From positions 186,001-250,000 of the forward strand of contig NZ_JAJQQP010000005.1 in assembly GCF_028994805.1 (NCBI RefSeq): DNA of 64,000 nt. The letters run 5' to 3'. Made by a program: the position numbers and the translations under genes. This DNA comes from Promicromonospora iranensis (GTDB lineage Bacteria; Actinomycetota; Actinomycetes; Actinomycetales; Cellulomonadaceae). The number at the start of each line of letters is the position of its first letter. The first letter of the stretch is position 1. The notes below the pieces were generated by a model. It was not told the DNA's origin, did no database searches, and saw only the letters and a list, made by a program, of their open reading frames with translations. Shown piece by piece: positions 1 through 64,000 of this stretch.

Positions 1-422
1 TCCGGCGGGTGGTCCAGCCGGATGCCCAGCTCCTCCAGCACGTCCGCGCTGCCCGACGACGACGACGCCGCCCGGTTGCCGTGCTTCACGACGCGCAGGC
101 CCGTGCCCGCGATGACCACCGACGCCATCGTGGAGATGTTCACGGTGTGCGCGCGGTCGCCGCCGGTGCCGACGATGTCGACGGAAGGGCCTGGCACGTC
201 GATACGGGTCGCGTGCCGCACCATGGACTCGGTCAGGCCGGCGAGCTCCTCGACGGTCTCGCCCTTGGCGCGCAGCGCCACGAGGAACCCGCCGAGCTGG
301 ACGGGGGAGACCTCGCCGGTCATCACCTGGTCCATCGCCCACGTGGCCTCGGCCTGGCTCAGGTCGGCCCCGGTGATCAGCCCGGCGAGCAGGCCGGACC
401 AGGTGGGTGCCTCGAGGTTCAC
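1..422 (-). CDS. trpD: Anthranilate phosphoribosyltransferase, N-terminal part (runs off the window)
   Basis: TrpD transfers the phosphoribosyl group of PRPP to anthranilate, the second step of tryptophan synthesis in the cytoplasm. About 140 N-terminal residues are visible on the minus strand; the rest lies beyond base 1. They show the helical N-terminal domain and then the PRPP-binding signature GTGGD followed by NIST and the KHGNRAASS stretch that are hallmarks of this family. I chose the GTG at 422-420 because it overlaps the TGA of the upstream receiver-domain gene in a GTGA arrangement, so the two are probably translationally coupled. An internal ATG 29 codons in is a less likely start. 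The trpD-ctaE neighbourhood is conserved in actinobacteria. Confidence 0.93.
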
Positions 423-856
423 GCGGAACCCGCCAGGAGCTTCGCGACTGCCTCCTGGACCTTGATGGCGTCGAGCGGGCGGGACACCACGCCGTCGGCC
501 AGGGACCAGGAGGCGAGCCAGGCGTCCTCGGGCCGTCCCGTGAGGATGAGCACCGGCGGGCACTCGTAGATCTCGTTCTTGAGCTGGCGGCACAGTCCCA
601 TGCCGCCGGTCTGGTCGGCCTCACCGTCGAGGACGAGCAGGTCCCACGTCTCGTTGTCGGCCTTGTCCACCACGGCTGCGGGGGTGGCGGCCTCGGTCCA
701 CTCGATGTCGGGCGCGCCTGCGTGCAGGCGGGGCCCGACGGCGAGTCGGACCTGCTCACGCACCGTGCGGTCGTCGCTGTACAGGAGGACTCGCGGGCTC
801 GACGTCGCCACACCGTCCGCACCTGCGCTGGTCACATCCGTCGTCATGCCGGTCAT
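419..856 (-). CDS. Stand-alone receiver-domain (response regulator-like) protein
   Basis: A 145-residue protein that is essentially one CheY-like receiver domain with a short N-terminal extension; no DNA-binding or enzymatic output domain follows. Visible features are the acidic pair in 'LYSDD', the probable phospho-acceptor Asp in 'LLVLDGE' and a 'LILTG' strand. Where canonical receivers have Lys-Pro after the last strand this one has Arg-Pro ('VSRPLD'), so it may be a pseudo-receiver. The gene overlaps trpD by four bases and runs divergently from ctaE. I start at ATG 856; a second ATG at 847 is possible. A longer upstream reading frame runs antisense to ctaE and is not believed. Its partner kinase is not in the window. 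Confidence 0.7.
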
Positions 857-1034
857 GCGTCGATCGTGGCACAGTCCTCGCCTCCACGGCAGATTTGTCC
901 GTGTGCTTTTGATGGCACTCTGTTCGATCGCGTCAGCAAGAGACGTCGCAGGTAGGGCGTTGGAAGGACTTTGTGAGATTCCACGCGAGCGTCGCTGCCG
1001 CTTCGGCGTTCGGGACGCTCCAACGTCGGCCATA

Positions 1035-1688
1035 ATGGCTGTCGTGTCGACCGCAACGGCTGCAGCCAACCCCACGCACCAGCACGTAACAGTCAATCGT
1101 CCGAACCCGGTCTCGGTCGGGACGATCGTCTGGCTCGCGAGTGAGCTCATGTTCTTCGCAGCGCTCTTCGCGATGTACTTCACGGTTCGGCAGACCATGC
1201 CGGCCGAGGAGTGGGCGCTGCAGGCGGACAAGCTGAACATCACCTTCTCGACGATCAACACGATCGTCCTGGTGCTGTCCTCGGTCACCTGCCAGGCGGC
1301 GGTGTTCAAGGCGGAGCAGTTCAAGCCGTCGCGTTCCGGCAAGCTGTACCAGGTCGGGTCCTGGGGCATGCACGAGTGGATGACGATGACCTACCTGATG
1401 GGCGCGTTCTTCATCGGCGGCCAGATCTTCGAGTACGCCGAGCTTGTCGGGCACGGCCTGACGATCTCGTCCAGCGCGTACGGCTCGGTCTTCTACCTGA
1501 CCACCGGCTTCCACGGTCTGCACGTGACCGGCGGTCTGATCGCATTCCTGTTCGTGCTCGGCCGCTCCTTCGCCGCCAAGCGGTTCGGTCACCACGAGGC
1601 CACCACCACGATCGTCACGTCCTACTACTGGCACTTCGTCGACGTGGTGTGGATCGCGCTGTTCGCGGTGATCTACCTGCTGCAGTGA
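1035..1688 (+). CDS. ctaE: Cytochrome c oxidase subunit III
   Basis: Membrane subunit III of the aa3-type cytochrome c oxidase, part of the actinobacterial bc1-aa3 respiratory supercomplex. The 217-residue protein has about five hydrophobic segments and the conserved family blocks '[17 protein letters not shown]' near the N-terminus, 'TTGFHGLHV' in the middle and '[14 protein letters not shown]' at the C-terminus. It is short compared with mitochondrial subunit III, as in other actinobacteria, which lack the first two helices. I chose ATG 1035 because it gives the family's normal N-terminus; a GTG three codons later is an alternative. The gene lies just before qcrCAB, the usual order. Confidence 0.95.
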
Positions 1689-1794
1689 CCTCGTAGCGCC
1701 GACGCCCCGGGCGTGTGTGCAACATGGCCACGTGCGGTGGCATAGGTTCAAGACAGAGAAGCTCAAACACTTAACTCGAGACGAGGACATTTTC

Positions 1795-2574
1795 GTGAAG
1801 GCACTCGCCGCCCGCAGGCACCACCGGATGGCTCCGGTCGTGCTCCTGCTGCTGGCGCTGCTGACCACGGGCGGCATCTATGCCGCCCTGGCTCCGAGCA
1901 CGGCTAAGGCCGAGACCGTCAGCACCGCGGACATCGAGACCGGTAAGAAGCTGTTCCAGGCCAACTGCGCGACGTGCCACGGCCCGAACGCTGAGGGCAC
2001 CGACGGCGTGCCGTCCCTGGTGGGCGTCGGCGCAGCCTCCGTCGACTTCCAGGTGTCGACCGGTCGTATGCCGATGCAGACGAACGGTCCGCAGGCGCTG
2101 GCCAAGCCTCCGCAGTTCAACGAGGAGCAGACCGCGGCCCTGGCCGGGTACGTCGCCTCGCTGGGCGCGGGTCCGGCGATCCCCACGGACGAGCAGGTGG
2201 ATGCCAGCCTGGGAGACCCCTCCAACGGCATGGCCCTGTTCCGCACCAACTGCGCCATGTGCCACAACGCCGTGGGCGCCGGCGGAGCGCTGTCGGAGGG
2301 CAAGTTCGCCCCCGCGCTGTGGGAGACGTCCGAGCGGAACATCTACCAGGCGATGCAGACCGGCCCGCAGTCGATGCCGGTCTTCAACGACGCGAACATC
2401 ACGCCGGACGAGAAGCGCGACATCGTCTCGTTCCTCGTCGAGCAGCGGGAGGGTTCTGCGGGCGGTAACGCGCTCGGCGCCCTCGGCCCCGTGTCCGAAG
2501 GCCTCTGGGCCTTCGTGATCGGCCTGGGCCTGCTCATCGGCGCCGCAGTGTGGATCGGAGCGAAGTCCTCGTGA
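1795..2574 (+). CDS. qcrC: Cytochrome bc1 complex diheme cytochrome c subunit
   Basis: Diheme c-type cytochrome that passes electrons from the Rieske protein to the aa3 oxidase in the bc1-aa3 supercomplex, replacing a soluble cytochrome c. The 259-residue protein has an N-terminal signal-anchor (about residues 13-33), two CxxCH heme-attachment motifs (CATCH at 58-62 and CAMCH at 153-157), candidate axial Met residues after each, and a C-terminal transmembrane helix around 237-255. GTG at 1795 is taken as the start because it follows a GAGG-like site and leaves the normal 'MKALAARRHHR' N-terminus; an upstream in-frame ATG at 1717 would add an unlikely polar extension. The stop overlaps the start of qcrA. 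Confidence 0.95.
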   Translation: MKALAARRHHRMAPVVLLLLALLTTGGIYAALAPSTAKAETVSTADIETGKKLFQANCATCHGPNAEGTDGVPSLVGVGAASVDFQVSTGRMPMQTNGPQALAKPPQFNEEQTAALAGYVASLGAGPAIPTDEQVDASLGDPSNGMALFRTNCAMCHNAVGAGGALSEGKFAPALWETSERNIYQAMQTGPQSMPVFNDANITPDEKRDIVSFLVEQREGSAGGNALGALGPVSEGLWAFVIGLGLLIGAAVWIGAKSS

Positions 2575-3641
2575 GCGAGAACCAGAACCCCCCGGCCGGT
2601 ACGTCCAAGGACGTGACGGCCGCCCCCGAGGCAGGCACCGCAGTCGGTCCGGCCGACCGGTTCCCCGACCCGGGTGTGCCGGAGCACAAGAAGCGCCTCA
2701 CCGACACGGACCCGCACGCGGCCAAGCGCGCCGAGCGGACCGTGACCATCCTGTTCGTCGCGTCCATCCTGGGCACGATCGGTTCGATCGTCGCCTACGT
2801 GATGGTCCCGCCGGACGGCACGACGTCGGGCGTCCGGCTGTCGACGCTGCTGCTCGGCCTCGGTCTCACGGTGTCGCTGCTCGGCATCGGTATCGCCGGC
2901 ATCCACTGGGCCAAGGCGCTCATGGGTGACCGCGAGTTCGTCCAGGAGCGGCACACGCTCGCGACGCAGGGCGAGGACCGCGAGACCGCGATCAAGGACC
3001 TAAACGAGGGCCTCGAGGACTCGGGCGTCGTCGGCCGCCGTGGTGTGCTCAAGGGCGCGTTCTTCGGTGCCCTGGCGCTCTTCCCGATCGCCATCGCCGT
3101 GCCGCTGATCGGCTCCGTGGGCGGCGACTGGAACATCTCCCAGTTCAAGCACACGATGTGGAAGCGCGGCATGCGCCTCGCGATCGACCCGTCGGGCCGG
3201 CCCATCAAGGCGTCCGACGTCACCGTGGGCTCGGTGTTCCACGTCGTCCCGGAGACGACCGAGGCGTACCGCGAGACGCACGACTGGATCACGGAGAAGT
3301 CCAAGGCCGTCGTCCTGATGGTGCGCCTCAACCCGGAGGACCTCCGGACCGACCAGTCCCCCGAGGGCGAGACCTGGTCGCACGAGGGCATCGTCGCCTA
3401 CTCGAAGATCTGCACGCACGTGGGCTGCCCGGTGGCGCTCTACGAGCAGCAGACCCACCACCTCCTGTGCCCCTGCCACCAGTCGACGTTCGACATCGCG
3501 GACAGCGCGAAGGTCGTCTTCGGCCCGGCCAACCGCCGGCTGCCGCAGCTGCCGATCACGGTCGACGACGAGGGCTACCTCGTGGCGCAGGACGACTTCG
3601 CCGAGCCCATCGGCCCGAGCTTCTGGGAGCGCCTGAAGTGA
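2571..3641 (+). CDS. qcrA: Cytochrome bc1 complex Rieske iron-sulfur subunit
   Basis: The [2Fe-2S] subunit of the bc1 complex, which takes electrons from menaquinol at QcrB. The 356-residue protein has three transmembrane segments (about 58-80, 91-114 and 163-182), the actinobacterial pattern, and then the Rieske domain. Cluster ligands are visible as CTHVGC (Cys281, His283) and CPCHQ (Cys300, His303), with the disulfide cysteines 286 and 302. The start is GTG 2571, whose bases overlap the TGA of qcrC (GTGA), and its own stop overlaps the GTG of qcrB in the same way, so the three genes are translationally coupled. Confidence 0.96.
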   Translation: MSENQNPPAGTSKDVTAAPEAGTAVGPADRFPDPGVPEHKKRLTDTDPHAAKRAERTVTILFVASILGTIGSIVAYVMVPPDGTTSGVRLSTLLLGLGLTVSLLGIGIAGIHWAKALMGDREFVQERHTLATQGEDRETAIKDLNEGLEDSGVVGRRGVLKGAFFGALALFPIAIAVPLIGSVGGDWNISQFKHTMWKRGMRLAIDPSGRPIKASDVTVGSVFHVVPETTEAYRETHDWITEKSKAVVLMVRLNPEDLRTDQSPEGETWSHEGIVAYSKICTHVGCPVALYEQQTHHLLCPCHQSTFDIADSAKVVFGPANRRLPQLPITVDDEGYLVAQDDFAEPIGPSFWERLK

Positions 3642-5350
3642 GCACCGCGACCCCCGACACCAAGCGCGAGGCACCGGCCACGCCGACGACGACCGTCGGC
3701 AAGGCCGCTGACTACCTGGACCAGCGCACCTCCATCGGCCTCGCCGTCAAGGAGTTCGCGCGCAAGGTCTTCCCGGACCACTGGTCCTTCATGCTGGGCG
3801 AGATCGCACTGTTCTCGTTCGTCGTGCTCATCGCGTCGGGCTTCTTCCTGACGATGTTCTTCGAGCCGTCCATGGCGCTCGAGACGTACGAGGGTGAGCA
3901 CCCGGCCAACATGCACGGTCAGCTCATGTCCGTCGCCTTCGCCTCGACCCTCGACATGTCGTTCGAGGTGCGCGGCGGTCTGCTCATGCGGCAGATCCAC
4001 CACTGGTCGGCCCTGATCTTCATGGCCTCGATCGTGGTGCACATGATGCGCGTGTTCTTCACCGGCGCGTTCCGCAAGCCGCGCGAGATCAACTGGATCG
4101 TCGGTCTCATCCTGATGATCCTGGGCCTGGCGGCCGGCTTCACCGGCTACTCGCTGCCCGACGACGTCCTGTCCGGCAACGGTCTGCGCATCACCGACGG
4201 CGTGGTCAAGTCGATCCCCGTGGTCGGCTCGTTCATGTCGTACATGATCTTCGGCGGCGAGTTCCCGGGGCACCACATCGTGCCCCGACTGTTCACGCTG
4301 CACATCTTCGTGATCCCGGGCATCCTGCTGGCCCTGATCGCGCTGCACCTGTTCCTCATGGTGCTGCAGAAGCACACGCAGTACCCGGGCGGGGGCCGTA
4401 CCGACAAGAACGTCGTGGGCTACCCGGCCATGCCGGTGTACGTGGCCAAGATGACGGGCAACTTCTTCATCGTGGCGGGTGTGCTGGCCCTGATGGGCGC
4501 CACGATGTCGATCAACAACGTGTGGAACTACGGGCCCTACGACCCGTCGCCCGTCACCGCGGGTGCCCAGCCGGACTGGTACATGCTGTTCCTGGAGGGA
4601 TCGCTGCGCCTGATGCCGGGGCCGGGCTGGGAGTGGGTCATCGGTGGGTTCACGCTGTCGATGAACGTCCTCATTCCCGCGGTCGTCGTCCCGGGCATCC
4701 TGTTCACGTTCCTCTTCGTCTACCCGTTCCTCGAGGCGCGCGTGACGAAGGACGACGAGGAGCACCACGTGCTGGACCGGCCCCGGAACAAGCCGGTGCG
4801 GACCGGCCTGGGTGTCGCATTCCTGACGGCGTTCATCATCCTGGCCCTTGCCGGGTCGAACGACCTCATCGCCACGCACTTCGCGCTGTCGATCAACGGG
4901 ATCACGTGGGTCTTCCGCGTACTGATCTTCGTGGGGCCGGTGTTCGCGTACTACATCACCAAGCGCATCTGCCTCGGGCTGCAGCGCAAGGACCGCGAGC
5001 TGGTGCTGCACGGCCACGAGTCGGGCCGCATCGTCCGCTTCGCGAACGGTGAGTACATCGAGGTCCACACTCCGCTCGACGAGCAGGAGCGCTGGCTGCG
5101 GGTCAACTACGAGGCGCCGGCTCCGCTGGAGATCGCTCCGAAGACCGACGCGCGTGGTGTCAAGCGCAAGGGCTACGCCTCCGACAAGCGGTGGCAGGGG
5201 CTGTCCCGGTTCTTCTACGAGGACCGCGTGGCCCCTGTCAGCCCGGCGGAGGTCGAGGCCGCGCACTCGCACGGCGAGCACGACCAGCTGAACGGGTCCG
5301 AGCGCCAGGCCGTCGAGGCCGGCGCAGGAACCACCTCGCGGGAGCACTGA
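3638..5350 (+). CDS. qcrB: Cytochrome bc1 complex cytochrome b subunit (copy 1)
   Basis: Cytochrome b of the menaquinol:cytochrome c reductase; it carries the two b hemes and the quinol sites. The 570-residue protein has the eight to nine hydrophobic helices of the family plus the long actinobacterial C-terminal cytoplasmic tail that ends in a His/Glu-rich stretch. Heme-ligand histidines are in 'QIHHWSALIF' and in the fourth-helix block 'TLHIFVIPG...IALHLF'. The start GTG 3638 overlaps the qcrA stop (GTGA). A second near-identical copy lies at 6361-8040 and shares a 188-base stretch without a single difference (4334-4521 here). Confidence 0.96.
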   Translation: MSTATPDTKREAPATPTTTVGKAADYLDQRTSIGLAVKEFARKVFPDHWSFMLGEIALFSFVVLIASGFFLTMFFEPSMALETYEGEHPANMHGQLMSVAFASTLDMSFEVRGGLLMRQIHHWSALIFMASIVVHMMRVFFTGAFRKPREINWIVGLILMILGLAAGFTGYSLPDDVLSGNGLRITDGVVKSIPVVGSFMSYMIFGGEFPGHHIVPRLFTLHIFVIPGILLALIALHLFLMVLQKHTQYPGGGRTDKNVVGYPAMPVYVAKMTGNFFIVAGVLALMGATMSINNVWNYGPYDPSPVTAGAQPDWYMLFLEGSLRLMPGPGWEWVIGGFTLSMNVLIPAVVVPGILFTFLFVYPFLEARVTKDDEEHHVLDRPRNKPVRTGLGVAFLTAFIILALAGSNDLIATHFALSINGITWVFRVLIFVGPVFAYYITKRICLGLQRKDRELVLHGHESGRIVRFANGEYIEVHTPLDEQERWLRVNYEAPAPLEIAPKTDARGVKRKGYASDKRWQGLSRFFYEDRVAPVSPAEVEAAHSHGEHDQLNGSERQAVEAGAGTTSREH

Positions 5351-5370
5351 GCGACCTGCGACCCCAAGCG

Positions 5371-5418
5371 ATGGCCTGTGTCTCCCGGTCCGCATCTGCG
5401 GCCGGGGACACGGGCCAT
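5371..5418 (+). terminator. Stem-loop after qcrB
   Basis: An inverted repeat just after the qcrCAB operon: ATGGCC at 5371 pairs with GGCCAT ending at 5418, with a few mismatches in the outer stem, and an inner CCGCA/TGCGG stem encloses the loop. No U-tract follows, as is common in actinobacteria. It lies between qcrB and sodA, so it probably ends or attenuates the respiratory operon transcript. Confidence 0.55.
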
Positions 5419-5515
5419 TGCCGTCCCGGCGGGCACCACACCGGCGCGCGACCAGGACGGCGTCTTCCCCCGTGCACCGTCCGGTGTGCGGACCGATCCT
5501 GGAGGTACCTCAGCA

Positions 5516-6145
5516 ATGGCTGTCTACACGCTCCCTGACCTGACCTACGACTACGCCGCGCTCGAGCCGCACATCTCGGGCAAGATCATGGAGCTGCACC
5601 ACTCCAAGCACCACGCGACGTACGTCAAGGGTGCGAACACTGCCCTGGAGCAGCTCGAGGAGGCCCGCGAGACGGGCAACCTGGCAAACGTCAACAAGAT
5701 CGAGAAGGACCTCGCGTTCAACCTCGGTGGTCACATCAACCACTCGATCTTCTGGACGAACATGGCGCCCGAGGCCGGCGGTGAGCCGACCGGCGACATC
5801 GCCGCCGCGATCGACGAGCACTTCGGCTCGTTCGAGAAGTTCAAGGCGCACTTCACCGCCGTCGCGGCCGGGGTCCAGGGTTCCGGCTGGGCCGTTCTGG
5901 CCTGGGACTCCATCGGCCAGAAGCTGGTCGTGGTCCAGCTGTTCGACCAGCAGGGCAACATCCCCTTCGCGCTCACCCCGGTCCTCATGCTGGACTGCTG
6001 GGAGCACGCCTACTACATCGACTACCTGAACGTGCGCCCGGACTACATCAAGGCCTGGTGGAACCTCGTGTCCTGGAGCAACGTCTCCGAGCGCCTGGGC
6101 CGGGCCAAGACGCAGACCGCGGGCCTCGTCGTCCCGTCGGTCTGA
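5516..6145 (+). CDS. sodA: Superoxide dismutase, Fe/Mn family
   Basis: Converts superoxide to oxygen and hydrogen peroxide. The 209-residue protein shows the whole Fe/Mn SOD pattern: the N-terminal metal-ligand helix 'MELHHSKHHATYV', the second ligand histidine in 'GGHINHSIFW', and the C-terminal 'LDCWEHAYYIDY' block with the ligand Asp and His. It has no signal peptide, so it is cytoplasmic. ATG 5516 follows GGAGG with good spacing. Its position is odd: it sits between two copies of qcrB, the subunit that is itself a possible superoxide source. The last codons and stop are repeated in tandem just downstream. Whether the metal is Mn or Fe cannot be read safely from the sequence. Confidence 0.96.
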   Translation: MAVYTLPDLTYDYAALEPHISGKIMELHHSKHHATYVKGANTALEQLEEARETGNLANVNKIEKDLAFNLGGHINHSIFWTNMAPEAGGEPTGDIAAAIDEHFGSFEKFKAHFTAVAAGVQGSGWAVLAWDSIGQKLVVVQLFDQQGNIPFALTPVLMLDCWEHAYYIDYLNVRPDYIKAWWNLVSWSNVSERLGRAKTQTAGLVVPSV

Positions 6146-6186
6146 CCGCCTGACGGTCTGACCGCCTGACGGTCTGACCGCCTGAT
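6139..6186. repeat. Three 16-bp tandem repeats across the sodA stop codon
   Basis: The unit ggtctgaccgcctgac occurs at 6139-6154 and 6155-6170, and a third time at 6171-6186 with one changed base at its end. The first unit contains the final Val codon and TGA stop of sodA, so the stop codon is effectively triplicated in one frame. It looks like a local slippage duplication. Confidence 0.85.
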
Positions 6187-6195
6187 CGTCGGACC

Positions 6196-6242
6196 AGATC
6201 CGGCGCACCCCGGGAGCGAACCTCCGGGAGTGCGCCGGATCT
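6196..6242 (+). terminator. Strong stem-loop after sodA
   Basis: AGATCCGGCGCAC (6196-6208) pairs perfectly with GTGCGCCGGATCT (6230-6242), and the inner bases add a further imperfect GC stem. There is no U-tract. It lies between sodA and the second qcrB and is the likely end of the sodA transcript. Confidence 0.65.
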
Positions 6243-6360
6243 GTCGTGTCACGGATCGTTCGGCTATCTCGTCGTCATCGGTGGAAAGCAGTGCCCGGTC
6301 GGTGTCTACTGGAGTTGCACCGATCGATGGGCGCGTATCTCCTACCTCAGGGGTGACGAC

Positions 6361-8040
6361 GTGGCAGAGCAGCAACGTCCTACCGGACTCGGCAAGGCCG
6401 CCGACTACCTGGACCAGCGCACCTCCATCGGCCTTGCCGTGAAGGAGTTCGCGCGCAAGGTGTTCCCGGACCACTGGTCCTTCATGCTGGGCGAGATCGC
6501 GCTGTTCTCGTTCGTCGTGCTCATCGCGTCGGGCTTCTTCCTGACGATGTTCTTCGAGCCGTCCATGGCGCTGGTGCGCTACGAGGGTGAGCACCCGGCG
6601 TCGATGCACGGCCAGCTCATGTCGGCGGCGTTCCACTCGACGGTGGACATGTCGTTCGAGGTGCGCGGCGGTCTGCTCATGCGGCAGATCCACCACTGGG
6701 CCGCCCTGATCTTCGTGGCCTCGATCGTGGTGCACATGTTCCGGGTCTTCTTCACCGGCGCGTTCCGCAAGCCCCGGGAGATCAACTGGCTGGTCGGCGC
6801 CGTCATGCTCGTCCTGGCGCTGGCGGCCGGCTTCACCGGCTACTCGCTGCCCGACGACGTCCTGAGCGGCAACGGCCTGCGCATCATCGACGGCGTCGTG
6901 AAGTCGATCCCGGTGATCGGCTCGTTCACGTCGTTCCTGGTCTTCGGTGGGGAGTTCCCGGGTGAGCACATCGTCCCGCGCCTGTTCACGCTGCACATCT
7001 TCGTGATCCCCGGCCTGCTGATCGCACTGATCGCGCTGCACCTGTTCCTCATGGTGCTGCAGAAGCACACGCAGTACCCGGGCGGGGGCCGTACCGACAA
7101 GAACGTCGTGGGCTACCCGGCCATGCCGGTGTACGTGGCCAAGATGACGGGCAACTTCTTCATCGTGGCGGGTGTGCTGGCCCTGATGGGCGCCACGATG
7201 TCGATCAACAACGTATGGAACTACGGGCCCTACGACCCGTCACCCGTCTCGGCGGGCACGCAGCCGGACTGGTACATCCTGTTCGTCGACGGCGCCCTGC
7301 GCCTCATGCCGGGGCCAGGCTGGGAGTGGGTCATCGGCGGTTACACGCTCAGCATGAACCTGCTGATCCCGGCCCTGATCGTGCCGGGCATCCTGTTCAC
7401 GCTGCTGTTCGGGTGGCCGTTCCTCGAGGCGAAGGTCACCGGTGACCACCGGGAGCACCACGTGCTGGACCGGCCGCGCAACCGCCCGGTGCGCACAGCG
7501 ATGGGTGTCGCACTGCTCGTCGCGTTCGTGGTCTGTGCCCTGGCGGCCACGAACGACCTGATCGCCACGCACTTCTCGCTCGACATCTTCGCGATCACGT
7601 GGGTGCTGCGCGTGCTGCTGTTCGTCGGGCCGGTCTTCGCGTTCTGGCTGACCAAGCGCGTCTGCCTCGGGCTGCAGCGCAAGGACCGGGAGCTGGTGCT
7701 GCACGGCCACGAGTCCGGCCGCATCGTCCGGTTCGCGAACGGTGAGTACGTCGAGGTGCACACTCCGCTGGACGAGGAGGAGCGCTGGCTGCGGGTCAAC
7801 TACGACTCGCCCGCGCCGCTGGAGATCACGCCCCTCACGGACGCACGCGGCGTGCGGCGCAAGGGCTACAGGTCCGACCGTCGCTGGCAGAAGGTGTCCC
7901 GGTTCTTCTACGAGGACCGCGTCTCGCCGGTCACGCCCGCAGAGCTCGAGGCGGCGCACTCGCACGGCCAGCACGACACGATCGAGGCGAAGGAGCCGAC
8001 CGGTGCCGGCTCCGTCGCCGGGCAGCGGCGTCGCCGCTAG
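6361..8040 (+). CDS. qcrB: Cytochrome bc1 complex cytochrome b subunit (copy 2)
   Basis: A full-length second cytochrome b of 559 residues, collinear with the first copy and very similar to it throughout, including both heme-ligand regions ('QIHHWAALIF' and 'TLHIFVIPG...IALHLF') and the long C-terminal tail. It differs mainly at the extreme N-terminus, in scattered membrane residues and near the C-terminus. There is no accompanying qcrA or qcrC, so it would have to assemble with the subunits of the upstream operon. Bases 7027-7214 are identical to 4334-4521. The GTG start at 6361 gives the N-terminus that matches copy 1 from 'GKAADYLDQRTS' onward. It stands alone after the sodA terminator, so it may have its own promoter in 6243-6360. 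Confidence 0.93.
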   Translation: MAEQQRPTGLGKAADYLDQRTSIGLAVKEFARKVFPDHWSFMLGEIALFSFVVLIASGFFLTMFFEPSMALVRYEGEHPASMHGQLMSAAFHSTVDMSFEVRGGLLMRQIHHWAALIFVASIVVHMFRVFFTGAFRKPREINWLVGAVMLVLALAAGFTGYSLPDDVLSGNGLRIIDGVVKSIPVIGSFTSFLVFGGEFPGEHIVPRLFTLHIFVIPGLLIALIALHLFLMVLQKHTQYPGGGRTDKNVVGYPAMPVYVAKMTGNFFIVAGVLALMGATMSINNVWNYGPYDPSPVSAGTQPDWYILFVDGALRLMPGPGWEWVIGGYTLSMNLLIPALIVPGILFTLLFGWPFLEAKVTGDHREHHVLDRPRNRPVRTAMGVALLVAFVVCALAATNDLIATHFSLDIFAITWVLRVLLFVGPVFAFWLTKRVCLGLQRKDRELVLHGHESGRIVRFANGEYVEVHTPLDEEERWLRVNYDSPAPLEITPLTDARGVRRKGYRSDRRWQKVSRFFYEDRVSPVTPAELEAAHSHGQHDTIEAKEPTGAGSVAGQRRRR

Positions 8041-8109
8041 GTGTGTGGGCCCCACCAAGCGAGCGGGGCCCACCTGGCCGGCTGTCGCCCGCGGTCGGGG
8101 GCGCGGTGC

Positions 8110-8391
8110 CTAGTCGTCGAGGCCCAGCGCGAACGCCTGCTCCAGGTCCGCCTTCGAGAAGGCCCGGAAGGCGATGAGGGTCTCGGTGTTCTGTACGCCG
8201 GGCACCTTGTTCACCGCGTCGGACACGACGCCGGCGAGCTGCTCGTGCTCGGGAACGCGCACGATGGCCACGAGGTCGGTCTTGCCGGTCACGGAGAAGA
8301 CTTCGCTCACTCCGTCGATGTTCGCGACCTCCTGCGCGACCTCGGGGATGCGGGACGTCTCGGCGTCGATGAGGACGATCGCGGTCAGCAT
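8110..8391 (-). CDS. Lrp/AsnC ligand-binding (RAM) domain protein
   Basis: A 93-residue protein that is only the C-terminal ligand-binding ('RAM') half of the Lrp/AsnC regulator family, with no helix-turn-helix. The beta-alpha-beta pattern starts with 'MLTAIVLIDAE' and includes 'VSEVFSVTGKTDLVAIVRV' and 'VPGVQNTETLIAF', typical of stand-alone RAM proteins in actinobacteria. It probably binds an amino acid and acts as an oligomeric sensor; what it regulates is unknown. Its ATG overlaps the stop of the upstream exonuclease gene by seven bases (ATGCTGA), so they are likely one transcript. Confidence 0.85.
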   Translation of the reverse strand: MLTAIVLIDAETSRIPEVAQEVANIDGVSEVFSVTGKTDLVAIVRVPEHEQLAGVVSDAVNKVPGVQNTETLIAFRAFSKADLEQAFALGLDD

Positions 8392-10220
8392 GCCGTCATC
8401 GTATCCACGTGCCGGGGGTTCTCGGGCGCCGGAACGCCGCCGTCGGTACGGATCTCGGTAGGCATCCCGGTAGGTACCTCGGTGGCGATCTCCGTGCGTA
8501 CCCGCTCGGACGCCCACGTCAGCTCCGCGTGGGCACCGGCCGCACGTACCGGACAGGCCCAGGTGTCGCTGAGATGCACGAGGCGTACGCCGGGGGAGTC
8601 GAGCCACGCGATCAGGAGGTCGGTCTCCTCCGGGTGAGCGGCGGGCGACGGTGGAACCGGGGGCTCGACGTGCTCGGCCGTGGTCCGCAGCGCGGAGACC
8701 AAGGGGAGTGGGTTGACCCCGGGGCCCGAGACACCGGTGGCGGCGAGCCGACCGTGCTTGATCACGACGATCTCCCAGCCGCCCGGCTTGCCTGGTGCGT
8801 CGCCGATACCGGAGGGCCGTGCTGCCACGAGCTCGGCGCACGCCGCGAGCGGCGCCAGCTTCTGCGCCCGGTGGGCGCCCGAGACGAAGGCGCGCAGCCG
8901 TCGCGTGACCTCGCCCGCCTCCTCGTACCGCTCCTGGTGGGCGAGCGTGGCGATGCGGTCGGAGAGCGCGCGCACCACGGGGGAGGGATCGCCGGTGAGG
9001 GCACGGTGGGCGGCGTCGGCCACCTGCTCGTACGACGTGTCGGGAGCCTGGGTCGCGACGCACGGCGCGGAGCAACGGCCCATGCCCGCCAGGGCGCAGG
9101 GACTGCCGGCCTTCCGGGAGACCAACGGTAGGCGCGCGGTGCACTGGCGGATGTCGAGAGCGTCGTGCAGGGCGTGGACGGCGTCCTGCGCGGTGCGCCG
9201 GGACACGAACGGGCCGATGTGCGCGGCGCCGGCCACCACGGCGCCCACCACGGAGAGCCGCGGGTACGCCTCGTCGGTGAGCCGCACCCAGGAGTGCCGC
9301 TCCGGGAACTTCGAGCGCCGGTTGTAGCGCGGGGCGTGCTCGGTGATGAGCCGCAGCTCGCGCACCTGGGCCTCCAGCGGTGTCGCGCACGCCACCGGCG
9401 TGACGCGCTCGGCGATGCGCACCATCTCCGTGATGCGCTTCCGCTTCTCGGCGGCGGTGAAGTACGAGCGCACCCGCTTGCGGATGTTCACGGACGTGCC
9501 GACGTACAGGACCTCGTCGCCGGGACCGCGGAACAGGTAGACGCCTGGCGCGTCGGGCAGGTCGTCGGCGAGGTGCCGCTTGCGGCGCACCTCGGGCGGC
9601 ACGGGGTCGGCGGCCGTCGCCAGATCCTCGAGGTGGGTGACGCCCATCGGTGCGAGGCGGTCGAAGAGGGCGTGCAGGACGTCGACGGTCGCGCGCGCGT
9701 CGGCCAGGGCACGGTGCTCGGGCGAGACCGTCGCGTGGAACAGGTTCGCGAGCGTCGACAGCTTGTGGTTGGGCGCCTCGTCACGGGTGACCAGGCGCCG
9801 GGCCAGGGGCACCGTGTCCACGACGTCGAACCCTGGCCACTCGTAGTCGAGCCGGGCGCACATCGCCTTGAGGAAGCCGACGTCGAACGGTGCGTTGTGC
9901 GCCACCAGGACCGAACCACGCGCGAACTCGAGGAAGCTCGGCAGCACCAGAGCGATGTCCGGCGCGGTCGCGACCATGGCGTTGGTGATCCCTGTCAGGC
10001 GCGCGATGAACGCCGGAACGGGTTGCCCGGGGTTCACGAGCGACTGGAACTCGCCCAGCACCTCACCGCCGCGCACCTTCACGGCGCCGATCTCGGTGAT
10101 GCCACCCTCGGTGGCGTTCGTGCCGGTGGTCTCGAGGTCGACCACCACGAAGGTCACGTCCCGCAGCGGCGTGCCGAGCTCCTCGAACGTGGCCTGGTAT
10201 GCGGATGCGGTGGTGCTCAC
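8385..10220 (-). CDS. DEDDh 3'-5' exonuclease fused to a GIY-YIG (UvrC-like) nuclease domain
   Basis: A 611-residue two-domain nuclease known in actinobacteria (similar to M. tuberculosis Rv2191 by family and position). The N-terminal half is a DnaQ-like proofreading exonuclease with 'VVVDLETTGTNATEGG' (the Asp-x-Glu motif), 'LVAHNAPFDVGFL' and the 'HRALADARATVDVL' block (His and Asp). The second half has a GIY-YIG domain ('GVYLFRGPGDEVLYVGTS...IRKRVRSYF') followed by a UvrC-like region with cysteines and helical segments. It probably acts in DNA repair or end-processing. I chose GTG 10220, giving 'MSTTASAYQATFEELG'; an in-frame start at 10322 would run through the palindrome upstream. The gene overlaps the small RAM protein gene. 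Confidence 0.85.
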   Translation of the reverse strand: MSTTASAYQATFEELGTPLRDVTFVVVDLETTGTNATEGGITEIGAVKVRGGEVLGEFQSLVNPGQPVPAFIARLTGITNAMVATAPDIALVLPSFLEFARGSVLVAHNAPFDVGFLKAMCARLDYEWPGFDVVDTVPLARRLVTRDEAPNHKLSTLANLFHATVSPEHRALADARATVDVLHALFDRLAPMGVTHLEDLATAADPVPPEVRRKRHLADDLPDAPGVYLFRGPGDEVLYVGTSVNIRKRVRSYFTAAEKRKRITEMVRIAERVTPVACATPLEAQVRELRLITEHAPRYNRRSKFPERHSWVRLTDEAYPRLSVVGAVVAGAAHIGPFVSRRTAQDAVHALHDALDIRQCTARLPLVSRKAGSPCALAGMGRCSAPCVATQAPDTSYEQVADAAHRALTGDPSPVVRALSDRIATLAHQERYEEAGEVTRRLRAFVSGAHRAQKLAPLAACAELVAARPSGIGDAPGKPGGWEIVVIKHGRLAATGVSGPGVNPLPLVSALRTTAEHVEPPVPPSPAAHPEETDLLIAWLDSPGVRLVHLSDTWACPVRAAGAHAELTWASERVRTEIATEVPTGMPTEIRTDGGVPAPENPRHVDTMTAC

Positions 10221-10266
10221 GGCGTGCACGCTAGCGGGCACCACTGACACTCCCGCCACCCACCTC

Positions 10267-10327
10267 GTTGAGTGCTGGGTATCTGTGGGAGAACGGCTCG
10301 TGGACCCACAGATATCCAGCACTCAAC
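10267..10327. terminator. 61-bp long hairpin downstream of purC
   Basis: GTTGAGTGCTGGGTATCTG at 10267 and onward through 10289 pairs with the arm 10305-10327 over 23 bases with a single G.U wobble; the loop is 15 bases. It starts four bases after the purC stop on the minus strand, so it is the likely purC terminator. No U-tract is present. The length and near-perfection are unusual, as with two other palindromes in this window. Confidence 0.7.
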
Positions 10328-10330
10328 GGG

Positions 10331-11161
10331 TCAGGTCCAGGTGTCGCCCGTCAGCTGCTCGTAGATCTCGATGTACCGGGCGCGGGTCTCCGCGACGACG
10401 TCGGCCGGGATCTCCGGGCCGGGGTAGGTGCGGTCCCAGTTGGTGAGAGTCGACGACCAGTCGCGCACGAACTGCTTGTCGTAGGACCACTGCCCGCGGC
10501 CGGGCTCGTACTCGCTCGCCTTCCAGAAGCGCGAGGAGTCCGGCGTCAGCACCTCGTCGGCGAGCGTCAGGACGCCGTCAGCGTCGGTCCCGAACTCGAA
10601 CTTCGTGTCCGCGATCAGCACGCCGCGCTCGCGGGCGATCTCGGCGCCGCGGTCGTAGATCTCCAGGGAGAGGTCGCGCAGGCGGCCCGTCGTCTCCTCG
10701 CCCAGGCTCTTGGCGATCTCCTCGACGGAGATGTACTCGTCGTGGCCCTCGTCCGCCTTCGTCGACGGCGTGAAGACGGGCTGCGGCAGCCGGTCGGCCT
10801 CGACCAGCCCGGGCGGGAACGCGACACCGGACACGCTGCCCGACGCGCGGTAGCTCTCCAGGCCCCCGCCTGCGAGGTAGCCGCGCACGATGCACTCGAC
10901 GGGCACGATGTCCAGGCGCTTGCAACGGACCGCGCGGCCCTTCCACTCCTCGGGGACGTCCTCGTTGATCACGTGGTTGGGCACCAGGTCGGCGAACTGC
11001 CGGAACCACCAGAGCGAGATCTGGGTGAGGATCGCGCCCTTGTCGGGCACGGGCGTCGGCAGCACGACGTCGTACACCGACACGCGGTCGGAAGCCACCA
11101 GAATCACATCGTCGCCGTCCGCGTAGACCTCGCGAACCTTGCCCTTACGGATCAGTTCCAC
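10331..11161 (-). CDS. purC: Phosphoribosylaminoimidazole-succinocarboxamide synthase
   Basis: SAICAR synthase joins aspartate to CAIR using ATP in purine synthesis. The 276-residue protein has the N-terminal 'GKVREVYADGDDVILVASDRVSVYDV' block, the 'PVECIVRGYLAGGGLESY' segment and 'LIADTKFEFG' with the catalytic acidic residues, all family signatures. Length is close to the family's 240-300. The ATG at 11161 gives the standard N-terminus just before 'LIRKGKVREVY'. It is a single gene here rather than part of a pur operon, divergent from an aminoglycoside-phosphotransferase-fold gene and followed by a strong hairpin. Confidence 0.95.
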   Translation of the reverse strand: MELIRKGKVREVYADGDDVILVASDRVSVYDVVLPTPVPDKGAILTQISLWWFRQFADLVPNHVINEDVPEEWKGRAVRCKRLDIVPVECIVRGYLAGGGLESYRASGSVSGVAFPPGLVEADRLPQPVFTPSTKADEGHDEYISVEEIAKSLGEETTGRLRDLSLEIYDRGAEIARERGVLIADTKFEFGTDADGVLTLADEVLTPDSSRFWKASEYEPGRGQWSYDKQFVRDWSSTLTNWDRTYPGPEIPADVVAETRARYIEIYEQLTGDTWT

Positions 11162-11256
11162 GCGGCCAAGGTTAACCCGCCGGCCGGACGCCGCCGGGCA
11201 GCGGTCCGAGCGGAATGTGCTGGACGGGTCCGGTCGGGTGTTGCCAGGCTGGCCCG

Positions 11257-12225
11257 ATGGCGTCGACAGCGTGGGAGCCGGCAGCGGAGGAGCCGGCAGG
11301 GTGGGACGAGAGTGCCGTCGCCGCGCACCTGCTCGGCACGGTGCTGACCGGGGACGCTGTGCTGACCGGTGTCATCCCGCGCAGCGGTGGTGCCCTCAGC
11401 GCGGTGCACGAGGTTCGGCAGGCCGACGGGCCGCCGCTCGTGGTCAAGCGGTACACCGCCGAGTGGCGGTGGAAGCAGGCGAAGGAGGTGTACGTGCTCG
11501 GCCTCCTGAACGGGTCCGGGGCACTGGACGGCCGCGTGCCCGAGGTCGTGCACGTGGACGCCGAGCGAGCGGTGACGGTGCTGACGCTTCTGCCCGGCCG
11601 GCCGCTCTCCGACGTACCGCTCGAAGGAGCCGCGGAGCGTCGGACCCTCGCCGAGGTGGGTTCCCTGACGCGTGCGCTGCACGAGGTTCGGCAGCCGGCC
11701 TTCGGCTACCTCACCACGCAGGTCCTCGACCCGTTGCCGACCAACCGCGCCTACATGACGCGGCAGTTCGACAAGAAGCTCGCGGAGTTCGTGGACCTCG
11801 GTGGTGACCGGGACCTGTACGACGCGATCCGCCGCTCCGTGGAGGACCGCACCGAGCTGCTCGACCGATGCGACCAGCCGGTGCTCTGCCACAACGACCT
11901 GCACGCGGGCAACATCCTCGTCGCGACAGACGGCGACCGCCGTCGTGTCAGCGGGTTCGTCGACGTCGAGAACGCGGTCGCCGCCGACCCGCTCATGGAC
12001 CTGGCCAAGACCATCCAGTACGAGTTCCGGCGACCGGACGACGCTTTCGAGGCGCTCGTCGACGGATACGGGCCGCTGGGCGAGGACGGCCGTGAGCGCA
12101 TCAGCCTCTACCGTCTCTACCACGCGCTGGAGCTGTGGGACTGGTTCGCGGGCATCGGTACCACCGGGCCGCTGGGTGGGATCGAGGTCGGCCTGCGGTC
12201 GCTGGTGGCGCCGACCGGCCGCTGA
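11257..12225 (+). CDS. Phosphotransferase of the APH/choline kinase fold
   Basis: A 322-residue protein with the aminoglycoside phosphotransferase/choline kinase fold. Visible motifs are the ATP-site lysine in 'LVVKRYTAEW', the Brenner motif 'VLCHNDLHAGNIL' (catalytic Asp and Asn) and the metal-binding 'GFVDVENA' where the Asp replaces the kinase DFG. The substrate is unknown; such proteins phosphorylate sugars, choline or antibiotics, and none of these can be preferred. ATG 11257 starts the conserved part with a short lead. It runs divergently from purC and converges on the GH13 gene with only 11 bases between their stops. Confidence 0.75.
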   Translation: MASTAWEPAAEEPAGWDESAVAAHLLGTVLTGDAVLTGVIPRSGGALSAVHEVRQADGPPLVVKRYTAEWRWKQAKEVYVLGLLNGSGALDGRVPEVVHVDAERAVTVLTLLPGRPLSDVPLEGAAERRTLAEVGSLTRALHEVRQPAFGYLTTQVLDPLPTNRAYMTRQFDKKLAEFVDLGGDRDLYDAIRRSVEDRTELLDRCDQPVLCHNDLHAGNILVATDGDRRRVSGFVDVENAVAADPLMDLAKTIQYEFRRPDDAFEALVDGYGPLGEDGRERISLYRLYHALELWDWFAGIGTTGPLGGIEVGLRSLVAPTGR

Positions 12226-12236
12226 CCGTTCGAGCG

Positions 12237-13847
12237 CTACGTGCCCGCCAGGTCGAGCACCGCGTAGCCGAATCCGTCGAGGTGCACCACGTCGGCCCCG
12301 TCGGTGCCGGCTTCCGTACGGCACCCCCGGGCGAGCACCGGCCGCGCGTCCGCGGCGCCCGGCAGCAGCTGACGCACTGCCGCGCGTCCCGGATTGAGCA
12401 CGACGGCGAGCGTTCCGCCCCGGACGTACGCCACGGGGTACCCGGTGGCGAGCACCTCGACCGGCGAGGCGACGTCGAGACGGTCGTCCCCGTGCCGCAG
12501 GGCGATGAGCTCGCGGACCAGGTGCAGCAGCGAGTCGTCGTCGTCGAGCTGGGCAGCGACCGTGGGACGGTCCGGGTCGGGATCCTGCGGCAGGTAGGTG
12601 GGGGTCGCGGGGCTGCCCGGGCCGAGCATGCCCGCAGGAAGGTCACCCCACTGCATGGGGGTGCGGGAGCCGGCCCGGTCGTACGTCGGGCTCAGGCGTG
12701 AGCCCTCGAGGGTCGGCGTGCCCGGCACGAACCGCATGCCGATCTCGTCCCCGTAGTAGACCGACGGCAGGGCAGGCCAGGTCATCGTGAGCACGTGGGC
12801 GACACGGGCCTGCTCGGCGTCCCGCACGCCCGACACCAGCCGGGTGAAGTCGTGGTTCGACGTCGGCAGCCCCACCACGCCGCCGCGGCCGTCCGCGGCG
12901 ATGGCGTCGGCCGCAGCGCGCCAGGCCCGGACGAACGTGGCCAGGTCGCCGCGCGCCTCGGCGGCGGCCCACGCCGGGACCTCGGCCCAGGACGGGTTCA
13001 CCGTCCCGGCGCCGTCGTTCCACAGCGAGCGCAGGGGCAGCCCGTCGTCGTCGCCGCCGAACTGGAGGAAGAAGTCCGCGTGGAAGCCGGCGGGGACGGA
13101 CACCCGCGGGTCGCCCCACTCGCTGATGAGCACACGGCCAGGAAACTCCCGGTCGAGCCACTCGCGCATCCCGCGCCACAGCGTGCTCGTCTCCACGTGG
13201 CCCGGGTCGTCCTTCACGAGCGACGACGCCATGTCGACGCGGAAGCCCGCGACGCCGAGGTCGAACCAGTGCGCCATGATCTGGCGCAGCGCGGCGCGGT
13301 TGGCCCGCGGGCCTGGAGCGTCGACCGGCTGGCGCCATGGCTCGGCCGGGTCGAGCCGGGCGTAGCCGTAGTTCAGCGCGGGCTGGACCGGGAAGAAGTT
13401 GGGCAGGTAGTACCCGCCGCGGGCGCCGGTCCCGGGCTGGAACCCGTCCACCGGCACGTCGCTCCAGACGAACCGGTGGTCGTCCGGGTCATCGGCCGAC
13501 CACCGGAACCACGGGTGCTGGTCCGAGGTGTGGCCGGCCACGAGGTCGAGCAGCACCGAGATGCCTCGCCGGCCGGCCTCCTCGGTCAGCCGGGCCATGT
13601 CCTCGTTCGTGCCGTAGCGCGGGGCCACCTGGAAGAAGTCCGCGACGTCGTACCCGGCGTCGGCGAACGGGGAGACGAAGCACGGGCTGAGCCAGAGCGC
13701 GTCGGCTCCCAGCCAGGCGAGGTAGTCCAGGCGCTCGGTGATGCCGGCGAGGTCGCCGATCCCGTCACCGTTCGCGTCCGCGAAGGACTGCGGATAGATC
13801 TGGTACAGCACGGTGCGCCCCAGGCGCGAGGCGAGGTCGGAGGTCAA
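12237..13847 (-). CDS. GH13-family alpha-glucosidase/amylase-type enzyme
   Basis: A 536-residue (beta/alpha)8-barrel glycosidase of family GH13 without a signal peptide, so probably intracellular and acting on imported oligosaccharides. The four GH13 regions are visible: 'DLVAGHTS', 'GFRVDMAS' with the nucleophile Asp205, 'ISEWGD' with the general acid Glu243, and 'TSNHDF' with Asp333. Substrate could be malto- or isomalto-oligosaccharide, sucrose or trehalose; I cannot choose. The start is TTG 13847, seven bases after AAGGAG; no ATG or GTG fits as well. It is the last gene of a six-gene run (binding protein, two permeases, GH1, GH144-like, GH13). Three 14-bp repeats lie between it and the preceding gene. 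Confidence 0.88.
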   Translation of the reverse strand: MTSDLASRLGRTVLYQIYPQSFADANGDGIGDLAGITERLDYLAWLGADALWLSPCFVSPFADAGYDVADFFQVAPRYGTNEDMARLTEEAGRRGISVLLDLVAGHTSDQHPWFRWSADDPDDHRFVWSDVPVDGFQPGTGARGGYYLPNFFPVQPALNYGYARLDPAEPWRQPVDAPGPRANRAALRQIMAHWFDLGVAGFRVDMASSLVKDDPGHVETSTLWRGMREWLDREFPGRVLISEWGDPRVSVPAGFHADFFLQFGGDDDGLPLRSLWNDGAGTVNPSWAEVPAWAAAEARGDLATFVRAWRAAADAIAADGRGGVVGLPTSNHDFTRLVSGVRDAEQARVAHVLTMTWPALPSVYYGDEIGMRFVPGTPTLEGSRLSPTYDRAGSRTPMQWGDLPAGMLGPGSPATPTYLPQDPDPDRPTVAAQLDDDDSLLHLVRELIALRHGDDRLDVASPVEVLATGYPVAYVRGGTLAVVLNPGRAAVRQLLPGAADARPVLARGCRTEAGTDGADVVHLDGFGYAVLDLAGT

Positions 13848-13859
13848 CGGCCTGCTCCT

Positions 13860-13901
13860 TCGGAGGTGGAATGTCGGAGGTGGAATGTCGGAGGTGGAAC
13901 G
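13860..13901. repeat. Three 14-bp tandem repeats upstream of the GH13 start
   Basis: The unit tcggaggtggaatg occurs at 13860-13873, 13874-13887 and, with one changed base, 13888-13901. On the coding (minus) strand they sit just before the AAGGAG of the GH13 gene and fill most of the 77-base gap after the GH144-like gene. Confidence 0.8.
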
Positions 13902-13924
13902 GACGACCGGCACGTCGGGTGGTG

Positions 13925-15493
13925 CTATCTCCGGCCGACGTTGAACGTCTCCATCGCCATCAGCGGGCGGACCTTCTGCTCCAGCGGGCCGGGCGCGACG
14001 TAACGCCGCATCGCGTCGTCGGCCAGCTCGTTCCCGAGCGCCGCCATGATCATGCCCTGGTCCAGCGCCAGGTAACGCTGGGAGACCTGGCCGCTGCGCA
14101 CCGCCACGGCGTCGTAGAAGCCGCCTGGTCCGTAGGCGTCGAAGTCCCGTGCGATGCTCCGCAGGTTCGCCATCGACTCGCCGCGGGCGTACCGCAGCGC
14201 GAGGAACGAGGCGTGCGGCGTCACCACGCCGTCGCCGTACCCGGTGGGCGCGGGGGAGCCCTCCCGGCAGCCCTCGTAGGGCTGGTCGACCGTCGTGCGC
14301 TCCTGGTCCGAGGTGTAGCCGGGACCGTCGAGCCCCAGCTGGTCGACGCCGTACTCGCGGTACCCGCCGGCAGGGTCGTTCGACGGCGAGAAGCCCCAGT
14401 ACCCGTAGCGGGCCTCCCGCATCCCGTGCTCGATCTGCCCCCGCACGTACAGCGGGTGGTTGCGGCCCCAGGACCGGGGTCCCCACGTCTCCTCGGGCAC
14501 GAACAGCGGCACCATCAGCGCCTCGAACATGCTGCCGCCCCACGTCGGCACCACCCGCATGCCGCGGTAGGGCAGCGCACCCTCGAAGACGGGGACACCC
14601 AGGTACTCGGCCCACTCGCCGGTCGGCCGCGTCTCCGTCCAGTCCCAGTCGCAGCTGTCCGGGAACGTGCGGTACGTGCCGAAGTAGTGCTCCGGCGGGA
14701 TCTGCCCCTCGGCGATGCCCAGGTACGAGGCGATGCGCGGCTCCGTGTTGAACGCCCCGTAGTGGTGGCCGGTGTACCAGACGTCCGCGCCCATGCCGCA
14801 GTAGTCACCGGCGACCGGCGCCGTCTCCTGCGGGTCGGTGTCCCAGAACCCACCGCGGATCTGGTTCTGTGCGGCGTCGTAGTAGCAGCCGAAGTCCATG
14901 CGCTCGCGGACGGCGTCCGCCTCGTCGGCCAGGGACGGCTCCGCGCGGCTCGCCAGCAGCAGGCCGGTGGCCAGCCAGCCGTTGTCGACGCTGGACAGGA
15001 ACGGCTTGACCGGGTCGCCGCTCGTGGGGAACTCCAGCAGCTTGGCGCCCGTCGCCGGGTCGTACCAGTTGTAGAACATGCCGCTGGGCTCGTGCCTCTC
15101 GAGCCCGGCGACGGTGTCGAGCGTGGTCGCCAGGCGCTCGCGCGCCTCGGCGCGCTCGATCAGCCCGACGTCGCGGGCGACCACCGTGCTCCACAGGTAG
15201 GCGCCGATGTTCGTCGGCGAGGTGTAGCCGCCGCGGCTGCCCGGGCTGAGGTCACCGCCGATGTTGTCGTCGGGCAGCCCGGTCTCCTCGACGACCAGGG
15301 CGTCGAACGAGCGCCACGTGTCCGCCGTCCAGGTACGCAGCGTGCGCTGGTCACCGCCCGCGCCGCGGTGCGCCTCGACGCCGTCGTCGCCGGTGCCCGT
15401 GCCGGCGCTCGCTGGTACCGCCGTGAGCGCCAGTGCGGCGACGGCCGCCGCCGCGACCGCTGCCCTGCGTCTGCTCGGGATGTGCGTGCTCAT
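13925..15493 (-). CDS. Secreted 'glycoamylase-fold' hydrolase, GH144-like (candidate beta-1,2-glucanase)
   Basis: A 522-residue secreted protein. Residues 1-30 are a signal peptide ('MSTHIPSRRRAAVAAAAVA...PASA', cleavage after ASA). The rest matches the 'putative glucoamylase' (PF10091/GH144-type) pattern: 'GMFYNWYDPATGAKL', 'FLSSVDNGWLATGLLLA', 'PTWGGSMFEALMVPLF', 'YGYWGFSPSNDPAGGYREYGV', 'GVVTPHASFLALRYA' and 'GPGGFYDAVAV'. Characterised GH144 enzymes are endo-beta-1,2-glucanases; the family also holds uncharacterised members, so the activity is inference. The ATG at 15493 follows AGAGGA. Its neighbours, a GH1 beta-glucosidase and a sugar ABC importer, fit an extracellular glucanase whose products are imported and split. 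Confidence 0.78.
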   Translation of the reverse strand: MSTHIPSRRRAAVAAAAVAALALTAVPASAGTGTGDDGVEAHRGAGGDQRTLRTWTADTWRSFDALVVEETGLPDDNIGGDLSPGSRGGYTSPTNIGAYLWSTVVARDVGLIERAEARERLATTLDTVAGLERHEPSGMFYNWYDPATGAKLLEFPTSGDPVKPFLSSVDNGWLATGLLLASRAEPSLADEADAVRERMDFGCYYDAAQNQIRGGFWDTDPQETAPVAGDYCGMGADVWYTGHHYGAFNTEPRIASYLGIAEGQIPPEHYFGTYRTFPDSCDWDWTETRPTGEWAEYLGVPVFEGALPYRGMRVVPTWGGSMFEALMVPLFVPEETWGPRSWGRNHPLYVRGQIEHGMREARYGYWGFSPSNDPAGGYREYGVDQLGLDGPGYTSDQERTTVDQPYEGCREGSPAPTGYGDGVVTPHASFLALRYARGESMANLRSIARDFDAYGPGGFYDAVAVRSGQVSQRYLALDQGMIMAALGNELADDAMRRYVAPGPLEQKVRPLMAMETFNVGRR

Positions 15494-15582
15494 CTGTGAC
15501 TCCTCTACGTCGTCGTAGCCGTGGTCGTCGTCGTTGCAGGTCGTGCGGTCGTGCGGTCGGTGTCGCCCAGGCGGCCCGGGGC

Positions 15583-16770
15583 TCAGGCGGGCAGCTTGCC
15601 CGTGCGGGCGACGTCGCCGAGCCAGGCCAGGCTGGGCTTGGGCGTGCGCTCGAACGTCGTGCGGTCGACGGCGATCAGGCCGAACGTCGGGGCGAAGCCG
15701 CTCATCCACTCGTAGTTGTCGAGCAGGGACCAGTGCAGGTACCCCTCGATGCGGCAGCCGCCGGCCATCGCCCGGGCCATGCTCTCCAGGGCGCCGCGGG
15801 TGTAGTCGATGCGGCGGGCGTCGTCGGCGGTGGCCATCCCGTTCTCGGTGACGATCATGGGCACGCCGCCGGTGATGCGGTGGGTGTACTCCAGCGCCTC
15901 GCCCAGCGCCTGCGGGTAGTACTCCCAGCCGGTCAGGGTGCGCTCGACGTCGTCGCCGAAGGGCACGGGCTCGCCGTCCGTCCCGATGATGGTGCGCAGG
16001 TAGCTCTGCACGCCCACGAAGTCGTCGCCGCGCGCGACCTCCAGGAAGAAGTCCTCGCGGGGGTAGGCGTAGGCGTCCCGCGCGGCCTCGGCGCCGGGAG
16101 CCGCCTGGAACACCTGGTTCGCGACGGTCCAGCCGGCCCGCACGTGCCCCAGGCCGTGCAGGATCTCGACGGCCCGCCGGTGGGCCGTCGCCTGCACCTC
16201 GGACGCCGCCTGGTCGGGTGCGGCCAGGCCCGCGGCGTCGAGGTTGGTGCGCCGGCTCGCGCCCAGCATCATCGAGGTGATGTTGGGCTCGTTGATCGTG
16301 ACGACGTGCCGCACGTCGCCCAGGATCTGCGTGACGGTCTCGACGTACCGGCTGAACGTGTCGACGGCGTCGGGCGCGAACCAGCCGCCCCGCTCGGCGA
16401 ACCACCGCGGCAGCGTGAAGTGCAGCAGCGTGACGACCGGCGTGACGCCCGCCGCCAGGCACACGTCGATCATGCGGCGGTAGTGGGCGAGCTGGGCCCG
16501 GGATATCTCACCTTCGGCGGGCTCGATGCGCGCCCACTCGACCGAGAAGCGGTAGGCGTTCAGGCCGGCGTCGGCGAGCAGCCGGACGTCCTCCGGGTAG
16601 CGGTGGTAGCTGTCGACGGCGTCGCCGGAGCTCTCGGCGCACAGCGTCCCGGGGACGTGCTCCTTCGCCCACCAGTCGCTGTTGACGTTGCCCCCCTCGA
16701 TCTGGTGCGCGGCGGTCGACGCGCCCCACAGGAAGCCGGGTGCGGTGGGCAGCGTGATCTGTTCGGTCAC
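15583..16770 (-). CDS. GH1 beta-glucosidase
   Basis: A 395-residue family GH1 beta-glycosidase, cytoplasmic (no signal). The N-terminal 'PGFLWGASTAAHQIEGGN' signature, the acid/base Glu161 in 'TINEPN' and the nucleophile Glu309 in 'VTENGM' are intact, followed by the aglycone-site block 'GYLHWSLLDNYEWMSGF'. Members split beta-linked gluco-oligosaccharides. It is shorter than many GH1 enzymes (about 450) through shorter loops. Start GTG 16770 follows AGGAG. It lies ten bases after the permease gene and is probably co-transcribed, so its likely substrates are the sugars that importer brings in. Confidence 0.92.
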   Translation of the reverse strand: MTEQITLPTAPGFLWGASTAAHQIEGGNVNSDWWAKEHVPGTLCAESSGDAVDSYHRYPEDVRLLADAGLNAYRFSVEWARIEPAEGEISRAQLAHYRRMIDVCLAAGVTPVVTLLHFTLPRWFAERGGWFAPDAVDTFSRYVETVTQILGDVRHVVTINEPNITSMMLGASRRTNLDAAGLAAPDQAASEVQATAHRRAVEILHGLGHVRAGWTVANQVFQAAPGAEAARDAYAYPREDFFLEVARGDDFVGVQSYLRTIIGTDGEPVPFGDDVERTLTGWEYYPQALGEALEYTHRITGGVPMIVTENGMATADDARRIDYTRGALESMARAMAGGCRIEGYLHWSLLDNYEWMSGFAPTFGLIAVDRTTFERTPKPSLAWLGDVARTGKLPA

Positions 16771-16780
16771 GGAAGGACTC

Positions 16781-17629
16781 CTACTTCAGGCCGGTGGTGG
16801 AGATGCCCTGCACGATGTGCCGCTGCAGGGCCAGGAAGACGATGAGGATGGGCAGCACGATGACCGTCGCGCCGGCGACGAGCAGGCCGTACTGCACGGT
16901 GTTCTGGCCCGTCGAGTACAGGGCGAGGGCGACCGGCAGGGTGTACTTGTCGGCCGACTGCACGGCGACCAGGGGCCACAGGAAGTTGTTCCAGGACCCG
17001 AGGAAGGTCAGGATGCCGAGCGTCGCCAGCGCGGGCCGGGTCTGCGGCAGCACGACGGCGAAGAACGTGCGGAACTCGCCGGCGCCGTCGACGCGCGCGG
17101 CGTCGAGCAGCTCGTCCGGGATGTCGAGCATGAACTGCCGCATCAGGAACACGCCGAACGGCGCCGCCAGGAACGGCAGGATGAGCGCCGCGTAGGTGTT
17201 GATGAGGTCCAGGTTGGCCACGAGCACGAAGAGCGGCACGAAGGTGACCATGCCCGGGACCATCAGGGTGCCCATGACCAGCGCGAAGAGCGTGCGCCGG
17301 CCGGGAAAGTCGAGCTTCGCCAGGGCGTAGCCGACCATCGCGCTGAACAGGACCGACCCGACGGTCACGACCAGCGCCACCACCACCGAGTTCAGGAAGT
17401 ACCGCGGGAAGTTGAGGGTGGCGAACAGCTCGGTGTAGTTCGCCCACGTCAGCTGGTCGGGGAGGAAGGTGGGCGGGAACTGGCGGATCTCGCCCTCCGG
17501 CTTGACCGAGGACACCACCATCCAGACGAGCGGCCCGATCGAGGCCGTGAGGCCTGCCAGGAGTGCGGCGTTCAGAGCCACCGCGCGCGGGGTGAAGCGG
17601 CGCCGACGGGGCGCGTCGTCGTGTGCCAT
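16781..17629 (-). CDS. Sugar ABC transporter permease (MalG-type)
   Basis: Inner-membrane permease of a carbohydrate ABC importer (CUT1 type). The 282-residue protein has six hydrophobic helices and the EAA loop motif in the form 'ELLDAARVDGAGEFRTFFAVVLPQTRPAL', where the ATPase docks. It ends in 'RHIVQGISTTGLK', typical of the MalG partner. ATG 17629 shares its A with the TGA of the upstream permease (TGATG), so the pair is coupled. No ATPase gene is in the operon; in actinobacteria a shared MsiK-like ATPase elsewhere usually serves such transporters. Confidence 0.93.
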   Translation of the reverse strand: MAHDDAPRRRRFTPRAVALNAALLAGLTASIGPLVWMVVSSVKPEGEIRQFPPTFLPDQLTWANYTELFATLNFPRYFLNSVVVALVVTVGSVLFSAMVGYALAKLDFPGRRTLFALVMGTLMVPGMVTFVPLFVLVANLDLINTYAALILPFLAAPFGVFLMRQFMLDIPDELLDAARVDGAGEFRTFFAVVLPQTRPALATLGILTFLGSWNNFLWPLVAVQSADKYTLPVALALYSTGQNTVQYGLLVAGATVIVLPILIVFLALQRHIVQGISTTGLK

Positions 17630-18519
17630 CACTTCTCCGTCCTGAGCAGGCGGAACTGGAGGTACGACAGGATCACGATGGCGACGAACAGCACGTAGCT
17701 CATCGCGGCGGAGACGCCGTAGTTGCCGAACCCGAACTGGTTGAAGATCTCGTAGGCGACCGAGTTGGTGGCGCCCAGCGGCCCGCCCTGCGTCATCACG
17801 AACGGCTCCTCGAAGAACTGCAGGTACCCGATGCCGGTGATGACCGCGCAGAACAGCAGCGTCGGCCGCAGCAGGGGGACCGTGATGGACCGGAACTGCC
17901 GGACGGCGCCGGCGCCGTCGATGGCCGAGGCCTCGTACAGGTCGCGAGGGATGCCCTGCAGACCGGCCAGCAGGATCACCATCGAGTACCCGACGTTGCG
18001 CCAGGTGGCCATCACGATGAGGGACGGCATGGCCCAGACCTCGTCGGTGAGCCAGCGCGGCCCGTCGATGCCGAGCACGCCGAGACCTGAGTTCACGAGC
18101 CCGAAGTCGGGCTGCAGCAGGAACCGCCACACGACCGCCACCGCGACGATCGAGGTCACCACGGGGGCGTAGAACCCGACCCGGAACACCGACCGGAACC
18201 ACACCAGGCCCGAGTTGAGCAGCACCGCCAGGAGCAGCGCGATCCCGAGCGTCAGCGGCATCGCCACCCCGACGAAGTAGAGCGTGTTGCCGGCGGCCTG
18301 CTGGAACTTCGGGTCACCGAGGACCGCGACGAAGTTGTCGAGCCCGACGAAGTTCACCGCCCACGGGCTCTTGAGGTCCGCCCCGTGCATGTCGGTGAAC
18401 GCCATGTACAGGGAGGACGCGACCGGGAGCAGCATGAACACGGCAAACAGCACCGCGAAGGGCAGCGCGAAGCCCCAGGCGGCGAGGCCGGTGCGGCGGC
18501 GGCGTGCGGAGACGGTCAC
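17629..18519 (-). CDS. Sugar ABC transporter permease (MalF-type)
   Basis: First permease of the same CUT1 importer: 296 residues, six hydrophobic helices, and the EAA motif 'DLYEASAIDGAGAVRQFRSITVPLLRPTL'. A short Arg-rich N-terminus precedes the first helix, as usual for MalF-type partners without the large periplasmic loop. GTG 18519 lies two bases after the binding-protein gene's stop region, and its TGA overlaps the ATG of the second permease. Order binding protein, MalF, MalG, GH1 is standard for actinobacterial oligosaccharide loci. Confidence 0.93.
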   Translation of the reverse strand: MTVSARRRRTGLAAWGFALPFAVLFAVFMLLPVASSLYMAFTDMHGADLKSPWAVNFVGLDNFVAVLGDPKFQQAAGNTLYFVGVAMPLTLGIALLLAVLLNSGLVWFRSVFRVGFYAPVVTSIVAVAVVWRFLLQPDFGLVNSGLGVLGIDGPRWLTDEVWAMPSLIVMATWRNVGYSMVILLAGLQGIPRDLYEASAIDGAGAVRQFRSITVPLLRPTLLFCAVITGIGYLQFFEEPFVMTQGGPLGATNSVAYEIFNQFGFGNYGVSAAMSYVLFVAIVILSYLQFRLLRTEK

Positions 18520-18521
18520 GG

Positions 18522-19799
18522 TCAGTCCAGGCCCGTCCCGATCGAGGTGGCGGCGTCCTGCATCTGCTGCGCCGCGTCCTCGGCGCTCAGGTCACCGGCG
18601 ATGACCTGCTCGATGAGGAGGTCCAGCTCGTGCTCGATCTCGGCCCAGCTCGGGATCGCGGGCGTCGAGCGCGCGGTGGTGAGCACGTCCTGGTAGACGG
18701 CCACGGCCTCGTCGTCGGCCAGGGCCGGGTCGTCCCAGGAGGCCTGGACGGCGGGCAGGTCGCTGGAGATCTCGAACCAGTCGACCTGGGTGGCCGGGTC
18801 GGTCGCGAACTGGACGAACTTCCACGCCGCGTCGGGGTTGGCGGCGTCGGCCAGGACGGCGAGGTTGGAGCCGCCGATGAACGATCCCGTCGCCTCGTCC
18901 GCGGGCAGCGGCACCACGCCGAACGAGTCGGCGAAGTCGTCGCCCGCCGTCGTCAGCAGGTTCGCGCGCTCCCACGGGCCGGAGACGAACGAACCGAGCT
19001 TGCCGTCGATGAAGTTCTGCACCTTCTCCTCCTCGACGAGCACCGGCGGGGCGAGCCCGTCGCGCATGAACGAGGAGTAGTACTCCAGCGCCTTGATCTG
19101 GGCGTCGCTGTCGAGGGTGAACTCGCCGGCGTCGTCCATGATCTCGCCGCCCGCCTGCCAGTAGAACGGGAGGTACATCAGCGCCGTGGAGTTGCCGCGC
19201 GTCTGCAGCGCGATGCCGTGCTCGGCGCCGGCGTCCTGCAGCCTTGCCGCGAAGTCCGTCAGGTCCGCCCAGGTCTTCGGGGCTGCCAGGCCCTCCTGCT
19301 CCGCGAGGTCCTTGCGGTAGTACAGGACGCGCGACTCGACGTACCAGGGCACGCCGTAGGACGTCCCGTCGACGACAGTGGTGTCCCACGCGCCCGGGAA
19401 GAACGCCTCGGAGTCGATGCCCTCCGGGGTGGGCGCGAGGCCGCCGAGCTCCACGAAACCGCTCAGGAGGGTCGTCCCGACCTGCATGACGTCGGGCACC
19501 TCGCCCGTGGCGATGGCGGTGTTGATCTTCTCGGTGGACGACTCCCACGGCACGGGCGTGACGTTCACCGTGGCGTCCGGGTTGTCGGCCTCGAACTGCT
19601 CGGCGAGCTCGGGCAGCAGCTCGCCCTCCGTACCCATCGCCCAGACCTCGATGGTGCCCGTGGCGGGGCCGTCGGTGATGCTGCTGGAGCCTGCGGCCGT
19701 GGTGCCGGCCTCGTCGCTGCGTCCGCAACCCGTGAGGGCGAGGGCCAACGCGAGGGTCGACGCCGTCGCCGCGACGGCGAGGCGAGGTGTCCTGTTCAC
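18522..19799 (-). CDS. Sugar-binding lipoprotein of an ABC importer
   Basis: A 425-residue extracellular solute-binding protein (family 1) that captures oligosaccharide for the adjacent permeases. It has a lipoprotein signal ending in 'LALTGC', so it is anchored to the outer face of the membrane. The mature part shows 'TGTIEVWAMGTEGELLPELAEQFE' and 'WADLTDFAARL...YYRKDLAEQEGL', typical of this family, with several aromatic residues likely to stack on sugar. GTG 19799 lies five bases after AAAGGAG; a GTG at 19805 is inside the ribosome-binding site. It heads the GH1/GH144/GH13 operon and faces the divergent lacI-type gene, with candidate operators between them. Confidence 0.93.
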   Translation of the reverse strand: MNRTPRLAVAATASTLALALALTGCGRSDEAGTTAAGSSSITDGPATGTIEVWAMGTEGELLPELAEQFEADNPDATVNVTPVPWESSTEKINTAIATGEVPDVMQVGTTLLSGFVELGGLAPTPEGIDSEAFFPGAWDTTVVDGTSYGVPWYVESRVLYYRKDLAEQEGLAAPKTWADLTDFAARLQDAGAEHGIALQTRGNSTALMYLPFYWQAGGEIMDDAGEFTLDSDAQIKALEYYSSFMRDGLAPPVLVEEEKVQNFIDGKLGSFVSGPWERANLLTTAGDDFADSFGVVPLPADEATGSFIGGSNLAVLADAANPDAAWKFVQFATDPATQVDWFEISSDLPAVQASWDDPALADDEAVAVYQDVLTTARSTPAIPSWAEIEHELDLLIEQVIAGDLSAEDAAQQMQDAATSIGTGLD

Positions 19800-19824
19800 G
19801 ATCACTCCTTTGTTGATCCGCTGT

Positions 19825-19963
19825 TCCGAAATTTCGAAGACGAATCTCGGAAAGACCCCGGGAGGTTAGACGCGACCGGATCGCGTGTCAATGGGATCGT
19901 GCCCGGAAGTAGCGGGCTGCGCGCCGGGTCCACTGCGTCTCCGCTACGATCCTGATTTCGGAA
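19825..19963. promoter_or_regulatory. Candidate operator region of the LacI-type regulator
   Basis: The 195-base gap between the divergent binding-protein and LacI genes holds three copies of TTCCGARAT: 19825-19833 on the plus strand, and 19844-19852 and 19955-19963 on the minus strand. The first lies over a 10-bp perfect palindrome, CGAAATTTCG (19827-19836). Such AT-rich half-sites stand out in this GC-rich sequence and suit autoregulation and sugar-responsive control. No experiment supports them here. Confidence 0.5.
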
Positions 19964-19994
19964 ACACCAGGTCGCCCACGCCCACGGAGGACAG

Positions 19995-21002
19995 ATGACA
20001 CAGGACCAGCCCCGCACCCCGCTCGCCGTCGTGGCGGCTGAGGCGGGCGTCTCGGTCCCCACGGTCTCCAAGGTCCTCAACACCCGGCCCGACGTCGCAG
20101 GCGTCACCCGCGCCCGCGTCACCGAGGTGCTGGAACGGCATGGCTACGCCGTCCGGCCGCCGTCGGCGAAGCCCACGGGCATGATCGACGTCCGGATCGT
20201 CGACTTCGAGGGCACGTGGTCAGAGGCGGTGGTCCGCGGCGCCGTCGCCGGCGCGCGGCGGTTCGGCCTCGACGTGGTGCTGGCCGTCGAGCCCGACCCC
20301 GACGACTGCAGCTCCTGGGTCCGGCACGCGCTGGAGCGCGGCACCGACGGCCTGGTCAGCATCGTCGCGGTGCCCGACGCCGACGCCCGGAGCGCGCTGG
20401 AGAAGTCCGGCACGCCGCTCGTCGTCGTCGACCCGCGGCAGCGCCCGCCCGAGGGGATGCTCAGCGTCGGGGCCACCAACTTCCAGGGTGGGCTCGAGGC
20501 GACGGCGCACCTGCTGGGCCTGGGCCACCGGCGCATCGCCACCATCACCGGCGCGCTCGAGCAGGACAACGCCATCGCCCGGCTCGCGGGCTACCGCGCC
20601 GCGATGATCCGGGCCGGCGTGACCACCGACGACGAGCTCGTGTACGTCGGCGCGTACGGCGTCACCTCGGGGTACGAGGGCGCCCAGCGGCTCATGGCGC
20701 TGGACGACCCGCCCACCGCCATCTTCGCCAGCAGCGACGACACCGCCCTCGGCGCGCTGCGTGCCCTGCGCGAGGCAGGCCTCTCGGTGCCGCGCGACGT
20801 CTCGCTCGTCGGCTTCGACGACCTGCCGATCGCGCCGTGGATCGACCCGGCGCTCACCACCGTGCGCCAGCCGCTGGCCGAGATGGGCGCCACCGCCGTC
20901 GACCTCGTGCACCGGGCCCGCACGGCCAGCGGCCACACGCTCCGCACCGAGCTCGCGACCAGCCTCGTGGTACGGGCCTCCAGCGCGGCGCCCGCTCGCT
21001 AG
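19995..21002 (+). CDS. LacI-family transcriptional regulator
   Basis: A 335-residue repressor. The N-terminal helix-turn-helix reads 'TPLAVVAAEAGVSVPTVSKVLNTRPDVAGVTRARVTEVLERHGY', followed by the periplasmic-binding-protein-like effector domain ('GHRRIATITG', 'PTAIFASSDDTALGALRAL', 'VSLVGFDDLPIAPWIDPALTTVRQP'). ATG 19995 follows GGAGG. It is divergent from the GH1/GH144 sugar operon and 61 bases before the GH5 gene in the same direction, so it very likely controls both, with a beta-gluco-oligosaccharide as a plausible inducer. The effector itself cannot be read from the sequence. Confidence 0.93.
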   Translation: MTQDQPRTPLAVVAAEAGVSVPTVSKVLNTRPDVAGVTRARVTEVLERHGYAVRPPSAKPTGMIDVRIVDFEGTWSEAVVRGAVAGARRFGLDVVLAVEPDPDDCSSWVRHALERGTDGLVSIVAVPDADARSALEKSGTPLVVVDPRQRPPEGMLSVGATNFQGGLEATAHLLGLGHRRIATITGALEQDNAIARLAGYRAAMIRAGVTTDDELVYVGAYGVTSGYEGAQRLMALDDPPTAIFASSDDTALGALRALREAGLSVPRDVSLVGFDDLPIAPWIDPALTTVRQPLAEMGATAVDLVHRARTASGHTLRTELATSLVVRASSAAPAR

Positions 21003-21010
21003 GCTGCCGG

Positions 21011-21027
21011 GCGAAACCGTTTGTCGC
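21011..21027. promoter_or_regulatory. Candidate LacI-type operator upstream of GH5
   Basis: gcgaaaccgtttgtcgc is an imperfect palindrome lying between the LacI stop and the GH5 start. Its core CGAAACCGT (21012-21020) recurs in inverted orientation at 25474-25482 in the second sugar locus. It resembles the general CGAAACGTTTCG form of LacI-family sites. Confidence 0.35.
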
Positions 21028-21063
21028 GCACGTTGATCACGCACCGCGCAAGGAGGCGCCACC

Positions 21064-22461
21064 ATGTCCGACCTGCCCTTCCTCACCGTCCGCGGCACGG
21101 ATCTCGTGGACGAGGGCGGCACGCCCGTCCGCCTGGCCGGCGTCGGCCTCGGCGGCTGGATGAACCTCGAGAACTTCATCACCGGGTACCCCGGCACCGA
21201 GGGCAACCTGCGGCGCCTGCTGCTGGACCGGATGGGCCGCGAGTCCTACGACGCGTTCTTCGACGCCTTCTACACCGACTTCTTCGACGACGCCGACGCC
21301 GCCCACCTCGCCGCGCTCGGGCTCAACTCCGTGCGCATCCCGTTCCACTACCGGCACTTCGAGGACGACGACCGGCCCTTCGAGCTCAAGGAGGAGGGCT
21401 TCGAGCGCCTCGACCGGGTCGTCCGGCTCCTGGCCCGGCACGGGATCTACAGCATCCTCGACCTGCACGCGGCGCCCGGCCGGCAGAACCAGCACTGGCA
21501 CAGCGACAACCCCACCCACGTCGCCGAGCTCTGGGTGCACCGGCACTTCCAGGACCGCGTGGTGCACCTCTGGGAGGCGCTCGCCGACCGGTACCGCGAC
21601 CGGCCGGAGGTGGCGGGGTTCAACCCGCTGAACGAGCCGTCCGACCCGACGGGTGAGGTGCTCCCGGCGTTCTACGCCCGCCTGACCGCCGCCATCCGCG
21701 CCGTCGACGCCCGGCACGTCCTGTTCCTGGACGGCAACAAGTACTCCACCGACTTCAGCGCCTTTGCCGCACGAGCCGAGGGCGCGGGCGAGAACACCGT
21801 CTGGACCGCCCACGACTACGCCCTGCCGGGCATCGCCCGGGACGCCCGGGCCTACCCCGGCGAGGTGCGGGGCGAATGGTTCGACCGCGACGTGCTGGAG
21901 CAGTCGTTCCTGCGTCGCACCCAGTTCCAGCGTGAGACCGGCACGCCGATCTGGATCGGTGAGTTCGGCCCCGCCTACCCGGACCCGGCCCAGGACTCCT
22001 GGCGCCTGCAGATCCTGCGCGACCAGCTCGACGTCTATGCGGCGCACGGAGCGTCGTGGGCCCTGTGGACCTACAAGGACATCGGCCTGCAGGGCCTGGT
22101 CACCGCCCGGGCCGACTCGCCGTACGTGCGGCGCATCGCGGAGGTGCTCGCCGACAAGCAGCGCCTGGGCGTCGACTCGTGGGGCGGTTCGGACGCGGGG
22201 GTCCGCGACGTGCTCGACCCCATCGACGCCCTGTTCGACCGCGAGTTCCCCGACTACGCCCCCTGGCCCTGGGGCCGTGCGCCGCACGTCGCCCTGCTGG
22301 TGCGGCACGTCCTCCTGGCCGAACCGCTCGCAGAGAGGTTCGCCGACACGTTCCGCGGCGTCCTGCCCGACCAGGCCCGGGCGCTCGCGGCGTCATTCCG
22401 GTTCGATGCCTGCGACAGCAGGGCGGCCCTCGCGGACCTCCTGCGCTCACACCTGACGTGA
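21064..22461 (+). CDS. GH5-family glycoside hydrolase (glucanase-like)
   Basis: A 465-residue (beta/alpha)8 hydrolase of family GH5 with no signal peptide, so it is probably cytoplasmic or exported by an unusual route. Conserved elements are 'LGGWMNLENF', 'SVRIPFHYRHF', 'ILDLHAAPGRQNQ', the acid/base Glu191 in 'NPLNEPS' and the nucleophile Glu300 in 'WIGEFG'. Members close to this type split beta-1,3/1,6- or other beta-glucosides; the exact linkage is open. About 100 extra residues follow the catalytic barrel. It follows the LacI gene with its own AAGGAGG-like site and converges on the hydrolase at 22477. Confidence 0.88.
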   Translation: MSDLPFLTVRGTDLVDEGGTPVRLAGVGLGGWMNLENFITGYPGTEGNLRRLLLDRMGRESYDAFFDAFYTDFFDDADAAHLAALGLNSVRIPFHYRHFEDDDRPFELKEEGFERLDRVVRLLARHGIYSILDLHAAPGRQNQHWHSDNPTHVAELWVHRHFQDRVVHLWEALADRYRDRPEVAGFNPLNEPSDPTGEVLPAFYARLTAAIRAVDARHVLFLDGNKYSTDFSAFAARAEGAGENTVWTAHDYALPGIARDARAYPGEVRGEWFDRDVLEQSFLRRTQFQRETGTPIWIGEFGPAYPDPAQDSWRLQILRDQLDVYAAHGASWALWTYKDIGLQGLVTARADSPYVRRIAEVLADKQRLGVDSWGGSDAGVRDVLDPIDALFDREFPDYAPWPWGRAPHVALLVRHVLLAEPLAERFADTFRGVLPDQARALAASFRFDACDSRAALADLLRSHLT

Positions 22462-22476
22462 CCCGCCCGACCCGAC

Positions 22477-24021
22477 CTACGCGCGCAGCTCCCGTTGGTC
22501 CGGGGCCAGGGTCAGGTCCGCGCGGCCGCCGTCGGGCAGGGTGAGCGTGCCCCGGACGGGCCGGCCGGCCACGCCGGCCACGGCCACCACCTCGCCCGAC
22601 GGCGCCAGCTCCACCCGCCAGCCGACCGGGAAGGCCAGCCAGGGCGTCCCGTCCCGGGTGACGGTGACCCGGCCGTCCGCGACGGTCTGTGACCAGAGCC
22701 CGGTGCGGGTCGACCGCTCGTAGGTCAGCGACTCGACGCCGGGCCACCGGCCGGGGTCCGCCGTGGACAGACCGGTGCACCGGACGCCGCCGTCGGGCAG
22801 CTCCAGCACGCCGAAGAACCGCTCGACCGCGTCCAGGAAGAACAGCGCGGCGGGGGAGTAGCCGGAACCGTACCCGGCGTCGCCGGTCCACGGGTCGAGG
22901 GTCTGGGGGAACCGGTCGGTGCGCAGCAGCGCGTCGAAGGCGCCGCGCAGCGCCCGGGCCAGCTCGACGGTGCGCCCGTGCGCCTCGAACGCGCGCGGCG
23001 CGCGGAGCAGCGCGAGGAAGTTCACGGGCCCGCCCCAGGAGTTCCGGGTCGCGTCCCGGTCGAAGCGAGGGTCGTCCAGGGCGACCGAGGTGAACCCGGC
23101 CGGGGACAGGAACCCCTGCGGGCTCATCAGGTGCCGCCGGAGCAGATCGTCGAACAGCGCGTCGTCACCGACCTCGCACGCCAGGACCCGCAGCAGCACG
23201 TCCGACCGGAGGCGTACCGGCTCACCCGTCGTGTCCAGGTCGTACCAGGCGGCGTCCGCCACGTCCCACAGTCGGTCGAGGGCCGCGCGGCTGTCCGACG
23301 CCGCCGCCCGCCACGGGCGCGGGTCCTCGCCCAGCGCCTCGGCGGCCCGGGCGAGGTAGGCGCGGCGGGCGTACGCCTCGGCCGTCAGGTCGGGCGCGAC
23401 GAACGGCAGCCGCGGGTTCCCCGCGTCGAAGCGGGCGGGGTCGCCGTCAGGGCAGGTGTCGGGGACGTGCCAGAACCGGGGCGAGGCGTCGTGGCCCGTG
23501 TCGTAGGTGCAGAACGCCTCCACCCCGCCGGTGCCACGCGTGTCGCGGTGCGCGGCGACCCACGCGTCGTCGGCCGCGAGGGCCTCGTACATCTCGCGCA
23601 GGTAGACGGCGTCCCGGTCGGCGGCGGTGGAGCCCGTGCGCAGGTAGTGCTCCCAGACGCTGCGCGCGAGCGGGGTGACCCGCTGGATCTGGGCGTGGGC
23701 GGCGCCGTCGTCCGTCACCTTGTAGGGCAGCAGGCCGTCGGCGCGCGCCCCGTGCGCCAGCAGCAGGTGCGTGGCGCGCGCGACGCCGGGCGCGAACCGC
23801 GCGAGGACCTCGGTACTGATGCTGCCCGTGCTCTCCAGCCAGCAGCCCGGGTAGGGGCCGCCCTCGGTGAGCGCGCCGGAGGGCGCACCGGGCAGCGGCC
23901 GCACGCACGCGGCGACGTCGGCCAGGGCGGCGCGCCAGGTGCTCGTGATCGCGGCGGCACGCTCGCCGCCGGTGACCTGGAGGGTGGCACCGGCGGCGAG
24001 CTGGTCCGGGGTGAGCGGCAC
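22477..24021 (-). CDS. (alpha/alpha)6-barrel glycoside hydrolase, GH63/MGH-like
   Basis: A 514-residue protein resembling the GH63/mannosylglycerate-hydrolase/trehalase-like (alpha/alpha)6 barrels. Supporting segments are 'TEGGPYPGCWLESTGSISTEVLARFAPGVA', 'DGLLPYKVTDDGAAHAQIQRVTPLA', 'DATRNSWGGPVNFLALLRAP' and 'GYGSGYSPAALFFLDAVERFFG', plus a C-terminal beta-rich part. It has no signal peptide. It starts at GTG 24021, 12 bases after the binding-protein stop, so the sugar delivered by that importer is its probable substrate. The ribosome-binding site is weak. Family membership is judged from motif spacing only, and the precise activity is unknown. Confidence 0.65.
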   Translation of the reverse strand: MPLTPDQLAAGATLQVTGGERAAAITSTWRAALADVAACVRPLPGAPSGALTEGGPYPGCWLESTGSISTEVLARFAPGVARATHLLLAHGARADGLLPYKVTDDGAAHAQIQRVTPLARSVWEHYLRTGSTAADRDAVYLREMYEALAADDAWVAAHRDTRGTGGVEAFCTYDTGHDASPRFWHVPDTCPDGDPARFDAGNPRLPFVAPDLTAEAYARRAYLARAAEALGEDPRPWRAAASDSRAALDRLWDVADAAWYDLDTTGEPVRLRSDVLLRVLACEVGDDALFDDLLRRHLMSPQGFLSPAGFTSVALDDPRFDRDATRNSWGGPVNFLALLRAPRAFEAHGRTVELARALRGAFDALLRTDRFPQTLDPWTGDAGYGSGYSPAALFFLDAVERFFGVLELPDGGVRCTGLSTADPGRWPGVESLTYERSTRTGLWSQTVADGRVTVTRDGTPWLAFPVGWRVELAPSGEVVAVAGVAGRPVRGTLTLPDGGRADLTLAPDQRELRA

Positions 24022-24032
24022 TGCGGCGGCCG

Positions 24033-25361
24033 TTACTCGAGCGCCGCGGACATGTCGGCCGTCCAGGCCTGGGCGGCCTCCTCCGGCGTCATCGTGCCGA
24101 AGAGCACCTCCGAGTCGTACAGGATGGTGGTGTCGTTGAGGATCGAGCCGCCCTCCGGCTGCGGGGGAGCGGGCTCGGCCGTCTCGCCGATCTCCTGCAC
24201 GTAGGCGCCCGACTCGGCGTCCTTCGGGCTGAGCTGGTCCTCGATGGCGGCGAACACCTCGGCGTTGAACGGCAGCCCGCGGTCAGCGAGGATCTTGCTG
24301 CCTGCCTCGGGGCTGTTGACCAGGTAGTCCACGAGCATGGCCGCGGCCTCCGGGTGCTCCGACTGCGCCGAGACCGCCCAGTACTGCGAGGGCAGCACGG
24401 TCACGCCGGGGTGCTCGAACTCCTGCTCGCCCGGGATCTTGAGCAGCACCATGTCGTCGCCCGACGCGTCGGCATAGGTGCCCAGCAGGTTGGAGTAGAT
24501 GAAGCCCATCGCCGCCTTGCCGGTGCCCATGAGCGTGAGCTCGGGGGACTGGCCCTGGAACTCCGTGGTGACCTCGGCGTTCGGCTGCGCGCCGGACTCG
24601 ACGAGGTCCAGCTCCATGTTCCAGAAGTCCACGAGGGTGTCGGTCTCGACGGCGAGCTTGCCGTCCCAGTCGTACACGCCCAGCCCACGCTGCCCGGCGT
24701 AGCTGCCGAGGATGTCGGTCACCTGCATCTCGAAGCCGTAGGTGCCGTCGTCGGGGTGCTTGTCCGAGATCTCGGCGGCGAGGTCGGCAAACTCGTCCCA
24801 CGTCCACGTCTCGTCGTCGGGCAGCTCGACACCGGCCTCCTCGAAGACACGCGGGTTGGCGATCAGGCCGATCGCGTTGCCGCCGGTCGGTGCGCCGTAG
24901 ACGGCGTCCTCATACGTGGCGCCGGACAGGGCGGCCTCGTTGAAGGGGGACATGTCGAGCTGCTCGCCCAGCGTGCCGAGGTCCACGAGCGCGCCCTTGG
25001 CCCCGTACTCCTGCGGGTAGGCGCCGCCGAGCGCCATGACGTCGGGTGCGTCGTTCGCGGCGGTGGAGGTGGCGATCTTGTCGAAGTACGACTCGAAGTC
25101 GCTGGGTTCGGTCTCGACGGTGATGTTGGGGTGCTCGGCCATGAAGTCGGCGACCACGTCGTCCGTGGTGGCGTTGCGCTCGGCCTCGCCCCACCAGCTG
25201 AGCCGGAGCGTGACCTCCTCCTCGGGGTCGTAGCCGTCGCCACCGCCTCCGCCGTCGGAGCCGGGATCGACGGCGCAGCCGGCCGTCAGGAGGGTGAGTG
25301 CCGCGCCCGCGGCGACGAGCGCCGCCGTCGTGCGGCTGGAACGTGCACGTGTTGTCCGCAT
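24033..25361 (-). CDS. Sugar-binding lipoprotein of the second ABC importer
   Basis: A 442-residue extracellular solute-binding protein with a lipoprotein signal ending in 'LLTAGC'. The mature part begins with an acidic, Gly-rich linker, then 'VTLRLSWWGEAERNATTDDVVADFMAEHPNITVETEPSDFESYFDKIAT', a clear family 1 binding-protein start. I chose ATG 25361, preceded by GCGAGG; an ATG at 25379 would add six residues. It pairs with the divergent permeases at 25548-27402, and its operon continues into the (alpha/alpha)6-barrel hydrolase. The ligand is unknown. Confidence 0.92.
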   Translation of the reverse strand: MRTTRARSSRTTAALVAAGAALTLLTAGCAVDPGSDGGGGGDGYDPEEEVTLRLSWWGEAERNATTDDVVADFMAEHPNITVETEPSDFESYFDKIATSTAANDAPDVMALGGAYPQEYGAKGALVDLGTLGEQLDMSPFNEAALSGATYEDAVYGAPTGGNAIGLIANPRVFEEAGVELPDDETWTWDEFADLAAEISDKHPDDGTYGFEMQVTDILGSYAGQRGLGVYDWDGKLAVETDTLVDFWNMELDLVESGAQPNAEVTTEFQGQSPELTLMGTGKAAMGFIYSNLLGTYADASGDDMVLLKIPGEQEFEHPGVTVLPSQYWAVSAQSEHPEAAAMLVDYLVNSPEAGSKILADRGLPFNAEVFAAIEDQLSPKDAESGAYVQEIGETAEPAPPQPEGGSILNDTTILYDSEVLFGTMTPEEAAQAWTADMSAALE

Positions 25362-25427
25362 CCCTGTGCCTCGCTTCATTGCGATCGGGTCCGTGATGGT
25401 GGGCGTCAACGTACGCGGGGCTATTGA

Positions 25428-25482
25428 ATCGTGTCAACGATCTGTGCTTCACTTCCGGCAATCGTTTTGCAGAACGGTTTCG
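25428..25482. promoter_or_regulatory. Divergent promoter with three candidate operator motifs
   Basis: The gap between the binding-protein and permease genes contains ATCGT-n4-ACGAT (25428-25441), the near-palindrome CGTTTTGCAGAACG (25463-25476) and ACGGTTTCG (25474-25482), which matches in reverse the motif before the GH5 gene. These suit control by a LacI-type repressor, but no regulator gene lies beside this second transporter. Confidence 0.4.
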
Positions 25483-25547
25483 AACTGGTCGCCTCTTGGG
25501 GCTCGGCCGGGTCGAGGACGTGGCTTTCGAGGACGAGGAGGTCCTGC

Positions 25548-26507
25548 GTGAGCAGCATCGGCGAACTACGCATCCTGGCGCGCGGACGAGGTCGTCCGGT
25601 GCCGGGACCCGACGGCACCGCCGCCCGCAAGATCCGTTATCCCGACGCACGGACGGGCTACGCGTTCCTGGCGCCGTGGCTGATCGGGCTGGTGACGTTC
25701 ACCATCGGTCCGATCCTGGCGTCCGCCTACCTGTCGCTGACCGACTACAACCTGCTGGAACCCGCCCGTTTCATCGGGTTGGAGAACTACGTCGACATGT
25801 GGGGCGACCGCAGACTGTGGGCGTCCTTGCGCGTCACCGTCACCTACGTGGTCGTCTCGGTGCCGCTGCAGCTCGCGGTGGCGCTGGCCATCGCCCTGCT
25901 GCTGGACCGTGGCATGCGCGGGCTCGCCTTCTACCGGTCGGTGTTCTACCTGCCGTCCCTGCTCGGCGGTTCGGTCGCCGTCGCGATCCTGTGGCGGCAG
26001 GTGTTCGGCACCGACGGGCTGGTGAACTGGGTGCTGGCCCTGGTGGGCATCGACGGCCCTGGTTGGATCTCGAACCCCTCCACCGCGCTGAGCACCATCA
26101 TCGTGCTGCACATCTGGACCTTCGGGTCACCCATGGTGATCTTCCTGGCGGGTCTGCGGCAGATTCCCGCGGTCTACTACGAGGCCGCGCAGGTCGACGG
26201 CGCCTCGCCCGCACGCCGGTTCGTGTCCATCACGCTGCCGCTGCTCAGCCCCATCATCTTCTTCAACCTGGTGCTCCAGGTGATCTTCGCGTTCCAGACG
26301 TTCACGCAGGCGTTCATCGTCTCGGGCGGAACCGGGGGACCGAGCGACTCCACCCTCTTCTTCACGCTGTACCTGTACCGGGAGGGCTTCGGCAACCTCA
26401 ACATGGGCTACGCCAGCGCCATGGCGTGGTTCCTGCTGACCATCATCTGCGCCTTCACGGCGTTCAACTTCTGGCTGTCGAGGTTCTGGGTGTTCTATGA
26501 CGACTGA
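25548..26507 (+). CDS. Sugar ABC transporter permease (MalF-type), second importer
   Basis: A 319-residue CUT1 permease with six hydrophobic helices and the EAA motif 'VYYEAAQVDGASPARRFVSITLPLLSPII'. I chose GTG 25548, which follows GAGGAG with seven-base spacing; the longer frame from 25431 would add 39 residues through the promoter region. The 3' end overlaps the next permease gene by 11 bases. It works with the divergently encoded binding protein; no ATPase gene is present. Confidence 0.92.
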   Translation: MSSIGELRILARGRGRPVPGPDGTAARKIRYPDARTGYAFLAPWLIGLVTFTIGPILASAYLSLTDYNLLEPARFIGLENYVDMWGDRRLWASLRVTVTYVVVSVPLQLAVALAIALLLDRGMRGLAFYRSVFYLPSLLGGSVAVAILWRQVFGTDGLVNWVLALVGIDGPGWISNPSTALSTIIVLHIWTFGSPMVIFLAGLRQIPAVYYEAAQVDGASPARRFVSITLPLLSPIIFFNLVLQVIFAFQTFTQAFIVSGGTGGPSDSTLFFTLYLYREGFGNLNMGYASAMAWFLLTIICAFTAFNFWLSRFWVFYDD

Positions 26508-27402
26508 CACGACAGGTCCCGCCACCGCCGCTCCGCCGGCCGTGCGACACGTGGTCGCACGACCACCGACGTTCCGCCGCAGGCTGCGCAGCGTCCTCAA
26601 GCACGCCGGGCTGCTGGCGCTCTCGCTCCTGATGATCTACCCGCTGATCTGGCTCGTGGTCGCCTCGCTGCGGCCCGACGACGAGATCTTCCGCGACCTC
26701 TCGATCGTCCTGACCGACCCGACGGGCGAGAACTACGCCTCCGGCTGGGAGGCGCACCGGCACTCGTTCACGCGGTACTTCCTGAACTCGGCGGTGCTGT
26801 CGATCGGGGCGATCCTCGGGAACCTGATCTCGTGCTCCCTGGCGGCGTACGCGTTCGCGCGCCTGCGGTTCCCGCTGCGCACCCTGTGGTTCGCGACGAT
26901 GCTCGCCACGATCATGCTGCCGGTGCACGTGGTGATCGTGCCGCAGTACGTGATCTTCGCCCAGCTCGGCTGGATCAACACGTTCCTGCCGCTCGTGGTG
27001 CCCAAGTTCCTGGCCACGGACGCGTTCTTCGTGTTCCTCATGGTCCAGTTCATCCGCGGCATCCCCCGCGAGCTGGACGAGGCCGCGCGGCTGGACGGGG
27101 CAGGCCACCTGCGCATCTTCGGGCAGATCATTTTGCCCCTGATGGTGCCCGCCCTCGCCACCACCACGATCTTCACGTTCATCTGGACGTGGTCCGACTT
27201 CTTCGGGCCGCTGATCTACCTGACGTCCCAGGAGAACTGGACCGTCTCGCTCGCCCTGCGGGCGTTCCTCGACGCGACGTCGGAGTCGAACTTCGGCGGC
27301 ATGTTCGCGATGTCGGTGCTGTCCCTGCTCCCGCTGTTCCTGGCGTTCCTGCTGGGCCAGCGGTATCTGGTCAGGGGGTTCGCGACGACCGGGATCAAGT
27401 AG
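26497..27402 (+). CDS. Sugar ABC transporter permease (MalG-type), second importer
   Basis: A 301-residue CUT1 permease with six hydrophobic helices, the EAA loop 'ELDEAARLDGAGHLRIFGQIILPLMVPAL' and the C-terminal 'RYLVRGFATTGIK'. Its ATG lies inside the 3' end of the preceding permease gene (11-base overlap), showing translational coupling. It is the last gene of the locus; a perfect GC palindrome follows. Confidence 0.92.
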   Translation: MTTDTTGPATAAPPAVRHVVARPPTFRRRLRSVLKHAGLLALSLLMIYPLIWLVVASLRPDDEIFRDLSIVLTDPTGENYASGWEAHRHSFTRYFLNSAVLSIGAILGNLISCSLAAYAFARLRFPLRTLWFATMLATIMLPVHVVIVPQYVIFAQLGWINTFLPLVVPKFLATDAFFVFLMVQFIRGIPRELDEAARLDGAGHLRIFGQIILPLMVPALATTTIFTFIWTWSDFFGPLIYLTSQENWTVSLALRAFLDATSESNFGGMFAMSVLSLLPLFLAFLLGQRYLVRGFATTGIK

Positions 27403-27437
27403 GCCGCACCCAGCGGACGTCCCGGGCCCAGGAGACG

Positions 27438-27463
27438 CCCGGCCCGCCGGCCGGCGGGCCGGG
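27438..27463. terminator. 26-bp perfect GC palindrome between convergent genes
   Basis: The sequence from 27438 to 27463 (core GGCCCGCCGGCCGGCGGGCC, 27441-27460) is a perfect palindrome with no loop, between the stop of the second permease and the convergent acyltransferase. It is a likely bidirectional terminator. Confidence 0.6.
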
Positions 27464-27469
27464 GACGGC

Positions 27470-28234
27470 TCAGCGGCTGGGGCGCTTCGGCTTCTCGACC
27501 TCCGGGAGAGGCAGGCCACCGGGGCCTTCCTCCGACGCGGGGATCGGGGGCTCGCCGCGGGCCGCGCGTTCCTTCGCGCTCGCCGCGTACGCGTCGACGT
27601 ACTCCTGGCCGGACAGCGCGAGGATGGCGTACTCGATCTCGTCGGCGACGGCGCGCAGCACGAACCTGTCGGTCTCCATGCCCTTGTACCGGCTGAAGTC
27701 GAGCGGCTCGCCGATCACGGCGCCGAGCGGCATGAACGTGGGCAGGCCGCGCCCGGGGGGCTGGGCGACGTCGGTGTCGACCATGGCGACGGGGACGACC
27801 GGGGCGCCGGACTCGAGCGCCATCCGGGCCACGCCGGTCTTCGCCTTGTACAGGCGGCCGTCGGGGCTGCGGGTGCCCTCGGGGTAGATGCCGAACAGGT
27901 TGCCCTCACGCAGCACGCGCAACCCCGTGCGCAGCGCTGCCTCGCTCGCGGCGCCGCCGGACCGGTCCACCGGGATCATGCCGATGCCCGTCATGAACCA
28001 GGCCACGAACTTGCCCTTGAGGCCCTTGCCCGTGAAGTAGTCGGACTTGGCGAGGAACGTCACCCGGCGCGTGAGCAGGAGCGGCAGGATGAACGAGTCG
28101 ATCACCGCCAGGTGGTTGCTGGCCATGATCGCCGGGCCGGTGCGCGGCACGTTCTTGGCGCCGATCACCCACGGCTTGTACGCGAGGCGCAGCCAGGGGC
28201 CGACCAGCAGGTTCCGCATCACCCAGTAGAACAA
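27470..28234 (-). CDS. 1-acyl-sn-glycerol-3-phosphate acyltransferase (PlsC family)
   Basis: Transfers an acyl group to lysophosphatidic acid in membrane phospholipid synthesis. The 254-residue protein has the PlsC motifs 'NHLAVIDS' (HxxxxD, catalytic His and Asp) and 'FGIYPEGTRSPDG' (substrate phosphate binding), then 'GAPVVPVAMVDTD'. An N-terminal hydrophobic stretch suits membrane association; the C-terminus is a charged, Pro-rich tail. TTG 28234 is chosen because GGAGG precedes it at good spacing and it gives the family's 'FYW' N-terminus. A homologue (Rv2182c) sits in the corresponding part of the mycobacterial order. Confidence 0.88.
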   Translation of the reverse strand: MFYWVMRNLLVGPWLRLAYKPWVIGAKNVPRTGPAIMASNHLAVIDSFILPLLLTRRVTFLAKSDYFTGKGLKGKFVAWFMTGIGMIPVDRSGGAASEAALRTGLRVLREGNLFGIYPEGTRSPDGRLYKAKTGVARMALESGAPVVPVAMVDTDVAQPPGRGLPTFMPLGAVIGEPLDFSRYKGMETDRFVLRAVADEIEYAILALSGQEYVDAYAASAKERAARGEPPIPASEEGPGGLPLPEVEKPKRPSR

Positions 28235-28289
28235 GATTCCTCCTCCAGACCCGGCCCCGCGGGCCCCCCGACGACAATAGAGTGTGCCC

Positions 28290-28934
28290 ATGGCCGCATC
28301 GAACACCGACGACCGAGACGACGACGTGCCCGGCGACACCCCACGCGAGCTGGGCGACGACGACGTGGCCTCGCGCTGGGCCGACATCGTCGCAACCCTC
28401 GGCGACATGGACGTCTCGCGGGCCGACGGCACGGCCGGCGACCCCGAGAAGCCCGCCGAATCCTCTCAGACTTCGCGGCCCGATGACGAGAGCACCGCCG
28501 ACGCCGCCGCCGGCGACCGTTCCGGCGCTCGCGCCGGCAACGGTGGTGACGGCTCTGCGGACGGCTCGGACGAGGACTCGGACGACGACTCGGCGACCGG
28601 GTCGCGCGTGATCCTGCCCGCCGGCCCGCGCGACTGGCCGCTGACGCCGGAGATCGAGGCGCTCGAGGAGGAGGAGTCCCACTTCACGCCGCCCGAGCCG
28701 CCGCCCCTGCTGTCGCGCGACCCGCTGCTCACGATGGCCTGGAGCTTCGTCGTGGGTGTGCCCTCGCTGGCCGTGATCGGGATGATCGTGTCGGCGGCGA
28801 TGCCGGCCGTGTCGATCCCCCCGCTGGCCGGGCAGATCAGCCTCGGCCTGTTCGTGGCGGGCCTCGGTGTGCTGATCTGGCGCATGCCCCACCAGCGGGA
28901 CCCCGACGACGACGGGCCGGGCGCCGTCGTGTGA
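28290..28934 (+). CDS. Acidic membrane protein of unknown function
   Basis: I do not recognise a named family. The 214-residue protein has a highly acidic, low-complexity N-terminal half rich in Asp, Ser and Ala (to about residue 110), a short conserved-looking 'GPRDWPLTPEIEALEEEESHFTPPEPPPLL' linker, and two transmembrane helices near the C-terminus, 'WSFVVGVPSLAVIGMIVSAAM' and 'ISLGLFVAGLGVLIWRM'. The soluble half probably faces the cytoplasm. ATG 28290 is used; a GTG two codons earlier is equally possible. It is divergent from the acyltransferase and converges on the glucokinase gene. Confidence 0.7.
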   Translation: MAASNTDDRDDDVPGDTPRELGDDDVASRWADIVATLGDMDVSRADGTAGDPEKPAESSQTSRPDDESTADAAAGDRSGARAGNGGDGSADGSDEDSDDDSATGSRVILPAGPRDWPLTPEIEALEEEESHFTPPEPPPLLSRDPLLTMAWSFVVGVPSLAVIGMIVSAAMPAVSIPPLAGQISLGLFVAGLGVLIWRMPHQRDPDDDGPGAVV

Positions 28935-28994
28935 TCCGGGCCGGTGTGAGGCCGCCGGAGTCCGACACACGAGCCCGACACGCGACGCCGACAG

Positions 28995-29034
28995 GTCAGA
29001 AGCTCAGTTCACCCGGGTGAACTGAGCTTCTGAC
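28995..29034. terminator. 40-bp perfect palindrome between convergent genes
   Basis: Bases 28995-29014 and 29015-29034 are exact reverse complements (arm starts gtcagaagctcagttcaccc), with no loop. A second palindrome, CCCGAGATCTCGGG (29043-29056), follows. The site lies between the stops of the membrane protein gene and the ROK glucokinase and would stop transcription from both sides. Confidence 0.7.
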
Positions 29035-29081
29035 AGGTCGCTCCCGAGATCTCGGGGGCTTTCCGATATCCGGGGGAGCGC

Positions 29082-30026
29082 TCAGCGACGGGCGAGGTCC
29101 GCGGCGCCCACGATGCCCGCCTCGTTGCCGTGCTCGGCCAGCTCGATCTTCGCGACCGGACGGTGGCCCATGGCGGACAGCTGGGCCTCGAAGCCTCGCC
29201 GCACCGGGCCGAGCAGCAGGTCGCCGGCCGCGCCGACGCCGCCGCCGATGACGATGAGCTCCGGGTCGAGCAGGGCCGCCACCGACGCGGACCCCTCACC
29301 GATCCAGCGCCCGAGGGTGGCGAGCAGCTCGACGGACAGCGGGTCGCCCTCCTGGGCGGCCTCGGTCACCATCTTACCCCTGATCTCAGCAGGCTCACCG
29401 CCCGAGAGCTCCAGCAGCCTGGCGGCCTGGTCGACGCGCGCGACGGCGGCGTGCTGGGCGTCGCGCTCCAGCGCGCTGCCCGAGGCGTACTGCTCCCAGC
29501 AGCCCTCGTGGCCGCAGCCGCAGTAGTGCCCCTCCGGCACCACGCGCATGTGCCCGACCTCTGCCGCCATGCCCCACTTGCCGCGCACGAGCTCCCGCTC
29601 GGAGATGACCGCGCCGCCGAGGCCGGTGCCGACGGTGAGCATGAGCATGTCGGTGGCGTCGCGCCCCGCGCCGAACCGGAACTCGGCCCAGCCGGCGGCG
29701 TTCGCGTCGTTCTCCACCACGATGGGCAGGTCGGCGTCGACCAGCTCGGCCACCTTCGCGGCCAGCGGGTACTCCCGCCAGGCGATGTTGGGGGCGAAGT
29801 TCACGGACGTCCGGTCGGGGCTCACGAAGCCCGCGGCGGCGAGGCCGATCGCGCTCACCTCGTGCTCCTTGACGAGCTCGTTGCAGGCGTCGGCGATCGC
29901 CCTGTCGATGTGCGCGACGTCGTCGGCGTCGGTCTCCCGCCGCACCTGGGCGAGGATCTTGCCCTCCTCGTCGACGACTCCCACAGCGATCTTGGTGCCG
30001 CCGATGTCGACCCCGATGGCGTGCAT
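29082..30026 (-). CDS. ROK-family glucokinase
   Basis: Phosphorylates glucose to glucose 6-phosphate in the cytoplasm. The 314-residue protein has the N-terminal ATP-binding 'GVDIGGTKIAVGVVD', the catalytic 'VVENDANAAGWAEF', the second phosphate motif 'MLTVGTGLGGAV' and the ROK zinc motif 'CGCGHEGCWEQYASG' (Cys-x-Cys-x4-Cys). There is no N-terminal helix-turn-helix, so this is a kinase and not a ROK repressor. ATG 30026 starts directly at the first strand. It would receive glucose freed by the glycosidases nearby and is also a conserved backbone gene. Confidence 0.93.
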   Translation of the reverse strand: MHAIGVDIGGTKIAVGVVDEEGKILAQVRRETDADDVAHIDRAIADACNELVKEHEVSAIGLAAAGFVSPDRTSVNFAPNIAWREYPLAAKVAELVDADLPIVVENDANAAGWAEFRFGAGRDATDMLMLTVGTGLGGAVISERELVRGKWGMAAEVGHMRVVPEGHYCGCGHEGCWEQYASGSALERDAQHAAVARVDQAARLLELSGGEPAEIRGKMVTEAAQEGDPLSVELLATLGRWIGEGSASVAALLDPELIVIGGGVGAAGDLLLGPVRRGFEAQLSAMGHRPVAKIELAEHGNEAGIVGAADLARR

Positions 30027-30191
30027 TCGTCCTCACGTTCTCTCGTTGCACGACGGTCGTACGGACCGTCGAAAAGGAGGCTGCACCGAGTAGGTGCGCA
30101 CAACCAGGGTAGCGACCGCCAGGAGTGCAACACACGGCGTCCGTTTCCCGGTATCTTTGCAGGCACGGTCAGTACTGCCACTGGAGTCAGA

Positions 30192-32024
30192 ATGGACGAG
30201 ATCAACAGCGCGATTCTCATCGAGCTGCCCCCCACCTCCAATCTCAACGATGTACTCGCGGATCGTGTCGGCGCCGGTGCCGACAAGCCGATGATGGAGG
30301 TCCCGGCCGGCAAGGGCGAGCCCTGGCGCGTCGTCACGGCCGGAGAGTTCGACGCCCAGGTGGTTGCTGTGGCGAAGGGCCTCGCGGCCCGCGGCATCGA
30401 GCCCGGCGACAAGGTCGGCATCATGTGCCGCACCCGGTACGAGTGGGCCGTGCTGGACTTCGCGGCCTGGGCCGCGGGCGCCGTGCCCGTACCCGTCTAC
30501 GAGACCTCCTCGGCCGAACAGGTCGAGTGGATCCTGTCCGATGCCGACGTGAAGCTCGTCTTCACCGAGACCGCGGCCAATGCCGCCACCGTCGAAGAGG
30601 TGCGCGCCGCCTGCCCGCTCGTGACCGACGTGCTCGTCATCGACGACGGCGCGCTGGACGCGGTGGTGGCCGACGGCGTGGAGGTGCCCGACGCCGAGAT
30701 CATCCGGCGCCGCGCTCTGGCGGACCTCGACGACCTCGCCACGATCATCTACACCTCGGGCACCACGGGTCGCCCCAAGGGGGCCGAGCTGACGCACCGC
30801 AACTTCGCGTCGCTCGCCGTGAACGCCGTCGAGGCGGTGCCGGAGGTGTTCGCCAAGGAGGGCGGACGCACCCTCCTGTTCATCCCGATGGCCCACGTGT
30901 TCGCGCGGTACATCCACGTGCTCGGCGTGGCCGGCGGCGTGGTCACCGGGCACTGGGCCGACACGACGACGCTGGTCGACGGGCTCGGCGAGTTCAAGCC
31001 GACGTTCATCCTCGCGGTGCCGCGCGTGTTCGAGAAAGTCTACAACACCGCCGAGCAGACGGCGGCGGCCGGCGGCAAGTCGAAGATCTTCCACTGGGCC
31101 ACCGCGACGGGTATCGCGTGGTCGCGGGCGCTCGACACGCCGTCGGGCCCGAGCCTGGGCCTGAAGCTCCAGCACTCGGTCGCCAGCGCACTGGTGTTCT
31201 CGAAGCTGCGGGCCAAGCTGGGCGGCCAGGCGGATTTCGCTGTCTCGGGCGGCGGCCCGCTGGGCGAGCGCCTCGGCCACTTCTACCGTGGACTGGGCCT
31301 CACCGTGCTCGAGGGCTACGGCCTCACCGAGTCCACGGCCCCGGCAACCGTGACCCGCCCGACGGCGACGAAGATCGGCACGGTCGGCCCGCCGCTGCCG
31401 GGCTGCTCCGTCAAGATCGCGGCGGACGGCGAGATCCTCCTCAAGGGCCAGAACATCTTCCGGGCATACCACAACAACGAAGCCGCCACCGCGGAGTCGT
31501 TCACCGAGGATGGCTGGTTCCTCACCGGCGACCTGGGCGTTCTGGACGACGACGGGTTCCTCACGATCACCGGTCGCAAGAAGGAGATCATCGTCACCGC
31601 GGGCGGCAAGAACGTGGCGCCCTCGAACCTCGAGGACCGGATCCGGTCGCACGCCCTGGTCAGCCAGTGCGTGGTGGTCGGTGACGGCAAGCCGTACATC
31701 GGCGCGCTCGTGACGCTCGACGCCGAGGGGCTGCCGGGCTGGCTGAAGATGCACGGCAAGCCCGCGCTGTCCGTGGACGAGGCGCGCAAGGACCCCGACG
31801 TCCTGGCCGCGCTGGACGAGGCGGTGCAGCGCGCGAACAAGGCGGTCTCGAAGGCCGAGTCGATCCGCAAGTACACGGTGCTGGCGACCGACCTGACCAT
31901 CGAGAACGGGTACCTCACACCGAAGCAGAGCGTGAAGCGGTCCGTGTTCCTGAAGGACTTCGACGAGGACGTCGAGCGCCTGTACGCGGACAAGAACAGG
32001 GAGAGCCTGCACCTCATCGGCTGA
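30192..32024 (+). CDS. Long-chain fatty-acid--CoA ligase
   Basis: Activates fatty acids to acyl-CoA through an acyl-adenylate. The 610-residue protein has the ANL signature 'IIYTSGTTGRPKGAELTHRN', 'VLEGYGLTEST', 'GWFLTGDLGVLDDDGFLTITGRKKEIIVTAGGKNVAPSNLED', and the C-terminal catalytic-lysine region 'YLTPKQSVKR'. Length and the 'NVAPSNLED' form match the FadD15/long-chain group. ATG 30192 follows GGAG with five-base spacing. It is divergent from the glucokinase and ends at a long palindrome; FadD15 is at a similar place in mycobacteria. Confidence 0.93.
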   Translation: MDEINSAILIELPPTSNLNDVLADRVGAGADKPMMEVPAGKGEPWRVVTAGEFDAQVVAVAKGLAARGIEPGDKVGIMCRTRYEWAVLDFAAWAAGAVPVPVYETSSAEQVEWILSDADVKLVFTETAANAATVEEVRAACPLVTDVLVIDDGALDAVVADGVEVPDAEIIRRRALADLDDLATIIYTSGTTGRPKGAELTHRNFASLAVNAVEAVPEVFAKEGGRTLLFIPMAHVFARYIHVLGVAGGVVTGHWADTTTLVDGLGEFKPTFILAVPRVFEKVYNTAEQTAAAGGKSKIFHWATATGIAWSRALDTPSGPSLGLKLQHSVASALVFSKLRAKLGGQADFAVSGGGPLGERLGHFYRGLGLTVLEGYGLTESTAPATVTRPTATKIGTVGPPLPGCSVKIAADGEILLKGQNIFRAYHNNEAATAESFTEDGWFLTGDLGVLDDDGFLTITGRKKEIIVTAGGKNVAPSNLEDRIRSHALVSQCVVVGDGKPYIGALVTLDAEGLPGWLKMHGKPALSVDEARKDPDVLAALDEAVQRANKAVSKAESIRKYTVLATDLTIENGYLTPKQSVKRSVFLKDFDEDVERLYADKNRESLHLIG

Positions 32025-32073
32025 AGCTCCTCGGCCGGTTGGTGACTTCGGTCGGTTGCTGGTGGGGCGTCAT

Positions 32074-32139
32074 GACTTCGGTCCGTTGTTCTGAGATCGG
32101 TCAATCAAACGACCGATCTCAGAGCAACGGACCGAAGTC
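32074..32139. terminator. Long hairpin, 29-bp stem, between convergent genes
   Basis: Arm 32074-32102 pairs with 32111-32139 over 29 bases with one U.G wobble and an eight-base loop (aatcaaac). Outside it a second pair, GTCGGTTGC (32051-32059) and GCAACCGAC (32154-32162), makes a nested outer stem. It lies between the stops of the acyl-CoA ligase and the GNAT gene, so it should act on both strands. Confidence 0.7.
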
Positions 32140-32209
32140 GTTGCGGTGCTGAGGCAACCGACCGACGTCGCACGGCCTCGCTCCGCCGTCGTGCCGTGTC
32201 CGGTGCCCG

Positions 32210-32743
32210 CTATCCCGCCGTCAGCGAGATCCAGGTGTCGGGTGGCAGGTCCGGCCGGCCGGGTACGGCCCGGTGCTCCTCGGTCCACGCCTGCCCGACG
32301 GCGTCGGTGGCCACCGCCCGCCAGAACCGCACGGCAGGCGGGTTGGCGTCCTGGAACGGGACCTCCCAGCGGCCTGGGAAGCTCGCCAGGACGTGTGCCG
32401 CGAGCTCGCGCCCGACGCCGCTCCGTCGGGCCCCGCGCACCACGAAGAACGAGCTGACCACGTGGGTCGGCCCGTCGAGCCCGCGCACGAGCGCGAAGCC
32501 GACGGGCGACGGCGGGGTGCCCTCGGGCTCCAGGTGGGCGAGGACGCCGCGCCGGCCCGGGTCGGTGAACGTGGCGTCGAGCCGGTCACGCCGGAACTGA
32601 CCGGTCGGGTCGGGGAGCGCCCCCGTGACCTCCGACAGGTCGTGCCGGAACAGGAGCCAGAGCCGCTCCAGGACCGGGCGGTCGGCGGGCGTCGTCGGGC
32701 GGACGATGAGTCGTGCGGGCGCGGAAGCGGGCGATTCGGTCAT
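32210..32743 (-). CDS. GNAT-family N-acetyltransferase
   Basis: A 177-residue acetyl-CoA-dependent acyltransferase of unknown substrate. The GNAT pattern is seen in 'LIVRPTTPADRPVLERLW', the beta4 strand 'THVVSSFFVVRGARRSGVGRELAAHVLASFPG' with the pyrophosphate-binding R-R-S-G-V-G loop, and 'ANPPAVRFWRAVATDAVG'. ATG 32743 is directly preceded by a stem-loop, with no clear Shine-Dalgarno sequence outside it. The neighbours give no clue to the substrate. Confidence 0.85.
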   Translation of the reverse strand: MTESPASAPARLIVRPTTPADRPVLERLWLLFRHDLSEVTGALPDPTGQFRRDRLDATFTDPGRRGVLAHLEPEGTPPSPVGFALVRGLDGPTHVVSSFFVVRGARRSGVGRELAAHVLASFPGRWEVPFQDANPPAVRFWRAVATDAVGQAWTEEHRAVPGRPDLPPDTWISLTAG

Positions 32744-32750
32744 AACAGAA

Positions 32751-32782
32751 AGCCTCCCGGGCCATTAGGCAACCGGGAGGCT
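32751..32782. promoter_or_regulatory. Stem-loop just before the GNAT start codon
   Basis: AGCCTCCCGG (32751-32760) pairs exactly with CCGGGAGGCT (32773-32782) around a 12-base loop. On the minus strand the stem ends about seven bases before the GNAT ATG and is followed by TTTCTGTT, so it looks like either an intrinsic terminator for upstream antisense transcription or an attenuator hiding the GGGAGG ribosome-binding sequence. Its function is inferred only. Confidence 0.5.
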
Positions 32783-32987
32783 CACTGCAATTCTCTCACG
32801 CGCCGCGAGCCCGAGTCGAGACGCTAGTTGGTCACAGGTGCCCGCGCTCCCGGTCGGCGGCGTGCTCACTCACCGGACGTGCCGGGCGCGGTCGTCGACC
32901 CTCAGTAGGATGACGACGAAGGGTGCCGCGCGGGCGATCGCCGGCTGGGGCGCCCGTGAACTTTCCCTGATGAGAGGTGCTCCTCCG

Positions 32988-34214
32988 ATGGCTGTTCGTC
33001 GTGTGGCCCTGCTGACCGCCGGCGGCTTCGCGCCCTGCCTGTCGTCCTCGGTTGGCGGCCTGATCGAGCGTTACACCGAGCTCGACCCCGAGATCGAGAT
33101 CATTGCCTACCTGCACGGCTACCACGGCCTGCTGACCGGCAACAAGATAGAGATCGGTGAAGAGGCGCGCGCCCAGGCCCCGATCCTGCACCGCTTCGGC
33201 GGCTCGCCGATCGGCAACTCCCGCGTGAAGCTGACCAACGTCAAGGACGCGGTCAAGCGCGGCCTCGTCAAGGAGGGTCAGGACCCGCTGCACGTCGCCG
33301 CGGAGCAGCTGAAGGCCGACGGCGTGGACGTGCTGCACACGATCGGCGGCGACGACACCAACACGACCGCCGCCGACCTCGCCGCCTACCTGCACGAGAA
33401 CGGCTACGAGCTCACCGTCGTGGGCCTGCCGAAGACCATCGACAACGACGTGGTGCCGATCAAGCAGTCCCTGGGCGCGTGGACCGCGGCCGAGGAGGGC
33501 GCGAAGTTCGCGGCCAACGTCATCGGTGAGAACCGGGTCGGCCCGCGCATGCTGATCGTGCACGAGGTCATGGGGCGGCACTGCGGCTGGCTGACGGCGG
33601 CCACCGCGAAGTCGTACCGCGAGTGGCTCGACGCCCAGGAGTGGGCCCCGGCCCTCGGCCTGTCCCGTGAGCGCTGGGACGTGCACGCCGTGTTCCTGCC
33701 GGAGCTCGAGATCGACCTCGAGGGCGAGGCCAAGCGCCTGCGCGGCGTCATGGACGAGATCGGCAACGTCAACATCTTCCTGTCGGAGGGTGCGGGCATG
33801 CACGAGATCGTGGCCCAGCTCGAGGCTGCCGGCGAGACCGTGGAGCGCGACCCGTTCGGGCACGTGAAGCTCGACACGATCAACCCCGGCCAGTGGTTCG
33901 CGAAGCAGTTCGCGGAGAAGCTGGGCGCCGAGAAGACGATGGTGCAGAAGTCGGGCTACTACTCCCGCGCCGCCGCCGCGAACAGCGACGACCTGCGCCT
34001 CATCAAGTCGATGACCGACTACGCGGTGGAGTGCGCGCTGCGTGGCGAGTCCGGCGTCATCGGCCACGACGAGGAGGACGGCGACAAGCTCAAGGCGATC
34101 GCGTTCCCGCGCATCGCCGGCGGCAAGGCGTTCGACGTCTCGCAGGAGTGGTTCGGCGAGATCCTCGCGGACATCGGCCAGCCGCTCGTGCCGGCCGCCC
34201 CGGCGGAGCACTGA
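32988..34214 (+). CDS. pfp: Pyrophosphate-dependent 6-phosphofructokinase
   Basis: Phosphorylates fructose 6-phosphate reversibly in glycolysis, with PPi as the phosphoryl donor. The 408-residue protein has 'GGDDTNTTA' (120-128), where the second Asp replaces the Gly of ATP-dependent enzymes and blocks ATP, and 'LPKTIDND' (147-154), where Lys replaces the usual Gly; both are the known PPi signatures. 'MGRHCGWLTA' and 'GPRMLIVHEVMGR' are also typical. ATG 32988 follows GAGAGG; the longer frame from 32838 is discounted. It sits 31 bases before the DAHP synthase gene. Such enzymes can also act on sedoheptulose 7-phosphate, the substrate of the cyclase in the nearby cluster, but this link is speculative. 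Confidence 0.92.
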   Translation: MAVRRVALLTAGGFAPCLSSSVGGLIERYTELDPEIEIIAYLHGYHGLLTGNKIEIGEEARAQAPILHRFGGSPIGNSRVKLTNVKDAVKRGLVKEGQDPLHVAAEQLKADGVDVLHTIGGDDTNTTAADLAAYLHENGYELTVVGLPKTIDNDVVPIKQSLGAWTAAEEGAKFAANVIGENRVGPRMLIVHEVMGRHCGWLTAATAKSYREWLDAQEWAPALGLSRERWDVHAVFLPELEIDLEGEAKRLRGVMDEIGNVNIFLSEGAGMHEIVAQLEAAGETVERDPFGHVKLDTINPGQWFAKQFAEKLGAEKTMVQKSGYYSRAAAANSDDLRLIKSMTDYAVECALRGESGVIGHDEEDGDKLKAIAFPRIAGGKAFDVSQEWFGEILADIGQPLVPAAPAEH

Positions 34215-34245
34215 GCACGGTGCGGGCACCACGACCGGCGAGCCG

Positions 34246-35631
34246 ATGAGCACTGCGACAGACCCGGCCCAGACAGATCCGGCCGAACGGTCGGCTGGTC
34301 CGGCTGGTCCAGCTGGTCTGGACCACTACCGCACGCTCACGGCGCTCCAGCAGCCCACGTGGCCGGACCCGGGCGCGCTGGCGGCCGCGACCGGCCGCCT
34401 GGCGCAGGCCGCGCCCATCGTGGTGCCCGCACAGGCCGACACCCTGACCGAGCGGCTCGCCGCCGCCGGCCGGGGTGAGGCGTTCCTGCTCCAGGGTGGG
34501 GACTGCGCGGAGACGTTCGCCGAGGCGAACGCCGACCGCATCCGCAACAAGGTCCGCACCATCCTGCAGATGGCGGTGGTGCTCACCCACGGCGCGAGCA
34601 CGCCGGTGGTGAAGATGGGCCGGATGGCCGGCCAGTACGCCAAGCCGCGCTCCAGCGACACGGAGACGCGCGACGGCGTGACACTGCCCGCCTACCGCGG
34701 CGACATGATCAACGGGTTCCCCTTCACGCCGCAGGACCGCACACCCGACCCGGAGCGCCTCGAGCAGGCCTACCGGATCTCGGCAGCCACGGCGAACGTG
34801 GTGCGGGCCTTCACGCAGGGCGGCTTCGCCGACCTGCGCCAGGTGCACGAGTGGAACCGCGGCTTCATGCGCAACCCCGCCTACGCGCGGTACGAGAAGA
34901 CGGCGGACGAGATCGACCGCGCGATCCGGTTCATGCACGCGTGCGGTGCCGACTTCGACGCGCTGCGTTCCGTCGAGTTCTTCCTGAGCCACGAGGCCCT
35001 GGTGCTCGACTACGAGCGGGCACTGACCCGCACGGACCAGCGCACCGGCAGGGCCTACGACACGAGCGCGCACTTCCTCTGGATCGGGGAGCGCACGCGC
35101 CAGCTCGACGGCGCCCACGTCGACTTCTTGTCCCGCATCGCCAACCCGATCGGCGTGAAGCTGGGCCCGACGACGACGCCGCACGACGCGCTGGCCCTCA
35201 CCGAGCGGCTCAACCCGGAGAACCTCCCCGGCCGGCTCACGTTCATCACGCGCATGGGCGCGAGCCGGGTCCGCGACGTGCTGCCGTCCATCGTCGAGGC
35301 GGTGACCTGGTCCGGGGCGAACGTCACCTGGGTGACGGACCCGATGCACGGCAACACCATCACGTCGGACAGCGGCTACAAGACCCGCCGCCTCACGGAC
35401 GTGCTCGACGAGGTCGCCGGGTTCTTCGAGGTGCACAAGACGCTGGGCACGGTCCCCGGTGGGCTGCACATGGAGCTCACCGGCGACGACGTCACCGAGG
35501 TGCTGGGCGGGTCCGAGGAGATCTCCGACGCCGGCCTCGCGCTGCGCTACGAGACGCTCGTCGACCCCCGTCTGAACCACCAGCAGTCCCTGGAGCTGGC
35601 GTTCCAGGTGGCGGAGATGCTGCGCGCATAG
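34246..35631 (+). CDS. aroG: Class II 3-deoxy-7-phosphoheptulonate synthase
   Basis: Condenses phosphoenolpyruvate and erythrose 4-phosphate, the first step of the shikimate pathway. The 461-residue protein is a plant-type (class II) enzyme: 'AFLLQGGDCAETFAE', 'VVKMGRMAGQYAKPRS', 'DLRQVHEWN', 'HFLWIGERTRQLDGAHVDF', 'PIGVKLGP' and 'WVTDPMHGNT' are its signatures. ATG 34246 is the start. It looks like the housekeeping copy because the gene precedes pknL in the mycobacterial order too. Here it is the last backbone gene before the biosynthetic cluster, 145 bases upstream of the PKS start. Confidence 0.95.
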   Translation: MSTATDPAQTDPAERSAGPAGPAGLDHYRTLTALQQPTWPDPGALAAATGRLAQAAPIVVPAQADTLTERLAAAGRGEAFLLQGGDCAETFAEANADRIRNKVRTILQMAVVLTHGASTPVVKMGRMAGQYAKPRSSDTETRDGVTLPAYRGDMINGFPFTPQDRTPDPERLEQAYRISAATANVVRAFTQGGFADLRQVHEWNRGFMRNPAYARYEKTADEIDRAIRFMHACGADFDALRSVEFFLSHEALVLDYERALTRTDQRTGRAYDTSAHFLWIGERTRQLDGAHVDFLSRIANPIGVKLGPTTTPHDALALTERLNPENLPGRLTFITRMGASRVRDVLPSIVEAVTWSGANVTWVTDPMHGNTITSDSGYKTRRLTDVLDEVAGFFEVHKTLGTVPGGLHMELTGDDVTEVLGGSEEISDAGLALRYETLVDPRLNHQQSLELAFQVAEMLRA

Positions 35632-35660
35632 CACCGGCGCCGGGACTGCGGTCTTAGGCG

Positions 35661-35680
35661 AGTTCTTGGGCAGTTCTTGG
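35661..35680 (+). promoter_or_regulatory. Candidate SARP-binding direct repeat upstream of the PKS
   Basis: AGTTCTTGG occurs at 35661-35669 and again at 35672-35680, exactly 11 bases apart. SARP regulators bind heptameric direct repeats at 11-base spacing just upstream of the -10 element. The site is 97 bases before the PKS start, and a related TTCTTGG/GCCTTGG pair with the same spacing precedes the SDR at 48751. Confidence 0.6.
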
Positions 35681-35776
35681 TCGTCGCCGACCATCCTCGT
35701 CCGTGCCAAGCGATGGAGCCGCACGGGCTTTGTCGCGTGCGCTCCTCGGAGGCATCCGTAGCGACGAGGAGGCCCC

Positions 35777-38700
35777 ATGACGCGCACCAAGACTGTCGTT
35801 GACCCTGCGACGAACGCAGTATCGGCTCCCACCGTGGAACCGATTGCCATCACCGGTATGGGCTGTCGGCTTCCGGGCGGTGTGAACTCGCCCGACGACC
35901 TGTGGCACATGCTCATCAACGGTCTCGACGGTATCCGGAACGTACCGGAGGAGCGCTGGCAGGGTTACGCCGCTGCCCACCCGGCCCAGCTGCGCGCGAC
36001 GACCAAGAGGGCGGGCTTCATCGAGAACGCCGCGGCGTTCGACGCGGCGTTCTTCGGTATCACCCCGCGCGAGGCCGAGCAGATGGATCCTCAGCAGCGC
36101 ATCCTGCTGGAGACGGCGTGGGAGGCGCTCGAGAACGCCGGAGTCCCGCCGATGTCGCTCGCCGGCAGCAACACCGGGGTGTTCATCGGGGTCGGGTCGG
36201 ACGACTACGGGCGGCAGATGCTCGAGGACCTGCCACGTATCGAGGCCTGGACCGGTATCGGCGCCTCCATGTGCGCCACTGCGAACCGGATCTCGTACCA
36301 CCTGGACCTGCGGGGCCCCAGCGTCGCGGTGGACACCGCCTGCTCGTCGTCGCTCGTGGCCGTCCACCAGGCCTGCCAGGCGCTGCGTTCCGGTGAGGCC
36401 CACGTAGCACTCGCGGGCGGCGTGAACATCATGGCGGGCCCCAGCCTCACCATGGTCCTGGACGCCGCCGGCGCGACGTCCCCGGACGGCACGTCGAAGT
36501 CGTTCGACGCGTCGGCGAACGGTTACGGCCGCGGCGAGGGCGCGGGCGTCGTCGTGCTCAAGCGGCTGAGCGACGCCCAGCGCGACGGAGACACCGTCCT
36601 GGCGGTGATCCGCGGGAGCGCCGTACAGCAGGACGGCCGGACCAACGGGATCATGGCGCCGAGCGGGGACGCCCAGGCCGCCGTGGCCCGGCAGGCGCTG
36701 CGCGTGGCCGGCGTCGACCCGCTGACCATCGGCTACGTCGAGGCGCACGGCACCGGCACCCGTGCCGGGGACCCGATCGAGGCGAACGCCCTGAGCAGCG
36801 TGTACGGCGTGGGTCGGGCCGACGACGCGCGGTGCCTGATCGGGTCCGTGAAGCCCAACATCGGGCACCTGGAGGCAGGAGCCGGGATCGCCGGCCTGAT
36901 CAAGGCCGTCCTGTCGCTGGTGCACGCCGAGATCCCGCCCACGATCCGCCACCAGGAGCCGACCCCGGCGGTGGACTGGGCGTCGTCCGGCCTGCAGGTG
37001 GTCGCCGGACGGACTCCGTGGCCGGAGGGCTCGGAGCCGCGGCGCGCGGGCGTCTCCAGCTTCGGTTATGGCGGCACGGTCGGGCACGTGGTGCTCGAAC
37101 AGGCGCCCGAGCAGAGCCAGGAGCAGGGCCAGGAGCAGGGCCGGCCCGCCGTCGAGAGCCACCGGCCACGGGTCCTCCCGGTCTCCGGGGCGAGCACCGA
37201 CGCGGTGCGCGAGTACGCGGCCCGGCTCGCCGGCCGGCTGCGCACGGCGGACGAGATCGACGTCGCCGACGTGGCCCACACGCTGACGACCCGCCGCGAG
37301 CATGCAGGGGTGCGCGCGGCAGTGGTGGCCGGGACGGTCGAGGAGGCGGCAGCCGGCTTCGAGCGCCTGGCGGCAGGTGAGGAGGCCGAGCACAGTCCGG
37401 CCGCCGCCGTCGGCGGGCACGACGCGGTGTGGGTCTTCTCCGGTCACGGGTCCCAGTGGGCCGGCATGGGCCGCGACCTGCTGGCGGACGAGCCGGAGTT
37501 CGCACGGGTCATCGACCGGATCGTCCCGGTCTTCCAGGAAGAGGCAGGCTTCTCCCCGCGTGACGTCATCGTCAGCGGTGACCTCGGCGGGCCGGATCGG
37601 ATCCAGCCGATGATCTTCGCGATCCAGGTCTCTCTGGCCGCGGCGCTGCGCGCTCGGGGCCTGCGCCCCGCCGCCGTGATCGGCCACTCGGTGGGTGAGA
37701 TCGCGGCGGTCGTCGCGGCGGGAGTACTGGACCTCGAGAGCGGCGCCCGCCTGGTCTGCCGCCGGTCCGCGCTGCTCCCCGAGGTAGCCGGCCGGGGCGC
37801 GATGGCCATGGTCTCGCTGCCCTTCGACGAGGCGGAGCGGCGGCTGGCGGACAACCACGACGCCCACGCGGCCATCTCCTCCTCGCCGTCGTCGACAGTG
37901 ATAGCCGGCACCCCGGATGCCGTCGAGCAGGTGAGCACGGCCTGGGCCGCAGAGGGGATCAGGGTCCGCGAGGTCGCGTCCGACGTGGCGTTCCACAGCC
38001 CGCAGATGGACCCGCTGTGCCCGCGGCTCGCGGCCTCGGTGCGCGACCTGGAGCCGCAGGCGCCCGCCGTACCCGTCTACAGCACAGCGCTCGCGGACCC
38101 GCGCTCGGACGCTCCGCGGGACGGCGCCTACTGGGCGGCCAACCTGCGGAACCCGGTGCTGCTCACCTCCGCGGTCCGGGCCGCCGTCGAGGACGGTCAC
38201 CGCTCGTTCATCGAGCTGGCGCCGCACCCGGTGGTCGCGCACTCTATCGAGGAGACGGTCGGGGAGGCCGCCGAGGGTGACGCCGCCGAGACCGGGTTCT
38301 TCGTCACGGGCACGCTGCGGCGCAAGCGCCCGGAGGTCGCGGAGCTGTTGAAGGCCGTGGCGGCCGCGCACGTTCGGGGCGTCACCGTGGACTGGGCGGC
38401 TGCAGCCGAGGAGCACGCGGGACCGGTCACGCTGCCGACCACCGCATGGCAGCACCGGGACTACTGGCGGGCACCGACCGCTGCAGCCGTGGCACAGCGG
38501 CACGACCCCGGTTCGCGCACGCTGCTCGGCACGCTCGTCGAGCTTGCGGACGGGTCCGGGACCCGCGTCTGGCAGACCCAGCTCGACTTCGAGACCCGCC
38601 CGTACCCGGGCGAGCACCCCATCGGCGGAACCGAGGTGCTGCCCGCTGCGGTGCTGCTCACCACGTTCATGTCGGCGTTCGACGGGTCAGGGCTCCGCGA

Positions 38701-41020
38701 CGTCGAGCTGCGCTCACCGGTGCCCGTGACCGGCACGCGTGAGGTCCAGGTCATCCGGGTACAGGACTCGGTGCGCCTCACGTCGCGCCGGCTGGACGGT
38801 GACCAGGAGGCTCCGACCCAGCACACCTTCGCGCGCCGCGGCCCGGCGGCAGTCGAGGGAGCCGAGCCGATCGGGCTGGCCTACACCGCGGCGCGTCGTG
38901 GCGAGCAGTCGGCCCCGGGATCGGTGGCGCAGCGCCTCAAGGACATCGGCGTGGCGGACATCGGCTTCCCGTGGGAGTTCAAGGAGATCCGGACGGCCGA
39001 CGGCGAGATGTACGCGCGGGTCGTCGCGAGCGGCGACACCGAGGGTGCTGAGGAGCCGGACCACTGGGCCTCCCTGTTCGACGCCGTGCTCTCCGTGGCA
39101 CCGATGGCGTTCACGGGCACCCCGGCGCTCCGGATGCCCTCGCGCGTGGGTGAGCTCCGGCTGTACGGCCCCGCGCCGTTCGAGGCGCAGCTCGTCGTGC
39201 GCCACGCTGCCGACACGTCCGACCCGACGACGGTCGACGTCCAGATCGCCGACGCCGAAGGTGTTGTCGCGGCCGAGCTCGTGAACCTGCGGTTCACGGA
39301 GATCGACCCCCCGAGCACGTCGAGCGGGACGCTCGTGCACCGGGTCGCGTGGGAGAGCGTTGCCCTCCCGCCGCAGCGCGCAGGGGCCCGGGTCGTGCTG
39401 GTCGGGGCGGACGGTGCCCTCGGTGCTGCCGTCCAGGCCGCGATCACCGACGCGGACGGATCCGTGACCAGCGTCCCGACCCCGGACGCCCTTTCAGCTC
39501 TCGGGTCGGCTCTCGACCACAGCTCGATCCTCGTCCTTCCCCCGGCGAGCGCCCCGGACCTGCCGGTCGGTGACCTCGCGGTGGCAGCCGCGTGGCAGGT
39601 GGCCCGCACGGTCCAGGTGATGGCGGACGCGGCTCCGGCCGGTGCCCGGGTCTGGGCGGTCACGAGCCGCGGTGACGACCACGCCGTCGTCGAGCAGGCT
39701 CCGGTATGGGGCATGTCGGCGGTGCTCGCTACCGAGCACCCCGACGTCTGGTGCGGCGTCGTGGACCTCGATCCCGGCCATGTCGAGGCGTCGGCCGCCA
39801 CGCTCCCCGCACTCCTGGGCGGCGCCACGACGGACGAGCCGGTCGTCCGGCTGGACGGCGAGACGGCGTGGTACCGGAGGCTGCGCCCCGCGGCGTCCGC
39901 GTCGGCCCGTCCGGCCGTGACCTGCTCGCCGGACGGTACGTACCTGATCACCGGCGGCCTCGGTGTGCTCGGCCTGGAGATCGCCTCGTGGCTCGCCGGC
40001 CGTGGTGCCGCCCGGATCGTGCTCGCCGGACGCTCGGCGCTGCCCCCGCGCTCGGAGTGGGACGACCTCTCCGACCCTGCGGGCCGCCGCAGGATCCACG
40101 CGATCCGTGCCCTGGAGGCGCGCGGCGTCACGGTCCGGGTCATCAGCCTCGACATCACCGACCGCGACCAGGTCGCGGCGGCGCTGACCGCCGAGGCACT
40201 GGGTCTGCCGCCCATCCGCGGTGTGGTGCACGCGGCCGGTGTGCTGGACAGCCGTACGCTCGCCGACCTCGACGAGGACTCGCTCCGGACGGTGCTGCGG
40301 CCCAAGGTGGACGGCGCGCTCGTGCTCGACGAGGTGTTCCAGCCCGGGGAGCTGGACTTCTGCGCCTACTTCTCCTCGATCGGTCTCCTGCTCGGACTGA
40401 CCGGGCAGACCAGCTACGCCGCCGCGAACGCGTTCCTCGACGGCCTGGCCCGGGAGCGCCACGCCCGCGGCGGTACCGAGACGGTCAGCCTGGGCTGGAC
40501 GTCATGGCGCGCGATGGGCATGGCGGCGAGCACCGCCGTCGAGGAGGAGCTCGCGGGGCTGGGCGCCGGGGACATCACCAAGGACGAGGCGTTCCGGTCC
40601 TGGGACGCGGTGGTCCGCAGCGGTGAGCCCCACGCGGCAGTGGTCCGGGTGCTCGAGGTGACCTCGGACGGCCCGGCGGTCCTGCGTGGGCTGGTGGCCG
40701 AACCGGCCGAGACGGCCGACGACGGGGGCGGCACCCTTCGCGAGCTGGCCGGCGATGACCTGGTGGCAGCCGTCACGACGCTGGTCATCGGGGAGACCGC
40801 ACAGGAGACCGGGCAGGCCCCGGAGGCACTGGACGCACGCAGCTCGTTCACCGACCTGGGCCTCGACTCGGTGATGACGATGGCGATCAGGCGTCGCCTG
40901 CAGAAGAAGCTCGGCGTCCGGCTGCCGGCCGCCGTGATGTGGGACCACCCCGACGTCGGCTCGTTCTCCGGGCACCTCGCCGGACGGCTCGAGGAGACCG
41001 CGCTCGTCGCGGGCGCCTGA
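35777..41020 (+). CDS. Iterative type I polyketide synthase, 6-methylsalicylic acid synthase type
   Basis: A 1747-residue single-module PKS with the order KS-AT-DH/TH-KR-ACP and no thioesterase, the architecture and length of bacterial 6-methylsalicylic acid synthases. KS (about 15-440): Cys189 in 'DTACSSS', His in 'EAHGTGT' and 'NIGHLEAG'. AT (about 550-830): Ser638 in 'GHSVGE' and 'VAFHS', a malonyl-type form. DH/TH-like (about 915-1190): His947 in HPIGGTEVLP. KR (about 1385-1590): 'ITGGLGVLG' near 1391 and the 'SYAAANAFLDGLA' catalytic Tyr/Asn. ACP (about 1655-1735): Ser1698 in 'LGLDSVMT'. By family analogy it makes an aromatic tetraketide from acetyl- and three malonyl-CoA with one ketoreduction, giving 6-methylsalicylate; this is inference. 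ATG 35777 follows GAGGAGG. It heads a five-gene operon and needs the PPTase at 47888. Confidence 0.92.
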   Translation: MTRTKTVVDPATNAVSAPTVEPIAITGMGCRLPGGVNSPDDLWHMLINGLDGIRNVPEERWQGYAAAHPAQLRATTKRAGFIENAAAFDAAFFGITPREAEQMDPQQRILLETAWEALENAGVPPMSLAGSNTGVFIGVGSDDYGRQMLEDLPRIEAWTGIGASMCATANRISYHLDLRGPSVAVDTACSSSLVAVHQACQALRSGEAHVALAGGVNIMAGPSLTMVLDAAGATSPDGTSKSFDASANGYGRGEGAGVVVLKRLSDAQRDGDTVLAVIRGSAVQQDGRTNGIMAPSGDAQAAVARQALRVAGVDPLTIGYVEAHGTGTRAGDPIEANALSSVYGVGRADDARCLIGSVKPNIGHLEAGAGIAGLIKAVLSLVHAEIPPTIRHQEPTPAVDWASSGLQVVAGRTPWPEGSEPRRAGVSSFGYGGTVGHVVLEQAPEQSQEQGQEQGRPAVESHRPRVLPVSGASTDAVREYAARLAGRLRTADEIDVADVAHTLTTRREHAGVRAAVVAGTVEEAAAGFERLAAGEEAEHSPAAAVGGHDAVWVFSGHGSQWAGMGRDLLADEPEFARVIDRIVPVFQEEAGFSPRDVIVSGDLGGPDRIQPMIFAIQVSLAAALRARGLRPAAVIGHSVGEIAAVVAAGVLDLESGARLVCRRSALLPEVAGRGAMAMVSLPFDEAERRLADNHDAHAAISSSPSSTVIAGTPDAVEQVSTAWAAEGIRVREVASDVAFHSPQMDPLCPRLAASVRDLEPQAPAVPVYSTALADPRSDAPRDGAYWAANLRNPVLLTSAVRAAVEDGHRSFIELAPHPVVAHSIEETVGEAAEGDAAETGFFVTGTLRRKRPEVAELLKAVAAAHVRGVTVDWAAAAEEHAGPVTLPTTAWQHRDYWRAPTAAAVAQRHDPGSRTLLGTLVELADGSGTRVWQTQLDFETRPYPGEHPIGGTEVLPAAVLLTTFMSAFDGSGLRDVELRSPVPVTGTREVQVIRVQDSVRLTSRRLDGDQEAPTQHTFARRGPAAVEGAEPIGLAYTAARRGEQSAPGSVAQRLKDIGVADIGFPWEFKEIRTADGEMYARVVASGDTEGAEEPDHWASLFDAVLSVAPMAFTGTPALRMPSRVGELRLYGPAPFEAQLVVRHAADTSDPTTVDVQIADAEGVVAAELVNLRFTEIDPPSTSSGTLVHRVAWESVALPPQRAGARVVLVGADGALGAAVQAAITDADGSVTSVPTPDALSALGSALDHSSILVLPPASAPDLPVGDLAVAAAWQVARTVQVMADAAPAGARVWAVTSRGDDHAVVEQAPVWGMSAVLATEHPDVWCGVVDLDPGHVEASAATLPALLGGATTDEPVVRLDGETAWYRRLRPAASASARPAVTCSPDGTYLITGGLGVLGLEIASWLAGRGAARIVLAGRSALPPRSEWDDLSDPAGRRRIHAIRALEARGVTVRVISLDITDRDQVAAALTAEALGLPPIRGVVHAAGVLDSRTLADLDEDSLRTVLRPKVDGALVLDEVFQPGELDFCAYFSSIGLLLGLTGQTSYAAANAFLDGLARERHARGGTETVSLGWTSWRAMGMAASTAVEEELAGLGAGDITKDEAFRSWDAVVRSGEPHAAVVRVLEVTSDGPAVLRGLVAEPAETADDGGGTLRELAGDDLVAAVTTLVIGETAQETGQAPEALDARSSFTDLGLDSVMTMAIRRRLQKKLGVRLPAAVMWDHPDVGSFSGHLAGRLEETALVAGA

Positions 41021-41048
41021 GCCTCACCTACGAGAGAGAGGAACTCAC

Positions 41049-42749
41049 GTGGCTGAACGTACGACGTCGGTAGTGACCGACGATCTGGCGGAGACGATCC
41101 TGCGAGGGGGTGTCACACCCTGGCCCGACGACCTCGCCGAGACCTACCGCGCGGCGGGCTACTGGCGGGACCGTCCCCTCGGCGACCTCGTGTGGGAGTG
41201 GGCGGAGGCGCGCCCGCACGGGCTCGCGGTCGTGGACGGCGACACCCGGTTCACGTACCGGGAGCTCGCGTGCGCGGCCGACCGGGTGGCGGTCCTGCTC
41301 CGCGAGCGAGGGCTGGGGCGCGGTGCGGTCCTGCTGGTCGCGCTGCCCAACGGCTGGGAGCTCGTGGTGCTGTTCCTGGCGTGCCTGCGGGCCGGCGTCG
41401 CGCCGGTGATGATGCTGCCGGCGCACCGTGACCACGAGCTCGCGGCCATCGGCCGGCGGGCCGGCGCGGCGGCGATCGCGGTGCCGGGCATGTTCCGGGA
41501 GTACGACCACCCGGCCATGGCCGACCGGGTCCGCGACCAGGTGCCCTCGCTGTCCGAGGTACTGGTCTGCGGGGACGACGTCGGCGCGCACCATGTCGAC
41601 GTGCGGGCGGCCGTCGAGGACGTGTCGGCCGACGACGTCCTCGCCCGCCGGGCGCACCTGGACGCGACGCCTCCGGCGGCGTCCGACGTCGCGGTCTTCC
41701 TGCTGTCCGGCGGCACGACCGGGCTCTCGAAGGTGATCGCACGCACCCACAACGACTACGAGTACAACGCCCGCCGCAGTGCCGAGGTGTGCGGCTTCGA
41801 CGCGCGCACCGTCTATCTGGCGGCGTTGCCGGCCGGCCACAACTTCCCACTGGCCAGCCCGGGGATCCTCGGGACGCTCATGGTCGGCGGGACCGTGGTG
41901 CTGGTGCCGTCGCCCTCGCCGTCGCGTGTGTTCGAGACGATCGCCGCAGAGCGGGTGACGGTCGTCGCGGCGGTGCCGGCGGTCCTGAGCCGGTGGGTCG
42001 CGGCGGTCGAGTCGGCCCGACCCGACCTCACGAGCCTGAGGCTCGTCCAGGTGGGCGGGTCCCTGTTCGCCAAGGAGGCCTACCGCCGGGCAGTGGACGC
42101 GCTCGGGTGCCGGGTCCAGCAGGTGTACGGGATGGCGGAGGGCCTCCTCTGCTACGTCCGCGAGACGGACCCGGACGACGTCGCAGCGGCCACGCAGGGT
42201 CGGCCGATCAGCGACCACGACGAGCTGCGCATCGTGGACCCGAGCGGCGTCGAGGTGCACGACGGCGAGTCCGGGGAGCTCCTCGTGCGTGGCCCCTACA
42301 CCCCGCGCGGCTACTTCCAGGCGCCCGAGCAGAACCGCGAGGCCTTCACCGACGGCTGGTACCGCACCGGTGACCTCGTGCAACGGCATCCGGGCGGCAA
42401 CCTCGTCGTCGTCGGCCGGACCAAGGATGTGGTCAACCGGGGCGGAGAGAAGATCTCCGCCGACGAGATCGAACGCCTCGTCCAGGCTGTGGACGGCGTG
42501 GCCGACGTCGCGGTGATCGCCGTGCCCGACCCGGAGCTGGGCGAACGGGCGTGTGCCTGTGTGGTGCCCCGGTCCGGCCGGACGGTCACCCTCCAGGACA
42601 TCGGCCGGGCGCTGCGGGCGGCGGGTGTCGCCGAGTTCAAGATCCCCGAGTCGCTGCTCGTGCTGCGGGAGATGCCGCAGACCTCCGTCGGAAAGACCGA
42701 CAAGAACGCACTGTCCCGCATCGTCACCTCGCGGACCCATCTTGCCTGA
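41049..42749 (+). CDS. Aryl-acid AMP ligase (DhbE/EntE-like)
   Basis: A 566-residue ANL-family adenylating enzyme closest in pattern to 2,3-dihydroxybenzoate/salicylate AMP ligases: 'DDLAETYRAAGYWRDRPLGDLV' at the N-terminus is typical of DhbE, then 'VFLLSGGTTGLSKVIARTHNDY', 'VQQVYGMAEGLLCY', 'GWYRTGDLVQRHPGGNLVVVGRTKDVVNRGGEKISADEIE' and the catalytic Lys in 'TSVGKTDKNAL'. It probably activates an aromatic acid (6-methylsalicylate or salicylate) for CoA or carrier-protein loading. No free aryl-carrier protein is in the window, so it may make an aryl-CoA or load the PKS ACP. GTG 41049 follows GAGAGAGG. It lies 28 bases after the PKS. The stop-codon region is duplicated downstream (ttgcctgaccag at 42742 and 42760). 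Confidence 0.88.
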   Translation: MAERTTSVVTDDLAETILRGGVTPWPDDLAETYRAAGYWRDRPLGDLVWEWAEARPHGLAVVDGDTRFTYRELACAADRVAVLLRERGLGRGAVLLVALPNGWELVVLFLACLRAGVAPVMMLPAHRDHELAAIGRRAGAAAIAVPGMFREYDHPAMADRVRDQVPSLSEVLVCGDDVGAHHVDVRAAVEDVSADDVLARRAHLDATPPAASDVAVFLLSGGTTGLSKVIARTHNDYEYNARRSAEVCGFDARTVYLAALPAGHNFPLASPGILGTLMVGGTVVLVPSPSPSRVFETIAAERVTVVAAVPAVLSRWVAAVESARPDLTSLRLVQVGGSLFAKEAYRRAVDALGCRVQQVYGMAEGLLCYVRETDPDDVAAATQGRPISDHDELRIVDPSGVEVHDGESGELLVRGPYTPRGYFQAPEQNREAFTDGWYRTGDLVQRHPGGNLVVVGRTKDVVNRGGEKISADEIERLVQAVDGVADVAVIAVPDPELGERACACVVPRSGRTVTLQDIGRALRAAGVAEFKIPESLLVLREMPQTSVGKTDKNALSRIVTSRTHLA

Positions 42750-42794
42750 CCAGCCTGCCTTGCCTGACCAGGATGACCGGACCCAGGAGGACCA

Positions 42795-44009
42795 ATGATC
42801 CCCGGAAACCTCACCGTCGCGCGCAACGACGACGACCTCACCAGCCCGCCCACCACGTCGTGGTTGGTGGAAGCGACCCGAACCGTCAGCTATTCGGTCT
42901 CCGTCTCACGTGACGTGTTCGCACTGGACAATCCCTCGCTCGCGACCGCCGGGACCGTAGGGGCCGGTGAGACCCGGCGGCGCTTCGTGGTCATCGACAA
43001 GGTGGTGCACGAGATCTACGGCGACCAGCTCGACCGCTACCTGCGCCACCACGACATGACCACTCGGCTCTGCATCCTGGACGCGACCGAGCAGCAGAAG
43101 ACCCTCGATTCCGCCACGGAGATCCTGCACGGGCTCGACGAGTTCGGCATCGACCGGCGTCGGGAGCCGGTCATCGCGATCGGCGGTGGTGTGCTGCTCG
43201 ACCTCGTCGGCCTGGCCAGCAGCCTCTACCGCCGCCACACGCCGTTCGTCCGCGTCCCGACCACGCTGATCGGGCTCGTCGACGCCGGTGTGGGGGTCAA
43301 GACCGGTGTGAACTTCAACGGCCAGAAGAACCGGCTCGGGACCTACGAGGCACCCACGACGGCCCTGCTGGACCGCAACTTCCTGCGGTCGCTGGACCGG
43401 CGGCACCTGTCGAACGGGCTCGCCGAGATCCTCAAGATCGCGCTCATCAAGGACCCGGAGCTCTTCGTTCGCCTCGAGGAGTCCGGCGGCGTGCTGCTCG
43501 ACGAGCACATGCAGGGGGCTACGCCAGCTACCGAGCTGGCGGCGCGTGAGGTCCTGCGCCGCGCCGTGCACGGCATGCTGGAGGAGCTCCAGCCAAATCT
43601 CTGGGAGACGCGGCTGGAGCGGCTGGTCGACTACGGGCACTCGTTCAGCCCCGCGATCGAGATGGCTGGGCTCCCGGACCTGCTGCACGGCGAGGCCGTC
43701 TGCATCGACATGGCGATGACCACGCACATCGCCCACCGGCGCGGACTGGTCTCGGACACCGAGCTCGGCCGGGTCATGAACGTCATGCGCCTGCTCGAGC
43801 TGCCCGTCCACCACGTGTCGTGCACTCCGGAGCTGCTTGTCAGGGCGCTCGTCGACACGACCAGGCACCGGGACGGCCTGCAGCGGCTGCCGCTCCCGGT
43901 CGGGATCGGCGACGCCACCTTCGTGAACGACGTCTCCGCCGACGAGCTGGCGATCGCCGCCGAGTCGGTCGTCCGGGCCGCGCGCACCGTCCCGACCGGC
44001 GCCCAGTGA
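42795..44009 (+). CDS. Sugar-phosphate cyclase, 2-epi-5-epi-valiolone synthase-like
   Basis: A 404-residue member of the dehydroquinate synthase superfamily. NAD-binding 'AIGGGVLLDLVGLASSLYRR' (about 128-147) and zinc ligands Glu211 ('GLAEILKIAL'), His282 ('DYGHSFSPAIE') and His298 ('LLHGEAVCIDM') are intact. The substrate loop 'LVDAGVGVKTGVNFNGQKNRLGTYEAP' matches the EEVS/demethyl-4-deoxygadusol synthase branch and not true DHQ synthase. EEVS converts sedoheptulose 7-phosphate to the C7 cyclitol 2-epi-5-epi-valiolone, the starter of acarbose, validamycin and gabosine-type carbasugars. The exact branch (EEVS, EVS or DDGS) needs an alignment. ATG 42795 follows GGAGG. The stop overlaps the next gene. 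Confidence 0.82.
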   Translation: MIPGNLTVARNDDDLTSPPTTSWLVEATRTVSYSVSVSRDVFALDNPSLATAGTVGAGETRRRFVVIDKVVHEIYGDQLDRYLRHHDMTTRLCILDATEQQKTLDSATEILHGLDEFGIDRRREPVIAIGGGVLLDLVGLASSLYRRHTPFVRVPTTLIGLVDAGVGVKTGVNFNGQKNRLGTYEAPTTALLDRNFLRSLDRRHLSNGLAEILKIALIKDPELFVRLEESGGVLLDEHMQGATPATELAAREVLRRAVHGMLEELQPNLWETRLERLVDYGHSFSPAIEMAGLPDLLHGEAVCIDMAMTTHIAHRRGLVSDTELGRVMNVMRLLELPVHHVSCTPELLVRALVDTTRHRDGLQRLPLPVGIGDATFVNDVSADELAIAAESVVRAARTVPTGAQ

Positions 44010-45082
44010 GTACTGGGATGCCGAGCCCGCAGACGGAGGGCACGTGGCCCTCGGGGACGATGACCGCCGCACGGATCACGGCCGTCGGCAAGGTCGAGGC
44101 AGCGGTGGTTCCCGTGCCGGGCCTGATGGCGGGGCACGCTCTGGTCCAGGTCGAGCTGGTGGGCCTGTGCGGCACGGACCTGGAGCTGCTGCACGGCGAG
44201 GCCACGTACATCACCGACGGGCGGATCCAGCTGCCCTGGACGTTCGGTCACGAATGGACCGGCACTGTCGTCGCGACCGCTGGGACCATCCCTGGGGCGA
44301 CCGGCGAGATCAGCCCCGGCACGCGGGTGGTAGGACAGACCATGGTCGCCTGCCTGGCGTGCCGGACCTGCCGCTCGGGGCAGCGAGGGCTGTGCCCCGA
44401 CATGCAGGAGATCGGTCTGTACGGGATCGACGGTGCCGCGGCGCAGTATGTGCGGGTGCCGGTCCACGCGCTGGTGCCCGTACCGGACGACGTGGACGAC
44501 ACGGCGGCGGTCCTGGTGGAACCAGCCGTGACGGTCGCCCGGGCGCTCGCGGACACACGATGCTCCCTGACCGACGGCGTGGCCGTGATCGGCACCGGAA
44601 CGATCGGTCTGCTCGCCGTCATGCTCGCGAACGCGGTGTCGGGTGACGTGACCGCTATCGGGGTCGACCCGGCCGGGCTGGACCTTGCACTGCAGGTCGG
44701 TGCCCGGCGCGCGCTGCGCAGCGGGGCGGCGCCGGCCGAGGGGTTCTCGCTGGTGATCGAGGCGTCGGGTACCGCGGCGGGCCTCCTGGAGGCGGTCCGG
44801 GTGACGCGGACGGGCGGGCGGATCGCCGCGGTCGGGGTGGTCGGCGGCGGCCTGCGGGACTTCCCGGCCGGCGAGGTCACCCTGCGCGGGCTGACCCTGT
44901 ACGGCATCCGGCACGGTCTGGACCACTACGACCAGACCCTGCAGCTGTTCGCCGACGGAATCCTGTCGGCCGAGCCGCTCATCCACAGCCGGCACCCGCT
45001 GACCCGGCCGGACGAGGCGTTCGACGCCCTCGCCAACCGGTCCACGGGTCAGCCGAAGGTCCTGCTGTCCACCCGAGCCTGA
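44006..45082 (+). CDS. Zinc-dependent alcohol dehydrogenase (MDR family)
   Basis: A 358-residue medium-chain dehydrogenase. Catalytic zinc ligands are in 'GLCGTDLELLHGE' and 'FGHEWTG'; the four structural-zinc cysteines are in 'CLACRTCRSGQRGLC'. The Rossmann motif is 'VAVIGTGTIGLLAVMLA'. The polyol/sorbitol-dehydrogenase-like form suits oxidation or reduction of a cyclitol hydroxyl. GTG 44006 overlaps the cyclase stop (GTGA), so it is translationally coupled to it; an ATG at 44018 is an alternative. It likely acts on the product of that enzyme. Confidence 0.85.
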   Translation: MSTGMPSPQTEGTWPSGTMTAARITAVGKVEAAVVPVPGLMAGHALVQVELVGLCGTDLELLHGEATYITDGRIQLPWTFGHEWTGTVVATAGTIPGATGEISPGTRVVGQTMVACLACRTCRSGQRGLCPDMQEIGLYGIDGAAAQYVRVPVHALVPVPDDVDDTAAVLVEPAVTVARALADTRCSLTDGVAVIGTGTIGLLAVMLANAVSGDVTAIGVDPAGLDLALQVGARRALRSGAAPAEGFSLVIEASGTAAGLLEAVRVTRTGGRIAAVGVVGGGLRDFPAGEVTLRGLTLYGIRHGLDHYDQTLQLFADGILSAEPLIHSRHPLTRPDEAFDALANRSTGQPKVLLSTRA

Positions 45083-45109
45083 TTCCCGACGACACCCAGG
45101 AGGGTCACC

Positions 45110-46138
45110 ATGCGATACGACGACATCTACATCGCGGGACTCGGCGCCTACTTCCCGAAGTCGGTCCCCGTGGACGAGGCGATCGCGAGCGGCCGGTACG
45201 ACGCCGCATCGCGGAACGCCACCGCACAGCAGTCGGTGGCGATCGCCACCGACGAGAGGGACAGCCAGCCCGAGATGGCCGTGCGCGCGGGCCGGAGCGC
45301 CCTGGAGCGCTCGTCGCACAGCCCGCACAGCGTCGGCCTGCTGCTCCACGCGGTCGCGGTCTACTCTGGCCTCGACGGCTGGAACTGCGGCTCCTACCTG
45401 CAGCACCAGATCCTGGACGGCGCCGGGATCGCGTTTGAGATCCGCCAGGTGTCCAACGGCGCGGTCGGCGCCGTCGAGCTGGCGGTGCCGTTCCTGAGGT
45501 CGTCCGACTGCGCTGCCGCACTCATCACGTCGGCCGAGCGCTTCGCCGAGCCCGCCTGGGACCGCTGGCGCGCGGACTCCGGGCTGATCTTCGGCGACGG
45601 CGCCAGCGCGATCCTGCTGTCGACAGAGCGCGGGTTCGCCCGCCTGCTGTCCAGCGCGAGCGAGAGCGCACCAGAGCTCGAGGGCCTGCACCGGGGGAAC
45701 GCACCGTTCCGGTCCAGCCCGGACCCGTCCGACTACCCGCTGGACCTGCACTCGCGGGCGGTGGACTTCATCGACGAGATGGAGCTCGACCAGATCCGGG
45801 AGATCAGCTGGGCGGGTCTGCGGAGAGCGGCGGAGCGGGCGGCCGCCGATGCCGGGATGGCCCTGGACGAAGCGTCCGTCTACGTCGTCCCGAACTTCGG
45901 GGCGAGCCTGCTGCGGAGCCAGGTGCTCAGTCCGCTCGGGATCCCGCTCGAGCGAACCACGCACGCGTGGGGCTCCGAGATCGGTCATGTGGGCGCGTCC
46001 GACCAGTTCGGGGCCTTGAACCACCTGGTCGAGCAGAAGCGGGTAGGCCCGGGGGACCGCGTGATGGTCATCGGCGTCGGGGGCGGCTTCAACTGGACGT
46101 GCCTCGTGGCGGAGATCTCGGACGTGCCGTCGTGGTGA
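45110..46138 (+). CDS. KAS III-like acyltransferase with Ser in place of the catalytic Cys
   Basis: A 342-residue thiolase-fold protein of the KAS III group that in other clusters (ChlB3, PtmR, CerJ types) moves an aromatic acyl group from a PKS carrier protein to a sugar or cyclitol. The nucleophile position normally reads Cys-Asn-Gly; here it is 'RQVSNGAVGAVELAV' with Ser115 (codon TCC at 45452), as in DpsC, which also uses Ser. The region 'HAWGSEIGHVGASDQFGALNHL' carries the expected His and Asp. The C-terminal 'VIGVGGGFNWTC' closes the fold. It is the last gene of the PKS operon, with AGGAGGG before ATG 45110, so it probably transfers the aromatic unit to the cyclitol. Confidence 0.85.
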   Translation: MRYDDIYIAGLGAYFPKSVPVDEAIASGRYDAASRNATAQQSVAIATDERDSQPEMAVRAGRSALERSSHSPHSVGLLLHAVAVYSGLDGWNCGSYLQHQILDGAGIAFEIRQVSNGAVGAVELAVPFLRSSDCAAALITSAERFAEPAWDRWRADSGLIFGDGASAILLSTERGFARLLSSASESAPELEGLHRGNAPFRSSPDPSDYPLDLHSRAVDFIDEMELDQIREISWAGLRRAAERAAADAGMALDEASVYVVPNFGASLLRSQVLSPLGIPLERTTHAWGSEIGHVGASDQFGALNHLVEQKRVGPGDRVMVIGVGGGFNWTCLVAEISDVPSW

Positions 46139-46276
46139 TGTGCGCAGTGGTGAAGCGTTTGGTGACGCGCTGACCCTGTCGCGGGACTTGTCCCTTTGGC
46201 GGTGGTTCGAACCTTTCTTGACCACGTTCCTGGAGCGTGGAGATCGGTTCGTCCCCCCAAGGATCGAGGTAGCAAG

Positions 46277-47887
46277 ATGAAAGACACCACGCGGCGTGGA
46301 TTTCTGGCCGGAGTGGGTGGCGCCCTGGTGGGCGGCGCGGCGGTGGTCGCCGCGCCGCTCCCGGCAGTAGGCAGTCCGTCGGCGGCAGTCGGCCGGAGCT
46401 CGGCCACGGCGGGCAGCACCGTCGTCGTGGGCCCGGGAGACGTGCGCTACGCGAGCCTGGTGCGTGGCGCCAACCAGCGGTTCGCCGGCTCGCCCGGCCG
46501 GGTGGTGCTCCCGTCCGACGCCGAGGAGGTCGCCCGGTACGTCGGCGAGGCGGTCAGCGGCCGCCGGCGGGTCGCCGTGCGCAGCGGGGGGCACTGCTAC
46601 GAGGACTTCGTGGCGAACGCCCAGGTCAAGGACGTCATCGACATGTCAAGAATGGCCGGCGTCTCCTACGATGCCGAGCACGGCGCGTACGCGGTCGGCG
46701 CCGGCGCCTCGCTGGGCGCGGTGTACGGATCCCTGTTCAAGGAGCGGGGCGTGACGATCCCGGCGGGGTCGTGTCCCTCGGTCGGGATCGGCGGCTTCGT
46801 CCCGAACGGCGGCTACGGTCCGCTGTCTCGCCGGCACGGCCTGACGGCCGACCACCTGTACGGGGTCGAGGTAGTCGTCGTCGATTCCGCGGGGGACCCG
46901 AGCGTCGTGCTCGCCACGCGCGACGACGTCGGCGACCTCGGGGACCTGTGGTGGGCGCACACCGGCGGGGGAGGCGGGAGCTTCGGCATCGCCACCCGCT
47001 ACCTGTTTCGCTCGCCGGACGTCGCCGCCCAGGCGCTGCCGCAGTCGCCGGCCGAGGTGCTGCTGCGGACCGTGGTGTGGCCGTGGGCCACCCTCGACGA
47101 GCGCACCTTCTCCCGGCTGGTCACCAACTTCGGCTCCTGGCACGAGGCCAACAGCCGCCCCGGCACGCCGGAGTGTGGACTGTTCGCCCAGCTCAAGCTG
47201 CTCGACGTGAGCGAGGGAGTCGTGGCGCTGTCGGTCCAGCTGGACGCGTCGGTCGCCGGCGCCGAGACGGTCCTCGACCGGTTCGTGTCGGCGGTCTCGG
47301 CAGGCGTCGGGACCGCGCTGGGGGCACCCACGATGCGCCGGCCGTGGCACCACTCCTTGCAGTGGGAAGGGTTCAGCCCCAAGAACCCCACCGTCATGCG
47401 CTTCAAGATCAAGTCGGCGTACATGCGCTCGGGCTTCCCGCCCGAGCAGGTGGCCGCGCTCTGGCGGAACCTCTCCGCGCCCGGCCCGGCGAATGGCACC
47501 ACGCTCGTGACGATCGCCTCGTACGGCGGCCAGATCAACGTCGTCGACCCTGCGGAGACTGCCACCGTCGCGCGCGACTCGATCATGAAGCTCCAGTACA
47601 TCGGCCTCTGGGAGCAGCGCGCGGACGACGCCGAGGTCATCGACTGGGTCCGCACCACCTACGCGGACGTGTACGCGGCGACGGGGGGCGTCCCGGTATC
47701 GGACGACGTGACCGACGGGTGCTACATCGGCTACCCCGACAAGGACCTGAACGACCCGGCCTGGAACACGTCCGAGGTGCCGTGGCACGCCCTGTACTTC
47801 GGCGGCAACTACCCGCGCCTCCAGGCGGCCAAGCGGACCTGGGACCCGCGAGACGTCTTCCGGCACACGCAGTCCATCCGGCGCTGA
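46277..47887 (+). CDS. Tat-exported FAD-linked oxidase, AknOx/BBE family
   Basis: A 536-residue flavoprotein of the berberine-bridge-enzyme type. Residues 1-35 are a twin-arginine signal ('TTRRGFLAGVGG...') so the enzyme is exported folded. FAD-binding segments are 'GRVVLPSDAEEVARYV', 'RVAVRSGGHCYEDF' (His for covalent FAD) and 'AGSCPSVGIGGFVPNGGYGPLSRRHGL' (Cys for a second covalent bond). Residues 'YFGGNYPRLQAAKRTWDPRDVFRHTQSI' are the family's C-terminus. Relatives oxidise sugar hydroxyls of secreted antibiotics, as AknOx does. It may oxidise the cyclitol or sugar part outside the membrane, an inference. ATG 46277 follows GAGG. A 138-base gap separates it from the PKS operon; it contains the palindrome GGTTCGAACC (46204-46213). 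Confidence 0.87.
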   Translation: MKDTTRRGFLAGVGGALVGGAAVVAAPLPAVGSPSAAVGRSSATAGSTVVVGPGDVRYASLVRGANQRFAGSPGRVVLPSDAEEVARYVGEAVSGRRRVAVRSGGHCYEDFVANAQVKDVIDMSRMAGVSYDAEHGAYAVGAGASLGAVYGSLFKERGVTIPAGSCPSVGIGGFVPNGGYGPLSRRHGLTADHLYGVEVVVVDSAGDPSVVLATRDDVGDLGDLWWAHTGGGGGSFGIATRYLFRSPDVAAQALPQSPAEVLLRTVVWPWATLDERTFSRLVTNFGSWHEANSRPGTPECGLFAQLKLLDVSEGVVALSVQLDASVAGAETVLDRFVSAVSAGVGTALGAPTMRRPWHHSLQWEGFSPKNPTVMRFKIKSAYMRSGFPPEQVAALWRNLSAPGPANGTTLVTIASYGGQINVVDPAETATVARDSIMKLQYIGLWEQRADDAEVIDWVRTTYADVYAATGGVPVSDDVTDGCYIGYPDKDLNDPAWNTSEVPWHALYFGGNYPRLQAAKRTWDPRDVFRHTQSIRR

Positions 47888-48589
47888 TCAGCCGGTGGAC
47901 GCCCCCGCAGCCCTTGCGGCAGGCAGCACCAGCGCGGTGACCACCACGCCGTTCCCCCGGGCCCAGCGGCCACTGACCGCCCGGGGGAGCGGAGCGGTGT
48001 CCGCCCGGCGGATGCGGGCCAGGAACGTGCCGTTGGTGCTCAGCTCGATGCCCGCCTCCTCGAAGCCGAGCCATTCGTGCCGCAGCGGATACCACGCCTT
48101 GTAGACCGACTCCTTGGCGCTGAACAGGAGCCGTCCCCACGGCGTCACCGCGTCCTGCACCGCGAGCCGCTCGATCGCATCGGCCTCACCGGCGTCCATG
48201 ACGGACCCCACGACGTCCGCCGGCAAGGGAGCGTCGGTCTCGACATCGATCCCGATCGCGAGGGTGTCGGCCGAACGGGCCGCCACCGCCACCGCGAGAC
48301 CCGGGCAGTGGCTGATGCTCCCCACCACGCCGTCGGGCCATAGCGGCTCCCTGCGCGGTCCGGGCAGGAGGGGCCAGTCGTGGTGCCCGAGCTCTTCGAG
48401 CGCCGCGCGCGCGCACGCGCGGCCCGCCGCGAACTCCCGACGGCGCGAAGGCACTGCCGCGGCGATGACGCGAGCCTCCGGCGGAGTCAGCGGCGACGAC
48501 GGCGTAGCGGTGCCCCAGAGGGTGCGCACCGCAGGCCCGGGACCGACGGCCCGGCGGACGAGGCCCGCCGGATCGCTGAGCTCAACCAC
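47888..48589 (-). CDS. Phosphopantetheinyl transferase, EntD-like
   Basis: Adds the 4'-phosphopantetheine arm to carrier proteins and so should activate the PKS ACP. The 233-residue protein has 'GSISHCPG', the magnesium-binding 'IGIDVETD' and the hallmark 'FSAKESVYKAWYPLRHEWLGFEEA'. I start at GTG 48589 because GAGG precedes it by eight bases; an upstream TTG at 48622 would add eleven residues and lacks a ribosome-binding site. The stop abuts the convergent FAD oxidase stop. It is divergent from the SDR at 48751. Confidence 0.9.
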   Translation of the reverse strand: MVELSDPAGLVRRAVGPGPAVRTLWGTATPSSPLTPPEARVIAAAVPSRRREFAAGRACARAALEELGHHDWPLLPGPRREPLWPDGVVGSISHCPGLAVAVAARSADTLAIGIDVETDAPLPADVVGSVMDAGEADAIERLAVQDAVTPWGRLLFSAKESVYKAWYPLRHEWLGFEEAGIELSTNGTFLARIRRADTAPLPRAVSGRWARGNGVVVTALVLPAARAAGASTG

Positions 48590-48709
48590 GCAAACCGCCT
48601 CAGGCTGGACCGGAAGGGACAAGCAGGGACTGGCAGGGACAGGGCGATGATGGCACGTCCGCAGGGCCGTCCGAAGGTATGTCTCCTGGTGACGGCGAGG
48701 ATTGGGCGC

Positions 48710-48727
48710 TTCTTGGTCAGGCCTTGG
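48710..48727 (+). promoter_or_regulatory. Candidate SARP-binding direct repeat upstream of the SDR
   Basis: TTCTTGG (48710-48716) and GCCTTGG (48721-48727) are 11 bases apart, matching the spacing and sequence of the pair before the PKS. It lies in the divergent gap between the PPTase and the SDR, 24 bases before the SDR start, close enough to overlap its promoter. Confidence 0.5.
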
Positions 48728-48750
48728 TCGGCGCGCCAGAAACTGGGGCC

Positions 48751-49485
48751 ATGGAACTCGAAGGCAAGAACGCGCTCGTCACCGCTGGCTCGCGAGGCAT
48801 CGGCCGCGCTATCTCCCTGGCCTTGGGGGAACGCGGTGCCAACGTCGTGGTCAACTACGTCGCCAGCGCCGATGCGGCAAATGAGGTAGTCGAGGAGATC
48901 GGCGCTCGCGGGGGCAAGGCAGTGGCGGTCCAGGCTGATCTCGGCGTCTCCGAGGACGTCGCCCGGCTCTTCGAGGAGGCCGAGCAGGCGTTCGGTGGAC
49001 TCGACATCGTGGTGAACAACGTCGGGATCAACCTCGTGGCGCCGCTCGCGGAGACCACGGAGGAGGACTTCGACCGGACCGTGGCCGTCAACTTCAAGGG
49101 CTCGTTCCTCGTGCTGAAGAACGCCGCTCGGATCGTCTCCGACGGCGGCCGGATCATCAGCATCTCGACGGGGAACACCCGGGTGACCATGCCGATGATC
49201 GGCGTGTACTCCGCGACCAAGGCCGCGGTCGAGCAGATGACGTACTCGCTCGCCAAGGAGGTCGGGGCGCGGGGTGTCACGGTCAACGTGGTGCTGCCGG
49301 GCCTCACCGACACCGAGGGCCTGCGCCCGGAGATCCGGGCGAACGCGGACGGGATCATCGGTATGACGCCGCTCGGCCGGATGGGGCGTCCCGAGGACAT
49401 CGCCGACGTCGTCGCGTTCCTTGCCTCCGAGCAGGCCCGCTGGGTGACCGGCCAGGCCATCGGCGCCTCGGGTGGCCTTTCCTGA
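48751..49485 (+). CDS. Short-chain dehydrogenase/reductase (1)
   Basis: A 244-residue classical SDR. The cofactor motif is '[10 protein letters not shown]' (11-20), followed by 'VNNVGI', the catalytic Ser139 region, Tyr153 and Lys157 in 'YSATKAA', and the C-terminal '[11 protein letters not shown]'. The basic Arg after Gly-Ser suggests NADP(H). In this cluster it probably reduces or oxidises a cyclitol keto group; the step is unknown. ATG 48751 has no strong ribosome-binding site. It starts the second set of cluster genes and is followed by a hairpin before the exporter gene. Confidence 0.87.
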
Positions 49486-49514
49486 CCTGCACGTCCGTCC
49501 GTCTTGAAGGGGCC

Positions 49515-49541
49515 GCGCACGGCCGCCTGCCGGCCGTGCGC
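49515..49541 (+). terminator. GC stem-loop between SDR and MFS exporter
   Basis: GCGCACGGC (49515-49523) pairs with GCCGTGCGC (49533-49541), nine-base loop, 30 bases after the SDR stop. It may end or attenuate that transcript before the exporter operon; no U-tract follows. Confidence 0.5.
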
Positions 49542-49573
49542 GCGCTGGGGGAAGTACCGGGGGAAAGGTAGTC

Positions 49574-50767
49574 ATGAACCGAGCAGTTGCCGTCCTGATG
49601 TTCTCGTTGTTCTGCATCGGCAGTGCGGAATTCGTCATAGCGGGCCTGCTGCCCGGGATCTCCGACGACCTGGACGTCTCGATCGCCTCGGCGGGCCTGC
49701 TGGTCAGCGCGTACGCACTGACGGTGGTCGTCGCGGGCCCGGCGCTGACCCTGCTGACCAGCGGGATGCGGCGCAAGCACGTGATGGTGGGGCTCATGGT
49801 GCTGTTCGCCCTGAGCAACTTGCTGGCGGCGTTCGCGCAGGACTACGCGGTTCTGATGGTGTCGCGCGTCCTGAGTGCTCTGGCGCACTGCACCTTCTTC
49901 GCGCTGTCGCTCGTCGTCGGCACCAGCACGGTCGCGCCCGACCGTCAGGGATCGGTGATCGCCAAGCTGGCGATCGGCCTGAACATGGCCAACGTCCTTG
50001 GTGTGCCGCTCGGTGTGCTGCTCGGCACGGAGCTCGGCTGGCGGTCGGTCTTCTGGGTGCTCGCGGGGTGCGGCGTGGTCTCCGCCTGGCTCGTGGCGGT
50101 CCTCGTCCCGGCCGACCAGAAGGCCGAGCCGCCCGCGGGCGTGCGGGCCGAGATCCGTACGCTCGGCCGCAGCCGTGTGCTGATCGCCGTGGCCATCAGC
50201 GCGCTCGGCTGTGGCGGTACGTTCACCGCCTACACCTACATCGCGCCGCTGCTGGAGGACGTGAGCGGGTTCCGCAGCGGCGCCGTCGGCCTCCTGCTCC
50301 TGCTGTTCGGCCTGGGGACGTTCGCGGGGAGCGTCGTCGGCGGCAGGCTGGTCGACCGTGCGCTGATGCCCGCGCTGACCGGACTGTTCGGCACGCTCGC
50401 CCTCGTCCTGGGGCTCTTCTCGGTGCTGGTCGCGAACCCGTGGACCGCGGCGGTGGGTCTCGTCCTGTTCGGCGCGGCCTTCGGGGCGATCCTGCCGGGG
50501 CTCCAGGCGAGGGTGATGCAGGCGGCGGACATCAAGGCGCCCACCTTCGCGCTCGCCGTGAACATCGCGGCCATGAACGTCGGGATCACGTTGGGCTCGT
50601 GGCTGGGCGGGCGGGTGCTGGAGGCCGGCCTCGGGCTGCAGGCCGTGGTCCTGACCGGCTCCGCCGTCGCGGCGGTGGGCTTCCTGGTGGCCGGGATCGA
50701 GCTGCTGCGCGACCGGAACCGGACCGCGCCCCAGGTCGCGGACGTGCAGAGCACACCCGCCCACTAG
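49574..50767 (+). CDS. MFS transporter (DHA1-type drug exporter)
   Basis: A 397-residue membrane protein with twelve predicted hydrophobic helices. The N-terminal 'LFCIGSAEFVIAGLLPGISDDL' and the loop 'SGMRRKHVMVGLMVLFALSNLLAA' match the AraJ/DHA1 branch of the major facilitator family. It probably exports the cluster's product and may give self-resistance. ATG 49574 follows GGGGAAAGG. The next gene starts 13 bases after its stop, so it appears to lead a run of coupled genes up to 55389. Confidence 0.88.
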   Translation: MNRAVAVLMFSLFCIGSAEFVIAGLLPGISDDLDVSIASAGLLVSAYALTVVVAGPALTLLTSGMRRKHVMVGLMVLFALSNLLAAFAQDYAVLMVSRVLSALAHCTFFALSLVVGTSTVAPDRQGSVIAKLAIGLNMANVLGVPLGVLLGTELGWRSVFWVLAGCGVVSAWLVAVLVPADQKAEPPAGVRAEIRTLGRSRVLIAVAISALGCGGTFTAYTYIAPLLEDVSGFRSGAVGLLLLLFGLGTFAGSVVGGRLVDRALMPALTGLFGTLALVLGLFSVLVANPWTAAVGLVLFGAAFGAILPGLQARVMQAADIKAPTFALAVNIAAMNVGITLGSWLGGRVLEAGLGLQAVVLTGSAVAAVGFLVAGIELLRDRNRTAPQVADVQSTPAH

Positions 50768-50779
50768 GAGGCCCGTCGG

Positions 50780-51457
50780 ATGCAGCAGTTAAGCCGCGCG
50801 CAGGAGCACGGGGCGGCGGTGTGGTCCGCCGCCGCTCTGCTCTGCGACATGGACGGGACCCTTGTCGACTCGGCGCGAGCCATCGAACAGGTCTGGACCG
50901 AGCTCGCCGTACGCCACGACCTGCCGTGCTCCGAGGTGCTCGCGGCTCTTCCGGGGCGTACCGCCCGGGACATCCTGCGGCTCTTCCTCGACGACGTCCG
51001 GGTCATCGAGGAGGAGGCTGCCCGGGTCGAGCGCAGTCAGCTCGCGGCGCCCGGGGTCGGGCCGATCCCCGGTGCACACCGGCTGCTCTCCGGCCTGCCC
51101 GCGAACCGCTGGGCGGTCGTCACGGCCGCCCCCGGGGCGGTGGCTCGCGCCCGGCTGGCGGCGGCGGGCCTCCCGGAACCGAAGGTGCTCGTGACCGCGG
51201 AGTCGGTGACCTCTGGCAAACCGAGCCCCGAGGGCTACCGGCTTGCCGCCGAGCGCCTCGGCCTTCCGTGCGAGCGATGCGTCGTGCTCGAGGACGCCGC
51301 CGTCGGGGTGGCGGCGGGGCGTGCCGCGGGAGCCCGGGTCATCGGGATCGGGCCCGGTGGGCAGGGGGCCGACGCCGTCGTGTCCGACCTGCTCTCGTTC
51401 ACCGGACTCGAGTTCACAGGGGAAGGGATCCGGTGGCGCCTCGGCGAGGAGCGGTGA
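50780..51457 (+). CDS. HAD-superfamily phosphatase
   Basis: A 225-residue haloacid-dehalogenase-type phosphatase with motif I 'LLCDMDGTLVDS' (nucleophile and acid Asp), a helical cap, motif II 'VVTAAPG', the Lys in 'TSGKPSPEGY' and motif IV 'VVLEDAAVGVAAG'. It resembles phosphoglycolate phosphatase/DOG-type sugar phosphatases. Next to a kinase it probably removes phosphate from a cyclitol intermediate. ATG 50780 follows AGGAGG. The fourth codon is TTA (50789-50791), rare in such GC-rich genomes and in Streptomyces a point of bldA control. The stop overlaps the next start (GTGA). Confidence 0.88.
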   Translation: MQQLSRAQEHGAAVWSAAALLCDMDGTLVDSARAIEQVWTELAVRHDLPCSEVLAALPGRTARDILRLFLDDVRVIEEEAARVERSQLAAPGVGPIPGAHRLLSGLPANRWAVVTAAPGAVARARLAAAGLPEPKVLVTAESVTSGKPSPEGYRLAAERLGLPCERCVVLEDAAVGVAAGRAAGARVIGIGPGGQGADAVVSDLLSFTGLEFTGEGIRWRLGEER

Positions 51458-52467
51458 CCGACGGCGCAGCGCCGGACCCGTCGACCCGTACACCGACGGT
51501 GCGGATCGACGTGGGCGGCACCTGGATCAGGACCGAGTCCGATGGTGTCCGGCGGCGGATGCCCGCCCCGAGCAGGATCAACCATCCCGACGTGCCGGCG
51601 ACGGTCCTGGTCGACCGGCTGGTGGACCAACTGGTCTCGGTCGCGCCGAGGGCCGGCCGGGTCGTCGTCTCGCTCGGGGCCGCGATGGACGACGTCACCG
51701 GGACGGTCCGCGGCTCCGGGCCCCTGTGGGGCGACTGGCTGATGGACCGTGATCTCGTCGGCGTGCTCCGGCGGGCACGGCCAGGCGTGGCATGGCACGT
51801 CTTCAACGACGTCACGTGCGGGCTGGCCGACTTCGCCGACTCGGTGGCACAGGAGTCGCCGGCGAGCGTCGGCTACCTGACCGTCAGCAGCGGTATCGGG
51901 CTCAAGATCGCAGAACTCGGCACGGGAACCGTCAAGGTCGACGAGGACGGGCTGCAGGGTGAGGTCGGCCACCTTCCCGTCGCGCTCGCCCCGGAGACCG
52001 CCGGGCTCGGCCACCTGTCCTGCGAGTGCGGCGGGACAGGGCACGTGGCTTCGGTCAGCTCCGGCCCGGGCATCGCTCGGGTGGCGGGGACCCTCGGCAT
52101 CGGCCGTTACAGCACCGAGTGGTTCCGTCAGGCGGTCACCCAGGGGGACGACGACGCGTCCGCCCTGCTCGCGACGGTCACCCGCCCCGTCGCCGAGGTG
52201 CTGCGCGCCATCTGGGTGACCCAGCCGTGGGTCACGGTCATCGGGATCGGAGGAGGCGTCGCCGAAGGGCTCGGTGAGCCCTACCGGACGGCTCTCCTGA
52301 AACACCTGCGGGGAGCCGGCAGCTATGCCGCAGGCGCGCCGGATGCCTGGGAGCGCCGTGTCCGGCTCCTGGACCACCCCGGCGTCGACGTGCTGCGCGG
52401 GGCTCAGCTCCTCGCCGAAGGATCACTCGCCATCACCAGGGCTCAGGAGGCCGATCACCGATCATGA
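51454..52467 (+). CDS. ROK-type sugar/cyclitol kinase
   Basis: A 337-residue kinase of the ROK/ASKHA fold: 'VRIDVGGTWIRTES' phosphate motif, 'FNDVTCGLADF' with the catalytic Asp, 'LTVSSGIGLKI' and a Cys-rich 'LSCECGGTGHVASV' matching the ROK zinc motif. There is no DNA-binding domain. ROK kinases in acarbose and validamycin clusters (AcbM, ValC) phosphorylate the 7-hydroxyl of C7 cyclitols, which suits the cyclase in this cluster, so cyclitol 7-kinase is the best guess. GTG 51454 overlaps the HAD stop; its own stop overlaps the next ATG (ATGA). Confidence 0.82.
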   Translation: MTDGAAPDPSTRTPTVRIDVGGTWIRTESDGVRRRMPAPSRINHPDVPATVLVDRLVDQLVSVAPRAGRVVVSLGAAMDDVTGTVRGSGPLWGDWLMDRDLVGVLRRARPGVAWHVFNDVTCGLADFADSVAQESPASVGYLTVSSGIGLKIAELGTGTVKVDEDGLQGEVGHLPVALAPETAGLGHLSCECGGTGHVASVSSGPGIARVAGTLGIGRYSTEWFRQAVTQGDDDASALLATVTRPVAEVLRAIWVTQPWVTVIGIGGGVAEGLGEPYRTALLKHLRGAGSYAAGAPDAWERRVRLLDHPGVDVLRGAQLLAEGSLAITRAQEADHRS

Positions 52468-53618
52468 CAAAGAACCTGGCCATCCGGCGCTTCCACGGCG
52501 CGAGCGCCGTCGTCGACCAGCCGGTGCCCGCTCCGGGTCCCGGCGAGGTGGTCCTGGCGCCGGAAGCCGTCAGCCTGTGCGGTACCGACCTGCAGATGCT
52601 GCGCGGGATCCGCGACGACCCCTCAGCGGTGCTGGGCCACGAGGGTGCGTGCCGCGTGGCCGACGTCGGTCCGGGCGTCACCGTTCTCGCGGTCGGTGAC
52701 CGGGTAACGGTGAACCCCACCCATCCCGGCGACCCGACCTTCCTGCTCGGGCACAACGTCGAGGGGCTGTTCCAGCAGCGGGTGCGGATCGCCGCGTCTG
52801 CGGTCGCGGCTGGGCTCCTGGTCCCGATCGGTGAGGACCTGGACTCGGCCACCGCGACGCTGATCGAGCCGCTCGCGATCACCGACTACGCCCTGGACTG
52901 TCTTGCCGACGCATCCGTCCGACCCGGATCGACGGCCGACGTCCTGGCGGTCCTCGGCGACGGGCTCGTCGGCAACCTCGCCGCGATCCGCGGAGCCGCC
53001 CGCGGCCCGTGGTCGCGTGTAGTGCTCGCGCACACGTCGATGGCCGGGCTGCAGTGGTCCGTCGACACGTGGGGCGAGCACGCCATCGAGCACGTGCTGG
53101 TCGACGACCTCCCGGCGGCCGTCGGCGGCGACCGCCTCCACGCCCTGGTCGCCACGCACCGTGACCGGACGCTGGACCTCGTGGACCTGCTGGCGGGGCA
53201 CCTGGGAGACAGCACGACAGCCATGCACGTCACAGGCGGTGTACCCGCCGACGCCCGTCCGGTAAACCTGCCGGGTGTGGACCTCGTCGGCGTCCGAGCC
53301 GCGAACACCGGGGGACCCTGGCCGCCGCGGCGGACCGTTTGGGAGTCCGGCGAGCGGCAGATCCGGCTCACGGGGAACCGCGGGGTCACGAGCGCGGCGC
53401 TGGCCGTGGCCGCCGCCGAGCTCGTGACGTACGGGCCGGATCTGGCTCCGCTGATCACGCACCGCACCGACCTCCGGGGCGGGGCGGACCTGATGAACAG
53501 GATGGTCTCGGCGCGTTCCCGCCACATCGACGACCGCCTCGTGGTACGTCTGGTCGTCATGGTCAACCCGGATCTGCGCACACCCGCGCCGGCCATGGAA
53601 CACTCCGAGGAGATCTGA
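52464..53618 (+). CDS. MDR-family dehydrogenase without structural zinc site
   Basis: A 384-residue medium-chain dehydrogenase. Catalytic-zinc positions are seen ('[11 protein letters not shown]' and 'LGHEGACR'), but the four-cysteine structural lobe is missing, in contrast to the dehydrogenase at 44006. The Rossmann motif '[15 protein letters not shown]' is present with an Asp in the glycine run. It resembles the cyclitol reductase type of MDR enzyme by context only. Its ATG overlaps the kinase stop, and its stop shares an A with the next start (TGATG), so it is tightly coupled. Confidence 0.75.
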
Positions 53619-54421
53619 TGGTCGAGACCGCGCTCGTCACGGGTGCCAGCTCCGGCATCGGGAGATCGACGGCTCTGGCTCTCGCCGCGGCCGGGTACCA
53701 CGTCCTGGTGGGGTACGGCGGCAATGAACGGGCCGCACAGGAGGTCACCGCTCTGATCGCCGCGCGGAGCTGGCCCGTGGCCACGGCGGTGCACGTCCCG
53801 CTCGACACACCGGAGCGTGCGCTCGCGGCCGGCCGTCGGGTGCTCGACGCGCACGGGCCCGTCCATGTCCTGGTGAACAACGCGGGCGTCAACCGCCGTG
53901 CGAGCTTCCTCGACGAGGACCTCGCCGCTTGGCAGGAGGTCCTGAACATCGACCTGGTCGGGCCGTTCGTCCTTGCGCAGCAGGTGGCCAGGCAGATGGT
54001 GGACGCCGGGATCCGTGGCCGCGTCGTCAACGTGACCAGCGTCCACGAGCGCATCCCGATCACCGGCGGTACCTCGTACTGCGTGGCGAAGAGCGGTCTC
54101 GGGATGCTGACCAAGGTCATGGCGCTCGAGCTCGGCACGCACGGGATCACTGTCAACTCGGTAGCGCCGGGGGAGACCGCGACGCCCATGAACGGCCAAC
54201 CGGAGGGGACCGACCCGCACGAGCTCGCACGGCCCGCACTCCCGGCCGGGCGTCCGGGCGACCCGGACGAGGTGGCCACGCTCATCGCCTACCTGTGCTC
54301 CCCGGGCGCGGGTTACGTCACGGGCCAGTCGTTCGTGATCGACGGCGGGCTGGAGCTCGTCGCGGCGGACGCAAACGTTTTGCCGACGCCGACGCCGGTG
54401 GGCTCCCCGGAAGCCGGCTGA
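53618..54421 (+). CDS. Short-chain dehydrogenase/reductase (2)
   Basis: A 267-residue classical SDR: '[11 protein letters not shown]' (7-17), 'LVNNAGVN', Ser141, Tyr154 and Lys158 in 'SYCVAKSG', and '[12 protein letters not shown]'. Residues after the first strand ('[11 protein letters not shown]') are compatible with either cofactor. It may act on the cyclitol or on a reduced polyketide. The ATG at 53618 overlaps the previous stop. Its 3' end overlaps the hydrolase gene by one base. Confidence 0.88.
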
Positions 54422-55389
54422 TGTGGCGGGCGCTCGAAGCCGCCGACCGGGACGGCGGGTTCGTCTCGCACGCGTTCCCCGAGCTGGTGGTGGACCTCGG
54501 CGAGATCCGCATGAACTACGCGGTCGCCGGCGACCCGGCGCTGCCGCCGCTGCTGCTGGTCCCCGGCCAGACCGAGTCGTGGTGGGGGTACGAGCGGTTG
54601 ATGCAGCTGTTGAAGGACCGGTTCCGCCTCTACGCGGTCGACCTGCGCGGGCAGGGCCGCTCGACCTGGACGCCGGGGCGCTACACACTGGACAACTTCG
54701 GCAACGATCTGGTCCGGTTCATCGACCTGGTCGTCGGGCAGCCGGTCCTGGTGAGCGGCAACTCGTCCGGCGGGGTGCTCGCCGCGTGGCTGACCGCCTA
54801 CGCCAAGCCCGGTCAGGTGCTCGCCGCCGCCCTGGAGGACCCTCCCCTGTTCGCCTCCGAGATCGACCCGGCGGTAGGCCCCGGCATCTCGGGGGGTATC
54901 GGGCCGCTGTTCGAGCACTGGAACATCTGGCTCGGCGACCAGTGGTCCCGCGGTGACTGGGAGGGCGCGCGGCGGTCGCTTGCGACCGGTCTCCCGCCCG
55001 AGCTGCTGCGCGGGCTGGCGGTGATGGAGCCGCCGTCGGAGGACACGGGGGCGGCGGCGCCGCAGAACCTGCTCGAGTACGACCCTGAGTGGGGGCGCGC
55101 CTTCGTCAGCGGCAGCGTCTCGGCCGCCGTCAACCACGAGCACATGCTGTCGTGCGTCACCGCGCCGATCCTTCTGACACACCACGTCCGACAGCTCGAT
55201 CCCGTCTCCGACCGGCTGCTCGGTGCGCTCTCCGACGAGCAGGCTGCCAGAGCCTGCGAACTGGTTGAGTCGGCCGGTCAACGCGTGTCGTACCAGTCGT
55301 TCCCGGACGCACCGCACGCTATGCATCGCATCGATCCCGAGCGGTTCGCGGAGACGATTACCGGCTGGTACGCGCAGCTGCGTCTGTGA
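54421..55389 (+). CDS. Alpha/beta-hydrolase
   Basis: A 322-residue alpha/beta-hydrolase-fold protein. The nucleophile elbow is 'VLVSGNSSGGVLAAW' (G-N-S-S-G), the oxyanion strand is 'LLLVPGQTESWWGYERLM', and the catalytic His is in 'DAPHAMHRIDPERF'. It could be an esterase, lactonase or a tailoring acyl hydrolase, perhaps releasing a PKS product, as the PKS has no thioesterase. The ATG shares a base with the SDR stop. It is the last gene of the run and converges on the SARP gene, with 18 bases between the stops. Confidence 0.83.
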   Translation: MWRALEAADRDGGFVSHAFPELVVDLGEIRMNYAVAGDPALPPLLLVPGQTESWWGYERLMQLLKDRFRLYAVDLRGQGRSTWTPGRYTLDNFGNDLVRFIDLVVGQPVLVSGNSSGGVLAAWLTAYAKPGQVLAAALEDPPLFASEIDPAVGPGISGGIGPLFEHWNIWLGDQWSRGDWEGARRSLATGLPPELLRGLAVMEPPSEDTGAAAPQNLLEYDPEWGRAFVSGSVSAAVNHEHMLSCVTAPILLTHHVRQLDPVSDRLLGALSDEQAARACELVESAGQRVSYQSFPDAPHAMHRIDPERFAETITGWYAQLRL

Positions 55390-55407
55390 GCGCCACCTCC
55401 CCGCGCT

Positions 55408-57387
55408 TCACGCGACGTGAGAGGGGTGCGCCGGTGAGCGGGAACCGGGCCTCGTCGCGACGGGTACCGACGCCGTGCCGGTCCGGGCCTCCTCGGTGGC
55501 AAGCACGCGAGGCGTGTCGTCCGACGCCGGCGCGCTCCATCGGGCGCCGAGCGACGTCCACTGCCGTACGTCGACCGGGACATCGAGGGCGTGCGCGGGC
55601 TCATGGCGCAGCAGCGCGTGCAACCTGACCAGCTCCGGAAAGCGGTATGTCACCTGACCGGTCGGGCGTGGCTCCGTGACGGTGAGGAGGCTGGCGTCGA
55701 CCAACTCGGCCACCGGGCACTCCGCGTTGGCGAGCCCTGTACCGAGGAATCGCGCGGCGTCCTGCATGGTGAAGTCCGGGCCGTCGATGGCACACAGCCG
55801 CCGGAAAGCCCATCGATACGCGGGCGCCAGTCGGAGATAGGCGTCCTCGAGCGAGGCGCTCGGATCCAGACGTCGCGTGACGAGCTCCTGCAGCCGCTGG
55901 TCGCGGTCGCGCATGCGGTCGACGAGCTCCACGACCCGCCACGAGGGACGTGCGGCCAGCTTCTCAGCGGCGGCCCTGATCGCCAGGGGAAGGTTGTCGC
56001 ACAGGCGCACCAGCTCGTTCGCCGCACCCGGCTCCTTGGCGACCCGCGAGTCACCGACCACCTGGCGCAGCAGGTGCACGCCGTCGGCGACAGGAAGCGG
56101 ACCGACCTTGACGCGCTGTGCGCCCGCCAGACCCTGAAGGCCGACCCTGGTGGTGACGAGAGCGGCACACGCCGGACCCGCCGGGATCAGATGGATCAGC
56201 GTCTCGACGTGCACGGCGTCGTCGAGGACGACGAGTACGCGCCGCCCCGAGGTCCAGCTCCGGTACAGGCCTGTGCGTTCGGACAACGTGTCCGGGACCT
56301 GGCCCTTCGGTACGCCGAAGGCGAGCAGGAAGTGCTCGAGCACGTCGAAGGGATCGACGACGGGACCAAGAGCGGCGAAGAGCTGTCCGTCGGGAAATTC
56401 CGGACGAAGAGTGTGTCCCATATGCGTCGCGAGCATCGTCTTGCCTGCGCCGGCTGCCCCCTTGAGAACGACTACACGAGGCGCGTTCCCAGCGGATCCG
56501 CGGCGCACGAGTGCCGCCAGCTCGCGACGTTCGGCCCGCCGTCCCACAAAGTCCCCGCTGTCCGGGGGAATCTGTGCGGGAGCGATGGTCAGGAACGGAT
56601 CGGCAGGCGGCGGCGCCTCGGCGTGCACCAGGGGCGCAGGGTCGAGAGTTCCCTCGATGATCTGCTTCTGCAGCTCCACCAGCCGCGAAGACGGATCCAG
56701 TCCGAGCGTCGTGACCATCCGGTCACGCAGGTCCGTGAAGACGCTGAGAGCGCGGCTGCGGTCGCCGGCTCCGCAGAGGGCCGTCATGAGCTGGGCATGG
56801 AAACCCTCGTGCAAGGGGTTGGATGCGGCGAGCAGCTCCAGCTCGGGAAGAAGGTCCCGGTGCTCGCCGAGGCCGAGGGCGACGTCGATCAGCTGCTCCC
56901 GCAGCCTGAGCCGGTCTCCCTCGGCCCGCGTGACGATCGGTTGCAGCAGCGACCCCAGTCGGACGTCGGCCAGCATCGCACCGCGCCACAGCCCCAGCGT
57001 CCCGCGCCACCGTTCCAGCGCTCCACGAGGGTTGCCGCCAAGGAGCTCGGTCAGCCCTTGCTGGACCGCGGTCTCGAACTCCCAGTAGTCGAGCTCTCCT
57101 GGCTGGACGCGGATCTTGTACCCGAGCGGTGACGACTCGATCCTGCTCGCTCCGGCGCCGGGGCCGTCCAGGTGCTTCCGCAACGTATAGATATAGGTCT
57201 GTACCGTCTTCCGCGCCAGCTTCGGCGGGTGATCGTCCCAGAGCTCGTCCACGAGCGAGCTCACCGTGACGGTCCGGTTGTAGTTGAGCAGCAGCAGGGC
57301 GAGGACCCGCCGGGGCATGGCCGCCGAGATAGTTCCGCATGCCGTCGGGCCTTCGGCCTCAAGAGGCCCCAGGATCTGGAACTTCAT
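55408..57387 (-). CDS. SARP-family pathway regulator with ATPase domain
   Basis: A 659-residue AfsR/SARP-type activator. Domain order: OmpR-like winged helix (1-95, 'MKFQILGPLEAEG...VQTYIYTLRKHLDG'), bacterial transcriptional activation domain (97-245, 'YWEFETAV...HAQLMTALCGAGDRSRAL'), then an NB-ARC-type ATPase with P-loop GAAGAGKT (310-317) and Walker B 'RVLVVLDDA'. It lacks the C-terminal TPR repeats of full AfsR. SARPs activate antibiotic genes by binding direct repeats, and TTCTTGG pairs lie before the PKS and an SDR. ATG 57387 has AGGAGG before it. Its proximity to the cluster makes it the likely pathway-specific activator. Confidence 0.92.
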   Translation of the reverse strand: MKFQILGPLEAEGPTACGTISAAMPRRVLALLLLNYNRTVTVSSLVDELWDDHPPKLARKTVQTYIYTLRKHLDGPGAGASRIESSPLGYKIRVQPGELDYWEFETAVQQGLTELLGGNPRGALERWRGTLGLWRGAMLADVRLGSLLQPIVTRAEGDRLRLREQLIDVALGLGEHRDLLPELELLAASNPLHEGFHAQLMTALCGAGDRSRALSVFTDLRDRMVTTLGLDPSSRLVELQKQIIEGTLDPAPLVHAEAPPPADPFLTIAPAQIPPDSGDFVGRRAERRELAALVRRGSAGNAPRVVVLKGAAGAGKTMLATHMGHTLRPEFPDGQLFAALGPVVDPFDVLEHFLLAFGVPKGQVPDTLSERTGLYRSWTSGRRVLVVLDDAVHVETLIHLIPAGPACAALVTTRVGLQGLAGAQRVKVGPLPVADGVHLLRQVVGDSRVAKEPGAANELVRLCDNLPLAIRAAAEKLAARPSWRVVELVDRMRDRDQRLQELVTRRLDPSASLEDAYLRLAPAYRWAFRRLCAIDGPDFTMQDAARFLGTGLANAECPVAELVDASLLTVTEPRPTGQVTYRFPELVRLHALLRHEPAHALDVPVDVRQWTSLGARWSAPASDDTPRVLATEEARTGTASVPVATRPGSRSPAHPSHVA

Positions 57388-57636
57388 GCTTCCTCCTCTG
57401 CGGTCGTCGCGACGCCCCCGTGAATCGTCGTCTGACCGCCGGGCCGTTGAACGGCCAGAGTCGGTCAGCACGACGCATACCCGCGGGCTGGTGGGCTGAG
57501 CGCGACTACCGTGGCGAGCTCAGGTCACAAGGTAAGGAGCGCTATGTAGATCCGCAACGAAATTTTGACCTTCGGGGAAGAAATCACCCGTGCGCCGTTG
57601 GCCTTGGCAACCAAGCCTCGCCGTTGACCCTCGGCG
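57388..57636. other. Intergenic region upstream of the SARP gene
   Basis: About 250 bases with no gene. It carries the GGAGG ribosome-binding site of the SARP gene, and between 57593 and 57629 two near-repeats, cgccgttggcc and cgccgttgacc, spaced 26 bases apart with an inverted repeat GCCTTGG/CCAAGCC between them. These could be regulator sites. It is also the right-hand border of the biosynthetic cluster. I saw no att-like direct repeat in common with the left border. Confidence 0.4.
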
Positions 57637-58002
57637 CTAGAGCAGCGTCTGCGCCACCCGGCGCACGGCGGCGCGCTTGCCGCTGATCAAGGCGTCGACC
57701 GGCAGCTCACCGAGCTCGTCGTTCGGCGTGAAGAGCCACTCGATGATCTCCTCGTCGGTGAACTCGGCGTCGGCCAGCACCATCACCGTGCCGCGCAGGG
57801 TCGGGATCACCCCGGGGCGTCCGTCGACCTCCGGCAGCACGAACTTGGCAGGCACCTGGAAGATGGTGCGCTCGCCGCGCTTGACGCCGACGACGTGCCG
57901 GTCACGGACAAGGCCACGCGCCTTGCCGACCTCGATGCCGAGAATGTCGGCCAGGTCGGGCAGGTTCAGCCATTCGCCCACGAGGGCGTCGAGATCTGTC
58001 AC
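57637..58002 (-). CDS. Rv2175c-like DNA-binding protein
   Basis: A 121-residue protein of the Rv2175c family: a winged-helix N-terminal part ('WLNLPDLADILGIEVGKARGLVRDRHVVGVKRGERTIFQVPAKFV') and a C-terminal 'IPTLRGTVMVLADAEFTDEEIIEWLFTPNDELGELPVDAL' region. In M. tuberculosis this protein binds DNA and is phosphorylated by PknL, which is encoded divergently beside it, exactly as here. GTG 58002 is the start, from the frame and N-terminal pattern. What it regulates is unknown. Confidence 0.9.
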   Translation of the reverse strand: MTDLDALVGEWLNLPDLADILGIEVGKARGLVRDRHVVGVKRGERTIFQVPAKFVLPEVDGRPGVIPTLRGTVMVLADAEFTDEEIIEWLFTPNDELGELPVDALISGKRAAVRRVAQTLL

Positions 58003-58119
58003 GGTAGAAGGGTATGCGACCGGGCGCGGAACCGAGACGCCGCAACGATCCGGCAACGGCCTACCGTTCACCCTGAGAGTTTCATTCTGGGCGTGGGTGG
58101 TCGCCCGTACACTCCCACC

Positions 58120-60021
58120 GTGGCTCAGGTGACGGTAGACCCCCTCATCGGCCGCCTGGTCGACGGGCGGTACGAGATCGTCGCGCGCGTGGCGCGCGGC
58201 GGCATGGCCACGGTGTACCGCGCGCACGACGGCCGCCTGAACCGCGAGATCGCGCTCAAGGTGATGCACCCCCACCTGGCGGAGGGTGAGCAGGCCGCGA
58301 GCTTCCGGCAGCGCTTCGAACGGGAGGCCCGTTCGGCGGCCGGCCTGCAGCACCACGGTGTCGTGGCGGTCTACGACCAGGGCACCGACGGCGACATGCG
58401 CTACCTGACCATGGAGTACGTGCCGGGCACCAACCTGCGCCAGCTGATCAGGGACGGCAGCCTCACCCTGCGCCGTTCGTTCGCGGTCCTCGACGTGGTG
58501 CTGTCGGCGCTGGCCGCCGCGCACGCCAAGGGGATAGTGCACCGCGACATCAAGCCCGAGAACGTGCTGCTGGAGGAGGGCACGGGCCGCCCCAAGGTCG
58601 CGGACTTCGGCCTGGCCCGCGCGGTCTCCGAGGTGTCCAACACCACCACGGGCACCGTGCTGGGCACCGTCGCCTACCTTGCCCCCGAGACCATCTCGAC
58701 CGGTCACGTCGACATGCGCGCCGACGTGTACGCGGTGGGCATCCTCGCGTTCGAGCTGTTCACCGGCCGCCTGCCCCACGAGGGGGAGGGGCCCATCCAG
58801 GTGGCGTACGCGCACGTCAACAGCGATGTGCCGCCCGTGAGCGCGTTCGCAGGCCACCTGGGGCGCCCGCTGGACCTGCTCGTCCGGGCGCTCACCGCCC
58901 GCGACCCGGACCGGCGTCCGCGCGACGCCGCCGTGGCGCTGGACGCGCTCCGGAACACGTTCCAGCAGATCCCGAACGAGGTGCTGGACATCCCCGCCAG
59001 CGCGGCGCCGCCGCCGTCGGCCACCGCGGTGAAGGCGGTGCGTACTGCCGTGGTGGAGCGGCCGGCGGCCGGGCGCTGGGCGGCCCATCCTCAGCCCTAC
59101 CCCCAGGCCCAGCCTCCGCTGCCGCCGGCGGCGAAGCCGCGGCGGGGCGGCAAGGTCCTGCTCGCCCTCGCGCTGGTGGCGGTCCTCCTCGGCGCCTGGT
59201 GGTACACCGAGAGCGGCCCCGGCGCCTATGCGGTGGTGCCCGACGGCGTGGTCGGCGTCACCGCGCAGGCGGCCGAGGAGGCCCTGACCGAGGCAGGGCT
59301 GAAGCCGTCGAGCACGGAGCAGCACGACTCGGAGGTGCCGGAGGGCGAGGTCATCTCGGTGGTCCCGGACGAGGGGCAGCGCTGGCGCCGGGACCAGCAG
59401 GTGCGCCTGGTGGTCTCGCTCGGACAGGAGCTGGCCGAGGTCCCGGCAGGGCTGGTCGGGATGCGCGAGCCCGAGGCGCGGGACGCCCTGCAGGGCGTCG
59501 GCCTGAGCGACGTCGAGGTCTCGCGCGAGTACACGAACGACGGCCCGCGGGACGAGGTCATCTGGGCCTCCGTCCGAGACGGCGACATGGTGCCCACCGA
59601 CGAGCAGGTGCGGCTCACGGTGTCGGACGGGCCACCACCCGTCACGGTCCCCGACGTCACGGGGCAGGAGGTCGCGGACGCCACCGACACGCTGAGCGCC
59701 GACGGGTTCGACGTCGCCCGGGAGGACGTCTTCGACGAGGAGACGCCGGCCGGCACGGTGATCCGGACCGACCCCGGCGGGGGCAAGGGCGCCGAGGAGG
59801 GCGGCACCGTCACGGTCTTCGTCAGCATGGGCCCGGAGGGCACGGTCCCGGACGTCGCCGGGATGTCCGTCGCGGACGCGCAGGAGGTGCTGGAGAAGGC
59901 CGGCTACAAGGTCCAGGTACGCGGTTTCGGCGAGCTGTTCGGCGAGGGCGTGCTGGAGACCGAACCGGTCGCGGGCGAGCAGCTGAAGCAGGGCGGCAAG
60001 GTCACCATCTGGACGCTGTGA
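58120..60021 (+). CDS. pknL: Serine/threonine protein kinase with PASTA repeats, PknL-like
   Basis: A 633-residue Hanks-type kinase. The kinase domain (about 18-285) has the glycine loop 'ARGGMATVYRA', Lys47, 'HRDIKPEN' with Asp143, 'DFG' at 162-164 and the Pro-Glu of 'APE'. One transmembrane helix lies around 346-362. Outside the cell are about four PASTA repeats (371-633, each with a VPDVxGxxxxxA-type start), which bind peptidoglycan fragments or lipid II. GTG 58120 fits the kinase N-terminus; longer frames are unlikely. The divergent Rv2175c-like gene is its probable substrate. The kinase lies just right of the biosynthetic cluster. Confidence 0.92.
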   Translation: MAQVTVDPLIGRLVDGRYEIVARVARGGMATVYRAHDGRLNREIALKVMHPHLAEGEQAASFRQRFEREARSAAGLQHHGVVAVYDQGTDGDMRYLTMEYVPGTNLRQLIRDGSLTLRRSFAVLDVVLSALAAAHAKGIVHRDIKPENVLLEEGTGRPKVADFGLARAVSEVSNTTTGTVLGTVAYLAPETISTGHVDMRADVYAVGILAFELFTGRLPHEGEGPIQVAYAHVNSDVPPVSAFAGHLGRPLDLLVRALTARDPDRRPRDAAVALDALRNTFQQIPNEVLDIPASAAPPPSATAVKAVRTAVVERPAAGRWAAHPQPYPQAQPPLPPAAKPRRGGKVLLALALVAVLLGAWWYTESGPGAYAVVPDGVVGVTAQAAEEALTEAGLKPSSTEQHDSEVPEGEVISVVPDEGQRWRRDQQVRLVVSLGQELAEVPAGLVGMREPEARDALQGVGLSDVEVSREYTNDGPRDEVIWASVRDGDMVPTDEQVRLTVSDGPPPVTVPDVTGQEVADATDTLSADGFDVAREDVFDEETPAGTVIRTDPGGGKGAEEGGTVTVFVSMGPEGTVPDVAGMSVADAQEVLEKAGYKVQVRGFGELFGEGVLETEPVAGEQLKQGGKVTIWTL

Positions 60022-60077
60022 CCGGTCCTTCGTGACCAGTCCCGGGTGACAGCCCCGGATGACGGGAGCGGACCCGT

Positions 60078-61226
60078 TCAGGCTGCCCGGTCGACGGCGG
60101 CGTGGGCGAGGTCGGTCAGCACGGCCCGGCCGGGCTCGGTCAGGTGGGCGAGGTCCAGCAGCGCGTGGGCACGGACCGCGAGGTCGGCGATGAGCTGCTC
60201 GACGGCGTCCAGGGCACCGGAGCCGACGATGACCTCACGGACCCGGGCGACGTCCTCCTCGGAGAGGTCGGGGTCGCCCAGCGCGGCGGTCAGCGTCGCG
60301 GCCTCCGGCCCGTCCGGGTCGTGGAGCAGGGCAAGGGTGCGCGCCACGACCACCGTGCGCTTGCCCTCCCGCAGGTCGTCGCCGGCGGGCTTGCCCGTGA
60401 CCGCAGGGTCGCCGAAGACGCCGAGCACGTCGTCCCGGAGCTGGAAGGCCTCGCCGAGGGGCAGGCCGGCCGCCTCGATCCCGGCCGAAGCCTGCGTACC
60501 CCGGCCGGCCAGCAGCGCGCCCAGCGCGAGCGGCGCGGCCACCGAGTAGCTCGCGGACTTCGCGCGCAGCACCTTTCGGGCGCGCTGCTCGTCCGAGGCG
60601 GGGTCGTCGCCCCAGGGCTCGGCCTGGACCAGCACGTCGAGGTACTGGCCGACGACCACCTCGCTCTGCATGGCGTCGAACCGGGTGCGGGCCGCCTCGG
60701 CGACCTCCGCGGGCAGCGGCGCGAGCGCGGCCGACAGCTCACGCTGGGCGGCGAGGAGCACGAGGTCGCCGAGCAGGATCGCGGCGGCGTCGCCGAACCG
60801 CACGGGCTCGCCGGACCAGCCCGCACCGGCGTGCTTGGCGGCGAACGCCCGGTGCGTGGTGGGGCGACCGCGACGGGTGTCGGAGTTGTCCATCACGTCG
60901 TCGTGCAGCAGGGCCGCCGCCTGGAACAGCTCGAGCGCGGCGCCCACCCGGACCGTGGCGACCCGGGCCGGGTCGGCGGGGTCGGCGGAGCCGCCGTGCG
61001 CGCGGAAGGACCAGTAGCAGAACGCGGCCCGCAGGCGCTTGCCACCCATCAGCAGCCCCGCCGCCTCCTCCACCATGGCCTCGGCGCTCGGGCTGATCGC
61101 GCCGACCTCGGCGGACAGCCGGTCGAGGTGAGTGGTCACTGCGGCGTCGACGTCGGCACGGAGGTTCTCGGTGTCGAGCAGGGCTGCGGGGTTCAGGGCA
61201 CCGGCACGGGTGGATGAGACGGACAC
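60078..61226 (-). CDS. Polyprenyl (geranylgeranyl-type) diphosphate synthase
   Basis: Builds isoprenoid chains from dimethylallyl or geranyl diphosphate and isopentenyl diphosphate. The 382-residue protein has the first Asp-rich motif 'LLHDDVMDNSDTRRGRPT', the lysine/glutamine region 'FQLRDDVLGVFGD' with the second Asp motif, and 'GGKRLRAAFCYW'. The second motif reads DDVLG, a variant of DDxxD. Chain length cannot be judged from sequence alone. Its place next to pknL mirrors idsA2 (Rv2173) in mycobacteria. GTG 61226 gives the usual long actinobacterial N-terminus. Confidence 0.92.
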   Translation of the reverse strand: MSVSSTRAGALNPAALLDTENLRADVDAAVTTHLDRLSAEVGAISPSAEAMVEEAAGLLMGGKRLRAAFCYWSFRAHGGSADPADPARVATVRVGAALELFQAAALLHDDVMDNSDTRRGRPTTHRAFAAKHAGAGWSGEPVRFGDAAAILLGDLVLLAAQRELSAALAPLPAEVAEAARTRFDAMQSEVVVGQYLDVLVQAEPWGDDPASDEQRARKVLRAKSASYSVAAPLALGALLAGRGTQASAGIEAAGLPLGEAFQLRDDVLGVFGDPAVTGKPAGDDLREGKRTVVVARTLALLHDPDGPEAATLTAALGDPDLSEEDVARVREVIVGSGALDAVEQLIADLAVRAHALLDLAHLTEPGRAVLTDLAHAAVDRAA

Positions 61227-61235
61227 GGCCCCAGC

Positions 61236-61823
61236 CTATGGGGTGCGGACGGTGCCGCTGATCGAGACGAGGCGGCGCTCGCCGTCGTCCAGCACGCCCA
61301 CGACGAGCGACTCCTGGACCTCCCCGGACTTCGTCCTGGAGACCCGCAGGAAGGCGGTCTGCGCGGTCAGGCCGCTCGACTCCGCCGCCGGGATCTGCTT
61401 GAAGCCCTGCTCCACCAGGATGTGCTTGGCCTGCGCGACGACCTTCTTGGCCGGCAGGCTCGAGGCCAGGTTGAGCGTCACCTGCGTCATCGGGACACCT
61501 TTGCCCTTCGAGCCCGCTGATCCCTTCGCGCCCTTCGGGGCGGGCACGGGGCTCGCCGACGAGGCGAGGAGGATGGCGCCCTTCGGCATCGGGAACAGCT
61601 CGGTGGGGAAGCCCTCCGCGTAGGTCGCGACGGCCGACGACGGGTCGAAGGTGGGCAGCTCGGCCGGCCCGCTGGACACCGCGGCGCGGGGCTCCGGTGT
61701 GCTCTCCGTGGTGGTGGCCGACGCCCCGGGCCCCGCCTCGGTGCCGCACCCCCCGGTCGCGAGCGCCAGACCGACAGCGGCGGCGAGCGCTGCCGTGCGG
61801 CGGGCGGTGGCGAGGTGAGGCAC
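61236..61823 (-). CDS. Lipoprotein of unknown function
   Basis: A 195-residue protein with a lipoprotein signal: basic start, hydrophobic 'TAALAAAVGLALATGGC' and the lipobox Cys at about residue 27. A Thr/Ser/Pro linker follows, then a small soluble domain ('PKGAILLASSASP', 'VVAQAKHILVEQGFKQIPAAESSG', 'RRLVSISGTVRT'). No named family is recognised. GTG 61823 is the start; it is probably anchored outside the membrane. It ends 10 bases upstream of the polyprenyl synthase start and may be co-transcribed. Confidence 0.75.
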   Translation of the reverse strand: MPHLATARRTAALAAAVGLALATGGCGTEAGPGASATTTESTPEPRAAVSSGPAELPTFDPSSAVATYAEGFPTELFPMPKGAILLASSASPVPAPKGAKGSAGSKGKGVPMTQVTLNLASSLPAKKVVAQAKHILVEQGFKQIPAAESSGLTAQTAFLRVSRTKSGEVQESLVVGVLDDGERRLVSISGTVRTP

Positions 61824-61952
61824 GTCGCACACCGTAGCGGGAGAGACCCTCGCGTGGACAGCGCGCGGGTCCTGGCCCGACCACAGGAGATCCGTTGTCC
61901 ACACGGCCGTCCTGGGCGTGCCACGGTCTCGCGGGGCGGTTGGGATCGACGC

Positions 61953-63302
61953 ATGAACCCCAAGGACTTCACCTCGAAGAGCACGACCTCGAAGAGCATG
62001 ACCTCGAAGGACCTCGGTCGGCGACCGGCCGTGCCGAACGCCACGGTCGTCCGCGTCGCAGGGCCCGAGGACCTGCTCGCCTACATCCCGTACCGGCTCG
62101 GCTTCGAGCCCGCCGAGTCCGTCGTCGCCGTCAGTCTGACCGGGCCGCGCCAGCGGGTAGGGCTCGTGGCCCGCGTCGACCTGGACGACCTCCGCCTGCG
62201 GCAGCCGGACGACCCGCAGGGACCCGACGGCGCGGCCACGGCCCGCTGGCTCGCCGACCACGTGGTGGCCGACGGCGCGGACCGCGCGGTGGTCGTGCTG
62301 TACACCGCCACGGACCCGGCCGCGCCGTCGGGGGCCGCGCGCCGCGGCGTCGACCTGCTGCGGGCGCGGCTCGAGCGCAGGCTCCCCGGGACGGAGGTGT
62401 GGCTCGTGGCCCCCACGGGCTTCCGGGCGCTCGACTGCGCCGACCCGATGTGCTGCCCGGCCGAGGGTCGGCCCTTGTCCGTGCTGAAGAGCAGCCGGGT
62501 CGCCGCCCACATGGTGCTGGAGGGCCGCACGGTGGCCGGTACCCGCGAGGAGCGGTACTCCCTGCGCGCAGCGCCCGAGACGGCTCGCACCCAGGCCCGG
62601 AAGGCGGCAGCCCGCTGGACCGACACCTACCGGCGGCTGCTCAACGACACCAGGTTCGACACCAGGTTCCCGGACGGGGGCGGACGGCGGGCGGTCGGGG
62701 CGCAGGCTCTCCGCGCCGAGCAAGCCCTGGGGGAGTGGGGCGCCGAGAGCCTGGGCCTGTGGCGTTCCGCCGTGCGGCAGGCCGCCGACGTCCGGCCGGG
62801 ACAGCCCCTGACGCTGTCACCGGTCGACCTCGGCAAGATCGGTGCGGCGCTCGCGGACACGCCCGTGCGGGATGCGGTGCTGCTGAGCCTGGCACCCGGC
62901 ACCGAGGAGACGGCGCTGCGGACCGCGCGCCGACAGACGGACGGCGACACGGACACGGCGACGGGGGCGGTGCTCGCCCGGATCGTCGACCCGGAGCAGG
63001 GCGTACCGCCGGACGGGACCATCACGGAGGCGGCACGCCAGGTGCTGGAGGCGGTGGTCACGCACGTGCCGCGGAACCGGCGGGCGCCGGCGTACCTGCT
63101 GCTGGCGCTCGTCGCGTGGTGGCACGGTGACGGCGGGCTGGCGACCGAGCGGGTCTCCGACGCGCTCGGCGTGGACCCGGAGTACCGGCTCGCGCTGCTG
63201 CTGCACGGGGCGATCGTCGGCGGAGTCCCGCCCGGCTGGGTCCGGCGGGAGCAGGGTTCGTCCCACGGCGAAGCCGAACCGGAGGAGGCGGCCGCCGTGT
63301 GA
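61953..63302 (+). CDS. DUF4192 family protein
   Basis: A 449-residue protein of the actinobacterial DUF4192 family, whose hallmark 'GPEDLLAYIPYRLGFEPAESVVAVSLTG' is present near the N-terminus; 'RVGLVARVDLDD', 'VAPTGFRALDCADPMCCP' and 'YLLLALVAWWHGDGGLATERV' follow. Its function is not known. Positions 10-20 encode TSKSTTSKSMTSKD-type repeats from a 15-nt unit repeated three times. ATG 61953 is the start. Divergent from the lipoprotein gene, followed by a universal stress protein gene. Confidence 0.85.
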   Translation: MNPKDFTSKSTTSKSMTSKDLGRRPAVPNATVVRVAGPEDLLAYIPYRLGFEPAESVVAVSLTGPRQRVGLVARVDLDDLRLRQPDDPQGPDGAATARWLADHVVADGADRAVVVLYTATDPAAPSGAARRGVDLLRARLERRLPGTEVWLVAPTGFRALDCADPMCCPAEGRPLSVLKSSRVAAHMVLEGRTVAGTREERYSLRAAPETARTQARKAAARWTDTYRRLLNDTRFDTRFPDGGGRRAVGAQALRAEQALGEWGAESLGLWRSAVRQAADVRPGQPLTLSPVDLGKIGAALADTPVRDAVLLSLAPGTEETALRTARRQTDGDTDTATGAVLARIVDPEQGVPPDGTITEAARQVLEAVVTHVPRNRRAPAYLLLALVAWWHGDGGLATERVSDALGVDPEYRLALLLHGAIVGGVPPGWVRREQGSSHGEAEPEEAAAV

Positions 63303-63342
63303 GGCACTGCCGGGGTCGCCGCGTGCGGTAGCGTCGGTGGAC

Positions 63343-63708
63343 ATGACGATCGTCGTCGGCCACCTCGCCACGCCCGAGGGCCAAGAGGCTCTCAGTTCCG
63401 CTGTCTCCGAGGCCCGGGAGCGCAACATCCCGCTGGTCGTCGTCACCAACGGCAAGCGACCGGAGGACGAGTGCCGGGCCGAGGCCGACGAGCTCGTCAG
63501 CAGGCTCGCCGGCGATGTCGACGTGCGGGTGGAGCACGGGACCGGCGACCTCGCCGAGGACCTGATCCGCATCGCCACGAGCACCGGCGCCGAGCTCATC
63601 GTGATCGGTCTGCGCAAGCGCAGCCCTGTCGGCAAGCTCATCCTGGGCGCGGGTGCGCAGCGGATTCTCGTCGAGGCGCCGTGCCCGGTGCTCGCCGTGA
63701 AGGTCTGA
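63343..63708 (+). CDS. Universal stress protein, UspA family
   Basis: A 121-residue UspA-fold protein: N-terminal 'MTIVVGHLATPEGQEAL', 'IPLVVVTNG', 'DLIRIATSTGAELIVIGLRKRSPVGKLILGAGAQRILVEAPCPVLAVKV'. The G-x2-G-x9-G(S) ATP-binding loop is present in a 'GLRKRSPVGKLILGAGAQ' form typical of ATP-binding Usp. It is probably a stress or redox-linked nucleotide sensor. ATG 63343 gives the normal start. The last codons and stop are repeated in tandem downstream. Confidence 0.9.
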   Translation: MTIVVGHLATPEGQEALSSAVSEARERNIPLVVVTNGKRPEDECRAEADELVSRLAGDVDVRVEHGTGDLAEDLIRIATSTGAELIVIGLRKRSPVGKLILGAGAQRILVEAPCPVLAVKV

Positions 63709-63742
63709 GCTGTGAAGGTCTGAGCTGGCAGTGAAGGTCTGA
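63697..63742. repeat. 15-bp repeats over the stop codon of the universal stress protein gene
   Basis: The unit gtgaaggtctgagct occurs at 63697-63711 and 63712-63726, with a third partial copy gtgaaggtctga at 63731-63742. The first unit holds the last codons and the TGA stop, so it resembles the repeats at the sodA stop. Confidence 0.8.
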
Positions 63743-64000
63743 CCCGCCCTCGCGAGCAGCTCTGTCTGTTGCGCTGCTCCGTGGCTCTGTCCTGGGACTC
63801 TGCTGGTCCCGATCCTGGTCCCGAGCCTGGTCCACGGCGAATCCGCGGAGCCGGGAATGGTCGGGCCGTCTGGTTCGTTGACTCTTGGCACGCGAAATCA
63901 GATACACCCGCGGGGCTGCCCCGCCCGACGTGACTTCGCACTGACTTTGCCCATATCGCCGCGTTCGTCGCGGCGTACATGGAGGCCGACGGTACAATAT
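63743..64000. other. Gene-free right end, possible leader of the next gene
   Basis: About 260 bases with no convincing coding frame. They carry two GC hairpins, GCGGGG/CCCCGC (63910-63924) and CGCCGCG/CGCGGCG (63957-63975, loop TTCGT). An ATG occurs at the right edge within 'tacatggaggcc'. In related actinobacteria a sigma factor gene often follows this neighbourhood; that is inference, as no such coding sequence is visible here. Confidence 0.4.

What the first reader, a model, noticed from the sequence alone, without database searches (positions are those of the whole stretch)
35777..57387. Biosynthetic cluster joining a 6-methylsalicylate-type PKS with a C7-cyclitol pathway
The cluster has a KS-AT-DH-KR-ACP iterative PKS, an aryl-AMP ligase, an EEVS-like sugar-phosphate cyclase, a ROK-type kinase, a HAD phosphatase, two MDR and two SDR enzymes, a KAS III-like acyltransferase, an exported FAD oxidase, a PPTase, an MFS pump and a SARP regulator. 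EEVS-type pathways give carbasugars; MSAS-type PKSs give 6-methylsalicylate, which KAS III-like enzymes can transfer to sugars. No aminotransferase or glycosyltransferase is present, so a plain C7-cyclitol ester of 6-methylsalicylate is the simplest prediction (inference). I do not recognise this combination as a described cluster.
Basis: partly seen in the sequence, partly recalled or inferred. Interest (0 to 1): 0.9.

Follow-up and report, generated by a model that had tools for sequence, protein, structure and literature searches.

The report
Polyketide-acylated C7-cyclitol gene cluster
An actinobacterium carries an inserted 22-kb gene cluster that most likely makes a sugar-like ring (a C7-cyclitol), joins to it a small aromatic polyketide (6-methylsalicylate), exports it and oxidises it outside the cell, a combination of known parts that we did not find described.

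Summary
The cluster is real and its edges can be set. Ten of ten sibling genomes fetched have the empty site, so 35639-57638 is an insertion. Antribacter soli holds the same cluster (66-85% protein identity, PKS to SARP) with other flanks, no hydrolase, and its PPTase (45%) beyond the SARP. The cyclase is of EEVS (ValA) type, not DHQ synthase or DDGS. The PKS has intact KS-AT-DH-KR-ACP motifs; the ligase is nearest a salicylate-AMP ligase; the KAS III-like transferase has Ser for the catalytic Cys. The twin-arginine FAD oxidase is nearest TamL and AknOx, which make ketones or enones from alcohols. Of 31 cyclase loci compared, 9 of 20 non-DDGS loci carry this oxidase and all 9 carry an acyltransferase; 0 of 9 DDGS-like and 0 of 2 other loci do. 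Best reading: a valienol-type cyclitol is acylated with 6-methylsalicylate and oxidised outside the cell to a COTC/gabosine-like enone. The acylated C7-cyclitol is well supported; enone, ester position and stereochemistry are inferred. New variant built of known modules.

The parts
35639..57638 (.). Whole insertion: biosynthetic cluster between class II DAHP synthase and Rv2175c/PASTA-kinase homologues
   Evidence: Empty site in 10 of 10 sibling genomes fetched, of 12 siblings; nucleotide homology stops at 35624-35638 and resumes at 57636-57639 in the four siblings compared
35777..41020 (+). Iterative type I PKS, KS-AT-DH-KR-ACP, 1747 aa (6-methylsalicylate synthase type)
   Evidence: Pfam; DTACS, EAHGTG, NIGH, GHSVG, VAFH, HPIGGTEVLP, TGGLGVLG, QTSYAAAN, GLDS; 78% identical in Antribacter
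41049..42749 (+). Aryl-AMP ligase of the salicylate/DHB type
   Evidence: Salicylate-AMP ligase 5wm2 (CahJ, identity recalled) 551 bits, DHB-AMP ligases 471-472; Ser in place of the Cys of 5wm2 and PchD in the HNFPLASPG pocket
42795..44009 (+). Sedoheptulose 7-phosphate cyclase, EEVS (ValA) type
   Evidence: 4p53 458 bits; motif and tree; below the NCBIfam AroB cut-offs
44060..45082 (+). MDR1, zinc alcohol/polyol dehydrogenase
   Evidence: ADH_N and ADH_zinc_N; NCBIfam threonine and scyllo-inosose dehydrogenases, below cut-off
45110..46138 (+). KAS III-like acyltransferase with Ser115-His293-Asp298 (Ser for Cys)
   Evidence: DpsC (identity recalled), CerJ and ChlB3 are the best named solved relatives; residues; Ser also in Antribacter and G417, Cys in G258
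46277..47887 (+). BBE-like FAD oxidase with twin-arginine motif and the His and Cys of bicovalent flavin
   Evidence: TTRRGFLAG, GGH, GSCP; TamL 525 bits, AknOx 455
47888..48622 (-). 4'-phosphopantetheinyl transferase
   Evidence: 4PPT_N and ACPS; in Antribacter a 45% identical one lies beyond the SARP gene, L010 about 15359-15943
48679..49485 (+). SDR1
   Evidence: Pfam; 85% identical in Antribacter
49574..50767 (+). MFS exporter (Cmx/CmrA-like, below cut-off)
   Evidence: MFS_1; 294 bits against a cut-off of 400
50780..51457 (+). HAD sugar-phosphatase-like
   Evidence: Pfam; NCBIfam
51454..52467 (+). ROK-family kinase (cyclitol kinase candidate)
   Evidence: ROK 43 bits; DVGGTW and CECGGTG read in the sequence
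52464..53618 (+). MDR2, MDR without the structural-zinc Cys cluster (cyclitol oxidoreductase candidate)
   Evidence: ADH_N; sequence read by eye; recurs with EEVS and ROK
53618..54421 (+). SDR2
   Evidence: Pfam; NF009384 SDR oxidoreductase over cut-off
54421..55389 (+). Alpha/beta hydrolase, no counterpart in the Antribacter stretch
   Evidence: Abhydrolase_1; no hit in Antribacter at 1e-10 or 1e-3
55408..57387 (-). SARP/AfsR-type regulator
   Evidence: BTAD 120 bits; 66% identical in Antribacter
34042..35631 (+). Class II DAHP synthase: core-genome neighbour, not part of the cluster
   Evidence: Present in 13 of 13 genus genomes, own included; over NCBIfam cut-off
57637..60021 (.). Rv2175c homologue and PASTA kinase: core-genome neighbours, not part of the cluster
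   Evidence: Pfam; next to DAHP synthase in 10 of 10 siblings fetched

Best explanation
The cluster makes a 6-methylsalicylate-acylated, oxidised C7-cyclitol. The cyclase turns sedoheptulose 7-phosphate into 2-epi-5-epi-valiolone (family shown, activity inferred). The ROK kinase phosphorylates it at O7; MDR2 and one or more SDR/MDR enzymes convert the phosphate to a valienol-type cyclitol; the HAD enzyme removes the phosphate (all inferred from the acarbose and validamycin routes). The PKS, activated by the PPTase, builds 6-methylsalicylate; the KAS III-like enzyme moves it, directly from the PKS or after reactivation by the aryl-AMP ligase, to a hydroxyl of the cyclitol, probably O7 (inferred). 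The MFS pump exports the ester, and the twin-arginine-exported FAD oxidase oxidises a ring (allylic) alcohol outside the cell, giving a COTC/gabosine-like enone that the producer never holds inside (inferred). The SARP switches the cluster on (inferred).
For: Cyclase class. PKS domains and catalytic motifs complete, KR included; the Nonomuraea PKS, 50% identical over residues 21-1207, has its ACP match 46 bases further on, so it has no KR, as expected of an orsellinate synthase. Ligase nearest a salicylate-AMP ligase, taken as CahJ (recalled), which is proposed to serve salicylate and 6-MSA starters (PMC4757757 passages). KAS III-like transferase nearest DpsC, CerJ, ChlB3. Oxidase nearest TamL and AknOx with both flavin-binding residues and a twin-arginine motif; TamL makes a ketone from C10-OH, AknOx makes ketone then enone on a sugar, and Tat-exported relatives SfmCy2 and NapU act outside the cell on prodrugs (PMC11375781 passages). 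In the comparison, 9 of 20 non-DDGS cyclase loci hold the oxidase and 9 of these 9 hold an acyltransferase (Acyl_transf_3 or KAS III), against 0 of 9 DDGS-like and 0 of 2 other loci; ten DAHP-synthase loci of 16-18 kb give no oxidase or acyltransferase hit either. The twin-arginine motif is in all 8 full-length oxidases of these loci (seven by pattern, G212 read by eye). Kinase, MDR2 and phosphatase go with the oxidase in 5 of 9 (Antribacter, G212, three Streptomyces). In G258 the same kind of ligase (43%) and KAS III (36%) sit with a salicylate synthase over cut-off, so this transfer pair occurs with a salicylate-type acid beside an EEVS.
Against: No enzyme was assayed and no product seen. 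No known 2-epimerase (VOC or TIM-barrel type) is in the cluster, so stereochemistry at C2 is open. In 4 of the 9 oxidase loci (G047, G082, G417, G258) kinase, MDR2 and phosphatase are not found, so the phosphate route is not tied to the oxidase. The ligase pocket has Ser where CahJ and PchD have Cys, which may mean another aryl acid. No free aryl carrier protein fits: no gap between neighbouring cluster genes exceeds about 140 bp. PKSs of this layout also make naphthoates (recalled; PMC2636887 places the neocarzinostatin PKS in the same group). The KAS III-like enzyme lacks the Cys of ChlB3/CerJ. The oxidase could act on another group, or before acylation. The ester position is a guess by analogy with COTC. 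Export was read from the motif, not measured.
Confidence: 0.55

Rival explanations
1. Plain ester: the product is an unoxidised 6-methylsalicyl C7-cyclitol, and the exported FAD oxidase serves degradation, salvage or resistance, as CrmK does in caerulomycin.
For: Cluster content otherwise the same; CrmK, a salvage oxidase, is the third-best solved relative at 442 bits (role from PMC11375781).
Against: The oxidase goes with an acyltransferase in 9 of 9 loci that hold it, and TamL and AknOx score higher.
Confidence: 0.2
2. The PKS makes a different aryl acid (a naphthoate, or a 6-MSA oxidised further), attached to the C7-cyclitol. (The rivals overlap; their odds need not add to one.)
For: The same domain layout serves naphthoate synthases (recalled; group in PMC2636887); the ligase pocket has the Ser of the DHB ligase 1md9.
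Against: Ligase overall nearest a salicylate-AMP ligase; in G258 the homologous ligase/KAS III pair goes with a salicylate synthase; no oxygenase family for a 3-hydroxylation among the cluster genes.
Confidence: 0.15
3. Two separate pathways that sit side by side: a 6-MSA pathway (PKS, ligase, KAS III) and a cyclitol pathway, with no joint product.
For: The cyclitol set occurs without PKS, ligase or KAS III in three Streptomyces loci and G212.
Against: Genes of the two sets are interleaved in one run (PKS, ligase, cyclase, MDR1, KAS III, oxidase) and this order is kept in Antribacter with other flanks; the Streptomyces and G212 loci carry another acyltransferase in place of the 6-MSA set.
Confidence: 0.06
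4. The cyclase is an EVS or another cyclase of the family, so that the ring has different stereochemistry.
For: No characterised EVS sequence was available for the tree; deeper branches of the tree are weakly resolved.
Against: Motifs of the ValA kind (KTGVNF, KNRLGTY, VDYGHSFSP, HRDG), 458 bits to 4p53.
Confidence: 0.1

Closest known systems
COTC and gabosines (Streptomyces carbasugar enones)
   Same: C7 carbasugar ring; COTC bears an acyl ester on the CH2O arm; predicted enone. Streptomyces loci with EEVS, Acyl_transf_3 and oxidase would fit such a product (inference).
   Different: COTC carries crotonate, not a polyketide aryl acid (name and reference titles in PMC2635666, passages). No gene cluster for COTC was seen in the rows listed.
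Nabscessins (Nocardia abscessus)
   Same: 6-methylsalicylate on a cyclitol (PMC11364655 passages).
   Different: Ring from 2-deoxy-scyllo-inosose synthase, aminated, plus 3-hydroxybenzoate; here an EEVS-type cyclase and no aminotransferase.
Pactamycin
   Same: 6-MSA moiety (PMC2636887 passage) and a KAS III-like protein in its biosynthesis (title in the reference list of PMC9573744; the name PtmR and its transfer role are recalled).
   Different: Aminocyclopentitol core, not an EEVS product (recalled).
Acarbose/validamycin C7-cyclitol pathways
   Same: EEVS cyclase; ROK-type kinase and HAD phosphatase are used there too (PMC9200736 passages).
   Different: No nucleotidyltransferase, pseudoglycosyltransferase or amine-forming gene seen here; acylation and oxidation instead.
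Epoxyquinomicin (structure recalled)
   Same: Salicyl group joined to a C7N ring; locus G258 has a fitting gene set: salicylate synthase, ligase, KAS III, EEVS, aminotransferase, oxidase, halogenase-like gene.
   Different: Amide and salicylate from chorismate; the window has a PKS and no aminotransferase. The assignment of G258 is inference.
Chlorothricin, cahuitamycin C
   Same: Bacterial 6-MSA synthase with KAS III-like (ChlB3) or ligase (CahJ) hand-over (PMC9573744, PMC4757757 passages).
   Different: Acceptors are a carrier protein or NRPS, not a cyclitol.

Membership tests
[quoted passage not shown]
   458 bits 4p53 (ValA), 252 5tpr (DDGS), 134 best other DHQS, 77 DOIS 2d2x (names of 4p53 and 5tpr recalled); tree
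[quoted passage not shown]
   Alignments; that these residues tell the classes apart is recalled
[quoted passage not shown] told apart from EVS | not testable with these tools
   No EVS reference sequence, no assay
Bacterial 6-methylsalicylate synthase | Single KS-AT-DH-KR-ACP protein | tested here: met
   architecture as stated in PMC4757757
Bacterial 6-methylsalicylate synthase | Malonyl-type AT and complete KR | tested here: met
   GHSVG; VAFH, the strict HAFH/YASH pattern gave no match; TGGLGVLG, SS, Y, N
Bacterial 6-methylsalicylate synthase | Groups with 6-MSA rather than naphthoate synthases | not tested
   No reference sequences of either were at hand
KAS III-like acyltransferase (ChlB3/CerJ) | Best solved relatives are acyltransferase-type KAS III | tested here: met
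   DpsC, CerJ, ChlB3 204-220 bits; two chains named 3-oxoacyl-ACP synthase (9z38 200, 7vyu 169) of kind unknown to me; the other FabH-type chains at most 54
KAS III-like acyltransferase (ChlB3/CerJ) | Cys-His-Asp triad | tested here: not met
   Ser-His-Asp here and in Antribacter; Ser as in DpsC (PMC9573744 passages)
BBE-like alcohol oxidase (TamL/AknOx type) | Bicovalent flavin residues His and Cys | tested here: met
   His and Cys in the window and in 7 of 7 related loci aligned
BBE-like alcohol oxidase (TamL/AknOx type) | Oxidises an alcohol | not testable with these tools
   Activity not assayed
Nabscessin cluster | 2-deoxy-scyllo-inosose synthase | tested here: not met
   DOIS 2d2x scores 77 bits against 458 for 4p53
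COTC/gabosine class (product) | Cyclohexenone C7 carbasugar | not testable with these tools
   Product unknown; predicted only

The most novel reading that the evidence does not exclude
There is a multi-genus actinobacterial family of acyl-C7-cyclitol prodrug pathways: EEVS core, exchangeable acyl module (membrane acyltransferase; salicylate synthase with ligase and KAS III; or, here, a 6-MSA polyketide synthase with ligase and KAS III), and a Tat-exported flavin oxidase that converts the exported ester into a thiol-reactive enone outside the cell. The window and Antribacter hold its first polyketide-bearing members, with an aryl acid as leaving group.
Probability: 0.35. Interest if true: 0.75.

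Novelty: new variant of a known kind. Interest (0 to 1): 0.6.

Why it matters
It would be a natural meeting of iterative aromatic polyketide and carbasugar biosynthesis, with an acyl-module swap visible across genera. If the exported oxidase is the last step, it makes extracellular activation of a carbasugar electrophile testable with one knockout, and it offers a lead to genes for COTC-type compounds, for which I saw no cluster.

Tried and rejected
Considered and rejected: (1) DAHP synthase as a pathway gene feeding the cyclase: it is a core neighbour present in 13 of 13 genus genomes and next to Rv2175c/PASTA kinase in 10 of 10 fetched. (2) Cyclase as DHQS or DDGS. (3) A cyclase-acyltransferase fusion in G047/G082, suggested by a 782-residue open frame: in L013 the acyltransferase match lies in another frame, no fusion. 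(4) A mobile element as carrier: no repeat at the edges in a search of 35500-57800 and no integrase among the genes named there. (5) My recalled ValA residue numbers did not fit the chain numbering, so only motifs are given. (6) My first belief that Antribacter lacks the PPTase was wrong: one search found it (45%) beyond the SARP gene; the odds did not need changing.

Weak points: the tree has long branches (own AroB, G238, G520, G564a) and the window's kin beyond Antribacter are unresolved. The DDGS label rests on 5tpr, whose identity is recalled. All 31 loci were found by likeness to the window cyclase: 5 from the family search, 4 from the genome-contig scan (three of them close Streptomyces relatives), 1 of 112 plasmid records (the best-ranked one, Agrobacterium vitis, was not examined), 21 from the class search. 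The acyltransferase queries came from two of the loci themselves (L016, L044). G082 and G551a are short stretches, and the oxidase hit in G082 is a 90-residue end piece. Two loci without the oxidase (G246, G569) have an acyltransferase. No genome-wide rate of the oxidase family was measured. G184 and G186 were not fetched for the empty-site test. No MIBiG or antiSMASH comparison is available here. Paper searches cover only the open library, and most listed a part: 25 of 167, 25 of 1,612 (10), 15 of 236 (29), 25 of 62 (30), 12 of 337 (48), 4 of 4 (62), 6 of 6 (77), 8 of 186 (78), 2 of 2 (79). No paper was read whole: PMC11364655, PMC9200736, PMC9573744, PMC4757757, PMC2635666, PMC5877590, PMC5466765, PMC10741444, PMC11375781, PMC2636887, PMC13274763 and PMC4426668 were seen as passages.

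Full report
What is there. The window is part of contig C27 of a 5.84 Mb genome. With genus siblings of 5.0-6.8 Mb the source is probably Promicromonospora (inference; four strains of that genus at 5.4-6.0 Mb and Antribacter gilvus at 5.1 Mb are tabulated in PMC13274763, passages).

Borders. The run of cluster genes sits between a class II DAHP synthase and homologues of Rv2175c, a PASTA kinase and a polyprenyl synthase. DAHP synthase is found in 13 of 13 genus genomes. I fetched 10 of the 12 siblings; in all 10 DAHP synthase lies within 700 bases of the Rv2175c homologue, followed by the kinase, and PKS, cyclase and SARP give no hit there. DNA homology to four siblings ends at 35624-35638 and starts again at 57636-57639. 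None of the 12 siblings has a cyclase match at E <= 1e-40. In Antribacter the genes from PKS to SARP are kept in order at 66-85% protein identity, and none of the flank genes tested gives a hit in the 35 kb held. Two differences: the PPTase is not between oxidase and SDR1 there but beyond the SARP gene (45% identical), and the alpha/beta hydrolase gives no hit. The cluster is thus one inherited unit, gained by horizontal transfer in at least one of the two lineages (inference).

Cyclase. Solved relatives rank 4p53 (ValA) 458, 5tpr (DDGS; both names recalled) 252, other DHQ synthases up to 134, DOIS 77 bits. Motifs agree with ValA and differ from 5tpr and DHQS, including the genome's own AroB. 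In the tree four DHQ synthases stand apart (100/99), ten rows with 5tpr form their own group (100/100), and the window pairs with Antribacter (100/100) among EEVS-like rows whose deeper order is unresolved. EVS could not be told apart.

Acyl module. The PKS has KS, AT, DH, KR and ACP with their catalytic motifs. Of 267 plasmid-collection records with a match, 12 were listed; the two kinds of highest identity (Nonomuraea 53%, Pseudonocardia 50%) match over KS-AT-DH, the rest at 33-36% over nearly the whole length. The Nonomuraea PKS has no KR and lies beside two KAS III-like genes, as expected for an orsellinate synthase, so the intact KR here points to 6-MSA; the Pseudonocardia PKS also gave no match past residue 1175, though its gene is long enough for a KR. 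The ligase is nearest a salicylate-AMP ligase (551 bits), taken as CahJ (recalled), proposed to handle salicylate and 6-MSA starters (PMC4757757 passages). Against this, its pocket has Ser where CahJ and PchD have Cys, as in Antribacter. The KAS III-like protein is of the acyltransferase kind but has Ser115 with His293 and Asp298; Ser is kept in Antribacter and G417 and is Cys in G258. No free carrier protein fits between the genes (gaps up to about 140 bp).

Cyclitol module and oxidase. ROK kinase, HAD phosphatase and MDR2 matches recur beside EEVS genes in Antribacter, G212, G095, three Streptomyces, S. clavuligerus, G246 and G569, and are missing in the other 11 of the 20. Kinases related to ROK proteins and a HAD phosphatase serve the acarbose and validamycin routes (PMC9200736 passages). 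The oxidase has a twin-arginine motif and both flavin-binding residues and is nearest TamL (525 bits), AknOx (455) and CrmK (442). TamL turns a hydroxyl into a ketone; AknOx makes a ketone and then an enone on a sugar; Tat-exported relatives SfmCy2 and NapU mature prodrugs outside the cell (PMC11375781 passages).

Comparison. I compared 31 cyclase loci (20 EEVS-like or unplaced, 9 DDGS-like, 2 others). The oxidase is near 9 of the 20, 0 of 9 and 0 of 2. All 9 loci with the oxidase have an acyltransferase; of the 11 without it, 2 have one (G246, G569). The PKS is near only Antribacter's. As a further control, ten DAHP-synthase loci of 16-18 kb gave no hit to oxidase, acyltransferases, kinase or MDR2 at E 1e-8. 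The twin-arginine motif is present in all 8 full-length oxidases. Three acyl modules appear: a membrane Acyl_transf_3 (Pfam in S. griseocarneus, G212 and G417; by tblastn in the other Streptomyces and G047/G082), KAS III with ligase and salicylate synthase (G258; 444 bits against a cut-off of 325), and KAS III with ligase and PKS (window, Antribacter). This swap is the strongest argument that the 6-MSA unit is put onto the cyclitol.

Mechanism and limits. Shown by sequence: families, motifs, order, borders, co-occurrence. Inferred: every reaction, the ester position, the enone, and self-protection by late oxidation. A COTC-like product is chosen because COTC is an acyl ester on the CH2O arm of a C7 cyclohexenone (reference titles in PMC2635666) and because oxidising the allylic ring alcohol of a valienol would give that ring (chemistry reasoned here). 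Missing 2-epimerase, the Ser residues and the untested PKS product are the main doubts.

Novelty. The rows listed by paper searches show no work joining an EEVS with a 6-MSA synthase; most lists were capped, the library is open-access only, and MIBiG was not available. Nabscessins show that nature joins 6-MSA with cyclitols, but of another ring origin. I rate it a new variant of a known kind.

Noticed in passing
L045 (G258) 3702-19980: Locus with salicylate synthase, KAS III, salicyl-AMP ligase, aminotransferase, EEVS, VOC and cupin proteins, twin-arginine FAD oxidase and a tryptophan-halogenase-like gene: fits a chlorosalicyl C7N compound such as epoxyquinomicin (recalled).
   Followed up: partly
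L016, L017, L018 (Streptomyces griseocarneus, UNOB3_S3, S. olivoreticuli): EEVS, Acyl_transf_3, FAD oxidase, ROK, MDR2 and HAD gene set without PKS: candidate loci for COTC or gabosine-like esters.
   Followed up: partly
window 45110-46138: Ser replaces the catalytic Cys of ChlB3/CerJ-type enzymes and is kept in Antribacter and G417.
   Followed up: partly
L022 12588-18852 (Nonomuraea gerenzanensis): Iterative PKS relative without a KR, beside two KAS III-like genes; probably an orsellinate pathway.
   Followed up: no
window 49574-50767: MFS pump nearest the Cmx/CmrA chloramphenicol exporters (294 bits, cut-off 400), so the export substrate is unknown.
   Followed up: no
window 32838-34214: Phosphofructokinase of the pyrophosphate-dependent type (NF005121, over cut-off), a core-genome neighbour.
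   Followed up: no
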